Part shown: positions 1-64,000 of the stretch, piece by piece
Layout of the letters: every line of letters starts with the position of its first letter
Numbering within the stretch: position 1 is the stretch's first letter
Assembly: GCF_900091415.1 (NCBI RefSeq)
Contig: NZ_FMHU01000002.1
Location: forward strand, 744,001-808,000
Source of the DNA: Micromonospora inyonensis
GTDB taxonomy: Bacteria > Actinomycetota > Actinomycetes > Mycobacteriales > Micromonosporaceae
Direction: 5' to 3'
Length of the DNA stretch: 64,000 nucleotides
The notes under the pieces: model-generated
The model's input: only the letters and a program-made list of their open reading frames with translations
Database searches by the model: none
What the model was told of the DNA's origin: nothing
Program-made: the position numbers and the translations under genes

Positions 1-1
1 C

Positions 2-3000
2 CAGGTGCCGGACGCGTTCCTCCGCGCCGTGGTGGACTTCCCCCTCCCGCCCGTCGGGCAGTACGCCACCGGTCTGGTCTTCCTCCCCGACGACGACGCC
101 GGTGAAGCCCGCGCCCGCCGGGTGCTGGAGAAGTACGCCCTGGTCGAGGGGGCCGAGGTGCTCGGCTGGCGGGACGTGCCTGTCGACCCGGCCGACCTCG
201 GCGAGACCGCCCTGGCGGCGATGCCCCGGGTCCGTCAGCTCTTCCTCGCCGCGAGCCGGCTCACCGGCTCCCCGGACGCTCCTGCCGGCACCCCGCTGAC
301 CGGTCTCGACCTGGACCGGGTGGCGTTCTGCGTCCGTAAGCAGACCGAACGGGAAACCGCCGAGCGGGGCGTGCCGGCGTACTTCCCGTCGCTGTCCGGG
401 CGCACCATGGTCTACAAGGGGATGCTCACCCCCGACCAGCTCCCGGCGTACTACCCGGACCTGCGGGACAGTCGGGTGACCAGCGCGATCGCCTTGGTGC
501 ACTCCCGGTTCTCCACGAACACGTTCCCGTCCTGGCCGCTGGCGCACCCGTACCGGTTCATCGCCCACAACGGCGAGATCAACACGATCCGGGGCAACCG
601 GAACTGGATGCAGGCCCGCGAGGCGCTGCTGCGGACGGCGAACCTGCCGGGCAACATCCGCCGGCTGTTCCCGATCTGCACTCCGGCCGCCTCCGACTCG
701 GCCAACTTCGACGAGGTCCTCGAACTGCTGCACCTGGGCGGGCGGAGCCTCCCGCACGCGGTGCTCATGATGATCCCCGAGGCGTGGGAGAACGACCCGG
801 ACATGCGCGCCGACAAGCGCGCCTTCTACCGGTTCCACGCCAGCCTGATGGAGCCGTGGGACGGGCCGGCCTCGGTGGCCTTCACCGACGGCGCGGTCGT
901 CGGCGCGGTGCTGGACCGCAACGGCCTGCGACCGGGCCGCTGGTGGCGTACCGCCGACGGCCTCGTGGTGCTCGGCAGCGAGGCGGGCGTGCTCGACCTC
1001 GACCCGGCCCGGGTGATCGCCAAGGGGAGGCTCCAGCCGGGGAAGATGTTCCTGGTCGACACCGTCGCCGGTCGGATCGTGCAGGACGACGAGATCAAGG
1101 CCGAGCTGGCCGCCGCCCAGCCGTACGGCGACTGGCTGCACGCGGGGCTGATCGAGCTGGACGACCTGCCCGCCCGCGAGCACATCGTCTACACCCACGA
1201 CTCGGTGCGCCGCCGGCAGCAGACCTTCGGCTACACCGAGGAGGAGCTGAAGATCCTCCTCGCGCCGATGGCCCGCAGCGGCGCGGAGCCGATCGGTTCG
1301 ATGGGCACCGACACCCCGATCTCCCCGCTCTCCACCCGGCCACGGCTGCTCTACGACTACTTCCACCAGCTTTTCGCGCAGGTCACCAACCCCCCGCTGG
1401 ACGCCATCCGGGAGGAGCTGGTCACCAGCCTCCAGACCACCATCGGCCCGGAGAGCAACCTGCTCGACCCGGGGCCGGCGAGCTGCCGGCAGATCGTGCT
1501 GCCGTACCCGGTGATCGACAACGACGAGCTGGCCAAGCTCCTCTCCGTCGACGACGACGGGGACCAGCCCGGCTTCAAGGCGGTCCGGGTCTCCGGCCTG
1601 TACCGGCTCCGCGAGGGCGGGGCGGGCATCAAGGCCCGGCTGACCGATATCTGCCGGCACGTCTCCGAGGCGATCGAGGACGGCGTGCGCATCCTGGTCC
1701 TCTCCGACCGGGACTCCAACGCCGACCTGGCCCCGATCCCGTCACTGCTGCTCACCGCCGCCGTGCACCAGCACCTCGTCCGCGAACAGACCCGCACCCA
1801 GGTCGCGCTGGTGGTGGAGTCCGGCGACTGCCGGGAGGTGCACCACGCGGCCGTGCTGATCGGGTACGGCGCGGCGGCGGTCAACCCGTACCTCGCCTTC
1901 GAGTCCGTCGAGGACATGATCGCTACCGGAGTGTTGACCGGAGTGGCCCCCAACCGAGCCGACGAACCGCCATCGGAGCTGGCGGCCAAGGCGGTCCGCA
2001 ACTACGTCAAGGCGCTCGGCAAGGGCGTCCTGAAGATCATGTCGAAGATGGGCATCTCCACCGTCTCGTCGTACTGCGGCGCGCAGGTCTTCGAGGCCGT
2101 CGGGCTGGACACCCAACTCGTCGAGCGGTACTTCCGGGGCACCCCGAGCACGATCAGCGGCATCGGGCTGGACGGCATCCACGCCGAGGTCGCCGCCCGG
2201 CACGCCCTGGCCTGGCCCGCCCCGGGCACCCCCGCCTCGCCCCGCCTGGAGGTGGGCGGCGAGTACCAGTGGCGGCGCGAGGGCGAGCTGCACCTGTTCA
2301 ACCCGGAGACGGTCTTCCTGCTCCAGCACGCCACCCGCAGCCGGCAGTACGACATCTTCCGCGAGTACACCGGCAAGGTCGACGCGCTCGCCGCGCGGGC
2401 CGGGTCACTGCGCGGCCTGTTCACGCTGCGCACCGGCGTCCGGCCCCCGGTGCCGATCGAGGAGGTCGAGCCGGCCAGCGAGATCGTCAAGCGCTTCGCC
2501 ACCGGGGCGATGTCGTACGGGTCGATCTCGGCGGAGGCGCACGAGACCCTGGCCGTGGCGATGAACCGCCTCGGCGGAAAGTCCAACACCGGCGAGGGCG
2601 GCGAGGAATCCGACCGCCTCTACGACCCGGTACGCCGCTCGGCGGTCAAGCAGATCGCCAGTGGCCGGTTCGGGGTGACCAGCGAGTACCTGGTCAACGC
2701 GGACGACCTCCAGATCAAGATGGCGCAGGGCGCCAAGCCCGGCGAGGGCGGGCAGCTCCCCGGCAACAAGGTCTGGCCGTGGATCGCCCGGACCCGCCAC
2801 GCCACCCCGGGTGTCGGCCTGATCTCTCCGCCGCCGCACCACGACATCTACTCGATCGAGGACCTCGCCCAGCTCGTACACGATCTGAAGTGCGTCAACC
2901 CGGCCGCCCGGGTGCACGTCAAGCTGGTCAGCGAGGTCGGCGTCGGCACCGTGGCGGCCGGCGTCGCCAAGCTCAAGGCCGACGTCATCCTGATCTCCGG

Positions 3001-4468
3001 CCACGACGGCGGCACCGGCGCGTCCCCGCTGAACTCGCTCAAGCACGCCGGCACCCCCTGGGAGCTGGGCCTGGCCGAGGCGCAGCAGACGCTGCTGATC
3101 AACAAGCTCCGTGACCGGGTCACCGTGCAGGTCGACGGGCAGCTCAAGACCGGCCGGGACGTGCTCGTCGCGGCGCTGCTCGGCGCGGAGGAGTTCGGCT
3201 TCGCCACCGCACCGCTGATCGTCGCCGGCTGCGTGATGATGCGCGTCTGTCACCTGGACACCTGTCCGGTCGGCATCGCCACCCAGAATCCGGTGCTGCG
3301 CGAGCGCTTCACCGGCCGCCCGGAGTTCGTGGAGAACTTCTTCCTCTTCCTCGCCGAGGAGGTCCGGGGCTACCTGGCCGAGTTGGGGCTGCGCAGCATC
3401 GAAGAGGCGATCGGGCAGGTCGAGCTGCTCGACGTCGCCCCGGCGGTGGAGCACTGGAAGGCCAAGGGGCTCGACCTGGGGCGCGTCCTGCACCTGCCGG
3501 AGCTGCCCGCCGGCGCCGCCCGGCGCGGCGTCCGCGCCCAGGACCACGGCCTGGAGCACGCCCTGGACAACGAGCTGATCCGGCTGGCCGGTCCGGCCCT
3601 GCGCGACGGCACCCCGGTCCGGGTCGAGGTGGCGGTGCGCAACGAGCACCGCAGCGTCGGCGCGATGCTCGGCGGCGAGATGACCCGCCGGTACGGCGGC
3701 ACCGGTCTGCCCGACGACACCGTCGAGTTCGTGCTGCGCGGCACGGCCGGTCAGTCGTTCGGCGCGTTCCTGCCGTACGGGGTGACCCTGCGGCTGCACG
3801 GCGACGCCAACGACTACGTCGGCAAGGGTCTCTCCGGGGGGCGGATCGTCGTCACCCCGGACCGGGCCGCCCCGTTCGTGTCCGCCCAGGCCGCGCCCGG
3901 CGACCGCGCCGAGGACCAGATCATCGCCGGCAACACCATCCTGTACGGCGCCACCGCCGGTGAGGTCTTCCTGCGTGGCCGGGTGGGGGAGCGGTTCGCG
4001 GTCCGCAACTCCGGCGCGACGGCGGTCGTCGAGGGTGTCGGCGACCACGGCTGCGAGTACATGACCGGCGGCACGGTGGTCGTCCTCGGCCCGACCGGTC
4101 GCAACTTCGCCGCCGGCATGTCCGGTGGTCTCGCCTTCGTGCACGATCTGGACCGCCGTCGGGTCAACACCGAACTGGTGGACCTCGCGCCGCTGCGCGA
4201 CGAGGAGCGTGAGCTGCTGCACGACCTGGTCCGCCGGCACGTCGCCGAGACCGGGTCGACGGTCGCCGAGGATCTGCTCAAGCGGTGGCCGGAGGCGGTG
4301 GAGGAGTTCACCGCGGTGGTCCCCCGGGACTACCGCCGGGTGCTGGACATCATGCGGGCCGCCGAAGCCGCCGGCCGCGACGTCGACGATGCGGTGATGA
4401 CCGCGCTGTCCGCGCCGGCCGCGCCGGCCCACCGGACGGTGGCGGCCCAGGAGGTGGCTCGTGCCTGA
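2..4468 (+). CDS. gltB: Glutamate synthase (NADPH) large subunit, 5' end missing
   Basis: This is the large (alpha) subunit of glutamate synthase, which makes two glutamates from glutamine and 2-oxoglutarate. The frame is open at the window edge, so the true start and the N-terminal nucleophile Cys lie upstream; about 1,488 codons remain. The glutaminase-domain motif [15 protein letters not shown] is near residue 190. The FMN-domain motif [11 protein letters not shown] is near residue 1,000. The 3Fe-4S cysteines C-x5-C-x4-C ([12 protein letters not shown]) are near residue 1,075. The C-terminal glycine-rich GXGXG helix domain follows. It overlaps gltD by 8 nt, so the two subunits are probably translationally coupled. 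Confidence 0.97.
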
Positions 4469-5948
4469 CCCGAACGGTTTCCTGCGCTATCCCCGGCGGC
4501 TGCCGGAGCGCCGCCCGGTGCCGGTGCGGATCAGCGACTGGCGGGAGGTGTACCCGCCCGCCGGGGAGGGCCTCGTGCGCGAGCAGGCCACCCGGTGCAT
4601 GGACTGCGGCGTCCCGTTCTGCCACGACGGCTGTCCCCTGGGCAACCGCATCCCGGACTGGAACGACCTGGTCCGCACCGGGGACTGGGCGGCGGCGGTG
4701 GGCTCGTTGCACGCCACCAACAACTTCCCCGAGTTCACCGGTCGGCTCTGTCCCGCGCCCTGCGAGGCGGCCTGCGTGCTCGGCATCGGCGACGACCCGG
4801 TGACCATCAAGCAGGTCGAGGTGGAGATCGCCAACGCCGCCTTCGACCAGGGCCTGGTCGTCCCCGCGCCGGTCGCCCCGCCGACCGGCCGGCGGGTCGC
4901 GGTGGTCGGCTCCGGCCCGGCCGGCCTGGCCGCCGCGCAGCAACTGGTCCGCGCCGGTCACGCGGTCACCGTGTACGAACGGGACGACGCGATCGGCGGC
5001 CTGCTCCGGTACGGCATCCCCGACTTCAAGCTGGAGAAGGGGCACATCGACCGGCGGCTGGTCCAGCTCGCCGCCGAGGGGGTGGAGTTCCGCACCGGCG
5101 TGAACGTCGGCGTGGACGTCACCGCCGAGCAGCTCCGCGCCGGGTACGACGCGGTGCTGCTGGCGTGCGGTGCGCTCGCCGGCCGGGACACCCCGCAGAC
5201 CCCGGGCCGTGGGCTGCGCGGCGTCCACCAGGCGATGGAACATCTGGTCGCGGCGAACCGCGCGGTCGCCGAGGCGGGGGACGGGCCGGTCGGACCGACC
5301 CCGATCGACGCGGCCGGGAAGCACGTGGTAATCATCGGCGGCGGGGACACCGCGGCGGACTGCCTCGGGGTGGCGCACCGGCAGGGCGCGCTCGGCGTCC
5401 ACCAGCTCGACCTGTACCCGGAGCCGCCGCACACCCGCGACACCGCCCGCGACCCGTGGCCGACCTGGCCGTGGCTGCTGCGCAGCTACCCGGCCCACGA
5501 GGAGGGCGGCCAGCGGGTCTTCGCCGTCGCCGTGCAGGAGTTCGTCGACGACGGCACCGGCGGCGTCCGGGCGGTCCGGATCGCCGAGGTGACCGTCACC
5601 AAGCGCGACGGCCAGCGGATCGTCACGCCGGTGCCCGGCTCGGAGCGGGAGCTCCCGGCCGACCTGGTGCTGCTGGCGATCGGCTTCGAGGGCACCGAGG
5701 AGCAGCCGCTGCTCGCCCAGTTCGGGGTGACCCGCAACACCCGGGGCGCGGTCGACGCCCGCCCCGACTGGCAGACCGACGCCGACGGGGTCTTCGTCGC
5801 CGGTGACATGCACCGGGGCGCGTCCCTGATCGTCTGGGCGATCGCCGAGGGCCGGGCCGCCGCCGCCGCGATCCACGCCCACCTCGGCGGCGCGGGGACG
5901 CTCCCCGCGCCGGTGACCGCCTCCACGCGGCCGCTCGCCGCGCGCTGA
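4461..5948 (+). CDS. gltD: Glutamate synthase small subunit
   Basis: This 495-aa beta subunit feeds NADPH electrons through FAD and Fe-S clusters to GltB. The start is GTG at 4461, preceded by CAGGAGG at 4448-4454 and lying inside the gltB 3' end. N-terminal cysteine clusters ([14 protein letters not shown] and CPAPCEAAC, residues about 46-110) are the 4Fe-4S ligands. The Rossmann motif [14 protein letters not shown] (about residue 150) binds FAD and [10 protein letters not shown] (about 292) binds NADPH. Length and motif order are normal. A strong hairpin follows the stop. Confidence 0.97.
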
Positions 5949-5954
5949 CCCGCC

Positions 5955-6000
5955 ACGGGTACGGCCGGCCGCACCACCCGGTGCCGCCGGCCGTACCCGT
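5955..6000 (+). terminator. Hairpin after gltBD
   Basis: A perfect 15-bp inverted repeat (5955-5969 with 5986-6000) encloses a 16-nt loop, starting 7 nt after the gltD stop. There is no T-tract, which is common for actinobacterial terminators. The rest of the stretch to 6354 shows nothing convincing apart from a short tandem AGGTC repeat at about 6248-6265. Confidence 0.7.
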
Positions 6001-6354
6001 CCCTGCGGGCGGGCGTGTCGTGCGCCGGACCGGGACGTCCACGCTTGCCACGCTGGGCGACACTGAGACGGAAGCGTTCTGGCTGGTCACGCCCGGGGTC
6101 GCGGTCGACGTCCTGATCGACGCGGCGGTCGGCGGCCAACCGGAGGTGGTGGCTGTCGCCACTGCGGTCACGCCGATCGGGGCCCACTGACGCCGAAGCC
6201 GTCGATTGCGCTCGCCGGCCCGGCAGGTGGATCGTCGGGCGCTCCGCGTCAGGTCAGGTCAGGTCACCCGGCGTACGTCAAGAATGGACGGGCCGACAGG
6301 GAGTCGGCCCCGAGCGGGACGTTACGGGACCGCACCGAGCACGAAGGTGGCGAC

Positions 6355-6897
6355 GTGGCCAGGATGCTCTACTCAGCGTCGATGTCGATCGACGGGTTCA
6401 TCGCCGGGCCGGGCGGTGACATGTCGTGGCTGACCCCGTACCTCGGTCCGAACCCGACCATGGACGACGTGGCCGCGCGGACCCGTGCGCTGCTCGTCGG
6501 CCGGCGGACGTTCGGAGGTGACGACCCTTACCGGGATCTGCCGGGGGAGGGAGAGGCGTTCGGCGGGGGCTGGAGCGGACCGCAGTTCGTGCTCACCCAC
6601 CACCCGCCGGCCGACCCGGTGCCCGGCGTCACCTTCGTCACCGACCTTCACACGGCGGTGACCCGGGCGCGCGAGGCGGCCGGTGACGGGTACGTCAACG
6701 TCCTCGGCGGGGACGTCGCCCGGCAGTGCCTCGACGCCGACCTGCTGGACGAGGTGCTGGTCTGTGTCGTACCCGTGCTGCTCGGCGACGGGGTGCGGCT
6801 GTTCGACCACCCGGGCGGGAGGACCGTCCGGCTCGAACCGGTCGGCGTGAGCGAGGCACCACCGGCCACCAACCTCTGGCTGCGCGTGGTGCGCTGA
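6355..6897 (+). CDS. RibD C-terminal/dihydrofolate-reductase-fold protein
   Basis: A 180-aa single-domain protein of the bacterial bifunctional deaminase-reductase C-terminal family (DHFR fold). It begins MLYSASMSIDGFIAGPGGDM, the typical first strand and loop, and has ALLVGRRTF and YVNVLGGDVARQCL, which match the pyridine-nucleotide-binding parts of the fold. These stand-alone proteins are common in actinobacteria and mostly uncharacterised; an NADPH-dependent reductase role is inferred. The start is GTG 6355 with GAAGG about 8 nt upstream. A terminator hairpin follows. Confidence 0.8.
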   Translation: MARMLYSASMSIDGFIAGPGGDMSWLTPYLGPNPTMDDVAARTRALLVGRRTFGGDDPYRDLPGEGEAFGGGWSGPQFVLTHHPPADPVPGVTFVTDLHTAVTRAREAAGDGYVNVLGGDVARQCLDADLLDEVLVCVVPVLLGDGVRLFDHPGGRTVRLEPVGVSEAPPATNLWLRVVR

Positions 6898-6916
6898 GCA
6901 GTTGGCGGAACGGCGA

Positions 6917-6945
6917 GGGGGGTCTCCCGGGTCGGGGGACCCCCC
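6917..6945 (+). terminator. Hairpin after the RibD-like gene
   Basis: GGGGGGTC (6917-6924) pairs perfectly with GACCCCCC (6938-6945) across a 13-nt loop, 20 nt after the stop codon. It is the likely transcription terminator. Confidence 0.6.
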
Positions 6946-7093
6946 GTGCGGTCCGGGGGAGACCGAGGATTACCCGTCCGTAACTCTTCATTGACGGTTA
7001 CGAATTATTGCGGGCATCATGTGTCCACGATCGATCGGACGTCCCCGCCCGCCTCCCGCCACCACCGGGACCACCCCCACGGAGGGCGCAGCC

Positions 7094-7894
7094 ATGCTGC
7101 TCCGAAAGATCCTCGTCACCGCCACGGCCGCCGCCGCGATCCTGGTGCCGGCCACCGCCGCCACCGCAGCCCCGACACCCGTCCCCGCCGACGCCGCCAC
7201 GGGCACGACCGCGACGAGCGACGTCGGCGCGTCCGCCACCAACCCGGTGATCGTCGTCGGCGGCCTCTCCGGCGTCGCCATCGCCTACGAGCCGCTCGCC
7301 GCCCGACTGCGCGGCGACGGCCACCGGGTCTCGATCTACCAACTTCCCGGCCTCGGGCTCGGCGACATCGCCGCCTCCGCCCGCTCCTTCAGCGGGTACG
7401 TCGCCCAGGTGCGCGCCAACACCGGCGCGGCGAAGGTGGACCTGGTCGCCCACTCCGAGGGCGGTCTGGTCTCCCGGTACTACCTGAAGTACCTGGGCGG
7501 CACCGGCTCGGTCGGCCGGCTGAGCACCCTCGGCAGCCCGCACTACGGCACCTACATCGCCGACATCGCGACGTTCCTCGGTCTCGGCGACTGCATCGGG
7601 ATCGTCGCCTGCCAGCAGATGGCCATCGGCTCGGCGTTCCTCAACGACCTCAACGCAGGGGACGACACGCCGGGCACGGTCCGCTACACCACCATCCGTA
7701 CCCTCCAGGACGAACTGGTCCGGCCCACCCAGAACGCCACCCTCGCCGACGGCGCGGTCAACGCCCTCGTCCAGACCTGGTGTCCGGTACGGATCGTCGG
7801 ACACCTCGGGCTGGTGCTCGACGGCACCACGTACACCATGGTCCAGGACGCCCTCGCCGACCGGGCGATCACGCCGAACTGCTTCGCGGTCTGA
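7094..7894 (+). CDS. Secreted alpha/beta-hydrolase lipase
   Basis: A 266-aa exported lipase/esterase of the class-2 (LipA/EstA) alpha/beta-hydrolase type. The start is ATG 7094, with GGAGG at 7081-7085. A signal peptide (MLLRKILVTATAAAAILVP then A-rich to about residue 30) precedes the mature enzyme. The oxyanion region NPVIVVGG comes first, the nucleophile elbow AHSEGG is near residue 120, and LGSPHYGTY and the C-terminal HLGLV supply likely acid/His positions. Cysteines near the C-terminus could form disulfides. Substrate is unknown; hydrolysis of acyl esters outside the cell is inferred from family. Confidence 0.85.
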   Translation: MLLRKILVTATAAAAILVPATAATAAPTPVPADAATGTTATSDVGASATNPVIVVGGLSGVAIAYEPLAARLRGDGHRVSIYQLPGLGLGDIAASARSFSGYVAQVRANTGAAKVDLVAHSEGGLVSRYYLKYLGGTGSVGRLSTLGSPHYGTYIADIATFLGLGDCIGIVACQQMAIGSAFLNDLNAGDDTPGTVRYTTIRTLQDELVRPTQNATLADGAVNALVQTWCPVRIVGHLGLVLDGTTYTMVQDALADRAITPNCFAV

Positions 7895-8087
7895 CGAGCC
7901 GTCCGCTGGACGCCGGCCGGAGCCGCCGTCACCGGAGCCGCCAACGTGCGCCACGGTGCCGCCTACGCATCGTGACCGGGACTCCTATCACATCGCCGGT
8001 GGGTAGGTCGCCCGACCGGGCCCGCACCGGGGTGTGGGGCGGGTTCCACAATCGTCGCCGACAACGCTTCCTCCAGAGAGGACACTC

Positions 8088-8399
8088 GTGAAGCACAGGA
8101 TTCTCGGCGCGTTGACGGTGGCGGGCCTGGCGCTCGCCGGTTCGACCGTGGCCGCCTCGCCGGCGGCGGCCAGCGACACCTACGGCGCCATCTGCGTTCT
8201 CAACCAGAACACGTGGTTGCGGGACGAACCGCACGGCAGTGTGCTGCTCACGCTGACGGCGGGGCGCGGGTTCCGGTGGCATGGCGCCGGCTCCGACAAC
8301 GGCTCGGGCGTGATGTGGCTGTACGGCCACGGGGCCGAAGCGCCGACGCGGGACGGCTGGGTCCCCGCCAGCAACGTGTCGAACTGCTACTGGCCGTAG
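8088..8399 (+). CDS. Small secreted SH3-like protein
   Basis: A 103-aa protein starting at GTG 8088 behind AGAGAGGA (8074-8081). It has a clear signal peptide (VKHRILGALTVAGLALAGS, cleavage after SPAAA). The mature part is about 75 aa with two cysteines. The pattern LNQNTWLRDEPHGSVLLTL then WLYGHG and DGWVPASNV resembles bacterial SH3 domains, which often bind cell wall. No catalytic motif is visible. A short terminator hairpin follows. Confidence 0.75.
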   Translation: MKHRILGALTVAGLALAGSTVAASPAAASDTYGAICVLNQNTWLRDEPHGSVLLTLTAGRGFRWHGAGSDNGSGVMWLYGHGAEAPTRDGWVPASNVSNCYWP

Positions 8400-8410
8400 G
8401 ACGTCGAGAC

Positions 8411-8430
8411 GGGACAGCTCCGCCTGTCCC
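8411..8430 (+). terminator. Hairpin after the SH3-like gene
   Basis: GGGACAG (8411-8417) pairs with CTGTCCC (8424-8430) around a 6-nt loop, 11 nt past the stop codon. Confidence 0.5.
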
Positions 8431-8438
8431 GGAGTCGA

Positions 8439-8515
8439 GCGGCGGTGGAGGTGTGCACCGGCACCGCGACGGACGACGTCGCGCAGTCGGGCACGGTGAA
8501 CACCTCCACCGCCGC
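8439..8515. terminator. Large inverted repeat between convergent genes
   Basis: A perfect 16-bp inverted repeat (8439-8454 with 8500-8515) encloses 45 nt. It sits between the SH3-like gene and the convergent aldo/keto reductase, so it could terminate transcription from both sides. Confidence 0.5.
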
Positions 8516-8566
8516 ACACACAGGACCCGGTGACCTGTGCGGGGTCCGGGCCGGTATCCGTCCCGC

Positions 8567-9439
8567 TCAGGCAGCCCGGCTGAGCGCGTCGTACTCCTCG
8601 TCGGTGAGGGTCACCTCGGCGGCGGCGACGTTCTCCTCCAGGTGCGCCACGGACGACGTACCCGGGATGGGGAGCAGCACCGGCGACCGGCGCAACAGCC
8701 AGGCGAGCGCGAGCTGTGCGGGCGTCGCGTGGTGGTCGGCGGCGACCGCGTCCAGCGGGCCGCCGGGGCGGGCCAGGTCGCCGGTGGCGATCGGGAACCA
8801 CGGGATGAACGCCAGGTCGTGCCGCTCGCAGTGCTCCAGCACCGGCTCGGCCCGCCGGTCGGCCAGGTTGTAGAGGTTCTGCACCGACACGATCGGCGTG
8901 ATCGCGCGGGCCTGCTCGATCTGTTCCACCGTCACCTCGGAGAGCCCGATGTGCCGGATCTTGCCCTCCTGCTTGAGCAGGGCCAGCTCACCGAGCTGGT
9001 CGGCGAGCGGCACCTGCGGGTCGACGCGGTGCAGCTGGTAGAGGCCGATGGTCTCCAGACCCAGGTGACGCAGGCTCAGCTCGCACTGCTGGCGCAGGTA
9101 CTCCGGCCGGCCGACCGGGCGCCAGTCGTCCGGGCCGGAGCGGGTCAGTCCGGCCTTCGTCGCGATCACTAGGTCGTCGGCGTACGGGTGCAGCGCCTCG
9201 CGGATCAGCATCTCGCTGACGAACGGCCCGTACGAGTCGGCGGTGTCGATGAACGTGACGCCCAGCTCCACCGCCCGGCGCAGCACCCGCACCGCCTCGG
9301 CGGGGTCCTTCGGATCACCCCACACCCCCGGCCCGGTGAGCTGCATCGCCCCGTACCCGAGGCGGTCGACGGGCAGGTCCCCGCCGATCCGGTACCGACC
9401 CGACGCCTTCGCCGGCTGACCGCTCGCTCCGACTGCCAT
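8567..9439 (-). CDS. Aldo/keto reductase
   Basis: A 290-aa NADPH-dependent oxidoreductase of the aldo/keto reductase family. The start chosen is ATG 9439 (MAVGASGQPAK) because GGGAGGA lies just upstream; an open frame continues to 9556 but is low-complexity. Seen motifs are FIDTADSYGPFVSEMLIREAL in part (catalytic Asp and Tyr), LVIATKAGLTR (catalytic Lys), DLLDxxQLH-like LYQLHRVDP, and a C-terminal cofactor motif IPGTSS. This subfamily is often annotated as oxidoreductase of unknown substrate. Confidence 0.9.
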   Translation of the reverse strand: MAVGASGQPAKASGRYRIGGDLPVDRLGYGAMQLTGPGVWGDPKDPAEAVRVLRRAVELGVTFIDTADSYGPFVSEMLIREALHPYADDLVIATKAGLTRSGPDDWRPVGRPEYLRQQCELSLRHLGLETIGLYQLHRVDPQVPLADQLGELALLKQEGKIRHIGLSEVTVEQIEQARAITPIVSVQNLYNLADRRAEPVLEHCERHDLAFIPWFPIATGDLARPGGPLDAVAADHHATPAQLALAWLLRRSPVLLPIPGTSSVAHLEENVAAAEVTLTDEEYDALSRAA

Positions 9440-9577
9440 GATCCAGGTTCCTCCCGTACGTCGCACCGCCCACCGGCGGCCGTCCCGCCGCGCCTGTTCG
9501 TCCGTCTTACCCGGCACACCGCCCCCGATGCCCCCACCGGGTGTGCCTCCGGGCACCGTCAGAATTGTGCGCGGGGT

Positions 9578-9634
9578 GGTTGCAGGGGGCCCTTCCTCGA
9601 CAGAAAACGTGAGCAGGGGACCCCTGCTACCACC
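9578..9634 (+). repeat. Dispersed palindromic repeat, copy 1
   Basis: A 57-bp unit containing a perfect palindrome (AGCAGGGG-A-CCCCTGCT at 9612-9628) next to a second imperfect arm around 9582-9592. A related unit in opposite orientation lies at 18450-18505. The two share the pattern CAGGGGnCCCnT, TCGACAnAAA and then the palindrome. It lies between two minus-strand genes, 22 bp downstream of the GMC oxidoreductase stop. Confidence 0.65.
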
Positions 9635-9655
9635 TCGGGAGGGGCTGGCGCCGAC

Positions 9656-11254
9656 TCAGACGCGGGCACCGAGGATCGCGTCGGCGGCGCGCCAGGCCAG
9701 CGCGGCGACCGGGCCGTTGATCCACCCGGACACCAGCACCGGCAGCACGGAGGCGTCCACCACCCGCAGCCCGTCCACCCCGCGCACCCGCAGATCCGCG
9801 TCGACCACGTCGGCGTCGTCCGGGCCCATCGCGCAGGTGCCGACGGCGTGGTAGCCGCAGTACCCGTGCGCCAGCGCCGCGCCGAGGATCTCCTGTTCGC
9901 CGCGGACGGTCGGACCGGGCAGCGTCTCCGCCACGATCCGCCGGGCGATCGGCCCGGTCGCGAAGAACTCCCGCATCCGGCGGAACGTCGCCACCGCCAC
10001 CGCCCGGTCGTACGGGTCGGTCAGGTAGCGCACCAGGATCCGGGGCGCGGTCGCCGGGGTCGGACCGGTGATCTCCAGGCTGCCCTCGCTCTCCGGACGG
10101 GTCACCCCGCCCAGGCACATCAGTCCGGCCTCCCGTTCCAGCTCCAGCGCGTGGCCGGGTCGGGGCGGCGCGGCGGAGAACGGGGCCATCAGCAGGTGCG
10201 CGTCCGGCCGCTCCCGGTCCGGCCCGGAGCGCAGGTACGCGGCCACGTCGTGCACCGGCAGGGCGAGCGGCCCCCGCCTGGCGACCAGCCAGCGCACCGC
10301 CGCCAGCGACTGCCCGAGCATGTTGTTGAGCAGGGGGTTGTATCCGATCTGACCGGTCAGCCGGTACTGGAGGGCCATCATCCGGTGTTCCCGCATCCCG
10401 GCGCCGACCCGGGGCCGGTCGGCCAGCACCGCCACCCCGGCGGCGCGCAGCGTGTCGGCCGGGCCGATCCCGGAGAGCTGGAGCAGTTGCGGGCTGGCGA
10501 TCGCGCCGGCCGCCAGGATCACCTCGGCGCGGGCGTAGAGGTCGACGCTGCGCCCGGCGCGGTGCACCCGTACCCCGACCGCCCGGCCCCCGTCCACCAG
10601 CACCCGCTGGGTGACCGTGCGCACCAGCACGGTCAGGTTCGGCCGGTCGCGCACCGGGTGCAGGAAGGCGTCGGCGGCGCTGACCCGCTGGCCGTCCCGG
10701 ATGGTCGCCGTGGTGTAGCCGATCCGCTCGTCGTCGCCGTCGTTGAGGTCGTCGGTGCGGCGCAGCCCCTGCCGTACCCCGGCGTCGATCATCTCCTCGC
10801 AGAGTTCGTTCGTGTCGACGGCGGTGGACAGGCGCAGCGGGCCGCCGTCCGTACCGGCGTCCGCCGTGCGGTAGGGGCTGTCCTCGATGCGCTGGAACAC
10901 CGGGCGCATCGTGTCCCAACCCCAGCCGGCGTTGCCCCGGTCGGCCAGCGCGTCCCAGTCGGCCGGAGCGCCCCGGCCGTAGATCATGCCGTTGATGGAG
11001 CTGGAACCGCCGACCAGCCGCCCCCGCTGCCACACCTCCTGCTGCCCGGTGGAGGTGGTGGCGGGGTAGTGCCAGGCCGTGCTGCGGTCGTCCATGAGCT
11101 TGGAGAAGCCCTTCGGGATGCGGACGAAGAGGCTGCTGTCCCAACCGCCGGCCTCGACCACCAGCACCCGGGTGGCCGGGTCCGCGCTGAGCCGGTGCGC
11201 CAGCACGCAGCCCGCCGTGCCCGCGCCGACCACGACGTAGTCGAACTCTTCCAC
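9656..11254 (-). CDS. GMC-family FAD oxidoreductase (choline-dehydrogenase-like)
   Basis: A 532-aa flavoprotein of the glucose-methanol-choline family that oxidises an alcohol. The FAD dinucleotide fold DYVVVGAGTAGCVLAHRLS starts at residue 4. GMC signature 1 (LVGGSSSINGMIYGRG) and signature 2 (GAIASPQLLQLSGIGP) follow. The C-terminal catalytic block has HAVGTCAMG and a WINGPV motif carrying the His/Asn pair. I take GTG 11254 as the start because GGGGG lies just upstream and a TACGGT -10 box (11287-11292) would start the mRNA inside the longer frame that begins at 11305. The substrate is not predictable. Confidence 0.88.
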   Translation of the reverse strand: MEEFDYVVVGAGTAGCVLAHRLSADPATRVLVVEAGGWDSSLFVRIPKGFSKLMDDRSTAWHYPATTSTGQQEVWQRGRLVGGSSSINGMIYGRGAPADWDALADRGNAGWGWDTMRPVFQRIEDSPYRTADAGTDGGPLRLSTAVDTNELCEEMIDAGVRQGLRRTDDLNDGDDERIGYTTATIRDGQRVSAADAFLHPVRDRPNLTVLVRTVTQRVLVDGGRAVGVRVHRAGRSVDLYARAEVILAAGAIASPQLLQLSGIGPADTLRAAGVAVLADRPRVGAGMREHRMMALQYRLTGQIGYNPLLNNMLGQSLAAVRWLVARRGPLALPVHDVAAYLRSGPDRERPDAHLLMAPFSAAPPRPGHALELEREAGLMCLGGVTRPESEGSLEITGPTPATAPRILVRYLTDPYDRAVAVATFRRMREFFATGPIARRIVAETLPGPTVRGEQEILGAALAHGYCGYHAVGTCAMGPDDADVVDADLRVRGVDGLRVVDASVLPVLVSGWINGPVAALAWRAADAILGARV

Positions 11255-11305
11255 ACTGGACCCCCGGTCGGCGATCGATGGATCAGACCGTAGCCGGTCG
11301 GTCAC

Positions 11306-11650
11306 TCACCGGACATCGGGGGGTCGGTCGCCGGCCACCGCCGGATCGCCGGGGCCGCCCGTGGCCGCGCGGCCACCCCGCAGCGGTACGGCCCCGCGCG
11401 TCGCCGCACGGAGTGGTGACGAACGGGCTGGCCGGATGGGTCGCGGCGTCGCGGATGCCGTCGTGCCGAGGGACGACCCACCGGAGGAGGACGGCGAGGG
11501 GTACGATTTCCGGCGCGCGGTCGCTGATGCCCGCCACCTCAACGTCCCGGTGTGGCGTCGCCCGCCGGCCATACGCGCCCCGCGCGTCGTTGGAGAACTG
11601 TTCCGCATTCTGCAAGAGGGTCGGCCCCCAGCCCGGCCCGGGGGAGAGAC
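11306..11650. other. Intergenic stretch before pyk, no gene seen
   Basis: This 345-bp stretch separates the divergent GMC oxidoreductase and pyk. Open frames here have no recognisable content. Only the -10 boxes at its two ends (11287-11292 minus, 11651-11656 plus) stand out. Confidence 0.4.
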
Positions 11651-11656
11651 TAGCCT
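11651..11656 (+). promoter_or_regulatory. -10 box of pyk (leaderless)
   Basis: TAGCCT ends 7 nt before GTG 11664, so transcription would start at the start codon itself. Confidence 0.55.
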
Positions 11657-11663
11657 GATGGGC

Positions 11664-13102
<1,439 letters not shown>

Positions 13103-13106
<4 letters not shown>

Positions 13107-13981
13107 CCGACGTCCTGACCGGCCAGGCCGCCGTCGACCAGCTGCTGGAGGTCCTCGACCTCGCGCCGACCGGCGCGACGTCCTTCCGGGGGATCAGCCC
13201 CCCGGTCGGTCCGCAGCGGGTGTACGGCGGCCAGGTCGCCGGTCAGGCCCTAGTGGCCGCCGGCCGTACGGTCGCCCCGGAGCGGTTCGTGCACTCGCTG
13301 CACGGCTACTTCGTCCGTCCCGGTGACCCGAACGAGCCGATCGACTACCAGGTGGAGAACGTCCGCGACGGGCGGTCCTTCTCGGTCCGCCGGTCGGTGG
13401 CGTACCAGCACGAGAAGCCGATCTTCTTCATGTCGGCTTCGTTCCAGCACCGGGAGGAGGGTCTGGACCACCAGGCCCCCACCCCGCCGGACGTGCCCGT
13501 TCCCCAGGACGTGCCCACCATGACCGACCGGCTCGCCCGCTACCCCGAGCGGCTCGGCATCTGGGCGATGATCCCCCGACCGATCGACGTCCGCTACGTC
13601 GGCGAACCCGGCTGGGTGCGCCCCGGCGACCGGCCCGCGGACCCGCACCAGCGGGTCTGGATGCGCATCGACGGCAAGCTCCCCGACGATCCGCTGCTGC
13701 ACGCCTGTGCCCTGACGTACGCCTCCGACCTGACCCTGCTCGACTCGGTGCTGTCGGTGCACGGCGAGGTCTGGGGGCCCGGCGGCGTGGTCGGGGCCAG
13801 CCTCGACCACGCGCTCTGGTTCCACCGCCCGTTCCGGGCCGACGAGTGGTTCCTCTACGACTGCTGGAGCCCGTCGGCCTCGGGCGGGCGAGGGCTCGCC
13901 ACCGGGCGGATGTTCACCACCGACGGCGGGCACATCGCCAGCGCCGTGCAGGAGGGGCTGCTGCGCCGGGTCGAGGGATGA
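13103..13981 (+). CDS. tesB: Acyl-CoA thioesterase II
   Basis: A 292-aa double-hotdog thioesterase that hydrolyses acyl-CoA to free fatty acid and CoA. The GTG start overlaps the pyk stop by 4 nt. The first hotdog has [18 protein letters not shown] and [13 protein letters not shown]; the second has [14 protein letters not shown] (catalytic Asp and Thr region) and [18 protein letters not shown]. Length is typical of TesB. Confidence 0.93.
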
Positions 13982-14019
13982 CCTGCCGGGGCGATCGGCG
14001 AGCCGGTCCGACTGGCCGG

Positions 14020-14025
14020 TAACCT
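14020..14025 (+). promoter_or_regulatory. -10 box of the Rrf2 gene (leaderless)
   Basis: TAACCT ends exactly 7 nt before ATG 14033. Confidence 0.5.
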
Positions 14026-14032
14026 CTCTGAC

Positions 14033-14500
14033 ATGCGCCTCTCCGCCCGGGTCGACTATGCGTTGCGTGCGACCGCCGAACTCGCGGCGGTCGCCGGTGA
14101 CGGACCCGGACGGACCCGCCCGGTCACCGCCGAGCAGATCGCCCGGGCGCAGGACATCCCACCGAAGTTCCTGGAGAGCATCCTGCTGCAACTGCGCCGG
14201 GGTGGCATCGTGCACGCCCAGCGTGGCCCCGAGGGCGGCTACTGGCTGGCCCGCCCGGCCGCCGAGATCTCGCTCGCCGAGGTGATCCGGGTGATCGACG
14301 GCCCGCTCGCGCACGTCCGGGGGCACCGTCCGGAGCAGGTCGGGTACCACGGGGCGGCGCGGTCGTTGCAGGAGGTGTGGATCGCCCTGCGGGCCAGCGA
14401 GCGGGAGATCCTCGAACTGGTCACCGTCGCCGACGTGGCCTTCGGGAGCCTGCCCGAGCGGGTCAACCAGCTCGCCGCAGACCCGAGCGCCTGGAGCTGA
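14033..14500 (+). CDS. Rrf2-family transcriptional regulator without cluster cysteines
   Basis: A 155-aa Rrf2 winged-helix regulator. MRLSARVDYALRA is the standard family start, and the recognition region IPPKFLESILLQLRRGGIV plus the wing RGPEGGYWLARP are well conserved. Most redox-sensing members (IscR, NsrR, RsrR) bind an Fe-S cluster through three Cys near residues 90-110. This protein has no cysteine at all, so it cannot be an Fe-S sensor and is more like the CymR type. The downstream TauE-type exporter suggests control of sulfur-anion export. ATG 14033 is probably a leaderless start. Confidence 0.9.
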   Translation: MRLSARVDYALRATAELAAVAGDGPGRTRPVTAEQIARAQDIPPKFLESILLQLRRGGIVHAQRGPEGGYWLARPAAEISLAEVIRVIDGPLAHVRGHRPEQVGYHGAARSLQEVWIALRASEREILELVTVADVAFGSLPERVNQLAADPSAWS

Positions 14501-14574
14501 CCCGGTACCCGTCGTACGGCCCGTCCTGTCCCACTCCGCAAACAGCACTTGACCCGGAGCCGCCACGTGCCGCA

Positions 14575-14603
14575 TTGTCGACCAAGCCGATAGGAGATAC
14601 CTA
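14575..14603 (+). promoter_or_regulatory. Promoter with overlapping palindrome before the TauE gene
   Basis: TTGTCG (14575-14580) and TACCTA (14598-14603) are 17 bp apart. An inverted repeat TAGG-N5-CCTA (14591-14603) covers the -10, a place where a repressor such as the neighbouring Rrf2 protein could bind. Binding is inferred. Confidence 0.45.
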
Positions 14604-14620
14604 AAAGCTGGGAGGATGCG

Positions 14621-15562
14621 GTGCGCAAGCTGGTGGTACTGGCGTTGGTCGGCCTCGCCGCCCAACTGGTGGACGGCTCGCTCGGCATGGCCTACGGGCT
14701 GACCTCCTCGACACTGCTGCTCCTGGCCGGGGTCGCCCCCGCCGCGGCGTCCGCGTCGGTGCACCTCGCCGAGATCGGCACCACCCTCGCCGCCGGGGCG
14801 GCGCACTGGCGGTTCGGCAACGTCGACTGGCGGGTGGTCAGCCGGATCGCCCTGCCCGGCGCGGTCGGAGCCTTCGCCGGGGCCACCCTGCTCAGCTCCC
14901 TCTCCACCACGTCCGCCGCCCCCTGGATGGCCGGCATCCTCTTCACTCTCGGCGCGTACCTGCTGGTGCGCTTCTCCCGACCGCTGCGCACGAACCCGCA
15001 GGCGGGTCGGCTGCGCGGCCGGTTCCTCGGTCCGCTCGGCCTGGTCGCCGGCTTCGTCGACGCCACCGGGGGCGGGGGATGGGGCCCGGTCGCCACTCCG
15101 GCGCTGCTGGTCTCCGGGCGGATGGAACCCCGCAAGGTGATCGGCTCGGTGGACACCTCCGAGTTCGTCGTCGCCAGCGCCGCCAGCGTCGGCTTCCTGC
15201 TCGGCCTCGGCTCGGAGGGCTTCGTGCTGCCGATCGTGGCGGCCCTACTGGCCGGCGGGCTGATCGCCGCCCCGGTGGCCGCCTGGCTGGTCCGCATCGT
15301 CCCGGCCCAACTGCTCGGTGCGGCCGTCGGCGGGGTGATCGTGCTGACCAACGCCCGCAGCCTGGTCCGCGCCGTCGGTCTGGACGGGCCGGCCCCGGTC
15401 GTCGTCTACGTGCTCCTCGGCCTCGGCTGGCTGACCGCCCTCGTCCTGGCGGTCCGCGTGCTGCGGCGAACCCGGTCCGCCGCGCGCTCCGCCCGGGCCA
15501 CCGGGTCGGAGCCCGCTGCGGCCGCCACCGGGTCGGAGCCCCTGGTCGTCGCCGAGCGCTGA
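14621..15562 (+). CDS. TauE/SafE-type sulfite exporter family membrane protein
   Basis: A 313-aa polytopic membrane protein starting at GTG 14621 behind GGGAGG. About eight hydrophobic helices are visible in two halves. The first begins LVVLALVGLAAQLVDGSLGM and the second GLVAGFVDATGGGGWGPVAT, the repeated GxxxDxxxGGG-like signature of the TauE/SafE family. Members export sulfite, sulfoacetate or related anions. The last 30 residues are a hydrophilic tail with a repeated ATGSEP motif. Pairing with an Rrf2 regulator supports a sulfur role; the substrate is not proven. Confidence 0.88.
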   Translation: MRKLVVLALVGLAAQLVDGSLGMAYGLTSSTLLLLAGVAPAAASASVHLAEIGTTLAAGAAHWRFGNVDWRVVSRIALPGAVGAFAGATLLSSLSTTSAAPWMAGILFTLGAYLLVRFSRPLRTNPQAGRLRGRFLGPLGLVAGFVDATGGGGWGPVATPALLVSGRMEPRKVIGSVDTSEFVVASAASVGFLLGLGSEGFVLPIVAALLAGGLIAAPVAAWLVRIVPAQLLGAAVGGVIVLTNARSLVRAVGLDGPAPVVVYVLLGLGWLTALVLAVRVLRRTRSAARSARATGSEPAAAATGSEPLVVAER

Positions 15563-15600
15563 CCCGGTCGGGAACGCCTCGGGCCGCGTGGTCGCAGAGG

Positions 15601-17040
15601 TCAGCGCGTCGGGCGGTCGCCCTCGGGGAGCAGACCGTCCGCCGTGGTGCGCAGCAGTTCCCACGCCTCGTCGACGTGCTCCTCGCGGGTCTGCGGGGAG
15701 CCGACCGCGAGGCGCAACGTGTACCGGCCCCCAACCCGGGTGTGCGTCAGGTACACCCGGCCGGTGGCGTTGACCCGCTCCAGCAGCGCGGCGCTCGGCT
15801 CGTCCCCGGCCCGCAGCCGGAAGCAGACCAGCGAGAACGGATGCGGGGCGGTCAGCTCGAACCGGTCGTCGGCGCGGATCCGGTCGGCGAACCGGGCGGC
15901 CAGGGCCACCCCGGAGCGAATGTGCGCCCGCAGTCCCTCGACGCCGTACCAGCGGAGCACGAACCAGAGCTTCAGCGCCCGGAACCGGCGGCCCAGCGGC
16001 ACCTGCCAGTCCCGGTAGTCAATCACCGCTCCGGACTCGGTGGCCGCGTTGCGCAGGTACTCCGGCAGGACGGTCAGCGCCTCGACCACTTCCGCCGCGT
16101 CGGCCACCCAGAACGCGTCGCAGTCGAAGCCGGTGAGCAGCCACTTGTGCGGGTCGAAGCAGTACGAGTCGGCGTACTCCAGACCCGCGTGCGACCAGCG
16201 CAGCTCGGGGCAGACCGCCGCCGCTCCCGCGTACGCCGCGTCCACGTGCAGCCAGACGCCGTACTCGGCGCAGATCGCGCCGATCTCCGGCAGCGGATCC
16301 ACGGCGCTGGTGGAGGTGGTCCCGATCGTCGCCACCACGATCGCGGGCACCTCGCCGGCAGCCAGGTCGGCCTCGATCGCGGCCCGGAGCGCCGCCGGGC
16401 ACATGGCCTGGGTTTCCGGGTCCACCTCGACCGGGCGCACCCCCTCGTCGCCCAGGCCGGCGATCCGGGCCGCCTTCTCGATCGAGGAGTGGCCCTGGGT
16501 GGAGGTGTAGGCGCGGTAGCGGCGGTCGACGCCCACGCCGCGCCACCGGCCCCGGCTGGCCCGGTGCAGGGCCGCCAGGGTGGCCACCAGGGCCGCCGAG
16601 GAGGCCGAGTCCTGGATCACCCCGCCGCCCCGGCCGGACGAGTGGAACCGCTCCGGCAGGTCGAGCAGCCCGGCCAGCCAGTCGAGCATCCTCGTCTCCA
16701 ACTCGGTGCAGGCCGGCCCGGTGGCCCAGAGCATGCCCTGCACGCCGAGCCCCGAGCTGACCAGGTCACCGAGGACGCTCGGGCCGCTGGTGTTGGCGGG
16801 GAAGTAGGCGAAGAACCCGGGATGCTGCCAGTGGGTGAGCCCCGGGGTGACCACCGAGTCGAGATCGGCGAGCACCGCCTCGATCGACTCGCCGGCCGTC
16901 GGCGGACCGGTGGGCAGCGCGGCGGCGACCGTCCCCGGCGGGTCCTGCGACGTCACGGGGCGCGCGTCGAGCGTCGACCAGTAGTCGGCGATCCAGTCCA
17001 CCACCGCGTGACCGGCGCGGCGGAACTCCTCCGGGTCCAT
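15601..17040 (-). CDS. PLP-dependent aromatic-L-amino-acid decarboxylase family
   Basis: A 479-aa group II decarboxylase (DDC/tyrosine/tryptophan decarboxylase family). The start chosen is ATG 17040 (MDPEEFRRAGHAVVDWIADY), the canonical family start. The substrate-binding HWQHPGFFAYFPANTS, WLHVDAAYAG (PLP-stacking and Asp) and DPHKWLLTGFDC (Lys forming the Schiff base) are all present. The product would be an aromatic amine such as tyramine, phenethylamine or tryptamine. The 5' leader holds a strong hairpin. Confidence 0.92.
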   Translation of the reverse strand: MDPEEFRRAGHAVVDWIADYWSTLDARPVTSQDPPGTVAAALPTGPPTAGESIEAVLADLDSVVTPGLTHWQHPGFFAYFPANTSGPSVLGDLVSSGLGVQGMLWATGPACTELETRMLDWLAGLLDLPERFHSSGRGGGVIQDSASSAALVATLAALHRASRGRWRGVGVDRRYRAYTSTQGHSSIEKAARIAGLGDEGVRPVEVDPETQAMCPAALRAAIEADLAAGEVPAIVVATIGTTSTSAVDPLPEIGAICAEYGVWLHVDAAYAGAAAVCPELRWSHAGLEYADSYCFDPHKWLLTGFDCDAFWVADAAEVVEALTVLPEYLRNAATESGAVIDYRDWQVPLGRRFRALKLWFVLRWYGVEGLRAHIRSGVALAARFADRIRADDRFELTAPHPFSLVCFRLRAGDEPSAALLERVNATGRVYLTHTRVGGRYTLRLAVGSPQTREEHVDEAWELLRTTADGLLPEGDRPTR

Positions 17041-17098
17041 GTGAGCTGCCACCCGACGAGTCGACCAACAATCCGTTCCGGAGGCAAGGAGGTGTGAC

Positions 17099-17263
17099 GT
17101 GCCCCCAACGGCAGGCACCGGGCCGGTAGCCGCGGAATCCGCACAGCTCCGGCCCGGTGCACCACACCGCAGCACCCCCGACCCGTCCCGACCGGGGGAT
17201 GCCCTACCACCACCGGAACTTACGTTAGGCGACCCCCGCCACCGGTGGGTAAAGCCGGTGTGA
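17099..17263 (+). CDS. Possible small ORF with perfect Shine-Dalgarno
   Basis: A 54-codon frame starting at GTG 17099 has AAGGAGG at 17086-17092 with 6-nt spacing. The product is proline-rich with no recognisable domain. It runs opposite to, and through, the decarboxylase leader, so the ribosome site could be chance. Low confidence. Confidence 0.2.
   Translation: MPPTAGTGPVAAESAQLRPGAPHRSTPDPSRPGDALPPPELTLGDPRHRWVKPV
17115..17160 (-). promoter_or_regulatory. Hairpin in the decarboxylase leader
   Basis: A perfect 12-bp stem (17115-17126 with 17149-17160) encloses a second small hairpin (GCGGA/TCCGC). It lies 75 nt upstream of the decarboxylase start. It could be a leader attenuator or a terminator; no known riboswitch consensus was recognised. 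Confidence 0.4.
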
Positions 17264-17403
17264 AGATCGTGTTTCGGGCATCTTGCCCGAGCTGGGGGAG
17301 TGGGTGTCGTGCCCCGGAATCAGGTCTCCTGTCCTCCACGGTGCGGAGCCCTCTTCGCCGGCCCGGGTCCGCCCGTGCCGGACCAGCAGCACGGCGGTCT
17401 GGA
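17225..17403 (-). pseudogene. Possible histidine-phosphatase remnant
   Basis: Directly after the luciferase-like monooxygenase stop, the minus strand encodes [17 protein letters not shown]. This is the N-terminal RHG signature of the histidine phosphatase (phosphoglycerate mutase-like) superfamily. After about 20 residues the similarity to the family fades, and the frame ends at 17225, far short of the usual 190 aa. It looks like the stub of a gene that followed the monooxygenase. The call rests on one short motif. Confidence 0.35.
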
Positions 17404-18414
17404 TCAGCCCGCGCGCCGCAGGCCGCCGGCCACCCGCTCCGCGATCAGCTCGAACGACCGCACCCGGTCGGCCACGTCGTACACCAGGGTGGTCAGCATC
17501 AGCTCGTCGGCCCGGGTCCGCTCCAGCAGCCCGTGGAGCTGCCGGCGCACCGTCTCCGGCGAGCCCATCAGCTGGCCCTCCCCGCGTTGCGCCACGAACT
17601 GGCGCTCCATCTCCGTGTACGGGTACGCCGCCGCCTCCTCCGGGGTGGCCAGTGGCTCGGGCCGGCCCGAGCGCAACCGCAGGAACGACAGGGCTGCCGG
17701 CGCGGCCAGCCACCGTGCCCGCTCGTCGGTCTCCGCGCAGACCGCGTTCGCCGCCACCATCGCGTACGGCCGCTCCAGCCACTGCGACGGCCGGAAGCTG
17801 CGCCGGTACAGCGCCAGGGCCGGTTCGGTGTTCGCCGCGCTGAAGTGGTGCGCGAACGAGAACGGCAGACCGAGCGCGCCGGCCAGCTGCGCGCTGAACC
17901 CGCTCGACCCCAGCAGCCAGACCGCCGGCTGTTCACCCCGTCCCGGCGTGGCCACGATCGGCCCCGGCCGCTCCCCGCTGAAGTAGTTCATCAGGTCGGC
18001 GAGTTCCCGGGGGAACCCCTCCGCCGACAGCCCCTCCACGGTCCGCCGCAACGCGAGCGCGGTCACCTGGTCGGTGCCCGGCGCCCGGCCGATCCCCAGG
18101 TCGATCCGGCCCGGGTGCAGCGCCTCCAGGGTGCCGAACTGCTCGGCCACCACCAGGGGCGCGTGATTGGGCAGCATCACCCCGCCCGAGCCCAGCCGGA
18201 TCGTCGAGGTGTGCGCGGCCAGGTGGGCGATCAGCACGGCCGGCGCGGAACTCGCGATCGCCGGCATGTTGTGGTGCTCGGCCACCCAGAACCGGTGGTA
18301 GCCCAGCTCCTCGGTCCGTCGGGCCAGCTCGGTGGTGTGCGCCAGCGCCGCCCCGGCGGACGTCCCGGCGGCGACCGGAGCAAGATCAAGAACAGACAAC
18401 GGTACGTCGATCAC
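17404..18414 (-). CDS. Luciferase-like (LLM) flavin-dependent oxidoreductase
   Basis: A 336-aa FMN/F420-type monooxygenase of the bacterial luciferase-like fold, in the MsnO8-type subgroup. It begins [16 protein letters not shown] and has [37 protein letters not shown] and [13 protein letters not shown], all hallmark segments. GTG 18414 is taken as the start; TTG 18426 is possible and neither has a strong ribosome site. Substrate is unknown. Confidence 0.88.
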
Positions 18415-18449
18415 ACGCCTGACCAACCCGGCCCACCCCCGTCTTGTTC

Positions 18450-18505
18450 CAGCAGGGGTCCCCTGTTACCGCTTTTTGTCGAACAAGGGGCCCCTGCTAC
18501 CACCC
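18450..18505 (-). repeat. Dispersed palindromic repeat, copy 2
   Basis: Read on the minus strand this matches the unit at 9578-9634. It has two palindromic arms (around 18482-18496 and 18451-18467) joined by an A/T-richer spacer containing TTCGACAAAAAGCGG. A short GGCCC tandem repeat (18503-18526) follows, between two minus-strand genes. Confidence 0.65.
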
Positions 18506-18534
18506 GGCCCGGCCCGGCCCGGCCTGTCAGGCCG

Positions 18535-19014
18535 TCAGCCCAGTCCCCGGACCTGTTCGAAGATGAGGCTCGTCTGGGTGTGCTGCACCGCCGGATCGAC
18601 CGCCAGGTGATCCAGCACGAAGTCCCGCAGCGCGTCCCCGGACGCCGCCCGCACGTGCAGCACGTAGTCGTCCGCTCCCGCGACGTGGAACACCGACACC
18701 ACCCCCGGCAGCCGCACCGACCGGGCCCGGAACGCGTCCACCGCGGCCCGCTCGTGCGCGGTCAACCGCACCGACACCAGTGCCTGCAACGGCAGGCCCA
18801 CCGCCGTCGGATCGACGTCCGCGTGGACCCCCCGGATCGCCCCGCACCCGCGCAACGCCCGGACCCGGCTCAGGCATGTCGACGGCGCCACCCCCACCCG
18901 TTCGGCGAGCGCGTTGTTCGGAATCCGCCCGTCCCCGGCGAGCACGGCGAGGATCGCCCGGTCGGTGTCGTCCAGGGCGGCGAACCGCCGTACATCATTC
19001 GGTGCGACTGCCAT
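18535..19014 (-). CDS. Lrp/AsnC-family transcriptional regulator
   Basis: A 159-aa feast/famine regulator. The N-terminal HTH (LDDTDRAILAVLAGDGRIPN, then LAERVGVAPSTCLSRVRAL) is followed by the RAM ligand-binding domain (ADDYVLHVRA). ATG 19014 is taken as start; the frame extends to a TTG at 19050. It is divergent from the PLP sulfur-amino-acid enzyme with about 100 bp between, the usual arrangement for a local regulator that responds to an amino acid. Confidence 0.9.
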   Translation of the reverse strand: MAVAPNDVRRFAALDDTDRAILAVLAGDGRIPNNALAERVGVAPSTCLSRVRALRGCGAIRGVHADVDPTAVGLPLQALVSVRLTAHERAAVDAFRARSVRLPGVVSVFHVAGADDYVLHVRAASGDALRDFVLDHLAVDPAVQHTQTSLIFEQVRGLG

Positions 19015-19115
19015 CCACCCATGATCCGCCGAAGATCCGTCGATGCTCAAGCAGCGACACAGAATCTTCTACGGATCACTTGCTCTGCATTGCCATGATG
19101 TTCGAGGCTTCCGCC

Positions 19116-20288
19116 ATGACCGCCCTGGACACCCGGGCCGTGCACGCCGGCCGCGACGACCTCGCCGGCCTCGGCGTCCACGTGCCGCCCATCGACCTCT
19201 CCACCACCAACCCGCTGCCCTCGGTGGAACAGGGCGGTGACGCGTACGAGACCTTCGCCGCCGGCGGCTCCCTGCCAGCCGGCGGCAACGCCGTCTACCA
19301 GCGCCTCTGGAACCCCACGGTCGCCCGCTTCGAGACCGCCCTGGCCGAACTCGAGGACACCACCGACGCCGTCGCCTTCGCCAGCGGCGTGGCCACCCTG
19401 ACCGCCGCCCTCCTCGCCGCCACCCGCGACGGGAACCGGCACGTCGTCGCCGTCCGCCCCCTCTACGGCGGCACCGACCACGTGCTCGCCACCGGGCTGC
19501 TCGGCACCGAGGTCACCTGGGCCCGGCCGGACGAGGTCGCCGCCGCCGTACGTCCCGACACCGCACTGGTCGTCGTCGAGACCCCCGCCAACCCCACCCT
19601 CGACCTCGTCGACCTGACCGCCCTCGCCACCGCCGCCGGCGCCGTGCCGCTGCTGGTGGACAACACCGTCGCCACGCCCGTCCTCCAACGACCGGCCCGG
19701 CACGGCGCCACCCTCGTGCTGCACAGCGCCACCAAGAGCATCGGCGGCCACGGCGACGTCCTCGCCGGGGTCGTCGCCTGCGACCGCACCTGGGCCGCCC
19801 GGCTGCGCCAGGTCCGGGCCCTCACCGGCGCGATCCTCCACCCGCTCGGCGCGTACCTGCTGCACCGTGGCCTCCAGACCCTCCCGTTGCGGGTCCGGGC
19901 CCAGCAGGCCGGCGCGGAGAAACTCGCCGCCTGGCTGGCCGGCCACCCGGCTGTCGCCCGGGTGCACCACCCCAGCGTGGCCGACCCCGCCGGGCTGGTC
20001 GGCCGCCAGATGTACGGCACCGGCAGCCTGCTCGCCTTCGAGGTACGCGGTGGCGCGCCCGCCGCCTCCGCCGTCGCCGGGGCCTGCCGGCTGATCACCC
20101 ACGCCGTCTCGCTCGGTGGCGTGGACACCCTGATCCAGCACCCGGCGTCGCTGACCCACCGACCCGTCACGGGGGACGCCCGCCCGGCCGCCGGACTGCT
20201 GCGCGTCTCCGTCGGCCTGGAGGACCCGGACGACCTACGCGCCGACCTCGCCCAGGCGTTCGACTCGGTCGACGGCCTGAAATTCTGA
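19116..20288 (+). CDS. Cys/Met-metabolism PLP enzyme (gamma-lyase/gamma-synthase family)
   Basis: A 390-aa fold-type I PLP enzyme of the cystathionine gamma-lyase, methionine gamma-lyase and gamma-synthase family. It has YQRLWNPTVARFETALAELE in part, the PLP-phosphate motif ASGVATLTAAL, and the Schiff-base motif LHSATKSIGGHGDV. The start ATG 19116 has GAGG 8 nt upstream; upstream in-frame ATGs lack one. The divergent Lrp gene suggests regulation by an amino acid, perhaps methionine. The exact reaction cannot be fixed from sequence alone. Confidence 0.88.
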   Translation: MTALDTRAVHAGRDDLAGLGVHVPPIDLSTTNPLPSVEQGGDAYETFAAGGSLPAGGNAVYQRLWNPTVARFETALAELEDTTDAVAFASGVATLTAALLAATRDGNRHVVAVRPLYGGTDHVLATGLLGTEVTWARPDEVAAAVRPDTALVVVETPANPTLDLVDLTALATAAGAVPLLVDNTVATPVLQRPARHGATLVLHSATKSIGGHGDVLAGVVACDRTWAARLRQVRALTGAILHPLGAYLLHRGLQTLPLRVRAQQAGAEKLAAWLAGHPAVARVHHPSVADPAGLVGRQMYGTGSLLAFEVRGGAPAASAVAGACRLITHAVSLGGVDTLIQHPASLTHRPVTGDARPAAGLLRVSVGLEDPDDLRADLAQAFDSVDGLKF

Positions 20289-20318
20289 TGCGGCGGTGGT
20301 AGTGGAACGCCCCTCCCG

Positions 20319-20338
20319 TTCGTCATCCACCTGACGAA
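20319..20338 (+). terminator. Short inverted repeat after the PLP enzyme
   Basis: TTCGTCA (20319-20325) pairs with TGACGAA (20332-20338) across 6 nt. It may be a terminator, or an operator for the YCII gene, since related TTCGTCA/TCGACGAA words recur to 20390. Confidence 0.35.
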
Positions 20339-20408
20339 ACCCTCGTCGACCGGACCGACGAACCCCGTTCGTCACCCCGCGTCGACGAACACCGAGAGGA
20401 GCGCGACC

Positions 20409-20462
20409 ATGGACCCGGTCACCACGAGCACCGCCGGCACCGCGAGGAGGGCCACCCGATGA
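20409..20462 (+). CDS. 17-codon leader ORF overlapping the YCII gene
   Basis: ATG 20409 has GAGAGGAG just upstream. It encodes a 17-aa peptide (MDPVTTSTAGTARRATR) whose TGA overlaps the ATG of the next gene (ATGA). The Shine-Dalgarno of the YCII gene (GAGGAGGG) lies inside this frame. This layout suggests translational coupling. It has no recognised function. Confidence 0.45.
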   Translation: MDPVTTSTAGTARRATR

Positions 20463-20800
20463 GGTACCTGATGCTGGTCTGCACCGACCCGGACCACCAG
20501 CCCGGCCCGGACGACGCTGCCCCGGACGTCGGCGACTGGGTCACCGAGATGGACGGCAGGGGTGTCCGGCTGATGGGTAGCCGGACCCGACCGGCCAGCG
20601 ACGCCACCACCGTCCGGGTCCGCGACCGCCAGGTCCTGCTGACCGACGGCCCGTACGCCGAGACCAAGGACCAGATCGCCGGCTTCGACATCATCGAGTG
20701 CGCCGACCTCGACGAGGCCGTCGAGGTGGCGTCCCGGCACCCGATGGCCTGGGCAGGGAAAATCGAACTCCGCCCGTTCTGGCCCGATGACGAGGAGTGA
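20459..20800 (+). CDS. YCII/DGPF-domain protein
   Basis: A 113-aa YCII-related (DGPF) protein with a ferredoxin-like fold. It begins MRYLMLVCTDPDHQP, has the eponymous TDGPYAETKDQIAGFDIIEC, and ends IELRPFW. In actinobacteria these genes are typical neighbours and targets of ECF42-type sigma factors. Here the sigma gene follows with a GTGA overlap but is damaged. Biochemical role is unknown. Confidence 0.9.
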   Translation: MRYLMLVCTDPDHQPGPDDAAPDVGDWVTEMDGRGVRLMGSRTRPASDATTVRVRDRQVLLTDGPYAETKDQIAGFDIIECADLDEAVEVASRHPMAWAGKIELRPFWPDDEE

Positions 20801-22040
20801 CCACGGAAACGGACGACGCCGGTGCCGGCTGAGGTGACCGGACGCATCGCCGGGATCTACGCCGACGCGTGAAGCCGGATCGTGGCCACCATGATCCGGC
20901 TCACCGGCGGCGACTGGCACCTGGCCGAGGAGTGCGCCCAGGACGCGTTCACCCAGGCCCTGCGGACATGGCCGGAATCCGGCATACCCGACCAGCCGGT
21001 GGCCTGGCTGACCACCACCGCCCGGCGCCGCGCGATCGACCGGATGCGCCGCGCGTCGACCGAGGCCGCCAAGCTACGGCAGATCGCCGCGACCGGCCCG
21101 GAGCCGCCGCCGTACCACAGCGACAGCGACATCCCGGACGAACGCCTGGAACTCCTCTTCACCTGCTGCCATCCGGCGCTGAACCTCGACGCCCAGGTGG
21201 CGCTGACCCTGCGCAGCCTGACCGGCATGAGCACCGCCGAGACAGCCCGGGCGTTCCTGGTGCCGGAACGCACCATGGGCCAGCGCCTCTTCCGCGCCAA
21301 ACAGAAGATCGCCCACGCCCGCGTCCCGTTCCGGGTGCCGCCGGCGCACCTGCTCCCGGATCGGCTCTCTGCCGTCCTGCACGTGCTCTACCTGCTGTTC
21401 AACGCCGGCTACGGCGACCCGGAGAAGGCCCGGCTGAGTCGGGAGGCCATCCGGCTCGCCCGGGTGCTGACCGCCGCGCTGCCCGACGAACCCGAGGCCC
21501 TCGGCCTGCTCGCCCTGATGCTGCTGCACGACGCCCGGCGGGATACCCGTACCGACGCCGCCGGTGACCTGGTCACCCTGGCCGACCAGGACCGCTCGCG
21601 CTGGGATCGGGACCGGATCGCCGAGGGTGCAGCCCTCTGCGAACGTGCCCTGCGCCACCGGCGCGCCGGGCCGTTCCAGATCCAGGCGGCCATCGCGGCG
21701 TGCCACGCCACCGCGCCGGTCGCGGCCGAGACCGACTGGCCGCAGATCGTCGGGCTGTACGACCACCTCGCCCGCGTCGCCCCGAGCGTGATCGTGGACC
21801 TGAACCGGGCGGTCGCGGTCGGCATGACCGACGGGCCGGAGGTGGCACTGCCCCTGGTCGACGCGATCGTCGCCACCGGGCAGCTCGACGGTTACCACCT
21901 GCTGCACGCCACCCGCGCCGACCTGCTGCGCCGCGCCGGCCGGACCGTGGAGGCGGCGGACGGTTACCGGACGGCGCTCGACCTGGCCCCCCACCGACGC
22001 CGAGCGCCGGTTCCTGCGCGGCCGGCTGGGCCTCTGCTGA
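20797..22040 (+). pseudogene. ECF sigma factor (ECF42-like), decayed
   Basis: The coding content is an ECF sigma factor with a long C-terminal TPR-like extension: region 2 ECAQDAFTQALRTWP, region 4 LTLRSLTGMSTAETA, extension TLADQDRSRWDRDRIAEG. Three lesions are visible. The frame opened by GTG 20797 stops at 20830-20832 and must shift to continue. An in-frame TGA at 20870-20872 replaces the expected Trp (reading IYADA-stop-SRIVATMIRL). A run of six C near 21985 shifts the end, while the -1 frame gives the natural ending TDAERRFLRGRLGLC and a stop at 22040. A shortened protein could start at GTG 20882. Confidence 0.75.
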
Positions 22041-22101
22041 CAGCTGTGGCTCCGCGGAAGCGGGGTGCGCGCCGCCCTGCCCGGTGTGCGGGCCGACCCG
22101 G

Positions 22102-22397
22102 TCAGGACTTCGGGGTCTCCTGTTGCCAGTCGGCGAGGACGATCCGGCCGCTCGTGCTTCCTGCCGGGCCCGTGCTGCGGCAGCAGGAACGGCCAGTGAG
22201 CTGCGTAACCCTGCACCGCCACGCAGCCCTGCTTCCGGATGCGTTGGAACGCCCCGGCCAGCACGCGCCGCATGGCGGTCCCTGCACCGGTGCCGCACGG
22301 TCGCGTAGGGAAGGCCGACGGCACGTGGGGCCTCGGCGACCGTATGCCCGGACGGGTGGAGCCGTCGGGCGCGGTCGCGGACGTCGGGAGCGTGCAC
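22102..22397 (-). pseudogene. Remnant of an HTH/homing-endonuclease-like gene
   Basis: Three minus-strand frames carry pieces of one actinobacterial protein type. First is an N-terminal HTH (VRDRARRLHPSGHTVAEA). After a deletion comes RIRKQGCVAVQGY with HWPFLLPQHGPGRKHERP. After another shift comes IVLADWQQETP, then a stop at 22102. From memory of the family, intact relatives have LAGLIDADG-type segments between and after these pieces. It lies directly downstream of tRNA-Leu. The assignment rests on the HWPxLxPQHGPGxKHER block. Confidence 0.55.
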
Positions 22398-22429
22398 GGC
22401 GTCCTCATCGAACGCCTGTAGGACAGGAG

Positions 22430-22512
22430 TGCCGGGAGCGGGATTCGAACCCGCAAGCCCTTTCGGGCAGAAGTGTTTGAGACTTCCGTGTATGCCGTTC
22501 CACCATCCCGGC
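22430..22512 (-). tRNA. tRNA-Leu (anticodon CAA)
   Basis: On the minus strand the acceptor stem GCCGGGA pairs with TCCCGGC, followed by discriminator A. The anticodon stem GAAGT/ACTTC holds the loop CTCAAAC (anticodon CAA). The variable arm is long (TGCCCGAAAGGGCTT), as expected for leucine. The T arm is GCGGG-TTCGAAT-CCCGC. CCA is not encoded. Confidence 0.95.
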
Positions 22513-22595
22513 GGGTGGACCTAACTGTACCGGACTAGGCTTCTGCGAGAACATGGGTGGTGGCGGTTTGATGATCGACGGTGGGAGTTGGGCTG

Positions 22596-23216
22596 GTGGC
22601 CGAGACGCAGACGGATGCCGCGCGCAGGCGCGTGTTGATCGCCGAGGATGAGGCGCTGATCCGGCTCGACCTGGCCGAGATGCTCGTCGAGGAGGGCTAC
22701 GAGGTGGTGGGGGAGGCCGGCGACGGCGAGACCGCCGTCCGGCTCGCCGAGGAACTCAAGCCCGACCTCGTCATCCTCGACATCAAGATGCCGATCATGG
22801 ACGGCCTGGCGGCGGCCGAGCGGATCGCCGGGGCCCGGATCGCTCCGGTGATCATCTTGACCGCGTTCAGCCAGCGCGACCTGGTCGAGCGGGCGCGGGC
22901 GGCCGGTGCGATGGCGTACCTGGTGAAGCCCTTCCAGAAGAGCGACCTGGTGCCGGCGGTGGAGATCGCCCTCTCCCGCTACTCGGAGATCGCCGCGCTG
23001 GAGGCCGAGGTCGCCGGTCTGACCGACCGCCTGGAGATCCGCAAGACGGTGGAGCGTGCCAAGGGTGCGCTGATGACCACGTACAACATGACCGAGCCGC
23101 AGGCCTTCAAGTGGATCCAGCGGACGGCGATGGACCACCGGATGACCATGAAGGAGGTCGCCGAGCGGATCCTGGCGGAGACCTCGGGTGGTGAGGCGGC
23201 GCCGACGCCGTCGTGA
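22596..23216 (+). CDS. pdtaR: ANTAR-domain response regulator (PdtaR-like)
   Basis: A 206-aa response regulator with an N-terminal receiver domain and a C-terminal ANTAR RNA-binding domain. The receiver has VLIAEDEALIRLDLAEML (acidic pocket), VILDIKMPIMDG (phospho-Asp) and YLVKPF (Lys). The ANTAR end reads VERAKGALMTTYNMTEPQAF. Such proteins act as antiterminators by binding paired RNA hairpins. GTG 22596 is chosen because GGGAG lies 8 nt upstream. The partner histidine kinase (PdtaS) is not in the window. Confidence 0.92.
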   Translation: MAETQTDAARRRVLIAEDEALIRLDLAEMLVEEGYEVVGEAGDGETAVRLAEELKPDLVILDIKMPIMDGLAAAERIAGARIAPVIILTAFSQRDLVERARAAGAMAYLVKPFQKSDLVPAVEIALSRYSEIAALEAEVAGLTDRLEIRKTVERAKGALMTTYNMTEPQAFKWIQRTAMDHRMTMKEVAERILAETSGGEAAPTPS

Positions 23217-23257
23217 CCACGACGGCGCCGGGACCACCGGGTCGGGGGCGGGACCGA

Positions 23258-23263
23258 TAGCAT
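23258..23263 (+). promoter_or_regulatory. -10 box of the lipoprotein-like gene (leaderless)
   Basis: TAGCAT ends 7 nt before ATG 23271. Confidence 0.45.
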
Positions 23264-23270
23264 CTCGTCC

Positions 23271-24339
23271 ATGTCTAGCCGGCGCGCGGTGGCGCTGTTC
23301 GCTCTGCTCGCCGTACTGCCGTCCGGTTGCGGACGGTCACCGGGCCGAGACGCGGACGACGCCGCCGTCCGGCCCTTGACGCTCGCCTGGCAGCCGGTGA
23401 ACCTGCCCGCGCCGTCGGGGCCACCCGGTCGGTTGCTGGTACGTGACGTGGTGGCCTGCGCCGACCGGTGGTACGTGGTGCGGTCGCCGACGCGGCCGGT
23501 GACACCCGGCCGGTGGCCTGGTCCAGCCCGGACGGTCTGCTCTGGACGGCGCTGCGGTTGTTGCCGCAGTCACATTACGGCCGGCAGCACGTGCTGTACT
23601 CGGTGGCCTGCCGGGACGGCCGCGTCGCGCTGCTGGGGGCGAAGAGCGGCGGCGCGCACGGCAACCCGCGGACGAGCACCTGGCGGCAGTTGCCGGACGG
23701 GTCACTGACCGAGACCACCGCCCCGTTCGAGTTGTTCGGCGGGCCACGCGCGGTGAACGTGGCCCGGATCACGGCGGGCCCGGCGGGTTGGCTGATCGCG
23801 GGCAGCCGCCGGGACGGCGCGGCGGTCTGGTCGTCGGCCGACGCCGCCCGGTTCGAGCTGCGGGAAGGGGTGGCCGAGCTGGCCGGGGACGGCCGGGGCC
23901 GTACCTCCGCCCACGACGCGGTGGGCGGCCCGTCCGCCGGTTGGTTCGTCGCCGGTTCCCTCCTGCCTGCCGGTGGCGGTTCGCTCCTACCGGTGGCCTG
24001 GACGTCCGGCGACGCGGTGACGTGGCGCCGGTGGATGCTGCCGGCGTCCTCCGGCACGGGGCAGGCGCAGCGGCGGGGCCCGGGGTGCCGTGGGTGGACG
24101 GGCTGGCCGTGGTCGGGGCGCAGGTGGTGGCGGTGGCCGGGGACGGCGGCGGGTACGGGATGTGCCTCTCGCCGGACGCGGGCGAATCGTGGCGGCCGGT
24201 GGGATTGCCGTCGTCGGTGCCCGACGGCGGCGACTCGGCGATGGCCGTGGCGGGTGCCGGCGACCGGCTCGTCCTGGTGTCCGACGACGGTGCGTCGTCG
24301 CGGGTCTGGTCGGTGCGGGTCCAGGGCTCCGGAGGGTAG
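23271..24339 (+). pseudogene. Beta-propeller-like lipoprotein gene with two frameshifts
   Basis: One protein is spread over three frames. It starts at ATG 23271 with a signal peptide ending VLPSGCGR (an imperfect lipobox). Near 23475 the sense moves from CADRWYVV into the frame reading VAWSSPDGLLWTAL. Near 24065 it moves again into the frame reading VPWVDGLAVVGAQ. Repeated S/T-x-D-x(2-3)-W motifs (SSPDGLLW, TSGDAVTW, SPDAGESW) resemble Asp-boxes of sialidase/sortilin-type propellers. The restored product would be about 350 aa. Either it is a pseudogene or the sequence has two indel errors in G/C runs. Confidence 0.65.
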
Positions 24340-24340
24340 G

Positions 24341-24361
24341 TCGGGCGGGCCGTTGGCCCGA
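24341..24361 (+). terminator. Short hairpin before the liv cluster
   Basis: TCGGGC (24341-24346) pairs with GCCCGA (24356-24361). It follows the propeller gene stop. The remaining 24362-24600 holds the unidentified liv promoter region. Confidence 0.4.
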
Positions 24362-24600
24362 TGGGCACACGGATCGGACGGCTGGCCAATCCGGTGAATC
24401 GCCCACTCTTACAGCCACCGTCTTTCATTCACCACGGTCTGTAACGGTTCGGTCAACGACAACTGCCGGGTCTTACGTCACAGCTCAGCGTGGGATAACG
24501 TCCCGCCCCAGACCGGCGACGACGGTCTGGTTCGTCCGCCCCCGCAAGAGCCAGTTTGAAGCGGGTGGTTCGGGCCATGGGACGGAGGAGGGTTCGGGCC

Positions 24601-25761
24601 TTGAGGCAGAAGCTCGCACGCGTGATCGGCGGCGTGGCCATGATGGCGCTCGTCGCGGGTGGCACCGCGTGCTCCAGCGGCAGCGACGACACCGCGTCCG
24701 GTGGGGACGCGTGCGGCAACAAGATCGCGTTCTTCGGCGCACTGACCGGTAGCTCCGCCGCTCTCGGTATCAACGAGAACAATGGCGTGAAGCTGGCGGT
24801 CGAGCAGTACAACAAGGCGAACCCCGACTGCAAGGTCGAGCTGGTTCCCCTCGACTCCCAGGGCAGCCCGGACCAGGCGCCCGGTCTGGCGCAGAAGGCC
24901 ATCGACGACACGAAGCTCCTCGGCATCGTCGGCCCGGCCTACTCGGGTGAGTCCGAGGCCGCCGGCCCGCTGTTCAACGAGGCCGGCCTGGTCACCATCA
25001 CCCCGTCCGCCACCCGGCCGAGCCTCGCCGACCAGAAGTGGAAGACCTTCTTCCGCGCGGTCGGCAACGACTTCAGCCAGGGCCCGGCGGCCGGCAACTA
25101 CATCAAGAACGTGATGAAGGCCGACAAGGTCTACGTCATCGACGACCAGTCGGCGTACGGCGCGGGCCTGGCCGACGAGGTCAAGAAGATCCTCGGCCCG
25201 GTGGTCGTCGGCTCGGACAAGGTCCAGGGCGAGGGCAAGCAGACGGACTTCTCCGCGGTGGTCACCAAGGTCAAGGCCGCCGGCGTGAAGGCGGTCTTCT
25301 ACGGTGGCTACTACCAGGAGGCCGGTCTGATCCGTAAGCAGCTCACCGCTGCCGGGGTCACCGCGCCGCTGGTCGCCGGCGACGGCGTGAACGACGCCGC
25401 CTACATCACCTCCGCCGGTCAGGCCGCCGCCGAGGGCACCATCCTCACCTGCCCGTGCCAGCCGGCCACCGAGGCGCGGGGCACCTTCAAGGAGGAGTAC
25501 AAGGCGCTGACCGGTGTCGAGCCCGGCACCTACAGCGACACCGCGTACGACGCGGCGAACATCCTGCTCGCCGGGATCAAGGCGGGCAAGACGACCCGTC
25601 CGGCGCTGCTCGAGTTCGTGAAGGGCTACAGCGGCGAGGGTGTCGCGGCGACGTACAAGTTCGTCGAGGGTGGCGAGCTGGACCCGGCGCAGGTCAAGGT
25701 CTGGGCGTTCAAGGTCACGGGCGGCAAGGTCGTCCCGGACCAGGAGATCCCGAAGTCCTGA
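24601..25761 (+). CDS. livK: Branched-chain amino acid ABC transporter, substrate-binding lipoprotein
   Basis: A 386-aa periplasmic-binding-type lipoprotein (Leu/Ile/Val-binding, type 1 fold). TTG 24601 is taken as start because GGAGGAGGG sits 8 nt upstream at 24584-24592; ATG 24577 is less well placed. The signal peptide ends GGTACSS, with Cys as the lipid anchor. NKIAFFGALTGSSAALG and LVPLDSQGSPDQAP are typical ligand-lobe segments, and GIVGPAYSGES is the conserved first-lobe motif. It is the first gene of a complete livKHMGF set. Confidence 0.92.
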   Translation: MRQKLARVIGGVAMMALVAGGTACSSGSDDTASGGDACGNKIAFFGALTGSSAALGINENNGVKLAVEQYNKANPDCKVELVPLDSQGSPDQAPGLAQKAIDDTKLLGIVGPAYSGESEAAGPLFNEAGLVTITPSATRPSLADQKWKTFFRAVGNDFSQGPAAGNYIKNVMKADKVYVIDDQSAYGAGLADEVKKILGPVVVGSDKVQGEGKQTDFSAVVTKVKAAGVKAVFYGGYYQEAGLIRKQLTAAGVTAPLVAGDGVNDAAYITSAGQAAAEGTILTCPCQPATEARGTFKEEYKALTGVEPGTYSDTAYDAANILLAGIKAGKTTRPALLEFVKGYSGEGVAATYKFVEGGELDPAQVKVWAFKVTGGKVVPDQEIPKS

Positions 25762-25799
25762 CGGCCGGTCGCTGCTGAAGCGGTTGAATTCGTGATCGC

Positions 25800-25833
25800 G
25801 GGTGCGGCCGGGAGCTCGCTCCCGGTCGCACCC
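25800..25833 (+). promoter_or_regulatory. Intercistronic hairpin between livK and livH
   Basis: A 15-bp stem with one mismatch (25800-25814 with 25819-25833) and a CTCG loop lies 38 nt after livK, followed by GAACTCTTT. It probably attenuates or protects the mRNA so that the binding protein is made in excess over the membrane parts. Confidence 0.6.
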
Positions 25834-25867
25834 GAACTCTTTCCAGACCTGATGGAGCGTCCCTCCC

Positions 25868-26818
25868 TTGGACTTCGACGGCCTGTTCTCCAACTTCGGG
25901 GAACTCACGACGACCGGCCTGACGCAGGGCGCTATCTACGCCCTGGTCGCGCTGGGGTACACGCTGGTGTACGGCGTGCTGAGACTCATCAACTTCGCCC
26001 ACTCCGAGGTGTTCATCGCGGGTGCCTTCGCGGCGCTGTGGACGTGGGGTGCGTTCGGCCTCGACCAGGACTCGGTGGTCACCGGGTTCGGCTCGATCGT
26101 GTTCTACCTGTTGGTGGCGATGCTCGCGGCTGCGGCGGCGTCCGCCCTGACCGCCACGGTGATCGAGCGGGTGGCCTACCGGCCGCTGCGTCAGCGTAAC
26201 GCCCCGCCACTGGCCTTCCTCATCACCGCGATCGGCGCGTCGATCGCGATCGCCGAGGCGTTCGGCATCTACACCCGCCGGCTGCCGCAGGGCATCCCGA
26301 CCATCGTCGCGAACGACACGGTCCTCTCCGTCGCGGGCGTGCCGATCACCAAGGTGCAGATCCTGACGATCGTCGCCGCGCTGGCCATGATGATCGCGCT
26401 CGACTTCTTCATCAACCGGAGCCGGATCGGCCGGGGCATCCGGGCGGTGGCCCAGGATCCGAACACCGCCGCCCTGATGGGCGTCAACAAGGACCGGATC
26501 ATCCTGATGGTCTTCATCGTCGGCGGCGCGATGGCCGGTGTCGCCGGCCTGCTCTACGACGTGCGGATCGGCAACCTGACCTACAGTGTCGGCTTCCTCC
26601 TCGGGCTCAAGGCGTTCACCGCCGCCGTGCTGGGCGGGATCGGCAACCTGCGTGGCGCGCTCGTCGGTGGCCTGCTGCTGGGAGTGGTGGAGAACTACGC
26701 CTCGGGCCTGTTCGGCTCGGAGTGGAAGGACTTCGCGGCGTTCGCCGTCCTGGTGGTGCTGCTGATGTTCCGGCCGACCGGCCTGCTGGGTGAATCGCTG
26801 GGGAGGGCACGGGCATGA
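25868..26818 (+). CDS. livH: Branched-chain amino acid ABC transporter permease LivH
   Basis: A 316-aa inner-membrane permease with about eight helices. GAIYALVALGYTLVYGVLRL and INFAHSEVF are signature LivH segments, and GLLYDVRIGNLTYSVGF with AVLGGIGNLRGALVGG is the EAA-type coupling region. The start is TTG 25868 (MDFDGLFSNF). It overlaps livM by 4 nt (ATGA). Confidence 0.93.
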   Translation: MDFDGLFSNFGELTTTGLTQGAIYALVALGYTLVYGVLRLINFAHSEVFIAGAFAALWTWGAFGLDQDSVVTGFGSIVFYLLVAMLAAAAASALTATVIERVAYRPLRQRNAPPLAFLITAIGASIAIAEAFGIYTRRLPQGIPTIVANDTVLSVAGVPITKVQILTIVAALAMMIALDFFINRSRIGRGIRAVAQDPNTAALMGVNKDRIILMVFIVGGAMAGVAGLLYDVRIGNLTYSVGFLLGLKAFTAAVLGGIGNLRGALVGGLLLGVVENYASGLFGSEWKDFAAFAVLVVLLMFRPTGLLGESLGRARA

Positions 26819-27924
26819 CGACCGTACTGGAGCGGGTGCGCTCCGGCCGTCAGGCGGCCGGGGAACGTTGGCGGGACATGCCGCGCTGGGTGCGCTGGGC
26901 GGTCCTGGCCGCGGTGATCGTGTTCTTCTACGCGTTGCCGAACAAGGAGTTCTACCAGTACCTCGGGCCGATCCCGACCACGGGCTCGAACTTCACCCAG
27001 GTGCTCTTCACCGTCTCGATCTACGTGCTGCTGGCCGTCGGTCTGAACATCGTGGTCGGTTTCGCCGGCCTGCTGGACCTCGGTTACTTCGGCTTCTTCG
27101 CCGTGGGCGCGTACACGGTGGCGGTGCTGACCTCGCCGACCAGCGACCTGAAGACGCTCTGGCCGTGGCTGCTCGCCGTGCCGCTCGCGATCGCGTTGAC
27201 CATGCTCTCCGGCGTGATGCTCGGCACCCCCACCCTGCGGCTGCGCGGTGACTACCTGGCGATCGTGACCCTCGGGTTCGCGGAGATGATCCGGATCGCC
27301 GCGGTCAGCTCGGAGTTCCTCAAGGGGCAGCGGGGCTTCAACCAGATCCCGCACCCGCCGGGCAAGTACGCCGACGGCAAGCCGTTCTTCGGCGTGCTGG
27401 ACGCGCGACCGTACTACTGGCTGGTGCTGACCCTGATCATCCTGGTGGTCATCGGGGTGCGGAACCTGGAGCGCAGCCGGGTCGGCCGGGCCTGGGTGTC
27501 GATCCGGGAGGACGAGGACGCGGCCCAGCTGATGGGCGTGCCGACGTTCAAGTTCAAGCTGTGGGCGTTCGCCGCGGGCGCGGCCATCGCCGGTTTGGCC
27601 GGGGCGCTCTTCGCCGGTAAGCAGAACTTCGTCAACTCGCAGAACTTCGAGCTGCTCAACTCGATCATCATCCTGGCGGCGGTGATCTTCGGTGGCTCGG
27701 GGAACATCTTCGGGGCCATCGTCGGTGGCGGCCTGGTCGCGTACATGATCGAGCGGTTCCGGGGCATCGAGCTGTTCGGTGTCGAGCTGTACGAGTACCG
27801 GTTCCTCTTCTTCGGCCTGGTCCTCGTCATCATGATGATCTTCCGGCCGGAGGGTCTGATCCCGAACCGACGACGAGCGGCGGAGTTCAAGGACCGCCGC
27901 AAGGAGGTGACCGTCGGTGAGTGA
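26815..27924 (+). CDS. livM: Branched-chain amino acid ABC transporter permease LivM
   Basis: A 369-aa second permease. About ten helices follow a 35-aa basic cytoplasmic N-terminus. GLNIVVGFAGLLDLGYFGFF and TLRLRGDYLAIVTLGFAEM are LivM hallmarks, and GGSGNIFGAIVGG is the ATPase-docking loop. It overlaps both neighbours (4 nt with livH, 8 nt with livG). Confidence 0.94.
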   Translation: MTTVLERVRSGRQAAGERWRDMPRWVRWAVLAAVIVFFYALPNKEFYQYLGPIPTTGSNFTQVLFTVSIYVLLAVGLNIVVGFAGLLDLGYFGFFAVGAYTVAVLTSPTSDLKTLWPWLLAVPLAIALTMLSGVMLGTPTLRLRGDYLAIVTLGFAEMIRIAAVSSEFLKGQRGFNQIPHPPGKYADGKPFFGVLDARPYYWLVLTLIILVVIGVRNLERSRVGRAWVSIREDEDAAQLMGVPTFKFKLWAFAAGAAIAGLAGALFAGKQNFVNSQNFELLNSIIILAAVIFGGSGNIFGAIVGGGLVAYMIERFRGIELFGVELYEYRFLFFGLVLVIMMIFRPEGLIPNRRRAAEFKDRRKEVTVGE

Positions 27925-28762
27925 GATCGAGCAGAAGCCGGTCGTGCCGGCGCAGGCGACCGCTCCGGCCGCCGAGACGATGAAGAACCGCGAGCCGCTG
28001 CTGGAGGTCGACAACGTCACGCTCCGCTTCGGCGGCGTGGTGGCGCTGGACAAGGTCGACTTCACCCTCTACAAGGGTGAGATCCTCGGCCTGATCGGCC
28101 CCAACGGCGCGGGCAAGACCACCTGCTTCAACGCGATGACCGGCATCTACCAGCCCACCGAGGGGCAGATCCGGTTCCGGGGCGAGAAGATCAGTGGCAA
28201 GAAGCGGCACCAGATCACCCAGATGGGCATGGCGCGGACGTTCCAGAACATCCGCCTGTTCCCGGAGATGACCGCCCTGGAGAACGTGCAGGTCGGGGCG
28301 GACGCGCACCACAAGACCAGCGTGATCTCGGCGCTGTTCCGGCTGCCCCGGCACCGCCGGGAGGAGCGCGAGGGACGCGAGAAGGCCCAGCGGCTGCTGG
28401 AGTTCGTCGGCATCCCGCACCGGCTGCACGAGTACGCCCGCAACCTCTCCTACGGCGAGCAGCGGCGGTTGGAGATCGCCCGGGCGCTGGCCACCGACCC
28501 GGTGCTGCTCTGCCTGGACGAGCCCGCCGCCGGGTTCAACCCGGCGGAGAAGGAGGAGCTGCTCCAGCTCATCCGGCAGATCCGGGACCAGGGCGTGACC
28601 GTCCTGCTGATCGAGCACGACATGCGCCTGGTCATGGGGGTCACCGACCGGATCGTGGTGCTGGAGTTCGGGAAGAAGATCGCCGAGGGGCTCCCCGCCG
28701 AGGTGCGGGACAACCCGAAGGTGATCGCGGCGTACCTGGGGGTACCGGACGATGCTGCTTGA
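27917..28762 (+). CDS. livG: Branched-chain amino acid ABC transporter ATPase LivG
   Basis: A 281-aa ATPase starting at GTG 27917. Walker A GPNGAGKTTCFNAMTG, signature LSYGEQRRLEIARAL, Walker B LLCLDEPAAGFNPAE and the switch His in LLIEHDMRLVMG are intact. A 30-aa extension precedes the ABC domain. It pairs with LivF to power LivHM. Confidence 0.95.
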   Translation: MSEIEQKPVVPAQATAPAAETMKNREPLLEVDNVTLRFGGVVALDKVDFTLYKGEILGLIGPNGAGKTTCFNAMTGIYQPTEGQIRFRGEKISGKKRHQITQMGMARTFQNIRLFPEMTALENVQVGADAHHKTSVISALFRLPRHRREEREGREKAQRLLEFVGIPHRLHEYARNLSYGEQRRLEIARALATDPVLLCLDEPAAGFNPAEKEELLQLIRQIRDQGVTVLLIEHDMRLVMGVTDRIVVLEFGKKIAEGLPAEVRDNPKVIAAYLGVPDDAA

Positions 28763-29462
28763 GATCGAGGACATGAGCCTGCTCTACGGGCGGATCAAGG
28801 CGCTGCACGGCATCAGCCTGACCGTCGACGAGGGCGAGGTCGTCGCGTTGATCGGGGCCAACGGCGCCGGCAAGACGACCACCATGCGGGCCATCTCGGG
28901 CATCCGGCCGATCGCGTCCGGGAGCATCCGGTTCAACGGCGAGGACATCTCCAAGCTCCGTGCCGACCTGCGGGTGCGACGCGGCCTCTGCCAGGCGCCG
29001 GAGGGCCGGGGCATCTTTCCGGGCATGACGGTGCTGGAGAACCTGGACATGGGGGCGTACACCCGCCGGGACCGGGCCGGGATCGCGCAGGACCTGAAGC
29101 GGGTGCTGGAGTTGTTCCCGCGCCTGGCCGAGCGGCGCAAGCAGGCCGGCGGCACGCTCTCCGGCGGTGAGCAGCAGATGCTGGCCGTGGGGCGGGCGCT
29201 GATGAGCCGGCCGAAGCTGCTGCTGCTGGACGAGCCGTCGATGGGTCTGGCCCCGATGCTGATCCAGCAGATCTTCTCCATCATCACGGAGATCAACCAG
29301 CAGGGCACCACCATCCTGCTCGTGGAGCAGAACGCGCAGCAGGCCCTGGCCCGGGCGCACCGCGCGTACGTGCTGGAGACCGGCCGGATCGTCAAGAGCG
29401 GCACCGGCGCCGAACTCCTGCACGACCCGGCCGTCAAAGAGGCGTACCTCGGCGTGGCCTGA
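28752..29462 (+). CDS. livF: Branched-chain amino acid ABC transporter ATPase LivF
   Basis: A 236-aa ATPase overlapping livG by 11 nt. Walker A GANGAGKTTTMRAISG, signature LSGGEQQMLAVGRAL, Walker B LLLLDEPSMGLAP and the switch region LLVEQNAQQAL (Gln, as usual in LivF) are present. Confidence 0.95.
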   Translation: MLLEIEDMSLLYGRIKALHGISLTVDEGEVVALIGANGAGKTTTMRAISGIRPIASGSIRFNGEDISKLRADLRVRRGLCQAPEGRGIFPGMTVLENLDMGAYTRRDRAGIAQDLKRVLELFPRLAERRKQAGGTLSGGEQQMLAVGRALMSRPKLLLLDEPSMGLAPMLIQQIFSIITEINQQGTTILLVEQNAQQALARAHRAYVLETGRIVKSGTGAELLHDPAVKEAYLGVA

Positions 29463-29497
29463 CCGGCCCGTCACCCCTCATTCCAAGGAGCCCACAC

Positions 29498-30406
29498 ATG
29501 TTCAGGACCAACGGAGGCCGCCGCGCGCTGCTCGGCGCCACCGGCGCGGTGCTGCTCGCCCTTCCGCTCGCCGCCTGTGGCGAGAAGGAGGAGACGGGGA
29601 ACGAGCCCGGTGCCGGCCCCTCGGTCACCTCGTCGGTCGACGCGGCCCTGGCCGGCAAGGTGCCGGACGCCATCAAGGCCGACGGCGTGATCAAGGTCGG
29701 CACCGACTCCACCTACGCCCCGGCGGAGTACCTCGACACCGACGGCAAGACGGTGATCGGCTTCGACATCGACCTGTTCAACGCGGTGGCCCAGAAGCTC
29801 GGCCTGAAGGCCGAGTACGAGTCCGCCCCGTTCGACGCGATCCTGCCCGCCGTCTCGTCGGGCAAGTACGAGATCGGTGTCTCGTCGTTCACCATCAACG
29901 CCGAGCGCGTGCAGAGCGTGCACATGGTCAGCTACTACTCGGCCGGCACCCAGTGGCTGGCCAAGGCCGGCGCCACGATCGACATCGAGAACGCCTGCGG
30001 CAAGAAGGTCGCCGTGCAGACCGGTGCGGTCCAGGTGGACGACCTCAAGGCCCGGTCGAAGAAGTGCACCGACGCCGGCAAGCCGGCGATCACCATCGAC
30101 CAGTACCAGGGGCAGAGTGACGCGACCGCCGCCGTGGTCAGCGGCAAGAACGACGCGATGCTCGCCGACTCGCCCGCCGTGGCGTACGCGGTGAAGCAGA
30201 GCAACGGTCAGCTCCAGCTGGTCGGGGACATCTACGAGTCGGCCCCGTACGGCTACGCGGTCAACAGGCAGCAGCAGGCCTTCGCCGAGGTGCTGAAGGA
30301 GGCCGTGCAGGCGGTCATCGCCGACGGCACGTACGAGGCGGCCCTGAAGAAGTGGGGCGTCGAGGGCGGCGGCATCACCACCTCGGCACTGAACCCGACC
30401 AGCTGA
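29498..30406 (+). CDS. Glutamate-type amino acid ABC transporter substrate-binding lipoprotein
   Basis: A 302-aa extracellular solute-binding protein family 3 lipoprotein. AAGGAG lies 8 nt before ATG 29498. The signal peptide ends LPLAACGEK, a perfect lipobox. The SBP family-3 motif GFDIDLFNAVAQKLGLKAEY and the second-lobe DATAAVVSGKNDAMLADSP identify a polar amino acid binder (glutamate, glutamine, aspartate or cystine class). The permease and ATPase genes follow directly. Confidence 0.9.
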   Translation: MFRTNGGRRALLGATGAVLLALPLAACGEKEETGNEPGAGPSVTSSVDAALAGKVPDAIKADGVIKVGTDSTYAPAEYLDTDGKTVIGFDIDLFNAVAQKLGLKAEYESAPFDAILPAVSSGKYEIGVSSFTINAERVQSVHMVSYYSAGTQWLAKAGATIDIENACGKKVAVQTGAVQVDDLKARSKKCTDAGKPAITIDQYQGQSDATAAVVSGKNDAMLADSPAVAYAVKQSNGQLQLVGDIYESAPYGYAVNRQQQAFAEVLKEAVQAVIADGTYEAALKKWGVEGGGITTSALNPTS

Positions 30407-30409
30407 TCC

Positions 30410-31393
30410 ATGTCGGTCGGAACCGAACCATCCGAGCGGGCACGGCCGGAACCCATCCGCGCCGTGCCCGTGCGGCGTCCCGGACGATGGATCGCGGTCT
30501 TCGTCATCGGGGTGCTGGTCGCCATGTTCGTGCACCTGCTGGTGACGAACAAGGCGTTCAACTGGTCGTTCATGGTCGACGAGATGTTCCGTCCGCCGAT
30601 CATCGAGGGGCTGCGGGGCACCATCGCGCTGACCGTGCTGGCGATGCTGATCGGCGTGGGGCTCGGCATCGTCATCGCGATCATGCGGCTCTCGGAGAAC
30701 CCGATCCTGCGCGGGGTCTCCTGGGTCTACACCTGGTTCTTCCGGGCGGTGCCGCGCCTGGTGCTGGCGATCCTCTTCGGCAATTTGGGCATCCTCTGGT
30801 CGCGGATCGAGGTCGGGCTCCCCTTCGACCGGCAGCTCGGCGCGCTCTTCGGCGTGGACGACTTCGAGGCGCGGCTCTTCGGCTTTTCCGCCGTCGACAT
30901 CCTCACCGGTCTCGTCGCCGGCATGTTGGCGCTCGGTCTCTCGGAGGCGGCGTACATGGCGGAGATCGTCCGGGCCGGCATCCAGTCCGTCGACGAGGGG
31001 CAGACCGAGGCCGCCCAGGCGCTCGGCCTGCGCCGCTCGCAGATCCTGCGCCGGATCGTGCTGCCCCAGGCGATGCGGGTGATCATCCCGCCGACCGGCA
31101 ACGAGACCATCGCGATGCTCAAGGACACCTCGCTGGTGGCGTTCGTGCCGGTCTCCACCGAGCTGTTCTTCCAGCTCAAGGGCGTCGGCACCCGGACCTT
31201 CCAGGTCTTCCCGATGTACGTCGCGGCGTGCCTGTGGTATCTGCTGCTCACCAGCGTGCTGCTGGTCGGGCAGTACTACCTGGAACGGCACTTCTCCCGG
31301 GGCGTCGGCCGCAGCGCCCGGGCGAAGACCACGCTGCGCGGGGTGACCGCCGAGACCGGCGGCCGGACCGGGGAGGTGGTGCAGGGTGACTGA
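30410..31393 (+). CDS. Polar amino acid ABC transporter permease (HisM type)
   Basis: A 327-aa permease of the His/Glu/Gln/Arg family. An N-terminal cytoplasmic tail and one extra helix precede the usual five-helix core. The coupling motif [20 protein letters not shown] (EAA loop) and [12 protein letters not shown] are conserved. It is longer than the usual 220-250 aa because of a loop near residues 130-165. It starts 3 nt after the binding protein stop and overlaps the ATPase gene by 8 nt. Confidence 0.92.
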
Positions 31394-32183
31394 GCCGACC
31401 GCGAAGACATCGGCCGGGGCGCCGGACCTGATGGTCCGGGCCGAGCAGGTGCACAAGTCGTTCGGGTCGATCGAGGTGCTCAAGGGCATCGACCTGGAGG
31501 TGCGCTCGGGCGAGGTGTGCTGCCTGCTCGGGCCGTCCGGCTCCGGGAAGTCCACCTTCCTGCGCTGCATCAACCACCTGGAGAAGATCAACGCCGGCCG
31601 GATCTGGGTGGACGGCGAGCTGATCGGCTACCGGGAGCGGGGCGGCAAGCTGCACGAGATGCGGGAGAAGGAGGTCGCCGCCCAGCGCCGCGCCATCGGC
31701 ATGGTCTTCCAGCGGTTCAACCTCTTCCCGCACATGACCGTCCTGGAGAACGTCATCGAGGCCCCGGTGCAGCTGGGCCGGGAGAAGAAGGCGGCGGCCC
31801 GGGAGCGCGCCGCCGCCCTGCTGGACCGGGTCGGCCTGGGCGACAAGCTCGGCAACTACCCGGGTCAGCTCTCCGGCGGCCAGCAGCAGCGGGTGGCGAT
31901 CGCCCGGGCACTGGCCATGCGGCCGAAGCTGATGCTCTTCGACGAGCCGACCAGCGCGCTCGACCCGGAACTGGTCGGTGAGGTGCTGGACGTGATGAAG
32001 GGCCTCGCCCGCGACGGCATGACGATGATCGTGGTGACCCACGAGATCGGCTTCGCCCGCGAGGTCGGCGACTCGCTGGTCTTCATGGACGGCGGCGTGG
32101 TGGTCGAGTCCGGTCCACCCCGGGAGGTGCTGGCCAACCCCCGGCACAACCGCACGCGGGACTTCCTGGCCCGGGTGCTGTGA
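31386..32183 (+). CDS. Polar amino acid ABC transporter ATPase (GlnQ/HisP type)
   Basis: A 265-aa ATPase. Walker [20 protein letters not shown]-loop [13 protein letters not shown], signature [15 protein letters not shown], Walker [15 protein letters not shown] and switch VVTHEIGFA match the HisP/GlnQ family. It starts at GTG 31386 inside the permease 3' end. It powers import with the preceding binding protein and single permease, which probably works as a homodimer. Confidence 0.94.
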
Positions 32184-32269
32184 CGCGGGTGCCGCGGCGG
32201 GAACCGACCGCCGCGGCGCCCGCAGCACGCGGCGGGCCGGTCGCACCGGGCGCTGTCGGGGGTACGGGC

Positions 32270-32275
32270 TAGAGT
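32270..32275 (+). promoter_or_regulatory. -10 box of polA (leaderless)
   Basis: TAGAGT ends 7 nt before GTG 32283. Confidence 0.5.
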
Positions 32276-32282
32276 CGCCTCC

Positions 32283-34982
32283 GTGACAGCTACGACCCCG
32301 CGCCTGCTCCTCGTCGACGGCCACTCCCTGGCCTACCGGGCCTTCTTCGCCCTGCCGGTAGAGAACTTCTCCACCACGACCGGGCAGCCGACAAACGCGG
32401 TCTACGGCTTCACCTCGATGCTGATCAACGTGCTCCGCGACGAGCAGCCCACCCACATCGTGGTCACCTTCGACGTCTCCCGTCGTTCCTTCCGCACCGA
32501 GAAGTACGCCGAGTACAAGGCCGGTCGCAGCGAGACCCCGGCCGACTTCGCCGGCCAGGTCAGCCTGGTCAAGGAGGTCCTCGCCGCGCTGCGCGTCCCG
32601 GTGGTGGAGAAGGAGGGGTACGAGGCCGACGACGTCATCGCCACCCTCGCCTGTCAGGCCCGGGACCAGGGCATGTCGGTGCTGATCTCCACCGGCGACC
32701 GGGACGCCTTCCAACTCGTCGACGACCACATCACCGTGCTCTATCCCCGCAAGGGCGTCTCCGACCTGGCCCGGATGGACGCCGACGCGGTCGAGGCGAA
32801 GTACGGCGTCCGCCCCGAGCGCTACCGCGACCTCGCCGCGCTGGTCGGCGAGACCAGCGACAACCTCCCCGGCGTCCCCGGCGTCGGCCCGAAGACCGCC
32901 GCCAAGTGGATCAACCTGTACGGCGGGGTGGAGGGGGTCGTCGCGCACGCCGACCAGATCAAGGGCAAGGCCGGCGACAACCTGCGGGAGCGGCTCGCCG
33001 ACGTGCTCCGCAACTACGACCTCAACTGCCTGGTCGCCGACCTCGACCTGCCGCTGCGCCCCGAGGACGCCCGCTGGACCGGCTGGGACCGGGAGGCCGT
33101 GCACCAGGTCTTCGACACGCTCCAGTTCCGCATCCTGCGCGACCGGCTCTACCAGTACCTGGAAGCGGTCGAGCCGGAGGCCGAGGCCGGCTTCGAGCTG
33201 ACCGGCGAGCTGCTCACCGGGCCGGGTGCCCTGGCCGGGTGGCTGGGCAACCACGCGTCGGCCGACGTCCCGGTCGGGATGGCGGTCAAGCTCGACACCG
33301 GCCCGAACCGCCGGCACACCGCCTCGGTCGTCGGCCTGGCCCTGGCCACCGGGGCGGGCGCGGCGGCCTGGTGCGACCCGGCCCGCCTGACGCCGGCCGA
33401 CGAGTCGGCGCTGGCCGCCTGGCTCGGTGACGCCGCCCGGCCCAAGGTGCTGCACGACAGCAAGCCGGCGGTGCTGGCCTTCGCGGCGCACGGCTGGGAA
33501 CTCGCCGGCATCCACCGGGACACCCAGATCGCCGCCTACCTGGCCCGTCCCGACCAGCGCTCGTACGACCTCACCGACCTGGCGCTGCGTTACCTGCACC
33601 GGGAGCTGCGGGTGGACGCCCCGGAGAACGGCCAGCTCACCCTGGACGGCTTCGGTGACGACGGGGCCGCCGAGCAGAACCTCATGCTCCAGGCGCGGGC
33701 CACCCTGGACCTGGCCGACGCGATCGACGCCGAGCTGTCCCGCGACGGCGAGCAGTCCGCCCGGTTGATGGCCGGGGTGGAGCTGCCGCTGATGCGGGTG
33801 CTGGCCGCGATGGAGCGGATCGGCATCGCCGCCGACACCGACTACCTGCACGAGCTGGAGGCGCACTTCGCCGGTGAGGTGAAGGGGGCCGCGCAGGCCG
33901 CGTACGCCGAGATCGGGCGGGAGTTCAACCTCGGCTCGCCGAAGCAGCTCCAGGAGATCCTCTTCGGCGAGCTGGGCCTGCCCAAGACGAAGAAGATCAA
34001 GACCGGGTACACCACCGACGCGGACGCCCTCCAGTGGCTCTTCGCGCAGACCCAGCACCCGGTCCTGGCGCACCTGCTGCGGCACCGGGACGTCGCCAAG
34101 CTGAAGTCGACCGTCGACGGCCTGCTCAAGTCGGTCTCCGACGACGACCGGATCCACACCACCTTCAACCAGACGGTGGCCGCGACCGGCCGGCTCTCCT
34201 CCACCGAGCCGAACCTCCAGAACATCCCCATCCGCACCGAGGAGGGGCGGCGGATCCGCCGGGCGTTCGTGGTCGGCGAGGGGTACGACTGCCTGCTCAC
34301 CGCCGACTACAGCCAGATCGAGATGCGGATCATGGCGCACCTCTCCGCCGACGACGCCTTGATCGACGCGTTCAACTCCGGGGCCGACTTCCACGCGGCC
34401 ACCGCCTCGTCGGTGTTCGGCGTACCGGTCGGGGAGGTCACCGCCGACCAGCGGCGCAAGATCAAGGCGATGAACTACGGCCTGGCGTACGGGCTCAGCG
34501 CGTTCGGTCTCGCCCAGCAGCTCGGGATCACCGCCGAGGAGGCCCGGGGCCTGATGGAGAACTACTTCGCCGGGTTCGGTGGCGTCCGCGACTACCTGCG
34601 CACCGTGGTCGACAAGGCCCGCCAGGACGGCTACACCTCCACCGTGCTGGGCCGTCGCCGGTACCTGCCCGACCTGGTCAGCGACAACCGGCAGCGCCGG
34701 GAAATGGCCGAGCGGATGGCGCTCAACGCCCCGATCCAGGGGTCCGCGGCCGACATCATCAAGCTCGCCATGCTGCACGTCGACACGGCGCTGCGGGACG
34801 CCGGGCTGCGCTCGCGGATGCTGTTGCAGGTGCACGACGAACTGGTCTTCGAGGTGGCACCCGGCGAGCGGGAGGCGCTGGAGGCGCTGGTGCGGCGGGA
34901 GATGGGCGGGGCTTACCCGCTCTCGGTGCCGCTGGAGGTGTCGGTGGGCGACGGCCGGGACTGGAACAGCGCCGGCCACTGA
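32283..34982 (+). CDS. polA: DNA polymerase I
   Basis: An 899-aa DNA polymerase I for Okazaki fragment maturation and repair. Residues 1-300 are the 5'-3' exonuclease/FEN domain (LLLVDGHSLAYRAFFAL, YEADDVIATLA, STGDRDAFQLV). Residues about 310-490 keep the 3'-5' exonuclease fold, but the first DxE pair is absent (GMAVKLDTG), so proofreading is probably lost, as in other actinobacteria. The polymerase motifs A (TADYSQIEMR), B (RRKIKAMNYGLAYG) and C (QVHDELVFEV) are complete. The GTG start appears leaderless. Confidence 0.97.
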   Translation: MTATTPRLLLVDGHSLAYRAFFALPVENFSTTTGQPTNAVYGFTSMLINVLRDEQPTHIVVTFDVSRRSFRTEKYAEYKAGRSETPADFAGQVSLVKEVLAALRVPVVEKEGYEADDVIATLACQARDQGMSVLISTGDRDAFQLVDDHITVLYPRKGVSDLARMDADAVEAKYGVRPERYRDLAALVGETSDNLPGVPGVGPKTAAKWINLYGGVEGVVAHADQIKGKAGDNLRERLADVLRNYDLNCLVADLDLPLRPEDARWTGWDREAVHQVFDTLQFRILRDRLYQYLEAVEPEAEAGFELTGELLTGPGALAGWLGNHASADVPVGMAVKLDTGPNRRHTASVVGLALATGAGAAAWCDPARLTPADESALAAWLGDAARPKVLHDSKPAVLAFAAHGWELAGIHRDTQIAAYLARPDQRSYDLTDLALRYLHRELRVDAPENGQLTLDGFGDDGAAEQNLMLQARATLDLADAIDAELSRDGEQSARLMAGVELPLMRVLAAMERIGIAADTDYLHELEAHFAGEVKGAAQAAYAEIGREFNLGSPKQLQEILFGELGLPKTKKIKTGYTTDADALQWLFAQTQHPVLAHLLRHRDVAKLKSTVDGLLKSVSDDDRIHTTFNQTVAATGRLSSTEPNLQNIPIRTEEGRRIRRAFVVGEGYDCLLTADYSQIEMRIMAHLSADDALIDAFNSGADFHAATASSVFGVPVGEVTADQRRKIKAMNYGLAYGLSAFGLAQQLGITAEEARGLMENYFAGFGGVRDYLRTVVDKARQDGYTSTVLGRRRYLPDLVSDNRQRREMAERMALNAPIQGSAADIIKLAMLHVDTALRDAGLRSRMLLQVHDELVFEVAPGEREALEALVRREMGGAYPLSVPLEVSVGDGRDWNSAGH

Positions 34983-35012
34983 CGCCCTCGTCCCGCGCCC
35001 CCACCGCCCGGT

Positions 35013-35082
35013 CGATCATGGACTTCCGGCACTGCCCGAACCGCGCAATCGCCACCAATCACGTGCCTCGGCTCCATGATCG
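35013..35082. repeat. Inverted repeat after polA
   Basis: CGATCATGGA (35013-35022) is repeated inverted at 35073-35082 with 50 nt between. It lies between polA and the convergent DUF3140 gene and may act as a two-way terminator or be an intergenic repeat. Confidence 0.4.
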
Positions 35083-35109
35083 GTGGGGGCCAGGGGTTCT
35101 GGGCTGGGG

Positions 35110-35541
35110 CTAGCCGGCCGGGCCGCCGCGGGACTTGGGCGGGGCGCCGTGGCGCTCCAGAGCGCGGCGGGACGGGCCGCCGGGTGGCGGCAGCGGCTCC
35201 TTGAGCGGGTCGTGGCCCCAGTTCATCAGCGAGTACCGCCACTTCGTGTCACGGACGTCGCCGGAGGGACGCTGGGCCATGTGCCGGTGGACGTAGCCGA
35301 CGACCTTGCGCATGTGTTTGAGGTCGGCCTCCGACAGCTCGGAGCGTTTGCGTCGCAGCAGGTTGACGATCTTCCGGCCGGAGTCGTGGCCGACCGACTC
35401 GCCGCCCTTGGTGCCCTCCTTGTGCCAGCCGACGTGCTTGGACTCCTCGGTCTCCAGCCAGCGGGAGAGTTCGGTGGGTGACATGTTCACCGCCTCGGTG
35501 AACTCCCGGTAGGTGTCCCGGTCCTGCTCATCGTTCTTCAT
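35110..35541 (-). CDS. DUF3140 protein
   Basis: A 143-aa DUF3140 protein. The core reads FTEAVNMSPTELSRWLETEE, SVGHDSGRKIVNLLRRKR and MRKVVGYVHRHMAQRP. Function is unknown; the conserved basic helical core could contact nucleic acid. The start ATG 35541 lies inside the 3' end of the upstream DUF2945 gene (14-nt overlap), so the two are one operon. A proline/glycine-rich tail of about 30 aa follows the domain. Confidence 0.85.
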   Translation of the reverse strand: MKNDEQDRDTYREFTEAVNMSPTELSRWLETEESKHVGWHKEGTKGGESVGHDSGRKIVNLLRRKRSELSEADLKHMRKVVGYVHRHMAQRPSGDVRDTKWRYSLMNWGHDPLKEPLPPPGGPSRRALERHGAPPKSRGGPAG

Positions 35542-35746
35542 GGCGCAGCGCCTCCGGCTTGTGTGCGACGTCCCGGCCCGAGTCGTCGTTGCGGATGCGG
35601 TACTGCGGATGCTCCGGGGACGCGTTCACCGCGTGTCCCCGTACGTGCGTCCGGTCGGTCAGCTTCTCCTTGACCACGCCGTGGGCCCGGCCGCTGTGGC
35701 TGGCCCAGGAGACGTGGTCGCCCTCGCGGAACTCCCTGTCGGCCAT
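35528..35746 (-). CDS. DUF2945 (Tudor-like) small protein
   Basis: A 72-aa protein beginning MADREFREGDHVSWASHSGR, the DUF2945 hypervirulence-associated Tudor-domain family. GHAVNASPEHPQYRIRNDDS and the end HKPEALR are typical. Molecular function is unknown. It overlaps DUF3140 by 14 nt. Confidence 0.85.
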   Translation of the reverse strand: MADREFREGDHVSWASHSGRAHGVVKEKLTDRTHVRGHAVNASPEHPQYRIRNDDSGRDVAHKPEALRHEER

Positions 35747-35848
35747 GCCCGCCGGGTACCCGGCGCCGGTGCCGGGAAACCGGGCCGCCGGTGTCAGGGC
35801 GTGATCACGGCGGTCCGGCGGCCCGGCGGCCCGGTGTCGAACCGTTGG

Positions 35849-36146
35849 TCAGCTCGTGGGTTTCTCGGCGACGAAGATGGCGGTGCCGGGGAAGAGCCGC
35901 CCGCGCAGCGGGCTCCACTGACCCCAGATCCCCTCGTGCCCCTCCGGCCACTCCGGTTCGACCAGGTCGATCAGGCGGAACCCGGCGCCGACCAGCTCAC
36001 GGACCCGGTCACCGAGGGTGCGGTGCTGCTCGACGTAGGTCGCGACGCCCTCCTCGTCCTGCTCCACGTAAGGGGAGCGGTCGAAGTAGGAGTGGACGGC
36101 GGTCAGCCCGCCCTCGCCCGGGTCGTCGTAGAAGATCCAGCGCATC
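35849..36146 (-). pseudogene. 3' fragment of the host SAM methyltransferase gene
   Basis: This is the C-terminal third of a class I methyltransferase, starting at RWIFYDDPGEGG and ending LFPGTAIFVAEKPTS. It lacks the SAM-binding domain. The matching 5' part is at 51206-51711. Joined at the shared ATC core, the two give an unbroken 801-nt gene (266 aa) reading THPMRWIF across the junction. The 15-kb element separates them. Weak TTG/ATG codons near 36145 could allow translation of this piece, but it would be inactive. Confidence 0.9.
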
Positions 36147-36170
36147 AAGTGGGTGTGATCTTGCTACATC
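36128..36170. other. Left attachment site (attL)
   Basis: Host sequence (GAAGATCCAGCGC) meets the element at the ATC core, 36144-36146. On the element side AAGTGGGTGTGATCTTGCTA is one arm of an imperfect dyad whose other arm is at attR. Confidence 0.85.
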
Positions 36171-36234
36171 AATAACGCCTGCTCGCGCCTGGGATGCCCA
36201 CTCGCCATACGTCCCGCCGTACCTCGCGCCTGGG

Positions 36235-37059
36235 TTACGGCGCGGCTGGACGACGGGCCACGAAGATGGCGGTGCCCGGGAACAGCCGACCGCGTATCGG
36301 ACTCCACTGGCCCCACACCTCTTCGTGTCCTGGCGGCCACTCCGGTTCAACTACGTCACAGAGAATGAAGCCGGCGGCCGTCAGTTCTCGGACCCGGTCG
36401 CCAAAGGTGCGGTGCGCCTCGATGTAGGAGGGCACCCCTGCCGAATCCTGTTCGATGTACGGGCGGCGGTCGAAGTAGGAGTGTACAGCGGTCAGGCCAG
36501 CCTCGCCGGGGTCGTCCAAGAAAATCCAGCGAATGGGGTGAGTAACGGCAAAGACCCACGCTCCGCCGGGGCGCAGCACCCGGAACACTTCGCGCATGAG
36601 TGCCTCGGAGTCTGCGACGAACGGCACAGCGCCGAACGCGGTATGCACCGTGTCGAACGTGTCTGCCCGGAACGGCATCGCTAGGGCGTCGGCTTGTATG
36701 AGCGGCACATGTACGCCCGAGCGGTCGGCGGCCAGTCTGGCATGCCGCAACATGCCAGCAGACAGGTCTAGAGCTGTCACGTCGGCCCCTTGGCCGTCCA
36801 GCCACCGCGAGCCCGCAGCCGCACCGCAGCCGATCTCCAGGACCCGAGTTCCCTTGACGTCGCCGAGGAGCCGGACGTCTGCTTCGCGTAGGCCCTCGGG
36901 ACACCACACCAGGTCGACATCCCCCAGGAATGCGCCGTGCTCCGCCTGGTAGCTGTCGGCGTCCTCGTCCCACCAACGTCGGCTCGCCGCCCTGCCCTCT
37001 GCGTCGGACACCGTACGGCGACTGACGACGGGTTCGGGGGGCGTTGGGGGCTCGGTCAT
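36235..37059 (-). CDS. Element-borne SAM-dependent methyltransferase
   Basis: A complete 274-aa class I methyltransferase. Motif I is TRVLEIGCGAAAGSRWLDGQ, then ALDLSAGMLRHAR, FDTVHTAFGAVPFVAD and LRPGGAWVFAVTHPIRW. It matches both halves of the disrupted host enzyme along its length, so it can replace it. The stretch matching the insertion site (GTTACTCACCCCATTCGCTG) encodes the same peptide as the host with changed third bases. ATG 37059 is preceded by TACCGT ending 7 nt upstream, suggesting a leaderless mRNA. The substrate is unknown. Confidence 0.92.
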   Translation of the reverse strand: MTEPPTPPEPVVSRRTVSDAEGRAASRRWWDEDADSYQAEHGAFLGDVDLVWCPEGLREADVRLLGDVKGTRVLEIGCGAAAGSRWLDGQGADVTALDLSAGMLRHARLAADRSGVHVPLIQADALAMPFRADTFDTVHTAFGAVPFVADSEALMREVFRVLRPGGAWVFAVTHPIRWIFLDDPGEAGLTAVHSYFDRRPYIEQDSAGVPSYIEAHRTFGDRVRELTAAGFILCDVVEPEWPPGHEEVWGQWSPIRGRLFPGTAIFVARRPAAP

Positions 37060-37207
37060 GCTTGTAACGGTACGGATCGCAGTAACCGGGAAAGCGGCGG
37101 GTGTCAAGACGGGCAGGGGGCGGTTCGTTCAGGCCCGCCCCTGCTCGCGCAGCGTCAGCTTGGGTGACACCCTGAGCCATCGCCGCTCACGGCCGGTGAC
37201 CCGCTCC

Positions 37208-37549
37208 TTACCCCTCCTCCAGAGCGATCGTGTATGCGTGCACGAAGAAGGTTTCGACCCGTGCTCGGTGCAGGTGGCCGGCAAGTGCCTTGTCGCCCTC
37301 TTGACCGAGGACTACATGCACATGGACTTTGCCATCCCGGATTTCTCCCGTGCCGCTCAGCTCAAGCGGCTGACGGTACTCGTTGACGATGTCCGTGCCC
37401 GCGTCGCCCGCGAGCATGTTGCTGATTGCACACTCATCGACAGCGCCGATCAGCGAAACGATAGCGCCATTCGTTATCCCCTCTTCTGCGGCCCGTCTGG
37501 TCAGCGTCTCGATTACCTCTTCACCGGGCTTGACGCGCAACAGCTTCAT
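37208..37549 (-). CDS. PPC/DUF296-domain protein
   Basis: A 113-aa single PPC (DUF296) domain: MKLLRVKPGEEVIETLTRRA, GAIVSLIGAVDECAIS, LELSGTGEI and VHVHVVLGQEGDKALAGHL. Bacterial members form trimers; several are linked to DNA-binding proteins or small-molecule metabolism. ATG 37549 has AGGA upstream. It starts 5 nt after the HTH gene stop, so the two are one operon, and the methyltransferase follows 148 nt later. Confidence 0.88.
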   Translation of the reverse strand: MKLLRVKPGEEVIETLTRRAAEEGITNGAIVSLIGAVDECAISNMLAGDAGTDIVNEYRQPLELSGTGEIRDGKVHVHVVLGQEGDKALAGHLHRARVETFFVHAYTIALEEG

Positions 37550-37553
37550 ATTC

Positions 37554-38840
37554 CTATCCAATCGCTAGAGGGGTAATTCCTGCCAGTACAGCCGCATATG
37601 CTCGCAGGTTCTCACGACACTCTTCGTGCTGCACAGCGGACATGAGAGCAGATCGGGTCCGAGTGTCCTCGACATCTATGCAGCTGGCGAGCAGTACAGC
37701 GCTGCACCATCGGGCGGCAGCGTCGCGGCCATTCTCAAGCTCGGCGGTGAGCCGTTGCGATACCCATTCTCTTGGGTGGTTGCTCTCGCCAAGAATCCGC
37801 CCTGCTGCTTGAGTTGTCACGCCGGACAGGTGCGCTGCCCGCTCCCATGGCAGTTCCAAGACTCGGCTGGCAACGGCCGTGAGGTAGAGGTGGCGGGCGT
37901 CTTGATCGCTGCGGATGGCCGAGATTGCGGCATCGCCCAACCCGGCCGCTCCTACCTTGGCGAGGATACCGGCAGAGTTGACCCGCAGGACCGCTGTAGC
38001 CCCCGTGCGCATCCATGCGGTCAGCCCTCGCCGCGCTCCTTCGCTGTCGGCCGCTAGTGCGCTAATCGTCAGATCGGTAGCGTGACTGGTCTGGGCGGTA
38101 GCAAGGAGATGTCCACTGCCCTGCGCGATGTCGCCGAAGACTCGGTGGGCGACGAGCACGTCTGTCAGCGCGGGGTCTGTAAATCGGTATGACCCGCTTG
38201 CGTTCCGCATGACGTGTGGATGCGTGTTGAGGCGTAGTGAAATAGACTGCGGAATTTGAGAAGGGTTCAGTTCGTTCGTTCGGTGCTGCCAAAGTTGCCA
38301 TGCGAGCCACTCAACGGCCTCGTGGTCGCCCATCAAACGGGCGGACACCGATTGGTCGCAGAGGAAGCCGCTGGCCGCAGTGGCGGCCGTCGAGGCGAAA
38401 AACTGGCGACGGTTCACTTCACGCTCTTTCTCGTCCAGCTCCCCGCTGGTGGCCGGCAGAGCGAACCACAACCGATTCTCCGGTATGCGTAGCAACGTCG
38501 CCCATTGCACCAAGCGATCAAGGTGGACCAAGGGGGGACCGTTCTCCACCCGGCTTAACTGAGCTTGGCTCATGCCAATCCAGGAGGCGGCCTGATCTTG
38601 AGATATTGGATGGCGGCCGTGGTAGGGGTGCGTCCGCCACGCCCGGATCACCCGGCCCATGTGCCGACTGTGAAGTGCTTGGGCTAGGACGATCTCATCC
38701 CAGAAGTCGGCCGGAACCTCCGGCGCTGCACCTGGATGTTGCCGGCTGTAGGACGAGCAGGGCGAGCAGCACCCGTTGGTGTTGTCGCGTGCAAGACGTA
38801 CGCCGCAGCGGCAATAGCGAGCCTCGTGGGTAGCTGTCAT
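37554..38840 (-). CDS. HTH regulator with Cys-rich N-terminus
   Basis: A 428-aa protein. The first 35 residues hold a possible zinc site (CRCGVRLARDNTNGCCSPC). An XRE-type HTH follows near residues 75-100 (QDQAASWIGMSQAQLSRVE). The remainder is a helical repeat domain as in actinomycete XRE/TPR regulators. The start is ATG 38840. It heads the minus-strand operon with the PPC protein and the methyltransferase and faces a divergent HTH operon. Confidence 0.8.
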   Translation of the reverse strand: MTATHEARYCRCGVRLARDNTNGCCSPCSSYSRQHPGAAPEVPADFWDEIVLAQALHSRHMGRVIRAWRTHPYHGRHPISQDQAASWIGMSQAQLSRVENGPPLVHLDRLVQWATLLRIPENRLWFALPATSGELDEKEREVNRRQFFASTAATAASGFLCDQSVSARLMGDHEAVEWLAWQLWQHRTNELNPSQIPQSISLRLNTHPHVMRNASGSYRFTDPALTDVLVAHRVFGDIAQGSGHLLATAQTSHATDLTISALAADSEGARRGLTAWMRTGATAVLRVNSAGILAKVGAAGLGDAAISAIRSDQDARHLYLTAVASRVLELPWERAAHLSGVTTQAAGRILGESNHPREWVSQRLTAELENGRDAAARWCSAVLLASCIDVEDTRTRSALMSAVQHEECRENLRAYAAVLAGITPLAIG

Positions 38841-39181
38841 CGTGGCGTCCTTGTGTGGCAGCCGAGCCTAGATGGTATGCGGTGCAACTTGATGATCCCA
38901 TCCGAGTGCCGGTTGTGCTTATGCATGAGACGCATATCGACATCCGCCCTCTGTCATGTTGCGCAAGGTCGAGCCCTCGGCATCCTGTTCTAACGATAAG
39001 CGATCGGCTAGTTACAGCAGTTCGTCTCCCCGCCCGTTCGTGACTGTTGACTCCGTGCGGGTGAGGGTCGGCATGCCGCGCGAGTCGTAGGACTCGCAAC
39101 GGTCCTGCCTCGCGCGGCTTGCTCGACCGGCCCAGCTTGAACGGCGCTTGACCAGCGGCGACCAGGAAACGGACTTTCATT
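38841..39181. promoter_or_regulatory. Divergent control region of the element
   Basis: A 341-bp intergenic region between two divergent HTH-led operons. It contains a perfect 7-bp inverted repeat GCGAGTC-GTAG-GACTCGC (39080-39097) and a TTGACT word at 39048. The operator role is inferred. No gene is seen. Confidence 0.45.
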
Positions 39182-39814
39182 GTGGCGTATCAACCAGGAC
39201 CGAACGATCTACTGCGCGCGGCGCGGCTGGCGCTGCGGTCCCCTTCGGGGTCGGGTCGGCCGATGTCGCGGCAGGAGTTGGCCGAGGCGGTCAACGCGTA
39301 CTTGTACGAGCACGCGGGACGCCGGTTTGCCGTTCATGCCCGCTACATCGGCACTCTTGAACGCGGTACTACTCGGTGGCCGTCCGCGCACTACCGGACG
39401 GGATTGCGGGCGGTGCTGGGCAAGGCCACGGATGCGGAACTCGGCTTCTTCATCATCCAGGGGCACGCCAAGGATCCGGACGGGATCCGGGTCGAGCCGG
39501 CCCGGAGTACCGGTCCGTCTGACGCTGCGCCGGCCGACCTTCGCGCCACGGTGCCCGTGGCTACCCGTAGGGGAATCGCGTCTCCCCGGGAGGCAGGCGG
39601 CGGGCTCCGGGTAGTGCCGGCCGTCGCGGCGGCGGTGCAGGTCAGCGTGAACGCTGGCGCGGCGGTCAGGTTGATGTGCCACGACGGGCGGCCCGGCTGC
39701 GTCGCGGTGATGGCTGGTCCGCTACGGGTTTTGATCGACGTGTCGGACGTCGATTCAGTCAGCGCCGCCTCGTCCGGCAATGCCTCTGTGATGCTCGGTG
39801 CGGTGGCCCCGTGA
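39182..39814 (+). CDS. HTH DNA-binding protein of actinomycete elements
   Basis: A 210-aa protein starting at GTG 39182. Its N-terminal 90 residues (LALRSPSGSGRPMSRQELAE, YIGTLERGTTRWPS, HYRTGLRAVLG) are an XRE-like DNA-binding domain common in Streptomyces and Micromonospora mobile elements. The C-terminal half is an alanine/valine-rich domain of unknown role. It is the first of four overlapping genes ending with murC. Confidence 0.75.
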   Translation: MAYQPGPNDLLRAARLALRSPSGSGRPMSRQELAEAVNAYLYEHAGRRFAVHARYIGTLERGTTRWPSAHYRTGLRAVLGKATDAELGFFIIQGHAKDPDGIRVEPARSTGPSDAAPADLRATVPVATRRGIASPREAGGGLRVVPAVAAAVQVSVNAGAAVRLMCHDGRPGCVAVMAGPLRVLIDVSDVDSVSAASSGNASVMLGAVAP

Positions 39815-40284
39815 GCCGTTTTGCGTCTGCGGAGGGCTCGACCTCGGATCGGGTGTCGGTGGACCTGGTGACGCCGGGTGAGTTGGCGGACGCTCGCAGG
39901 CTGCTGGGGGCTCAGTTGGCAGCAATGCGGAGAGGTGTTGGCCTCACTCAGGATCAGCTTGCCACGAAGGTGCGGTGGTCCCGGAGCACGGTCGCCAATG
40001 TGGAGACGGGGCGGCAGGTGACTCTTCGGGAGTTTTGGGCCGCCTGTGATGTCGTGTTGGGCGCGGGTGAGCTGTTGGTGTTGGGGTGGGCGCGGACGGA
40101 GGCGTTGTCGCGCCGGCTGCGTGATCAAAAGGCGGCGGAGCTGATCCGGCAGCGGCTGGCGCAGCCGGTCCCGGGCTGCGTGTGCCTTGATCTTCAACGG
40201 CTGTTCACTGAGCCCGGCGCGTCGCTACCCCTCGGCAGTCCGTCCGCTGCATCCATGACGATGAACGGAAGTGATCATGGATGA
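39811..40284 (+). CDS. XRE-family transcriptional regulator
   Basis: A 157-aa protein starting at GTG 39811, overlapping the previous stop (GTGA). The HTH is clear: MRRGVGLTQDQLATKVRW then SRSTVANVETGRQ. A short helical segment follows and a low-complexity tail. It is probably the repressor of its own operon. Confidence 0.82.
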   Translation: MSRFASAEGSTSDRVSVDLVTPGELADARRLLGAQLAAMRRGVGLTQDQLATKVRWSRSTVANVETGRQVTLREFWAACDVVLGAGELLVLGWARTEALSRRLRDQKAAELIRQRLAQPVPGCVCLDLQRLFTEPGASLPLGSPSAASMTMNGSDHG

Positions 40285-40657
40285 CGACGATGCGGATCTG
40301 ATCCGGCCGAGGCATCGCCCGCATCGGTCACGTCGGTTCCCGGGTGGTCGGCCGTGTGCCTGCCCGGGGTGTCGCACCGCGCGGAAGCGAGAGCGGCAGG
40401 TTCCCCGTCCGGGAGTGGTGCCGTCCGCTGGTGCTGTCCCGGCTTCTGGTGGCGACGCGATGCCGTCGCCTGCGGGGTTCGGGCCGGTGGATTGGCCGAC
40501 GCAGATCGATTGGACCCGCGCGGCCGAGTTGGTGACCCGAGGCCAACTCCGCCGTGCGCAAGGAATCGCACGAGTGAAAGGAGTGAATCCCTCTAGCACG
40601 TCAGCTCATGGCACCAACTCGTCAGCTCTTACCCAGAATGGAGACACGGCACCATGA
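40277..40657 (+). CDS. Hypothetical protein
   Basis: A 126-aa protein starting at ATG 40277 (MDDDDADLIRPRHRPHRSRR) inside the previous 3' end. It has an acidic start, an Arg/His-rich segment with two cysteines (CACPGC), then WPTQIDWTRAAELVTRGQLRRAQ, a predicted helix. No family recognised. Its stop overlaps the murC ATG (ATGA), which supports real coding. Confidence 0.6.
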   Translation: MDDDDADLIRPRHRPHRSRRFPGGRPCACPGCRTARKRERQVPRPGVVPSAGAVPASGGDAMPSPAGFGPVDWPTQIDWTRAAELVTRGQLRRAQGIARVKGVNPSSTSAHGTNSSALTQNGDTAP

Positions 40658-42099
40658 CCGACACGATCACTGGTAACCCGACGATCGAGGCGTACACCGG
40701 CCGCCTCAACCTGTCCCGTACGCACTTCGTGGGGATCGGCGGGAGTGCGATGTCCGGCCTGGCTCGGCTGTTGGCCGAGCTGGGCTACCAGGTAAGCGGC
40801 AGCGATGTGACCGACTCGGCCGCCCTGGCGGGCCTGCGCACGGCCGGCGTGCGGGTGCGGGTGGGGCACGACGCCGCGCACATCGACGGGGCGAGCTGCG
40901 TCGTCTACACCACCGTCGCGCGGAACGCGCCGGAGGTGATTGCGGCCCGCGCCGCTGGAGCCCCGGTCGTGCACCGGGCGCAGGTTCTCGACTGGCTGGC
41001 CGGGTCGCGGCGGCTGGTGGCCGTCTCCGGTTCGCACGGCAAGTCCACCACGACGGCGATGCTCGCCCACATCCTGCGTACCCTCGGGCAGGACCCGACG
41101 TACCTGATCGGGGCCGACCTGACCGGCCCTGGGTCCGGCGCTCACCTGGGTACGTCGCGGCTGCTGGTGGCGGAGGCAGACGAATCGGACCGGTCGTTCC
41201 ACTTCCTCACCCCGTCGTTCGCGGTGATCACCAACGTCACCGACGATCATCCGGAGAACTTCGCGAGCCACGCCGACGTGATGCGCGCCTACGTCGGGTT
41301 CGGTTGCCGGCTCGCGCCGCACAGGTTCCTGATCGTCAACGCCGACTGCGTGGGCGCGACGGTGGCCGCCGACGTGATCGCCGACGAGCGGCCTGATCTG
41401 ACGGTGCTGCGGTATGGGCGGGACCGGGCGGCGGACGTTCGGTTGCTGGACGTGCAGGCGCGGGGGTGGAGCGCTTCGGCCACGGTGCGGGTACCGAACG
41501 GCACCGAGGTACGGCTGACCCTGCCGACTCCGGCCGCCCACCACCTAGACAACATGGCGGCGGCGGTGGCGTGCGCGGTGGCTCTCGGCTCCGATCCGGC
41601 TGACGTGGCGGGGGCGGCGTGCGCGTTCGGCGGGGTGCGCCGCCGGTTCGAGCACGTGGACACGCGGGCCGGGGTGACGCTGATCGACTCCTACGCCGAC
41701 CACCCGAACGAGATCGCCGCCGACCTGGACGCCGCGCGGGCCCTGGCGCGGGGACGGGTCATCGTGGTGTTCCAGCCGTCCGGGCACGCCCGCGTTCTGG
41801 CATTCGGGGAGCGGATCGGCCGGGTCCTGGCGGACAAGGCCGATCACGTTCTGCTGCTCGACGTGCACGGCGCTGTGCCGGTGGGGCGGCCCGTGGCGGA
41901 TGCGGCGGGGATCATGCCGTGGTTGCGGGACGGTCAGTGCTGCATGCCGCTCGGCCCGGACCACGCGGGCCGGGTGGTCGCACGGATGGCCGGCCGCGGT
42001 GACGTGGTGCTGACGATGGGCACCGGCGATGTGACCGGCTACGGTGCGGCCATCCTGGACAGCCTGGGCAGCCGATCCGAGGTCGCCCTGTCCGCCTGA
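40654..42099 (+). CDS. murC: Accessory UDP-N-acetylmuramate--L-alanine ligase
   Basis: A 481-aa Mur ligase of the MurC type, which adds L-Ala to UDP-MurNAc. The N-terminal domain has FVGIGGSAMSGLARLL and GYQVSGSDVTDSAAL, the ATP site GSHGKSTTTAML (near residue 127), and the C-terminal domain IDSYADHPNEI. MurC is normally in the dcw cluster, so this copy is probably an extra one carried as cargo. It is the last gene of a four-gene overlapping operon with two HTH regulators. Alternatives are resistance to a MurC-directed antibiotic or amide-bond formation in another pathway. Confidence 0.88.
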   Translation: MTDTITGNPTIEAYTGRLNLSRTHFVGIGGSAMSGLARLLAELGYQVSGSDVTDSAALAGLRTAGVRVRVGHDAAHIDGASCVVYTTVARNAPEVIAARAAGAPVVHRAQVLDWLAGSRRLVAVSGSHGKSTTTAMLAHILRTLGQDPTYLIGADLTGPGSGAHLGTSRLLVAEADESDRSFHFLTPSFAVITNVTDDHPENFASHADVMRAYVGFGCRLAPHRFLIVNADCVGATVAADVIADERPDLTVLRYGRDRAADVRLLDVQARGWSASATVRVPNGTEVRLTLPTPAAHHLDNMAAAVACAVALGSDPADVAGAACAFGGVRRRFEHVDTRAGVTLIDSYADHPNEIAADLDAARALARGRVIVVFQPSGHARVLAFGERIGRVLADKADHVLLLDVHGAVPVGRPVADAAGIMPWLRDGQCCMPLGPDHAGRVVARMAGRGDVVLTMGTGDVTGYGAAILDSLGSRSEVALSA

Positions 42100-42112
42100 C
42101 CCCTGTTTCGGG

Positions 42113-43504
42113 TCAGGCGGTGACGGCGCCGGTTTCCTCGACCAGCTTGTCTGCGAGCGCGAGGAGTCCGGCGCTGTTGGCTGCCTTGACCAACACCACA
42201 TCCCCCGGCCGTAACCCGTCGCGTAGTAGCTCCCATGCCTCGGCCACGTCGGCCGCCCGATCCACTGCCGTGGCGGTGCCGGCGGCTCCGGCCGCATACT
42301 GCTCGGCGTCCGTGCCGCCGATGGCGACCAGCCAGCCCGCGTCGATCTCGGCCACCTGCTGCCCGATCTCCCGGTGCACCTCGGCGGCGTGGTCGCCCAG
42401 CTCGGCCATCTCACCCAGCACGGCCACCGCTCGCCGGCCGTCACCGGTCATGGCGTGCAGTGCCCGCAGTGCGGCGCGCATGGCGTCGGGTGCGGCGTTG
42501 TAGGCGTCGTTGATGATCGTCACCCCGTCGGGGCGGGTGGTGACCTGCATCCGGCCCGGTGACACCGCCTCCGCCAGCGACAGTGCGTCGGCCACCGCTT
42601 CGATCGGATGGCCCAGCCCGAGGGCGACGGTGGCGGCGGCCAGGGCGTTGGACGCCTGGTGCAACCCGTACAGCCGCAACCGCACCTCGGCGGACTTGCC
42701 GTGGTGCACGAGCCGGAAGCGTGCGCGGCCCAGCTCGTCCACGGTCACGTTCTCGGCGCGTACGTCGGCCGGCTGTTCGATGCCGTAGCGGAGCACCCGG
42801 GCGGCCGTGCGGGCAGCCATGGCGGTCACCAACTCGTCGTCGGCGTTGAGGACGGCTAGGCCACCGTCGCCCGCGTCGGGGAGTGCTTCCACGATCTCGC
42901 CTTTGGCCTGGGCGATGTTCTCCACCGACCCGAATTCGCCAAGGTGCGCGTGCCCGACCCGGGTGACGACACTGACCGTGGGCGGGGCGATGCGGGTCAG
43001 GTACGCCACATGCCCGATCCCGCGAGCGCCCATCTCCAATACGAGGTAGCGGGTGTCTGCGGTGGCACGGGTGACGGTGTAGGGCAACCCGAGTTCGTTG
43101 TTGTTCGACGCTCGGTTGGCGACGGTCGGGCCGAACGCGGGGAGCACCTGCGCCAGGATGTCCTTGGTTGATGTCTTGCCCACCGAGCCGGTCACGCCGA
43201 TCACCGTGGTCTGCGGGAGTCGGTCCACGACCGCGCGGGCCAGCCGCCCGTATGCGCCGGGCATGTCGTCGACGACGACCGCCGGGAGGCCGACCGGTCG
43301 AGACGCCAACACCGCCGCTGCCCCGGCCTGGATGGCTTGGGCGGCGTAGTCGTGCCCGTCAACGCGCTCACCGGGCAGTGCCACGAACATGCCGCCGGGC
43401 TCCACGCGCCGGCTGTCGAACACCACCGGGGCCGTCACGGTCACCGTATCGGGGGCGTCGTGGACGGCTCCGCCGACAACGGCCGTGATCTCTTGCAGGG
43501 TCAT
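42113..43504 (-). CDS. murF: Accessory UDP-MurNAc-tripeptide--D-Ala-D-Ala ligase
   Basis: A 463-aa MurF-type ligase, which adds D-Ala-D-Ala to the UDP-MurNAc tripeptide. The N-terminal domain reads PVVFDSRRVEPGGMFVALPG, the ATP site GVTGSVGKTSTKDIL is near residue 105, and ASNNNELGLPYTV and INDAYNAAPDAM are MurF signatures. ATG 43504 is chosen; a GTG lies 9 nt upstream. It converges on murC with 13 nt between. It has its own promoter region (TAGGTT at 43520-43525). Confidence 0.88.
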   Translation of the reverse strand: MTLQEITAVVGGAVHDAPDTVTVTAPVVFDSRRVEPGGMFVALPGERVDGHDYAAQAIQAGAAAVLASRPVGLPAVVVDDMPGAYGRLARAVVDRLPQTTVIGVTGSVGKTSTKDILAQVLPAFGPTVANRASNNNELGLPYTVTRATADTRYLVLEMGARGIGHVAYLTRIAPPTVSVVTRVGHAHLGEFGSVENIAQAKGEIVEALPDAGDGGLAVLNADDELVTAMAARTAARVLRYGIEQPADVRAENVTVDELGRARFRLVHHGKSAEVRLRLYGLHQASNALAAATVALGLGHPIEAVADALSLAEAVSPGRMQVTTRPDGVTIINDAYNAAPDAMRAALRALHAMTGDGRRAVAVLGEMAELGDHAAEVHREIGQQVAEIDAGWLVAIGGTDAEQYAAGAAGTATAVDRAADVAEAWELLRDGLRPGDVVLVKAANSAGLLALADKLVEETGAVTA

Positions 43505-43519
43505 CGGAAGCACGACAAG

Positions 43520-43525
43520 AACCTA
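43520..43525 (-). promoter_or_regulatory. -10 box before murF
   Basis: TAGGTT on the minus strand lies 15 nt upstream of ATG 43504. No clear -35 is seen. Confidence 0.35.
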
Positions 43526-43741
43526 CCGCGCCGGGTCGGCTGCGGGTGCGGCGCATCGGCGCGGCTAGCTGGACCGTGTTCGACCTTCTCAGGCTTCGCC
43601 GGGCGACTGCACGGCCGGTCATTCGTTCGGGTGGAGGTCCGCGACCGGTCGCGGATGGCGGATCGCCATCTCAAGGTTTTGACTTCTGCGGGTCGGGCTA
43701 TGCCAAGCTGTAATTTAGAGGTCGCGCAAATTAGGTGGGCT

Positions 43742-44602
43742 TCATGGCCGGCGGGTGGGGCGGGTGTCCCACCGGTACAAGATCCATGCGTGACGGATGA
43801 GGCTACGGATGGTGATGATGGCGTCGGCGAGGTCGAAGTAGGCGTTGACCACGTCTTCTTTAGGTTCGTAACAGCGTTGCAGCCGGTTGAAGGCGTTGTG
43901 CCAGGCGTTCGTGCGCTCGACGTGCCACCGCCGGGTGGCCTGGATTGGGGCTTTGACGCCCTTGCGGGCGATCTCGCCGGTCAGCCTGCGGGCGGTGAGC
44001 AGGTCGCGGGTTTTCTGGGAGTCGTACCCGGCGTCCAGGTGCACGGTGATGGTGGCGGGCAGCGGGCCGAGGTCGTCGAGCCGGTCCAGGGTGGATGCCA
44101 GCAGCGGGGAGTCGTGGCGGTGGGCGCCGGCCAGGACGCGACCCAGTGGGATGCCGCGGGCCTCGACCATGACCGAACGTTTCATGCCTTGCTTGCCGCG
44201 GTCGACCGGTGAACGGCCAGCGACCTCGCCACCGCCGGGCGCCTTGGTGATGCACCCATCGACGGCGAGGTCGTCCAGCAGCAGCCCGACGAGACGGTCG
44301 TAGGCGTTCAGCGCGATCGTCTTGAGCTGGGCGAACACGCCCAACTGGATCCACTCATCGCGGCGGTTGCGGATCGTGGTGGCCGAGCAGGTCGAGTCAG
44401 CGATGCCCTGGTAGGAGCAGCCGAAACGCAGCACCTGCAGCAACTTGTCGAACACGATCCGGTCGGCGACCCGCCGGCGGTGACAGCCCAGCGGATGGGT
44501 GGGGTCGGTAGCGGGACGGGGTGGCAGCAGCGCGGCGAACTGGTCCCACAAGGGGTCGCTCAGCCATGATGGGACAGCGGGCACAGGCGTTCCAGTGATC
44601 AT
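43742..44602 (-). CDS. IS5-family transposase, copy A
   Basis: A 286-aa DDE transposase with DLAVDGCITK (first Asp), HLDAGYDSQKT (second Asp) and WHVERTNAWHNAFNRL (Glu). The protein is identical to copy B. The nested IS lies directly before its ATG, so the coding region is whole but the native promoter and ribosome site are displaced. Reading can appear to continue upstream into the nested IS, but that is not native. Confidence 0.93.
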   Translation of the reverse strand: MITGTPVPAVPSWLSDPLWDQFAALLPPRPATDPTHPLGCHRRRVADRIVFDKLLQVLRFGCSYQGIADSTCSATTIRNRRDEWIQLGVFAQLKTIALNAYDRLVGLLLDDLAVDGCITKAPGGGEVAGRSPVDRGKQGMKRSVMVEARGIPLGRVLAGAHRHDSPLLASTLDRLDDLGPLPATITVHLDAGYDSQKTRDLLTARRLTGEIARKGVKAPIQATRRWHVERTNAWHNAFNRLQRCYEPKEDVVNAYFDLADAIITIRSLIRHAWILYRWDTRPTRRP

Positions 44603-44603
44603 T

Positions 44604-45616
44604 GAGCCTTTCCGCGTAACGGGTCGTGGCGTTGGGTGATCAGGTTGTGCGGTTGTGCTCGACGTGCAGGAGCACGAGGGCCGCCGCGGTGATCCTGCCG
44701 ATGTTCCACGGGCACAGGCTGACGTTGCGCAGCGCTTTGAAGGTGGTCTTGAGCAGGGAGTTTCCGCGTTCGCCGATGGCGCGGACACCGTTGTGGGCCT
44801 TGTTGAACTGCTGCTGCACGTCGGTGCAGGTGCCGTTGCGCGGCTTCTTGAACGCGGTCGTGATCGTGTCGGCTTCGCCTTCGTAGCCAAGGTCGCCGAG
44901 AACCCGCCGCTGGTCGTTGGTCCAGGCGGTCAGCAGGGGCAGGATGCCGTGTTCGCGCAGGGCGGTCGTGTCATGTTCCCGGCCGGGACGCACTGGTGAG
45001 GTCCACAGCGGCCACCCGTCCGGGGCGGTGATGACCTGCACGTTACCGCCGTGGTTGTCGTGTTTGCCGGACCACCAGAGGTCCACTCCCGGCGTCGGCC
45101 CCGGTGTGCGGCACCGGTCGGTCTCGATCAGGGTCCCGTCGATGTTCACGTGGGCGTAGCCGGCCATCTTCGCCGCCAACAGCACCGATTCCAGGCCCGG
45201 CGCGTGCGCGGCGAGGACCCGGATGCCCTCGTGCAGGTAGGCGTAGCCGGTCGACGAGCTGACCTGGTTGTCGATGGCCAACTGCTTGACCCGAGTGCCG
45301 TCGAGGAACCAGCGGATCACCAGGATCGCCTGCTTGAAGCAGCTCAGCGACCGCGTCCCGGAACGGGTCCCGAGCCGCTGCCGTTGCCCATGCAGAAGCC
45401 CGGACAGGAACAACACGGTCTCCTCGCGCACGGACAGCTCGGCGGTGTATGTGACACTCATGGCGACGCAGGGCCCCTACTGAAGTTGATCTGTGGAAGG
45501 ACCACTTCATACCGGGGCTCTGCGTCTTTCCCTTGCACCACAACGGGTCCGGGCGTGTCCGCACCGCCCACCAACGCCGCTACGCGCCGCACTCACACCG
45601 TTACGCGGAAAGGCTC
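44604..45616 (-). mobile_element. Nested IS (1,013 bp)
   Basis: A perfect 19-bp terminal inverted repeat (GAGCCTTTCCGCGTAACGG) bounds the element, with ATT duplications at 44601-44603 and 45617-45619. It inserted into the AATGATC that contains the start codon of the copy A transposase. Confidence 0.92.
44640..45461 (-). CDS. Transposase of the nested IS (DDE, IS5-like)
   Basis: A 273-aa transposase. An N-terminal HTH (KQLAIDNQVSSSTGYAYLHE) precedes the DDE core: VNIDGTLIETDRC, VLGDLGYEGEAD and RAIGERGNSLLKTTFK. It fills most of the IS. Length and motifs look intact. Confidence 0.88.
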   Translation of the reverse strand: MSVTYTAELSVREETVLFLSGLLHGQRQRLGTRSGTRSLSCFKQAILVIRWFLDGTRVKQLAIDNQVSSSTGYAYLHEGIRVLAAHAPGLESVLLAAKMAGYAHVNIDGTLIETDRCRTPGPTPGVDLWWSGKHDNHGGNVQVITAPDGWPLWTSPVRPGREHDTTALREHGILPLLTAWTNDQRRVLGDLGYEGEADTITTAFKKPRNGTCTDVQQQFNKAHNGVRAIGERGNSLLKTTFKALRNVSLCPWNIGRITAAALVLLHVEHNRTT

Positions 45617-45701
45617 ATTAGGCGTAGGAACCTTCATGATTACTGATGCCTGTGCCCGTCTCCTACCCGGCTCATCCCCGCTGACCTATTTGCGCGACCT
45701 C

Positions 45702-46040
45702 TTAGAGATCAATCTCGTCGTCATTGTCAGGTGCCGGAATCCAGTACGGTTCCCGTTCAACCGGTACAACGAGGGCCGCTGCCGGACGCGACCTCGCCCA
45801 CCTCAGAACCTCCTCGCGGGTCCCTTCAATTCCCGCCACCCCTGCCGTCTGACCACCTGGCATCTCGTCTACCCACTTTGCAGCCCAGACAATCTCCCGT
45901 TCCAGGTTGCGGCATTTATGTATATAGACTGTGCCTTGCCCGGGGCGGGGATCGGTTATCACCTGCGCGGGCGCGATTTCTTCGTCACGAATCTCTGGCG
46001 GAAGATAATAGGCGTTCGTGCGGCGGCGAGGTTGCTCCAT
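45702..46040 (-). CDS. Hypothetical protein beside IS copy A
   Basis: A 112-aa protein (MEQPRRRTNAYYLPPEIRD, ending DNDDEIDL). ATG 46040 is chosen because a TAGTAT -10 box ends exactly 7 nt upstream, suggesting a leaderless mRNA. The stop codon TAA lies in the TTA target duplicated by IS copy A, so the insertion spared the protein. Conserved-looking segments are GTVYIHKCRNLEREIVWAAK and GTREEVLRWARSRP. No function recognised. Confidence 0.6.
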   Translation of the reverse strand: MEQPRRRTNAYYLPPEIRDEEIAPAQVITDPRPGQGTVYIHKCRNLEREIVWAAKWVDEMPGGQTAGVAGIEGTREEVLRWARSRPAAALVVPVEREPYWIPAPDNDDEIDL

Positions 46041-46168
46041 ACGGCGGATACTAGCGGACTGATTGCGATCCGAACCCGGAACCGGATCGAGCCCCGCGTG
46101 ATCACTTACGTTGATCATGCGGGGCTCGACCGTCAGGTGCTACTCAGGCACCGCTCGCCCTGGCCGCG

Positions 46169-46927
46169 TCAGGACGGATCCCACCCCGAGCCGTACCAGG
46201 CGCTCCCCATCTGCGGCGGGTCGTCCAGGTTGTACGCCCCGGCAGAGTTGCGGTGGAACTTCGGGCTCTTGATGAAGGTGTACCAGCGCCCCGGGTACGA
46301 ACTGGACGGGTCCGTCCAGTCGAACTGATGAGCCACGCCGGCATGAGCGACGGTGCTCTCATAGCCGACGTAGCCACCGGAGCCGAAGCAGTTCACCAAG
46401 GCTCCGGCCCCATACGGGCCACCGCTCCAGGTCCGCCGCGTCGACCCCCCACTCACGGGGTAGCCCTCGGGATGGGCACTGCTGAGGTACAGCCGCTCAC
46501 CCGACGCCCGGACCTGCTTCGTGCCGCGCGTCGACTCGAACTGGAAGGGCTTCGACGTGGAAGAGCCTCCGCTGAACTGCACTTCGATGAAGAACTCGGT
46601 ACTTCCCAGCGTGGTCCCGTTGTAGCCGTAGATGCCATCGCCACTGAACTCGGCCCAGTAGTTCGCGACGTAGTACCAGCACCCCAACGCCGAGCAGGTT
46701 CCACCGTCGGCCCGCACCTTCGACGTGTCCGGGCAGACCCATGCGCCCTTCCGTGCGCTAACCGGACTGGAGCACTGGTCGGCCCCGGATGCGGTCACGG
46801 CTCCGATGTATGCCTTCGTCGTAGTGGTCGGAATGGAGCCTGCGACTGCCGGAGTGGTGCTCGCGCTGAGCCCTCCGACCATCACCAGTGCTGCGGTGAG
46901 TAGCAGTCTTACGAACCGTTTGACCAT
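46169..46927 (-). CDS. Secreted protein of unknown function
   Basis: A 252-aa protein starting at ATG 46927 behind GAAGAGG. A signal peptide (MVKRFVRLLLTAALVMVGG, cleavage near AVAGS) is followed by a Gly/Ser/Tyr-rich mature domain with about five cysteines and many aromatic residues (CWYYVANYWAEFSG, SAWYGSGW). The composition suggests a beta-rich extracellular protein. It is probably element cargo; family not recognised. Confidence 0.7.
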   Translation of the reverse strand: MVKRFVRLLLTAALVMVGGLSASTTPAVAGSIPTTTTKAYIGAVTASGADQCSSPVSARKGAWVCPDTSKVRADGGTCSALGCWYYVANYWAEFSGDGIYGYNGTTLGSTEFFIEVQFSGGSSTSKPFQFESTRGTKQVRASGERLYLSSAHPEGYPVSGGSTRRTWSGGPYGAGALVNCFGSGGYVGYESTVAHAGVAHQFDWTDPSSSYPGRWYTFIKSPKFHRNSAGAYNLDDPPQMGSAWYGSGWDPS

Positions 46928-47092
46928 CGCCTCTTCTTCCGTAGGGGGCGTTCGGCAATAACCGTTGGGTCGCTCGCCGTCCACCTCGATATGGGGGATG
47001 GGGCACACAGGAGTCCAGGGCCCTTACTCGACAGACGCCCCGTGCCTGATCGAACGCTATCGCTGCGCTTGCCGGCAAACAAGGACATCGAT

Positions 47093-47113
47093 TGTCGGAG
47101 TTGGGCTCCGACA
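47093..47113 (+). promoter_or_regulatory. Hairpin upstream of rep
   Basis: TGTCGGAG (47093-47100) pairs with CTCCGACA (47106-47113) around a 5-nt loop, 46 nt before the rep ATG and followed by TTCTT. It could regulate rep or be part of a replication origin. Confidence 0.4.
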
Positions 47114-47159
47114 TTCTTCAGCGATTACCAGAGCCAGAATTGCTTGAACGGGGATTCCC

Positions 47160-48572
47160 ATGAACAGCATCCACCCAAGTGGAGATCTGCAAGGCTTGAC
47201 TTTCACCGACCGCGAGATTCTGACCACCGCCACTCACCCCGACTTCAGGGCGTGGCTTGCCCGCATCCGCCACATCGGCGGCTGCCAACACCCCGTGCAC
47301 CTCGTCGGCCAAAGCCTGACCGTGGACGCCGCCACCGGCCGCCTCGTGCATGCCCTAACCAGCGCGGAGCAGCCACACGGCCGACTCACCATCGCCTGCG
47401 GCAACCGCCGCCAATCCCGCTGCGAACCCTGCGCCCGGCTACACCAAGGCGACACCTATCAACTCGTCGTGTCAGGGCTCGCCGGAGGCAAGGGCATCCC
47501 CGACACCGTGAGGGCGCACCCGCGCGTGTTCGTCACCTTCACCGCGCCCAGCTTCGGCCCCGTCCACCGGCACATTGCCGACCACCCGTGCCGGCCACCC
47601 CGCCCCGGCCGTGGCCTCGTCTGCACCCACGGCCGGCCCCTGTGGTGCCTCGACCGGCACCCGAGCGACAACCCACTCACCGGCTCGCCGATCTGCGGCG
47701 ACTGCTACGACCACCCCGCCGCCGTCCTCTGGAACGCCCACACCCGCGACCTGTGGCAACGCCTACACCGCAACCTGTACGAAGCCATCGCCACCAGTCG
47801 GGGCATCTCCCGCACCGCCGCACGAAAATCCGTCCGCGTCGCCTACGCCAAAGTCGCGGAGTACCAACGGCGTGGGTCGATCCACTTCCACGCCGTCATG
47901 CGCTTCGACGGCCCCACCCCCGACACCCCACCCCCGGCCTGGGCCACCCTCGCACTCCTGACCCAGACCATCCGCACCGCCACCCGCCGTGTCCACCTCG
48001 CCGTGCCCGGCCTGGACGCGATCCTGCGGTTCGGCGCGCAGCTCGACATCCGGCCCATCCTGCCCGGCAACGGCAGCGACGACGATCTCACCGAACGGGC
48101 CGTGGCCTCCTACATCGCCAAGTACGTCACCAAGCCCGATGTCGCCGGCATCACCGTTGACCGGCCCATCCGCGACGCCATCACCATCTCCGTCCTCCCC
48201 GTCACCGACCACGCCCGCACCCTCATCCGCACCTGCTGGACCCTCGGCGGCCGGACCGAATACAAGGCGCTGAACCTGCGGCGCTGGGCGCACCAACTCG
48301 GCTACCGAGGACACATCGCCAGCAAGAGCCGCGCCTACTCCACCAGCTACACCGCCCTCCGCGCCGCACGTGAGCAGCACCGCCGCGACCACAACGACCA
48401 GAAGGAAGCGCTCGACGACATCGACACCATCACCGACAAGCACTGGACCTACACCGGCAACGGCCACACCCCCGGACAAGCCATGTTCGCCGACGCCATC
48501 GCAGACGACCTCCAAACCGCCCGCGAAGCCGCCCACGAGGCGCGCACAGGTGGTGAGCGCGATGAGCCTTGA
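47160..48572 (+). CDS. RepSA-type rolling-circle replication initiator
   Basis: A 470-aa replication initiator of the pSAM2/AICE family. An N-terminal zinc-finger-like CGNRRQSRCEPCARLHQGD and CLDRHP...CGDC cysteines precede the HUH-type metal motif SIHFHAVMRFDG (near residue 240). The catalytic tyrosine motif VASYIAKYVTKP is near residue 317. Such proteins nick the element and replicate it after excision. The gene looks intact. It overlaps the small gene downstream by 11 nt. Confidence 0.9.
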   Translation: MNSIHPSGDLQGLTFTDREILTTATHPDFRAWLARIRHIGGCQHPVHLVGQSLTVDAATGRLVHALTSAEQPHGRLTIACGNRRQSRCEPCARLHQGDTYQLVVSGLAGGKGIPDTVRAHPRVFVTFTAPSFGPVHRHIADHPCRPPRPGRGLVCTHGRPLWCLDRHPSDNPLTGSPICGDCYDHPAAVLWNAHTRDLWQRLHRNLYEAIATSRGISRTAARKSVRVAYAKVAEYQRRGSIHFHAVMRFDGPTPDTPPPAWATLALLTQTIRTATRRVHLAVPGLDAILRFGAQLDIRPILPGNGSDDDLTERAVASYIAKYVTKPDVAGITVDRPIRDAITISVLPVTDHARTLIRTCWTLGGRTEYKALNLRRWAHQLGYRGHIASKSRAYSTSYTALRAAREQHRRDHNDQKEALDDIDTITDKHWTYTGNGHTPGQAMFADAIADDLQTAREAAHEARTGGERDEP

Positions 48573-48753
48573 ACCCGCATCGACGAACACGGAGCGGGCC
48601 GTCAGCGTTCAAACACCCGCCTGCAGGAGAGAACAGCGGTCCGACCAGGCTGAACACGTACGCAAAATCCTCGACGGATGGCCACCGCTGACAGAGGAAC
48701 AACGCTCGACGCTAGCGCTACTCGTGCAGTCACCGGACCGTGCGGCAGCATGA
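48562..48753 (+). CDS. Small protein downstream of rep
   Basis: A 63-aa protein starting at ATG 48562 within the rep 3' end. It ends ILDGWPPLTEEQRSTLALLVQS, a short helical motif that recurs at the end of small proteins in actinomycete elements. Position between rep and int is where excisionase genes usually lie, but no MerR-like HTH is visible, so an Xis role is not supported by motif. Confidence 0.5.
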   Translation: MSLEPASTNTERAVSVQTPACRREQRSDQAEHVRKILDGWPPLTEEQRSTLALLVQSPDRAAA

Positions 48754-50195
48754 CGGATAGCCCGCCATGCTGCCGCACGGTGGTTCAGCCCGCCCTGCGC
48801 GAAGAGTCCTTCGGAGCGATCTTTACCGTCCCCGGGTCAAACCCCTTCCGCCCCCGTACTGCCGGCAAGATCGTCACATCCATCAGTGTGTCAATGATGT
48901 GGCGGCGCTGGTCGTTGGTCACGTCGTGTGAGTACCACCACGCGCGTACGTCAGGGGCTGCGACGGCCGGACCAAGGATGTCCACTCGCCCCACATCCGC
49001 CAACTTCGCCTCGATCTCGGCAATGTCCGCCTCGGCTGCCTCGATGCCAGCCAACATCGTTGACCTCGGGATGCGCTTCTTCGCGTAGTCAACGCCGAGC
49101 TGCTTGAGCAGGACCCGCGAAGCCTCCAACTCTTCGCGGAGAGCGTCTACATCGGGCCGGTCGTGGTCGATGAGCAGATCAGCCCCATCACGCTCGATTA
49201 GGCCGATCACGACATCGCTCACCAGGTCGTCCACCGGCTGCGTCATCCGGCTGACGTGCTTGCCGGTGCGGCAGGTGTAGTTCTTGGCTCCCGTCCTCGA
49301 CTGGCCGCTCATGTTGACTGACTCGCCGCACAGACACATCGGGCGATTCCGGTGAGAAGGCCCATGGCGGACTTGCCGGTCTTCATCTTCCGCGCCGGGC
49401 TTTCCAAGATGGCCTTGACAGCGCGCCACGTCGGTTCGTCCACCAGAGCTGGCCACGCGGCCTTGGTGACCACCTCTCCGCGATGGGACCGCAAGCCAGC
49501 GTTGCGCGGGCTCACAAGCCACTTGCGTAGCGTCTCCGTGCGCCACAGGTTCCCTTGGCCGGTCCGCAGTCCAGCATCGTTCAGCGCGCGCACCTGGGAC
49601 GCGAGGTTGCTCTTGGCGAGAATCGCACGGTAGACGGCCTTGGCCGCCTTGGCCTCACTCTCGCGTAGCGTCACACGGTCAGGCTCGTAGCCGAACGGCC
49701 GAGGACCGGGTGCCGGTCGCCCCTTCTCGGCGTGCTGGCGGCTCGCCCGCTTCTGGCGCTCCGACTTCAACTCCGTCTCGTACCGGGCGTCACTTGCCGC
49801 GTTGTCGAAGAACTTTCGCCCCTGCGGTGTCGAGAGGTCGAACGTCATCCCGCGAGCGTAGGAGACGACTACCGGCTGAGGCGCGGCAAGACACGTCTCG
49901 TAGAACCGATACTCGTCGGTCTTGGTCTTCAGAAGGCGCTCACTGGACCAGGCGATGACCACATTGATTTCACCGGACGCGATCAGCTTGAGCAGCTTCT
50001 CGAATCCGGGCCGCCGACGGAGCGCGGTCTTGTCGTTGTCAACGAGCCGGTGCGCCACCGGCCACCTGTTGTAGTCGGCGTGGGCCTCGCAGTCCTCACC
50101 CTGCCGGGCGATGCCCTCCCCTTCGCGGCTCGTGCCCTTGTGCGGGTCGTCGGAAAGGCGGAGGCAGATCGCGGCTCGCCTCTCCTGGCTGCTTA

Positions 50196-51163
50196 GAGGT
50201 CGCGCAGATAGGTCAGCGGGGATGAGCCGGGTAGGAGACGGGCACAGGCATCAGTAATCATGAAGGTTCCTACGCCTAATGATCACTGGAACGCCTGTGC
50301 CCGCTGTCCCATCATGGCTGAGCGACCCCTTGTGGGACCAGTTCGCCGCGCTGCTGCCACCCCGTCCCGCTACCGACCCCACCCATCCGCTGGGCTGTCA
50401 CCGCCGGCGGGTCGCCGACCGGATCGTGTTCGACAAGTTGCTGCAGGTGCTGCGTTTCGGCTGCTCCTACCAGGGCATCGCTGACTCGACCTGCTCGGCC
50501 ACCACGATCCGCAACCGCCGCGATGAGTGGATCCAGTTGGGCGTGTTCGCCCAGCTCAAGACGATCGCGCTGAACGCCTACGACCGTCTCGTCGGGCTGC
50601 TGCTGGACGACCTCGCCGTCGATGGGTGCATCACCAAGGCGCCCGGCGGTGGCGAGGTCGCTGGCCGTTCACCGGTCGACCGCGGCAAGCAAGGCATGAA
50701 ACGTTCGGTCATGGTCGAGGCCCGCGGCATCCCACTGGGTCGCGTCCTGGCCGGCGCCCACCGCCACGACTCCCCGCTGCTGGCATCCACCCTGGACCGG
50801 CTCGACGACCTCGGCCCGCTGCCCGCCACCATCACCGTGCACCTGGACGCCGGGTACGACTCCCAGAAAACCCGCGACCTGCTCACCGCCCGCAGGCTGA
50901 CCGGCGAGATCGCCCGCAAGGGCGTCAAAGCCCCAATCCAGGCCACCCGGCGGTGGCACGTCGAGCGCACGAACGCCTGGCACAACGCCTTCAACCGGCT
51001 GCAACGCTGTTACGAACCTAAAGAAGACGTGGTCAACGCCTACTTCGACCTCGCCGACGCCATCATCACCATCCGTAGCCTCATCCGTCACGCATGGATC
51101 TTGTACCGGTGGGACACCCGCCCCACCCGCCGGCCATGAAGCCCACCTAATTTGCGCGACCTC
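50196..51163 (+). mobile_element. IS5-family element, copy B (968 bp, intact)
   Basis: Inverted repeats GAGGTCGCGCA at both ends, TTA duplications at 50193-50195 and 51164-51166. It is in opposite orientation to copy A and differs by at least one base in the left repeat. It splits the integrase gene. Confidence 0.93.
50279..51139 (+). CDS. IS5-family transposase, copy B
   Basis: A 286-aa DDE transposase identical to copy A (MITGTPVPAVPSWLSDPLWD; DLAVDGCITK, HLDAGYDSQKT, WHVERTNAWHN). Here the native upstream region (50196-50278) is undisturbed, so this is the copy likely to be expressed. Confidence 0.95.
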   Translation: MITGTPVPAVPSWLSDPLWDQFAALLPPRPATDPTHPLGCHRRRVADRIVFDKLLQVLRFGCSYQGIADSTCSATTIRNRRDEWIQLGVFAQLKTIALNAYDRLVGLLLDDLAVDGCITKAPGGGEVAGRSPVDRGKQGMKRSVMVEARGIPLGRVLAGAHRHDSPLLASTLDRLDDLGPLPATITVHLDAGYDSQKTRDLLTARRLTGEIARKGVKAPIQATRRWHVERTNAWHNAFNRLQRCYEPKEDVVNAYFDLADAIITIRSLIRHAWILYRWDTRPTRRP

Positions 51164-51177
51164 TTAACAGCGTCATA

Positions 51178-51225
51178 TGTCAATACTAGCAAAATCACCC
51201 ACCTGATCGGGTGGGTGACCGAGAA
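51178..51225. other. Right attachment site (attR)
   Basis: The element arm TAGCAAAATCACCCACCTG (51187-51205) meets host sequence GGGTGGGTGACC at the ATC core, 51206-51208. The element arms of attL and attR are near mirror images (TAGCAA-R-ATCAC...), as expected for the dyad attP of a serine integrase. Confidence 0.85.
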
Positions 51226-51711
51226 GACCCACCGCCCCCCGGGGCGTAGCACCCGGGCCGCCTCGCGCATCACCGCCGCCGAGTCGGCCACGAACGGGAT
51301 CGCGCCGAACGCCGTGCAGACCGTGTCGAAGGCCGCGTCGGCGAAGGGGAGGGCCAGCGCGTCGGCCTGCACCAGCGGGACGCGTACCCCGCTGCGGTCG
51401 GCGGACTGGGCGGCGTGCCGGAGCATGCCGGCGGACAGGTCGAGGGCGACCGGCCTGGCCCCCTGGGTGGCCAGCCACCGGGCGGCGGCGGCCCCGCAGC
51501 CGAGTTCCAGGATCCGCCGGCCGGCGAGGTCGCCGAGCAGCCGGGCGTCGGCCTCGTGCAGTCCCTCCGGGCACCAGACGAAATCCACCTCGCCGAGGAA
51601 GTGGCCGTGTTCGGCCTGGTAGTCGTCGGCGTCGGTGTCCCACCAGCGGCGGTTGGCCCGGCGCGCCTCGGCGTCGCCGACCCGGCGGCGCAGTACCCGG
51701 TTGTCGTCCAC
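51206..51711 (-). pseudogene. 5' fragment of the host SAM methyltransferase gene
   Basis: It starts at GTG 51711 (MDDNRVLRRRVGDAEARR) and carries the whole SAM-binding half: RRILELGCGAAAARWL, ALDLSAGMLRHA, LRPGGRWVFSVTHP. Beyond 51206 the frame runs into the element and IS copy B, reading VILLVLTYDAVKRS and more unrelated residues. It lacks the C-terminal third found at 35849-36146, so it is presumably inactive. Confidence 0.9.
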
Positions 51712-51849
51712 GCGCCCACGCTAGGCCCCACCCACCGGGCGGCCGTCGTCGGTGCCGACCCACGGGTGTGACGCCTGTTACAGAAGTGGGGGATTGCTGG
51801 CGATTCATCGGCTTTTGCAGCTGACGCGCCCCGGAGAGGATGGGAGGGC

Positions 51850-51880
51850 TTGCACGCTGTGGTAATGCACCCGGTAGGCT
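51850..51880 (+). promoter_or_regulatory. Probable rpsA promoter
   Basis: TTGCAC (51850-51855) and TAGGCT (51875-51880) are 19 bp apart. They would give a leader of about 170 nt before rpsA. The rest of 51712-52058 shows no gene. Confidence 0.45.
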
Positions 51881-52058
51881 AGACGATGCGCTCGCGGATC
51901 GTGTGTCTCGGCAGGGAGCAGGCGCGCGGTCAACGGAGCCACATCATGATCTCAGTAGACGATCGTTCGGTGTGCCCGGAGGCGGATCCGCTGGCGCGAA
52001 CAGGTCACTGCGACACAAGCCTGCTGTGACAAACCATCCGACCGGAGCAACCGCCCAC

Positions 52059-53549
52059 ATGACGAGCAGCATCGAGGCCCCCTCGAGCGCCACCCGGGTC
52101 ACCCACGACGATCTCGGTTCCGAGGAAGCTTTCCTCGCCGCGATCGACGAGACCATCAAGTACTTCAATGACGGCGACATTGTCGAAGGCACCGTCGTCA
52201 AGGTCGATCGGGACGAGGTCCTGCTCGACATCGGCTACAAGACCGAGGGTGTCATCCCCTCTCGGGAGTTGTCGATCAAGCACGACGTGGACCCGGCCGA
52301 GGTGGTGTCGGTCGGTGACCAGATCGAGGCCCTCGTCCTCCAGAAGGAGGACAAGGAGGGGCGTCTGATCCTCTCGAAGAAGCGGGCGCAGTACGAGCGG
52401 GCCTGGGGCACGATCGAGAAGATCAAGGACGAGGACGGTGTCGTCCGCGGCTCGGTCATCGAGGTGGTCAAGGGCGGCCTCATCCTCGACATCGGGCTGC
52501 GTGGCTTCCTGCCCGCCTCCCTGGTCGAGATGCGTCGCGTGCGTGACCTCCAGCCGTACGTCGGCCGGGAGCTCGAGGCCAAGATCATCGAGCTGGACAA
52601 GAACCGCAACAACGTGGTCCTGTCCCGCCGGGCCTGGCTCGAGCAGACCCAGTCCGAGGTGCGTACCGAGTTCCTCAACAAGCTCCAGAAGGGGCAGGTC
52701 CGCAAGGGCGTCGTCTCCTCGATCGTCAACTTCGGCGCGTTCGTCGACCTCGGCGGCGTGGACGGTCTGGTGCACGTCTCCGAGCTGTCCTGGAAGCACA
52801 TCGACCACCCGTCCGAGGTCGTCGAGGTGGGCCAGGAGGTCGAGGTCGAGGTTCTCGACGTCGACCTGGACCGTGAGCGGGTCTCGCTGTCGCTGAAGGC
52901 GACCCAGGAGGACCCGTGGCGTCAGTTCGCCCGCACCCACGCGATCCAGCAGATCGTGCCGGGTAAGGTCACCAAGCTGGTGCCGTTCGGTGCGTTCGTC
53001 CGGGTGGACGACGGCATCGAGGGTCTGGTCCACATCTCCGAGCTGGCCGAGCGCCACGTGGAGATCCCGGAGCAGGTCGTCCAGGTCGGCTCCGAGGTCA
53101 TGGTCAAGGTCATCGACATCGACCTCGAGCGTCGGCGGATCTCGCTCTCGCTCAAGCAGGCCAACGAGGGCTTCGTCGAGGGCGAGGAGCACTTCGACCC
53201 GACCCTCTACGGCATGGCGGCGACCTACGACACCGAGGGCAACTACATCTACCCGGAGGGCTTCGACCCGGAGACGGGCGAGTGGCTCGAGGGGTACGAC
53301 AAGCAGCGCGAGACCTGGGAGAACCAGTACGCCGAGGCTCGTCAGCGTTGGGAGGCGCACACCAAGCAGGTGCAGAACTCCCGGGCCGCCGACGCCGAGG
53401 CCGCTGCCAACCCGGCCCCTGCGGTCACCGCCGGCACCACCTCCTCGACCAGCCCGGCCCCGAGCCGGCAGACCGAGGAGCCGTCCGGCACGCTGGCCAC
53501 CGACGAGGCGCTCGCCGCACTGCGGGAGAAGCTCGCCGGCGGCAAGTGA
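52059..53549 (+). CDS. rpsA: 30S ribosomal protein S1
   Basis: A 496-aa ribosomal protein S1 that helps bind mRNA to the 30S subunit. Four S1 OB-fold repeats are visible: GDIVEGTVVKVDRDEVLLDI, VVRGSVIEVVKGGLILDIGL, GQVRKGVVSSIVNFGAFVDL and VPGKVTKLVPFGAFVRVDDG. ATG 52059 (MTSSIEAPSS) is the standard start, with GGAG upstream; a longer frame to 51840 is not needed. The tail is Ala/Pro/Thr-rich. A strong terminator follows. Confidence 0.97.
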   Translation: MTSSIEAPSSATRVTHDDLGSEEAFLAAIDETIKYFNDGDIVEGTVVKVDRDEVLLDIGYKTEGVIPSRELSIKHDVDPAEVVSVGDQIEALVLQKEDKEGRLILSKKRAQYERAWGTIEKIKDEDGVVRGSVIEVVKGGLILDIGLRGFLPASLVEMRRVRDLQPYVGRELEAKIIELDKNRNNVVLSRRAWLEQTQSEVRTEFLNKLQKGQVRKGVVSSIVNFGAFVDLGGVDGLVHVSELSWKHIDHPSEVVEVGQEVEVEVLDVDLDRERVSLSLKATQEDPWRQFARTHAIQQIVPGKVTKLVPFGAFVRVDDGIEGLVHISELAERHVEIPEQVVQVGSEVMVKVIDIDLERRRISLSLKQANEGFVEGEEHFDPTLYGMAATYDTEGNYIYPEGFDPETGEWLEGYDKQRETWENQYAEARQRWEAHTKQVQNSRAADAEAAANPAPAVTAGTTSSTSPAPSRQTEEPSGTLATDEALAALREKLAGGK

Positions 53550-53565
53550 TCCACAGGCACCACCC

Positions 53566-53613
53566 GAAGGCCCCGTCCCCGGCTCCCCACGGCGGACGGG
53601 GCCTTCCCCTTTT
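53566..53613 (+). terminator. Intrinsic terminator of rpsA
   Basis: A perfect 13-bp GC-rich stem (53566-53578 with 53594-53606), 15-nt loop and CCCCTTTT tail. A short ACCGACC tandem repeat follows at 53620-53665. Confidence 0.9.
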
Positions 53614-53727
53614 CCCGAACCGACCGACCCGACCGACCCCACCGACCCGACCGATCCGACCCGGGGCCGCCTCGTCGTCGGTCCACCTCGCCTGGACCGG
53701 ACGAGGTCGATCGGGTTCACTGGTGCG

Positions 53728-54909
53728 GTGTTGAAGGTGGGCCTGACCGGAGGCATCGGTTCCGGTAAGAGCGCGGTGGCGGCGCGTTTCGCGCGACTCG
53801 GCGCGGTGGTCGTCGATTCGGACCGGATCGCCCGGGAGGTGGTCGCCCCGGGCAGCGAGGGGCTCGCCGAGATCGTCGCCACCTTCGGCGCAGGGGTGCT
53901 CGCCCCCGACGGTTCCCTCGACCGGCCGGCGCTCGGCGCACTGGTCTTCGGCGACGAGGCGGCGCGCCGTCGGCTGGAGGCGATCACCCACCCCCGCGTG
54001 CGGGCCCGTTCCGCCGAGCTGGCCGCCGCCGCGTCGCCCGAGGCGATCGTGGTCAACGACGTACCGCTGCTGGTCGAGGTCGGGCTGGCCCCGACGTACC
54101 ACCTGGTGGTGGTGGTGCGGACGGCGCCGGAGATCCGGCTGGCCCGGCTGGCGCGGGACCGGGGAATGAGCCGGGCGGAGGCCGAGCGGCGGATCGCCGC
54201 GCAGGCCGACGACGCCCGCCGCCGGGTCGTCGCCGACGTGGTGCTCGCCAACGACGCCACCCTCGACGACCTGCACGCCGCGGTGGACGCGCTCTGGCAC
54301 GAGCGACTCGTGCCGTACGAGGAGAACCTGCGCCGGCGCCGGGTGGTCCGGGTAGGGCAGGTCCGGCTCACCGAGCCCGATCCGACCTGGCCGGAGCAGT
54401 ACGACCGGCTCGCCGCCCGGATCCGGCACGCGTTGGGCCCCGCCGACGTCCGGATCGACCACATCGGCTCGACCTCGGTTCCGGGCCTGCCCGCCAAGGA
54501 CGTCATCGACGTCCAGCTCGCCGTGTCCTCGCTGGACGAGGCGGACGGCGTGGTCGCCGAGCGGCTCGCCGCCGCCGGGTTCCCCCGGTTCCCCGGCGAG
54601 TGGTGGGACAGCCCCCGCCCTCCGGGTGGGAAGCCCTGGCCGAAGCGGTTGCACGGCAGTGCCGACCCCGGTCGGCCGGTCCACCTGCATGTTCGTGAGG
54701 CCGGCTCACCGGGCTGGCGGTACGCGCTGCTGATGCGCGACCACCTGCGGGCCGACCCGGAACAGCGGGCGGCCTACCTGGCGATGAAGCGCGCCGTGGC
54801 GGCAACCGCCCCGGACAACGTCGGGTACACCACGGCCAAGGAACCATGGTTCGACGAGGAGCAGGTCCGCGCCGAGGCATGGGCCGCCCGTACCGGCTGG
54901 GGTCCCTGA
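53728..54909 (+). CDS. coaE: Dephospho-CoA kinase fused to a GrpB/UPF0157 domain
   Basis: A 393-aa two-domain protein. Residues 1-200 are dephospho-CoA kinase, the last step of CoA synthesis: P-loop VGLTGGIGSGKSAVAARFA, VVDSDRIAREVV, THPRVRA and VVNDVPLLVEVGL. Residues 210-390 are a GrpB domain of the nucleotidyltransferase-like fold: PDPTWPEQYDRLAARI, IDHIGSTSVPGLPAKDVIDV and HLHVREAGSPGW. GTG 53728 is the start. This fusion is known in actinobacteria; the role of the GrpB half is unclear. Confidence 0.94.
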   Translation: MLKVGLTGGIGSGKSAVAARFARLGAVVVDSDRIAREVVAPGSEGLAEIVATFGAGVLAPDGSLDRPALGALVFGDEAARRRLEAITHPRVRARSAELAAAASPEAIVVNDVPLLVEVGLAPTYHLVVVVRTAPEIRLARLARDRGMSRAEAERRIAAQADDARRRVVADVVLANDATLDDLHAAVDALWHERLVPYEENLRRRRVVRVGQVRLTEPDPTWPEQYDRLAARIRHALGPADVRIDHIGSTSVPGLPAKDVIDVQLAVSSLDEADGVVAERLAAAGFPRFPGEWWDSPRPPGGKPWPKRLHGSADPGRPVHLHVREAGSPGWRYALLMRDHLRADPEQRAAYLAMKRAVAATAPDNVGYTTAKEPWFDEEQVRAEAWAARTGWGP

Positions 54910-54964
54910 CCGGACGGTCGGCGTCGCCTCCCGGGGCGCGACACCTCCGGCCGGCACGGTGGGG

Positions 54965-56512
54965 TCAGCGGGTCGATGAGCGGGGGACCGGGGGCAGTCG
55001 GGGTACCGGCGCCTGCACCAGGTCCAGTTGGGCCCACGCGCCGGTCCCGGTCCGTAACTCCAGCCGGCGCAGGACACCGGAGCGGTCGAGCCAGTACCGC
55101 AGCGCGTGTCGTCCGCCGTACACCTCGATGACGTCCACCGGTTGCCTGCCGGCGTTGTCCCGCCGCAGCCAGGTGGCCCGGTCCGGGTCCGGCGGCTCCC
55201 GGCCGGCCCGCAACGCCGAACCGACCAGCAGGTCCAGCTCACCCGGGCCCGTTCGGCCCCGCTGCCAGCGGGCGTCGCGGGGTGGCGGCAGGGGCGGCCG
55301 GGCATCCGGGGCCTCGTCCCCGACCGGGACCTGTGTCCGGGCCACCCCCGACCGGTCGTGGCGGGTGAGGGTGCGCTGCTCGGGCGCGTCGAGGTCGGTC
55401 GTGGCGAGGTAGGCGACCTGTCCACGCCAGTCCAGCCAGCCACCACCCCGCAGGTTCGCGCCGGTGCCGGTGGGGGCGGCCAGGGTAAGCGCGGTGCCTC
55501 CGAGGGCCCGGTTCCGGGCCGGCATCGCGGTCAGCCGCTCCGCCTCCTCCCCGGTCAGGTCCCGGGGCAGCCCCCGGGCTCCCCCGAGGGCGGCCACCGG
55601 GTGCAGCGGCGGGCGGTGCGACCGGTCCAGGTCCAGCGTCACCGGTACCGCGTCGGGCAGCCGGGCCGTCAGGCGGTGCAGTCGGGCGTCCCGATCCACC
55701 CAGTAGCGCCACCCGTCGTCGGGCGGGGGTCGGGTGGGCGTGCCGCTGGCGGGGGAGTCGGGCGGGACCGGCAGGTCCGCCATGCGGAACACGTCCACCG
55801 GGCTGCGGCCGACGGTGTCCCGGGCCACCCAGCGGGCACCGGGCAACCGCGCGACCGGGTCGGGCCGGTCGGCGGCGAGTGCCAGGAGCAGATCGAGGAG
55901 GGCGGCCACCGGCGGGCGGTCCGGCAGGTCGCGGATCCGCCAGTTGTCGGCGGGGGGCACCAGTGGCGGGACGGCCGGCGTGAGCACGGCGGCCGGGTCG
56001 GGACGGACCGCCATGAGGTCGGGGGTCGCCTGTACCAGCCCGCGGAGCGGACCGGCCCCCGGGCCGCCGACGTCGAGGTACACCAACGGCCGGGTCCAGT
56101 CGACCCAGCCGACCGCCTCGACGCGGTCGCCGCCCCGGCCGACGGTGGCCCGCACCCCGGCCCGTCCGTCCCGGTAGTTCGTGACCCGGACGGCGGCCAG
56201 CCGTTCGGCCTCGGCGACGGTGAGCGCACGGGTCGGGGCGGGCGGGTCGGGCTGCCAGGTGAGCAGCCCGGCGACCAGGGCCGAGGCGGTGACGGCCGCC
56301 ACGACGCCGAGCCCGACCAGGCGGGTGTGGCGCCGGCGCGTGGACCGGACCGCCCGGCCGTCGGCACCCGGGTCGCGACGAGCGGTCCGGGTGGTGGCGT
56401 CCCGACCTCGACGGACGGTCCGGGTGGTGGCGTCCGGGTCGCTGCGGACGGCCGGATCGGCGTCGCCCGGGGCGGGCGCGTGTCCGGGTCCCGGCTCGGG
56501 CGATGTCTCCAC
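54965..56512 (-). CDS. Membrane-anchored protein with two repeated extracellular lobes
   Basis: A 515-aa protein. About 70 charged residues, one helix ([20 protein letters not shown]) and then two related lobes. Lobe 1 has [16 protein letters not shown] and [14 protein letters not shown]; lobe 2 has [17 protein letters not shown] and [14 protein letters not shown]. Each lobe ends with a similar pair ([14 protein letters not shown] and [14 protein letters not shown]). This shows an internal duplication, perhaps like LppX/LolA-type lipid-binding folds, but that is a guess. GTG 56512 is chosen; the frame extends to 56704 with low-complexity sequence. Confidence 0.7.
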
Positions 56513-56796
56513 GAGTGGTGAAACGCCCCGACCGGGCTGGGGTGACGAGCAGGGGCGCTCGCGGCGGCCGGTCTGCGCGCTCGGCGCGACCGCACCGGGG
56601 GCGCACGCCGGTCGACCTGGGTGCCGCGACCCCTGCGCCGGGCGGGTCGGCCGACGAGGGCCGGGCCCGGCCCGGTCGGCCGCCGCGAGCGGCCTACGGA
56701 GCACACCCTAGCGTGGTGAGATGTAGCCCACAACGAGAATATCGAAGCTGGTCAGGGCGGGTCCCGGGTTCGGGTCGGAGTGTCACACCCGCGGCG

Positions 56797-56802
56797 TACC
56801 GT
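56797..56802 (+). promoter_or_regulatory. -10 box of uvrB (leaderless)
   Basis: TACCGT ends 6 nt before ATG 56809. No convincing LexA box was found nearby. Confidence 0.45.
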
Positions 56803-56808
56803 TGGGTC

Positions 56809-58917
56809 ATGGCGCTCGACATCCCCCGTCTCGACGGACGTTTCCAGGTCGTCAGCGATTTCCAACCGGCCGGCGACCAGCCCGCCGCCATCGACGACCT
56901 GGAGCGGCGTGTCCGCCGGGGCGACCGGAACACGGTCCTGCTCGGCGCGACCGGCACCGGCAAGAGCGCCACCACGGCCTGGCTGGTCGAGCGCCTGCAA
57001 CGGCCGACGCTGGTCCTCGCCCCCAACAAGACCCTCTGCGCCCAGCTGGCCAAGGAGTTCAGCGAGCTGCTCCCGCACAACGCGGTGGAGTACTTCGTCT
57101 CCTACTACGACTACTACCAGCCCGAGGCGTACATCCCGCAGACCGACACCTACATCGAGAAGGACTCCTCGATCAACGAGGAGGTCGAGCGGCTGCGCCA
57201 CTCGGCCACGATGTCCCTGCTCACCCGGCGGGACGTGATCGTGGTGGCCACGGTCTCGGCGATCTACGGCCTGGGCACCCCGGAGGAGTACCTCGACCAG
57301 GCCGTCCGGGTCACCGTCGGGCAGGAGGTCGACCGCGACCAACTGCTGCGGCGACTGGTCGAGATCCAGTACACCCGCAACGACATGGCCTTCCAGCGCG
57401 GCACGTTCCGGGTCCGGGGCGACACCCTGGAGATCATCCCGGCGTACGAGGAGTTGGCGCTGCGGATCGAGCTCTTCGGTGACGAGGTGGAGAAGCTCTA
57501 CTACCTCAACCCGGTCACCGGCGACGTGGTGCGGGAGATCCCCACTCTGTTGATCTTCCCGGCCTCGCACTACGCCACCGGCGCGGAGCGGATGGAGCGG
57601 GCCGTCCGCGACATCGAGGCGGAGCTGGCCGAGCGCCTCGCCGAGCTGGAACGGCAGGGGAAGCTGCTGGAAGCGCAGCGGCTGCGGATGCGCACCACCT
57701 ACGACCTCGAGATGATGCGGCAGGTCGGCTTCTGCTCCGGCATCGAGAACTACTCCATGCACATCGACGGTCGGCTGCCCGGCAGCCCCCCGCACTGCCT
57801 GCTCGACTACTTCCCGGACGACTTCCTCACCGTCGTCGACGAGTCGCACGTGACGATCCCGCAGATCGGTGGCATGTACGAGGGTGACGCCTCCCGCAAG
57901 CGGATGCTGATCGACCACGGGTTCCGGCTGCCCAGCGCGGCCGACAACCGGCCGCTGCGTTTCGACGAGTTCCTGGAGCGGGTGGGCCAGATGGTCTTCC
58001 TCTCCGCCACCCCGGGCCCCTGGGAGATGGAGCAGGCACAGGGCGAGTACGTCGAGCAGGTGATCCGTCCGACCGGGCTGGTCGACCCGGAGGTCGTCGT
58101 GAAGCCCACCAAGGGGCAGATCGACGACCTGATGCACGAGATCCGCCTGCGGACCGAACGCGACGAGCGGGTGCTGGTCACCACGCTGACCAAGAAGATG
58201 GCCGAGGATCTCTCCGACTACCTGTTGGAGAACGGCATCCGGGTGCGCTACCTGCACTCCGAGGTCGACACGCTGCGCCGGGTGGAGCTGCTGAGCGAGC
58301 TGCGCAAGGGCGATTACGACGTGCTGGTCGGCATCAACCTGCTCCGGGAGGGTCTCGACCTGCCCGAGGTCTCCCTGGTGGCGATCCTCGACGCCGACAA
58401 GGAGGGCTTCCTGCGCAGCGGCCGGTCGCTGATCCAGACCATCGGCCGGGCAGCCCGGAACGTCTCCGGTCAGGTGCACATGTACGCCGACAAGATCACT
58501 CCGTCGATGGCCGAGGCGATCGACGAGACCAACCGGCGGCGGGCCAAGCAGGTCGCGCACAACGATGCCCACGGGATCAGCCCCGAACCGCTGCGCAAGA
58601 AGATCCACGACATCCTGGACGACATCTACCGCGAGGCGGAGGACACCGAGACCGACCACCGGGTGGGCGGTGCGGTCCGCCAGCTCTCCCGGGGCAAGGC
58701 CCCGGTCAAGGAGACCCGCAGTCGCTCCCGGGTGACTGCCGGCCCGTCCCGGGAGGGGATGGCCCGCGCCGACCTCGCCCAGCTCATCCAGGAACTCAAC
58801 GACCAGATGCTCGCCGCTGCCCGGGAGTTGCAGTTCGAACTGGCCGCCCGGATCCGGGACGAGGTCGCCGAACTCAAGAAGGAGCTGCGGGGCATGGACG
58901 CGGCCGGGGTGAAGTGA
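56809..58917 (+). CDS. uvrB: Excinuclease ABC subunit B
   Basis: A 702-aa UvrB, the damage-verifying helicase of nucleotide excision repair. Walker [17 protein letters not shown], the beta-hairpin region [20 protein letters not shown], motif [14 protein letters not shown], motif [11 protein letters not shown] and the C-terminal UvrC-contacting UVR domain ([20 protein letters not shown]) are all present. ATG 56809 ([13 protein letters not shown]) is the natural start. Confidence 0.97.
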
Positions 58918-59050
58918 CGTCCTGGGGCGGCTCACCGGTCGGTGGGCAGGGTGTCCCGATCGTCGGACCGCCGTAGCCCCGTTCGCGTCCCGGGTCGCCG
59001 GACCGTAGGCGACGCGCCGGCACCGCTTGTTGCTCTCTGTGAGCAGGGTA

Positions 59051-59079
59051 TTGCGTGGGGTTTCCGCCGCCCGTAGTCT
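59051..59079 (+). promoter_or_regulatory. Promoter of the XRE-DUF5753 gene
   Basis: TTGCGT (59051-59056) and TAGTCT (59074-59079) with a 17-bp spacer. The mRNA would start about 12 nt before ATG 59098, just upstream of or within the GGGAGG ribosome site. Confidence 0.6.
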
Positions 59080-59097
59080 CCGACGGTGGGAGGCCGG

Positions 59098-59964
59098 ATG
59101 CCGCTGCCAACGAGTCCCGTTATCCGCCGGGCGCGCCTGGGCGCGGAGCTGCGCCAGCTTCGTCGCCAGGCGGCGCTCACCCTCGAGCAGGTCTGCGAAC
59201 GGCTGGGCTGGGCTTCCACCTCCAAGCTGTCCCGGATCGAGCTGGGGCAGAGCCGCCCCGACCTGGCCGACGTCTTCGACCTGCTCGACGTCTACGAGGT
59301 CCCGGTGGCGCAGCGGGAGGCGCTCATCGTCATCGCCCGGGACGCCGCGACCAACCGGAGCTGGTGGAAGGCCCTCGGTGAGATGGGGGAGCGGCAGCGC
59401 ACCTACGCCGAGCTGGAGGCGGGGGCGGCCACCATCTTCGAGTACCAGCCCGCGGTGGTGCCGGGGCTGCTCCAGACCCGGGCGTACGCGCGGCTGCGGG
59501 TGGCCGCCGGCCGGCTGATCGACCCCGAGATCGACGTGGAGGCGGACACCCGGGCCCGGGCTGCCCGCCAGGACGTGCTGCAACGGGCGGATGCGCCCCG
59601 CTACACCGCCGTCCTCGACGAGGCGGTGCTCACCGGTGCCGGCCTCGCCGACCCGGTGTGGCGGGACCAGGCGCGGCACCTGGTGGCGGCGGCCCGGCGG
59701 ACGAACGTGACGATCCGGGTCCTGCCCCGGGGCGTCCCGGTGGCCGGGAGCGTGATGCACCCGCTGACGCCCTTCTCCTGCTACGCCTTTCCGGATCCGG
59801 CCGACCCGCGCACCGTGGTGCTGGAGGCGCTCACCACCGACCTGCGGCTGACCGCCGAGCCGGACGTCCGCCGTTACGAGCAGATCGCCGGCTGGCTGCT
59901 CGACGCGGCCCTGTCCGCCGCCGACACGATCGAGCTGCTCACCAGACAGGAGGCCGACCAGTGA
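59098..59964 (+). CDS. XRE-family regulator with DUF5753 domain
   Basis: A 288-aa actinomycete regulator. The N-terminal HTH (RARLGAELRQLRRQAALTLE, STSKLSRIELGQSRP) is followed by the DUF5753 domain (IFEYQPAVVPGLLQTRAYAR, YTAVLDEAVLTG, VTIRVLPRGVPVAGS). This is the Scr1-type architecture that normally has a small DUF397 gene directly downstream. Here only a 23-codon frame (59961-60032) follows, without DUF397 sequence. Confidence 0.9.
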   Translation: MPLPTSPVIRRARLGAELRQLRRQAALTLEQVCERLGWASTSKLSRIELGQSRPDLADVFDLLDVYEVPVAQREALIVIARDAATNRSWWKALGEMGERQRTYAELEAGAATIFEYQPAVVPGLLQTRAYARLRVAAGRLIDPEIDVEADTRARAARQDVLQRADAPRYTAVLDEAVLTGAGLADPVWRDQARHLVAAARRTNVTIRVLPRGVPVAGSVMHPLTPFSCYAFPDPADPRTVVLEALTTDLRLTAEPDVRRYEQIAGWLLDAALSAADTIELLTRQEADQ

Positions 59965-59991
59965 GCCGGCAGCCGGGCCGTGTCCCCGACG

Positions 59992-60756
59992 TCACCGGGC
60001 GTGCCGCTGGAATCCGCCCTCCGAGTCGATGACCTGACCGGTGATCCAGCGGGCCTCGGGTGAGCAGAGGAAGGCCACCAGGCGCGCCGCGTCCCCCGGC
60101 GTGCCCCACTGCCCGCCGGGGAAGTGGCGGGCGACCGCGGCGTGCACCTCGGGCGGGGCGTAACCGGTGTCAGTGGGGCCGGGGTTGAGGCAGTTGACCG
60201 TGATTCCCCGGGGCATCAGCAGGGGCGCGAGCTGCGTGGTCAGGTTCTCCACGGCGGCCTTGCTCACCGCGTACGCCAGTTCGTCCGGCATCGGGCCGAG
60301 CCGCTGGCCGCTCGAGAACAGCACCAACCGACCGCCGTCACCGCCGGTGAACGCGGCGGCGAAGGCCTCGGCCAGCAGCAGGGTCGCCCGGACGTTGACC
60401 AACAGGTGCCGGTCGATCTCGTCCGCCTCCAGCGTGCCGAGCGAGGTGCGGGTGGAGTAGGCGTGCACCGCCACCACCGTTTCCAGCCGGCCGTACCGCC
60501 GGACGGTCTCGGCAACCAGGGCGGCCGGTGTGGCCGGGTCCAGCAGGTCGGCGGTGACGTGGTGGGCCGCTCCGCCCAGCTCGGCGAGGAGGTTCGGCAC
60601 GCCCTGCGGGTCGCCGCCGTAGGGCTGGGCGTCGTCGTAGCGGGGCAGGCCGGTGAGCAGGAGCCGGTGACCCGTCGTCGCGAGCGCCCGGGCGACCGCC
60701 GCGCCGATGCCGATGCTCCGACTGACTCCGGTCACCAGGGCCACGCGCTCGGTCAT
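59992..60756 (-). CDS. Short-chain dehydrogenase/reductase
   Basis: A 254-aa SDR. The cofactor motif is TGVSRSIGIGAAVARAL and the catalytic YxxxK is AYAVSKAAVENL, with a Ser at LFSSGQ. NPGPTDTGYAPPE and DSEGGFQRHAR complete the classical fold. Homologues include 3-oxoacyl-ACP-reductase-like enzymes; substrate unknown. It converges on the XRE gene. Confidence 0.9.
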   Translation of the reverse strand: MTERVALVTGVSRSIGIGAAVARALATTGHRLLLTGLPRYDDAQPYGGDPQGVPNLLAELGGAAHHVTADLLDPATPAALVAETVRRYGRLETVVAVHAYSTRTSLGTLEADEIDRHLLVNVRATLLLAEAFAAAFTGGDGGRLVLFSSGQRLGPMPDELAYAVSKAAVENLTTQLAPLLMPRGITVNCLNPGPTDTGYAPPEVHAAVARHFPGGQWGTPGDAARLVAFLCSPEARWITGQVIDSEGGFQRHAR

Positions 60757-60852
60757 GCCCGCGAGCCAACCACAGGTGCCGGGCGGACACGATGGCCTTT
60801 TCGCTGCCCGGGCCCGCCCTCCGGACCTCCTCGTCGACGCCGGGCGGCGCCG

Positions 60853-61146
60853 TCAGGCCGGTACGTCGACGAAGTGCTCGATCCGCGGAGGGTTGGCGAA
60901 GTGCGGCCCGATCAGGGCCCGCCACTGCGTGAACCGTTCGGTGCCCCGGAACTCGCGTTCGTGGGCCTCGACGGAGTCCCACTCGACGAGCAGCACGAAC
61001 CGCGACGGCGATTCGACGCCCCGGGTCATCCGCACCGAGCGGCAGCCGGGCGTGCTGGCGAGAATCGGGTGGCCCTGGGCGTACGCGGAGGCGAACGCGT
61101 CCTCGTGTCCGGGCAGTACGTCGATGAGCGCGACCTCAAGCACCAT
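60853..61146 (-). CDS. Antibiotic biosynthesis monooxygenase (ABM) domain protein
   Basis: A 97-aa dimeric alpha-beta-barrel domain protein: MVLEVALIDVLPGHEDAFAS, ILASTPGCRSVRMTRGVESP, FVLLVEWDSVEAHE. ATG 61146 starts the domain; the longer frame to 61206 adds no conserved residues. Family members include quinol monooxygenases and heme degraders; role here unknown. Confidence 0.85.
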   Translation of the reverse strand: MVLEVALIDVLPGHEDAFASAYAQGHPILASTPGCRSVRMTRGVESPSRFVLLVEWDSVEAHEREFRGTERFTQWRALIGPHFANPPRIEHFVDVPA

Positions 61147-61474
61147 GCCCCGCAGCCTGCCATGCCGCTCGACGGCCCCGAGCGGCGGTGCGGTCCCGTC
61201 CGACACCGGCTGGGCGACGGCTGTGCTGGACAGGGGATGTCGGCTGTGCCGGTCGCCCCCGAACAGCCCCGGGGTTCGCCAGCTTGCACCTAGCCTCCTA
61301 GGACGCTAAACGCGATGTGTCACCTCGCGCCCTACCGCGCGCATCACCCCTGGTGGCACGCCGGAACGCCGGGCCGCCCGCTCCGGAGCCCCGGAGCCGG
61401 TGACAGGCAAGAGAACGTGACGTGGTCGGCATTCGTCGTGCCGGAAGATGCGCCGGGAGGCGTGCATGGTGAAC

Positions 61475-61605
61475 AATGACCGCTGAGGAGGGGAGTATCC
61501 CTCGCGACGGTGTCGTCAGCACGGTCGAACGTCCCCGACGGTCGACCCGGCACCATCGGTCACCGATCCGTCCGCGGAGCGGTGGCGGGAGAGACCTCCG
61601 ACAGT
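61475..61605 (+). ncRNA. yybP-ykoY (Mn2+) riboswitch
   Basis: The leader of the TerC gene contains the ordered conserved words of this class: GGGGAGTA (about 61489-61496), TCGTCAGCAC in the loop (about 61513-61522) and GAGAGACC (about 61589-61597). The class binds manganese and typically controls TerC/Alx, MntP and Mn2+ pumps. The region 61147-61474 has no gene I can support. Exact stem limits are approximate. Confidence 0.8.
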
Positions 61606-61704
61606 CACCAACGTCAGCGTCACCGGCACACCGAGCCCTGCCATGCCCCTTGTCCGACGGGGTTGCGGTGTGCCTGTCGCTGTGTGTCTGCCGGAGGATA
61701 TGCT

Positions 61705-62703
61705 GTGAACGTGTCCGGACTGGTCTGGGCCGTGACCCTGATCGCGCTGACCGCGATCCTGGTTTTCGACCTGTTGGTAATCGGCCGTCGCCCCCATGAG
61801 CCCAGCGTCCGCGAGTCCAGCCTCTGGGTGGGATTCTACGTCGGTCTGGCCCTGCTCTTCGGCGTCGGCCTCTGGGTGTTCGGCGGCGGCAAGGTGGCCG
61901 GTGAGTTCTACACCGGCTGGCTCACCGAGTACAGCCTCTCGGTGGACAACCTCTTCGTATTCGTGATCATCATGGCCCGGTTCGCGGTGCCCCGGCAGTA
62001 CCAGCAGAAGGTGCTGCTGATCGGCATCGTGCTGGCGCTGATCATGCGGGGTGGCTTCATCGCGGCCGGCGCGGCGCTGATCTCGCAGTTCACCTGGGTC
62101 TTCTACATCTTCGGTGCGTTCCTCATCTACACCGCGATCAACCTGGCCCGGCAGGGCGAGCCGGACGAGGACGAGTTCACCGAGAACGTGCTGATTCGGT
62201 GGAGCCGGCGCGCGCTGCCCATCTCCAACGGCTACGACGGCGCGAAGATGACCACGCGGCTGTACGGTAAGCGCCTCTTCACCCCGATGCTGATTGTCAT
62301 GATCGCGATCGGCACCACCGACCTGATCTTCGCGCTGGACTCGATCCCGGCGATCTTCGGCATCACCCAGGAGCCGTACCTGGTCTTCACCGCGAACGTC
62401 TTCGCGCTGATGGGGCTCCGGCAGCTCTACTTCCTGCTCGGTGGTCTGCTCGACCGCCTGATCTACCTCAGCACCGGACTGGCCGTGGTGCTCGGCTTCA
62501 TCGGCGTCAAGCTGATGCTGGAGGCCCTCGCCGAGAACAACCTGCCGTTCCTCAACGGTGGCGAGCACGTCAGCTGGGCCCCGCACATCCCGATCTGGCT
62601 CTCGTTGACGGTCATCCTCGGCACGCTCGCCGTGGCGACGATCGCCAGTCTGATCAAGTCGTCCCGGGACCGCCGCCGCGAACTGCTGGTCGTCAAGCAC
62701 TGA
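61705..62703 (+). CDS. TerC-family membrane protein (Alx-like)
   Basis: A 332-aa TerC protein with about nine helices. It has WLTEYSLSVDNLFVFVIIMA (acidic metal site), TTDLIFALDSIPAIFGITQ (second acidic site) and ALMGLRQLYFLLGGLLDRL, all hallmark segments. GTG 61705 has GGAGG at 61693-61697. With a manganese riboswitch in front, Mn2+ export during metal excess is the likely role. Confidence 0.93.
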   Translation: MNVSGLVWAVTLIALTAILVFDLLVIGRRPHEPSVRESSLWVGFYVGLALLFGVGLWVFGGGKVAGEFYTGWLTEYSLSVDNLFVFVIIMARFAVPRQYQQKVLLIGIVLALIMRGGFIAAGAALISQFTWVFYIFGAFLIYTAINLARQGEPDEDEFTENVLIRWSRRALPISNGYDGAKMTTRLYGKRLFTPMLIVMIAIGTTDLIFALDSIPAIFGITQEPYLVFTANVFALMGLRQLYFLLGGLLDRLIYLSTGLAVVLGFIGVKLMLEALAENNLPFLNGGEHVSWAPHIPIWLSLTVILGTLAVATIASLIKSSRDRRRELLVVKH

Positions 62704-62720
62704 CCGACTCGCCGCCTCGG

Positions 62721-62746
62721 GGCGTCCGCCGGATCCGACGGACGCC
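62721..62746 (+). terminator. Hairpin after the TerC gene
   Basis: GGCGTCCG (62721-62728) pairs with CGGACGCC (62739-62746). A direct repeat of GCCTCGGGGCGTC (62714-62726 and 62744-62756) overlaps it. Confidence 0.55.
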
Positions 62747-62790
62747 TCGGGGCGTCTGCGGGCCGGGGTGTCGGCCGGTGACCGCCGGGT

Positions 62791-63738
62791 TCAGACGCGG
62801 TGCACGCCGACCAGGGTGGCGGTCCGGTCGTCGGGGAGGCGTTCCTCCAGCACCCGGCGGCGCTGGTAGCAGGCGTGCAGCATGCGGCGGTCGTCGCCGG
62901 GGCGCGGTGGCGCGCTGACGATGCCGACGTGGTGGATCCCGCTGCCGTTCCGGGCGAAGAAGTACAGGTCGCCGACGCGTTCGGTGCCGAACTCCACGGG
63001 CGTGGTCGCGGCGGCCTGCTCCCCGGCGTCGCGGGGCAGCCGGACCCCGAACCGCCGCCAGGCCAGGTGCACCAGACCGGAGCAGTCGATCCCGGCGGGG
63101 GACGTGCCGCCCCAGATGTAGACGACGTCGCGGAGGCGCTCGGCGACGGCGAGCACCTCCTCCGGGGCCGGGGGGTGGGTCGGCAGGGGGACGGTGTGGT
63201 GGTCGGGGAGCCAGAGCGGTTCGGGATGCCCGGGGGCGTGTACCGGTCGCCAGCCGTCGACGGCCGGACCGGCGGGGGTGAGCCGGGTGCCGAGGACGAC
63301 GCCGGAGATCCGGACGTCGCCGTGCGGGGTGGCGTGCAGGGCGGTGACGGTGGCGTCGACGACCAGTGGGTCGGTGGCGTCGACGACCAGCGGGTCGGTG
63401 ACGGCCGGGGTGCCGGTGGGCGCGGCGGCGAGCTGGCCGGTGGGCAACCAGCCGGGGTAGCCGCGTGGGTCGAGGTCGACGGCGGGCTGTTCGACGGCGA
63501 CGACCCGCACCCAGCCGTGGGGGCCCGTCTCGGTGACCAGCACCTCCTCGCCGAGCAGCAGCTGGCTCAGGACGCAGTCGCCGACCTGTTGGTCGGTGTC
63601 CATGCCGGCGATCCAGGCCGCGGTGTCGACGTGCGCGCCGAGTGCGGGGGCGTCGATCGGGCGGACCGCTTCGGGGCCGCTCCAGAGGGTCGCTACGCCG
63701 ACCCGGACGACGGCCCGCTGGCCGGCTCGCAGTTCCAC
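62791..63738 (-). CDS. NlpC/P60 cell-wall peptidase
   Basis: A 315-aa cysteine peptidase. The N-terminal two-thirds are SH3-like segments (QLLLGEEVLVTETGPHGWVR). The C-terminal NlpC/P60 domain has YIWGGTSPAGIDCSGLVHLA (catalytic Cys) and GSGIHHVGIVSA (His). The architecture is that of YkfC-type gamma-D-glutamyl-L-diamino-acid endopeptidases. GTG 63738 is preceded by GGGAG with 5-nt spacing; GTG 63744 is the alternative. There is a repeated DPLVVDAT pair near residue 120. A dipeptide epimerase gene lies 58 nt upstream. Confidence 0.88.
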   Translation of the reverse strand: MELRAGQRAVVRVGVATLWSGPEAVRPIDAPALGAHVDTAAWIAGMDTDQQVGDCVLSQLLLGEEVLVTETGPHGWVRVVAVEQPAVDLDPRGYPGWLPTGQLAAAPTGTPAVTDPLVVDATDPLVVDATVTALHATPHGDVRISGVVLGTRLTPAGPAVDGWRPVHAPGHPEPLWLPDHHTVPLPTHPPAPEEVLAVAERLRDVVYIWGGTSPAGIDCSGLVHLAWRRFGVRLPRDAGEQAAATTPVEFGTERVGDLYFFARNGSGIHHVGIVSAPPRPGDDRRMLHACYQRRRVLEERLPDDRTATLVGVHRV

Positions 63739-63796
63739 GTGCACTCCCAGGCGTCGGGGGGCGTTGCGGTGACCCTATGAAAGATTCCGACGGTCA

Positions 63797-64000
63797 TCAA
63801 GCACGTGGCTGAATCTTTGCTTCATCGATGCCCTTCACGCCGAGACCGGGTGCGTCGGGGAGCACCACGGTCGCGCCGTCGTACCGCATGCCGCCGCGCA
63901 CCGGCGACCAGGCCAGCCACCAGGCAGCGTCGAGGTCGGGCACGACGGTGGTGCCGTAGGCGGCGACCAGGCTGGCGGCGGCGCCGACGCCGATCTGGCT
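63797..64000 (-). CDS. Dipeptide epimerase (enolase superfamily), 3' end only
   Basis: The last 67 residues of a minus-strand protein that continues past the window. AAWWLAWSPVRGGMRYDGAT and VVLPDAPGLGVKGI match the C-terminus of L-Ala-D/L-Glu epimerases and related enolase-superfamily enzymes. It precedes the NlpC/P60 gene, as in ykfB-ykfC-type murein recycling operons. Confidence 0.75.
   Translation of the reverse strand, partial: SQIGVGAAASLVAAYGTTVVPDLDAAWWLAWSPVRGGMRYDGATVVLPDAPGLGVKGIDEAKIQPRA

Follow-up and report, generated by a model that had tools for sequence, protein, structure and literature searches.

In the window, a stretch of 64,000 nucleotides from Micromonospora inyonensis, the native SAM methyltransferase (MT) gene next to rpsA is interrupted by an element that carries a complete MT gene of its own (elMT). 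We consider it very likely that a large serine recombinase (LSR) inserts elements of this family at one base inside the conserved MT gene, in either orientation, and that the element breaks this gene, brings its own complete homologue and leaves this spare at the native locus. The spare appears to displace the native MT gene in place recurrently.

The first-pass annotation had described a 15,062-bp element splitting a SAM methyltransferase gene, and this was borne out: the two host pieces, 15,062 bp apart, join to a frame of 801 nt with a single terminal stop (Table 1). Adjacent break points likewise yield 801 nt; because the core GAT is shared by both ends, the exact insertion base is ambiguous by about 3 nt. 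Past the break the host 5’ piece reads on into element sequence that does not resemble the missing part, and then stops. In the window the reading frame is not rebuilt by fusion of the element to the host remainder, and the spare is a separate gene. The same target base is used in five genomes with homologous element arms, so the junction is not a product of chance. In three rebuilt attP sequences the arms pair as an inverted repeat at 10–11 of their first 14 positions, and the hallmarks of LSRs are present: a dyad attP, a short shared core and one precise target base. Both insertion orientations were observed among the occupied sites, presumably due to a palindromic crossover core. In relatives, rpsA next to the MT gene was located with the window rpsA protein and polA with the polA protein.

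Table 1. Features of the interrupted locus and of the element in the window.
Feature	Position	Strand	Remarks
elMT, complete element-borne MT, spare copy	36235..37059	(-)	PF13649/PF08241; elMT-type group support 100/99; dN/dS 0.085–0.089 (two pairs with this copy)
Native MT gene, 5’ piece	51206..51711	(-)	joins 35849–36143 to the 801-nt frame; in the tree with native Micromonospora MTs
Native MT gene, 3’ piece	35849..36143	(-)	joins 51206–51711 to the 801-nt frame; strong whole-genome match
Attachment junction, integrase side	51180..51235	.	core GAT on the minus strand = ATC at 51206–51208
Attachment junction, elMT side	36120..36185	.	core ATC at 36144–36146; combines with the other arm into a dyad attP-like sequence
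rpsA, flanking host gene	51840..53549	(+)	ORF start to stop; true start further in
polA, flanking host gene	32283..34982	(+)	its protein locates polA in relatives
LSR, broken	48791..50196	(-)	Resolvase and Recombinase domains; reading-frame shift near 49.5 kb; IS at 5’ end
RepSA replication initiator	47160..48572	(+)	PF20199, E 6e-143
MurC-type ligase, backbone cargo	40654..42099	(+)	TIGR01082 just above cut-off
MurF-type ligase, backbone cargo	42113..43513	(-)	TIGR01143 above cut-off
HTH/XRE-type regulator	37554..38840	(-)	PF13560
IS5-family insertion, between integrase and attachment site	50192..51167	(+)	
Second copy of the same IS, inverted	43714..45705	(-)	interrupted by another IS5-type element (44603–45617)

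The element is a decayed AICE-like element with RepSA and an LSR. The best match of RepSA is NF041486, yet it stays below the cut-off of this model (455.6 of 700 bits). Over its N part the window LSR matches the intact copy of G145 at 91–92%; the latter shows a Resolvase catalytic domain (PF00239) followed by a Recombinase domain (PF07508). The relative in G145 is complete and has an FtsK-type Tra (PF01580, E 6.5e-26); in the window element a search for Tra gave no hit at E 1e-6. The integrase adjoins the attachment junction in G145 and G040 and also in the window, where an IS lies in between and the integrase is broken. The MurC-type and MurF-type ligases recur in some other element copies and siblings.

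A full-length MT of the same family had also been annotated just inside the left end of the element. It is indeed a complete class I SAM methyltransferase of 274 aa, located about 90 bp inside the element end and identical to the joined host protein at 194 of 266 aligned residues. When the whole genome was searched, the strong matches were elMT and the two host pieces, with the next best at 41% or less. The dN/dS values suggested as a check point to purifying selection on elMT (0.085–0.150 in four element-copy pairs, similar to 0.110–0.143 in native pairs). Six native rows of this calculation contained stops, and three comparisons with G077, whose values were impossible owing to a frame slip, were discarded. 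Broken native 5’ pieces gave 0.064–0.285 compared to 0.084–0.116 for the references, signs of relaxed selection that are weak and uneven. GC3, computed on the aligned part of the genes, is low along the whole of elMT (0.69–0.76 versus a native mean of 0.94). We considered several foreign sources for the gene. Phage matches were 39% or less among the 20 of 24 records listed, and every plasmid match was under 60%. As to an origin outside the family, the best listed class-level outside matches were 66% or less versus 76% for a native gene from the family. Judged by its sequence, elMT is a divergent homologue of the native MT, for which “recoded” is the wrong word.

We then compared 160 Micromonospora genomes. 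The MT gene is split at this base in five of them and intact elMT is found in all five, which share ancestry and do not represent five independent trials. A split without elMT occurs in none of the 160. The first-pass annotation had asked whether every occupied site has an element-borne paralogue, which is the case here, and had named as a refuting case an intact paralogue already present beside the intact native gene in strains with an empty site; at E 1e-40 none of the 160 genomes holds both an intact native MT and an intact elMT. Gene coordinates cover most of these genomes, and the remainder were called full-length by an E-value of 1e-125 or better (all but G058 and G117). G058 and G117 were considered as split sites lacking elMT. 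However, the attachment base lies near residue 178 of the query, and the breaks in these two genomes, near residues 85 and 64, look like contig ends or local damage. G134 and G144 were assigned by junction and elMT (in G134 also by MurC/MurF). In G000, G134 and G144 the mobility genes are either broken or went undetected. Occupied strains include M. gifhornensis NBRC 16317 and M. tarensis STR1S-6. The LSR was found in only 3 of the 160 genomes. Apart from the element copies of G000, G040 and G145, LSRs found at E 1e-50 in 354 genomes of the family and 397 of the order are 45% identical or less; a search of genome contigs returned the G145 and G040 records only, and a search of viral contigs gave no match.

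Six sibling elements with a related RepSA (five also with Tra) have a tyrosine-integrase-type ORF beside tRNA-Met or tRNA-Arg, and Pfam searches of three of these ORFs returned Phage_integrase each time. None of the stretches fetched for the six siblings contains an MT copy, and each sibling genome has one MT match. At E 1e-40 no MT match was detected in 32 of 300 family genomes, so that the MT gene is dispensable at genus scale, a point that weighs against the main reading. G077, whose native gene is intact, has a truncated elMT-type relic off-site.

Ten further Micromonospora genomes and one other genus carry an elMT-type MT at rpsA, and the resident gene of the occupied G040 is of this type as well. 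Relative to rpsA the native MT is oriented (-) in all 59 loci inspected, whereas all 11 elMT-type residents are (+), as is the split one in G040. By parsimony the displaced state requires five changes, and grouping the displaced genomes as a clade was refuted (AU test, p 1.4e-14, five representatives among 20 chosen genomes). Two of these five changes keep fossils of an attachment junction and of the native gene. In G173 native residues 5–66 and about 157–168 survive, together with the junction CACCCGATCAAGTGGGTGCGATCTTGG and a 60-aa stretch that matches the G145 regulator at 90%. The junction of G116 is degraded, and scraps of the native gene remain beside it, one of which (residues 61–77) has its best match in the native sister G115. 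At the other 9 of 11 displaced loci (G097 and a group of eight genomes) fossils were not detected. These loci probably also arose by the element route, and spread of the displaced locus by recombination is, strictly taken, still conceivable. In G040 the elMT-type resident has been split anew by an element with its own elMT (on two contigs). Comparing gene tree and species tree, a foreign homologue replaces the lost orthologue in relatives, and in the window genome the native pieces persist. The spare thus appears to have permanently taken the place of the original in several lineages. This recurrent displacement is a larger point that the first-pass annotation had missed.

That annotation had further proposed a recoded spare that could resist being a target, which would keep the element from inserting into its own copy. 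The peptides and codons quoted are correct: the core reads VTHPIRWIF in the element and VTHPMRWIF in the host, and the window copy has ACT CAC CCC ATT instead of ACC CAC CCG ATG in the target. The codons on either side of the core depart from the native target in every one of the five element copies: on one side ACT stands in four copies and TAC in G145, and the codons of the other side are non-native too. However, the core is not specially changed. In the window pair its 15 codons hold 10 nt differences, where the gene as a whole averages 12.5 (sd 3.0) per 15 codons. Of the codons that can be compared, 6 of 11 are identical in the core and 99 of 183 along the gene. In addition, CACCCGATG is kept in four of the five element copies and CACCCGATGCGCTGG in three, and the low GC3 is gene-wide. 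Self-protection by recoding is therefore most unlikely; a weaker protection through the arms is still conceivable, as the five copies differ just outside the CACCCGATG 9-mer.

We regard it as very unlikely that elMT is a captured chromosomal passenger that serves neither element nor host and is present in all five elements through common descent only. The relatedness of the element copies, the lack of the MT gene in some genera and the off-site relic in G077 would fit a passenger. Yet elMT is under purifying selection and persists in copies whose mobility genes are broken or lost, siblings inserted elsewhere do without it, the native gene was repeatedly replaced, and the G077 relic decayed beside an intact native gene, as compensation predicts. 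Alternatively, elMT-type residents may have come first, by a local inversion in one lineage, with the element capturing one of them and interspecies homologous recombination spreading the patchy residents. The residents of G116, G097 and G040 do fall together with the eight-genome group in the MT tree (84/91), and fossils are absent in G097 and the eight-genome group. This order of events is nevertheless very unlikely in view of the fossil attachment junctions and native-gene scraps in G116 and G173. Moreover, for each flank tested in G116, G097 and G040 the nearest six sequences all stem from native-type loci; G006 and G037 have their nearest relatives within their own group, as expected from descent.

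The dN/dS values, the retention of elMT at 5 of 5 occupied sites, its absence from the siblings at other sites and the displaced residents suggest that the element compensates for the loss of its target gene. This part of the first-pass reading stood, while self-protection by recoding did not. A complete, separate homologue is carried next to the attachment site; integration breaks the native MT, and the function would be kept by the spare. Afterwards mobility genes and native remnants could decay freely and selection would retain the spare, the end state being a chromosome with the MT of the element at the native locus, inverted. elMT is presumably expressed and enzymatically equivalent to the native MT. 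Integrase and spare may act as a linked module in the position where sibling elements have a tyrosine integrase. There is about an even chance that this module is exchangeable, opening a conserved protein gene as a cheap site and then making the host dependent once the native pieces have decayed, so that successive elements ratchet through the locus. The renewed split of the displaced resident in G040 fits this.

Insertion into a gene combined with a rescue copy is known from synthetic rescue gene drives. The present element shares both features; it is natural, however, and uses a site-specific recombinase in place of nuclease homing. A spare changed specifically at the target site, as in rescue drives, was not found in the element copies, with core divergence ordinary and CACCCGATG mostly kept. 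If true, the module reading would amount to a rescue strategy in nature that relies on a recombinase, and would show concretely how xenologous gene displacement can occur in place.

With AICEs the element shares the RepSA initiator, the integrase adjoining the attachment site and, in its complete relative G145, an FtsK/SpoIIIE-type Tra. AICEs with a serine recombinase have been reported in protein genes, one disrupting a putative endonuclease gene; the published accounts, as excerpted, say nothing of an element that carries a copy of the gene it interrupts, and the window copy differs further in its broken integrase and lack of a detected Tra. A literature search, in part with narrow terms and covering few subscription journals, returned no paper on a full spare of a target gene. 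According to the passages available, integrative elements such as IMEVchUSA3 in dusA and SXT in prfC rebuild one end of their target (PMC8409611) and prophages reconstitute the 3’ end (PMC7380047). These also offset the damage of their own insertion, but what they supply is described there as a promoter and/or gene end fused to the host remainder, whereas the present element carries a whole separate gene and the host gene stays broken. Mobilizable elements with a serine integrase likewise insert inside protein genes, in the excerpted description dispensable ones such as rumA, and a spare is not mentioned there (PMC5704250). In the literature examined, as far as excerpted, serine-integrase elements thus disrupt dispensable genes and other elements rebuild gene ends. 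The element family described here brings along an entire substitute for its target gene, and this substitute occupies the native place in scattered lineages. Integration cost and host dependence on the element become directly testable. Compared to xenologous gene displacement as the term is defined in the excerpt of PMC1274311, the vehicle, the insertion event and the intermediates are visible here: empty, occupied, decayed, fossil, displaced and re-invaded, nearly all within one genus.

The SAM methyltransferase gene beside rpsA (MT) is interrupted in the window by an element, the gap between the two host pieces being 15,062 bp. Joined on the minus strand, these pieces give 801 nt with a single terminal stop, and the complete paralogue on the element (elMT) has 194 of 266 residues in common with the joined host protein; the first-pass annotation of a split gene with a full-length spare inside was therefore correct. 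Strong matches to MT across the genome were limited to elMT and the two host pieces; those next in rank reached at most 41%. The best solved-structure matches of the enzyme are SAM methyltransferases of varied kinds. At E 1e-80 the gene was found in 156 of 296 class-level genomes. It is conserved across actinobacteria, yet useful rather than universally essential, since 32 of 300 genomes of the family, including some genera, had no match at E 1e-40. Its loss seems to be tolerated in some lineages: all genomes listed for genera g4 and g11 (5 and 10) were without a match at this threshold.

Coordinates of features in the window and of the relic in genome G077
Feature	Position	Strand	Remark
Host MT piece	51206-51711	-	joined with the following piece
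Host MT piece	35849-36143	-	
elMT	36235-37059	-	complete
PCC-domain protein	37208-37561		small; between elMT and regulator
MurC-type and MurF-type ligases	40654-43513		convergent; on element backbone
IS5-family copy	43714-45705		
IS5-family copy	50192-51167		inverted relative to the other copy
G077 relic	L190 5777-8000 (G077:C20)		part of G145-type regulator and truncated elMT-type gene

Pfam and NCBIfam identified a RepSA initiator, a large serine recombinase (LSR), MurC-type and MurF-type ligases and an HTH regulator on the window element. This copy is decayed, because its LSR is split over two reading frames with the 5' end abutting an IS, and no Tra match was found in it, unlike in the element of Micromonospora tarensis STR1S-6 (G145). 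The latter (~16.9 kb) looks complete and contains elMT, HTH regulators, MurC, MurF, an FtsK-type Tra (PF01580, E 6.5e-26), RepSA and an intact LSR. Mobility genes are broken or missing in the window genome (G000), G134 and G144. Outside the element the genome has more distant copies of the Mur ligases (38% and 57%), so the pair on the window element is extra; some tRNA-site siblings of the element carry ligases of these types as well. The two IS5-family copies, identical over 890 nt, border a 4.5-kb RepSA-LSR segment; one of them is broken up by a different IS5-type element. Searches of the other element stretches gave no match to the PCC-domain protein.

With elMT as query against 160 Micromonospora genomes, matches of at least 82% were found in 15 genomes, the next among the matches listed being 77%. 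In five (G000, G040, G134, G144, G145) the native MT or an elMT-type gene resident at its locus is split at the attachment base, and all five have a complete elMT, a point that the first-pass annotation had put up for testing. In G134 the native gene's 3' piece is reduced to its last 29 residues. In G144 the 80 kb retrieved from the elMT side (L043, L044, L084, L093) yielded neither this piece nor polA, pointing to a more extensive rearrangement at the element. A split without elMT was seen in none of the 160 genomes; it is ruled out in most of them because the best match was at E 1e-125 or better in all but two, a value that split pieces alone do not reach. G058 and G117 were rejected as such splits, their breaks lying elsewhere than the attachment base. 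The counter-case named in the same annotation, a paralogue already lying beside an intact host gene, did not appear either: at E 1e-40 no genome of the 160 holds intact native MT together with intact elMT. G077 has an intact native MT and an off-site relic of the elMT type.

RepSA was detected at E 1e-150 in nine of the 160 genomes, including G000, G040 and G145. The remaining six (G003, G035, G099, G106, G140, G157) contain sibling elements, whose RepSA matches the G145 copy at 82-84% in all six and whose Tra does so at 84-87% in five; the stretch fetched from G140 gave no Tra match. MurC and/or MurF pieces are present in three. All six carry a tyrosine-integrase-type ORF of 540-547 aa beside tRNA-Met (3) or tRNA-Arg (3), and Pfam assigned Phage_integrase to each of the three ORFs submitted. 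No MT match was found in the six fetched stretches, two of which end at contig ends, and a single MT match at E 1e-40 was obtained per genome. The spare therefore tracks the MT-targeting integrase, not the element backbone.

Insertion is site-specific, with the junctions of all five occupied genomes at CACCCGAT. Reconstruction for G000, G145 and G040 gave an attP-like sequence that forms an imperfect dyad centred on GATC. Relative to the target gene the window element lies one way and the other four lie opposite, with arms exchanged. A palindromic crossover core permits serine integrases both insertion orientations, and the two orientations would be expected from such a core. The spare had also been read as recoded at the core, so that the element cannot target its own copy. 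The codons flanking the core indeed differ from the native target in all five element copies. However, the core itself is ordinary (10 differences in 15 codons between elMT and host, mean 12.5), and CACCCGATG is kept by four of the five copies and CACCCGATGCGCTGG by three of these, so we consider self-protection of this kind very improbable. The differing flanking codons might still give weaker protection via the arms, although nothing tested supports this.

At the polA-rpsA loci inspected, native MT points away from rpsA in all 59 cases (40 Micromonospora, 19 from other genera of the family). The opposite direction was found for all 11 elMT-type residents (10 Micromonospora and G173 from another genus) and for the split resident of G040. 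In a midpoint-rooted MT tree of 80 rows the five element copies, the 11 residents and the G040 resident form a single group (support 100/99) separate from all native rows, within which the element copy of G145 and the resident of G173 form a pair (100/96). A quick PolA+RpsA+CoaE tree puts the displaced genomes in separate places: G097 neighbours native G012, G116 native G115 and eight genomes native G147, while G173, a long branch with less than half of the columns, falls outside the genus. A single clade of displaced genomes was rejected (p-AU 1.4e-14; five representatives, 20 chosen genomes), and parsimony needs five changes, or four without G173. We compared the flanks (rpsA start, polA end where available, DUF gene). 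For G116, G097 and G040 the six nearest sequences per tested flank all came from native-type loci, a result that speaks against homologous recombination having spread the locus; G006 and G037 were closest to members of their own group, as expected from descent. In seven of eight displaced residents of the G006 group (L049, L052-L057, L169; G006 excepted) the core ATG is replaced by CTG or TTG, which would alter the integrase core and may reflect immunity or drift.

Junction fossils lie next to two displaced genes. Between elMT and rpsA, G173 retains native residues 5-66 and then an attachment-side native stretch continuous with CACCCGATCAAGTGGGTGCGATCTTGG, a junction that agrees with those of the occupied genomes; upstream of elMT are 60 residues of the G145 regulator (90% identity). 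G116 has a CACCCGATCAAGTGGGTGCGATCTTGG-type junction in degraded form and native-gene scraps, one of which (residues 61-77) is 88% to native sister G115 and 59-74% to other natives. Neither junction nor native-gene remnants turned up in G097 or in G006 and its seven relatives, leaving nine of the 11 displaced loci without fossils. G040 shows a second round of insertion: an element that brings a further elMT has broken its elMT-type resident, whose two sides lie on separate contigs.

The element-borne homologue is under purifying selection. By the Nei-Gojobori method, leaving out G077 comparisons (frame slip), dN/dS was 0.085-0.150 for element-copy pairs (n=4), 0.119 for G145 versus G173, 0.074 for G116 versus the G134 element copy, 0.092-0.143 for resident pairs (n=4) and 0.110-0.143 for native pairs (n=4). 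Split 5' pieces gave 0.064 to 0.285 against 0.084-0.116 for references (n=3), a weak and uneven hint that selection on them may be relaxed. GC3 is 0.69-0.76 in element copies (n=5), 0.74-0.90 in residents (mean 0.81, n=11) and 0.76-0.99 in native rows (mean 0.94, n=59), a gradient consistent with foreign genes drifting to host composition.

We consider it quite likely that the element makes good the loss of the gene it breaks and that its spare recurrently takes the native place; the differing flanking codons and the displaced loci without fossils keep us from a firmer statement. If elMT is expressed and performs the job of native MT, insertion would be less costly, and the host would come to depend on the element's copy as the native pieces decay. 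The literature searched, of partial coverage, offered no precedent for a complete target-gene spare that leads to displacement. Integrative elements are described as rebuilding one end of their target (dusA, prfC; PMC8409611), prophages as restoring its 3' end (PMC7380047), and serine-recombinase mobilizable elements as disrupting dispensable genes (PMC5704250). The G145 element has the same organisation as an AICE (PMC3218068), and AICEs within protein genes are already known (PMC3218068, PMC9513070).
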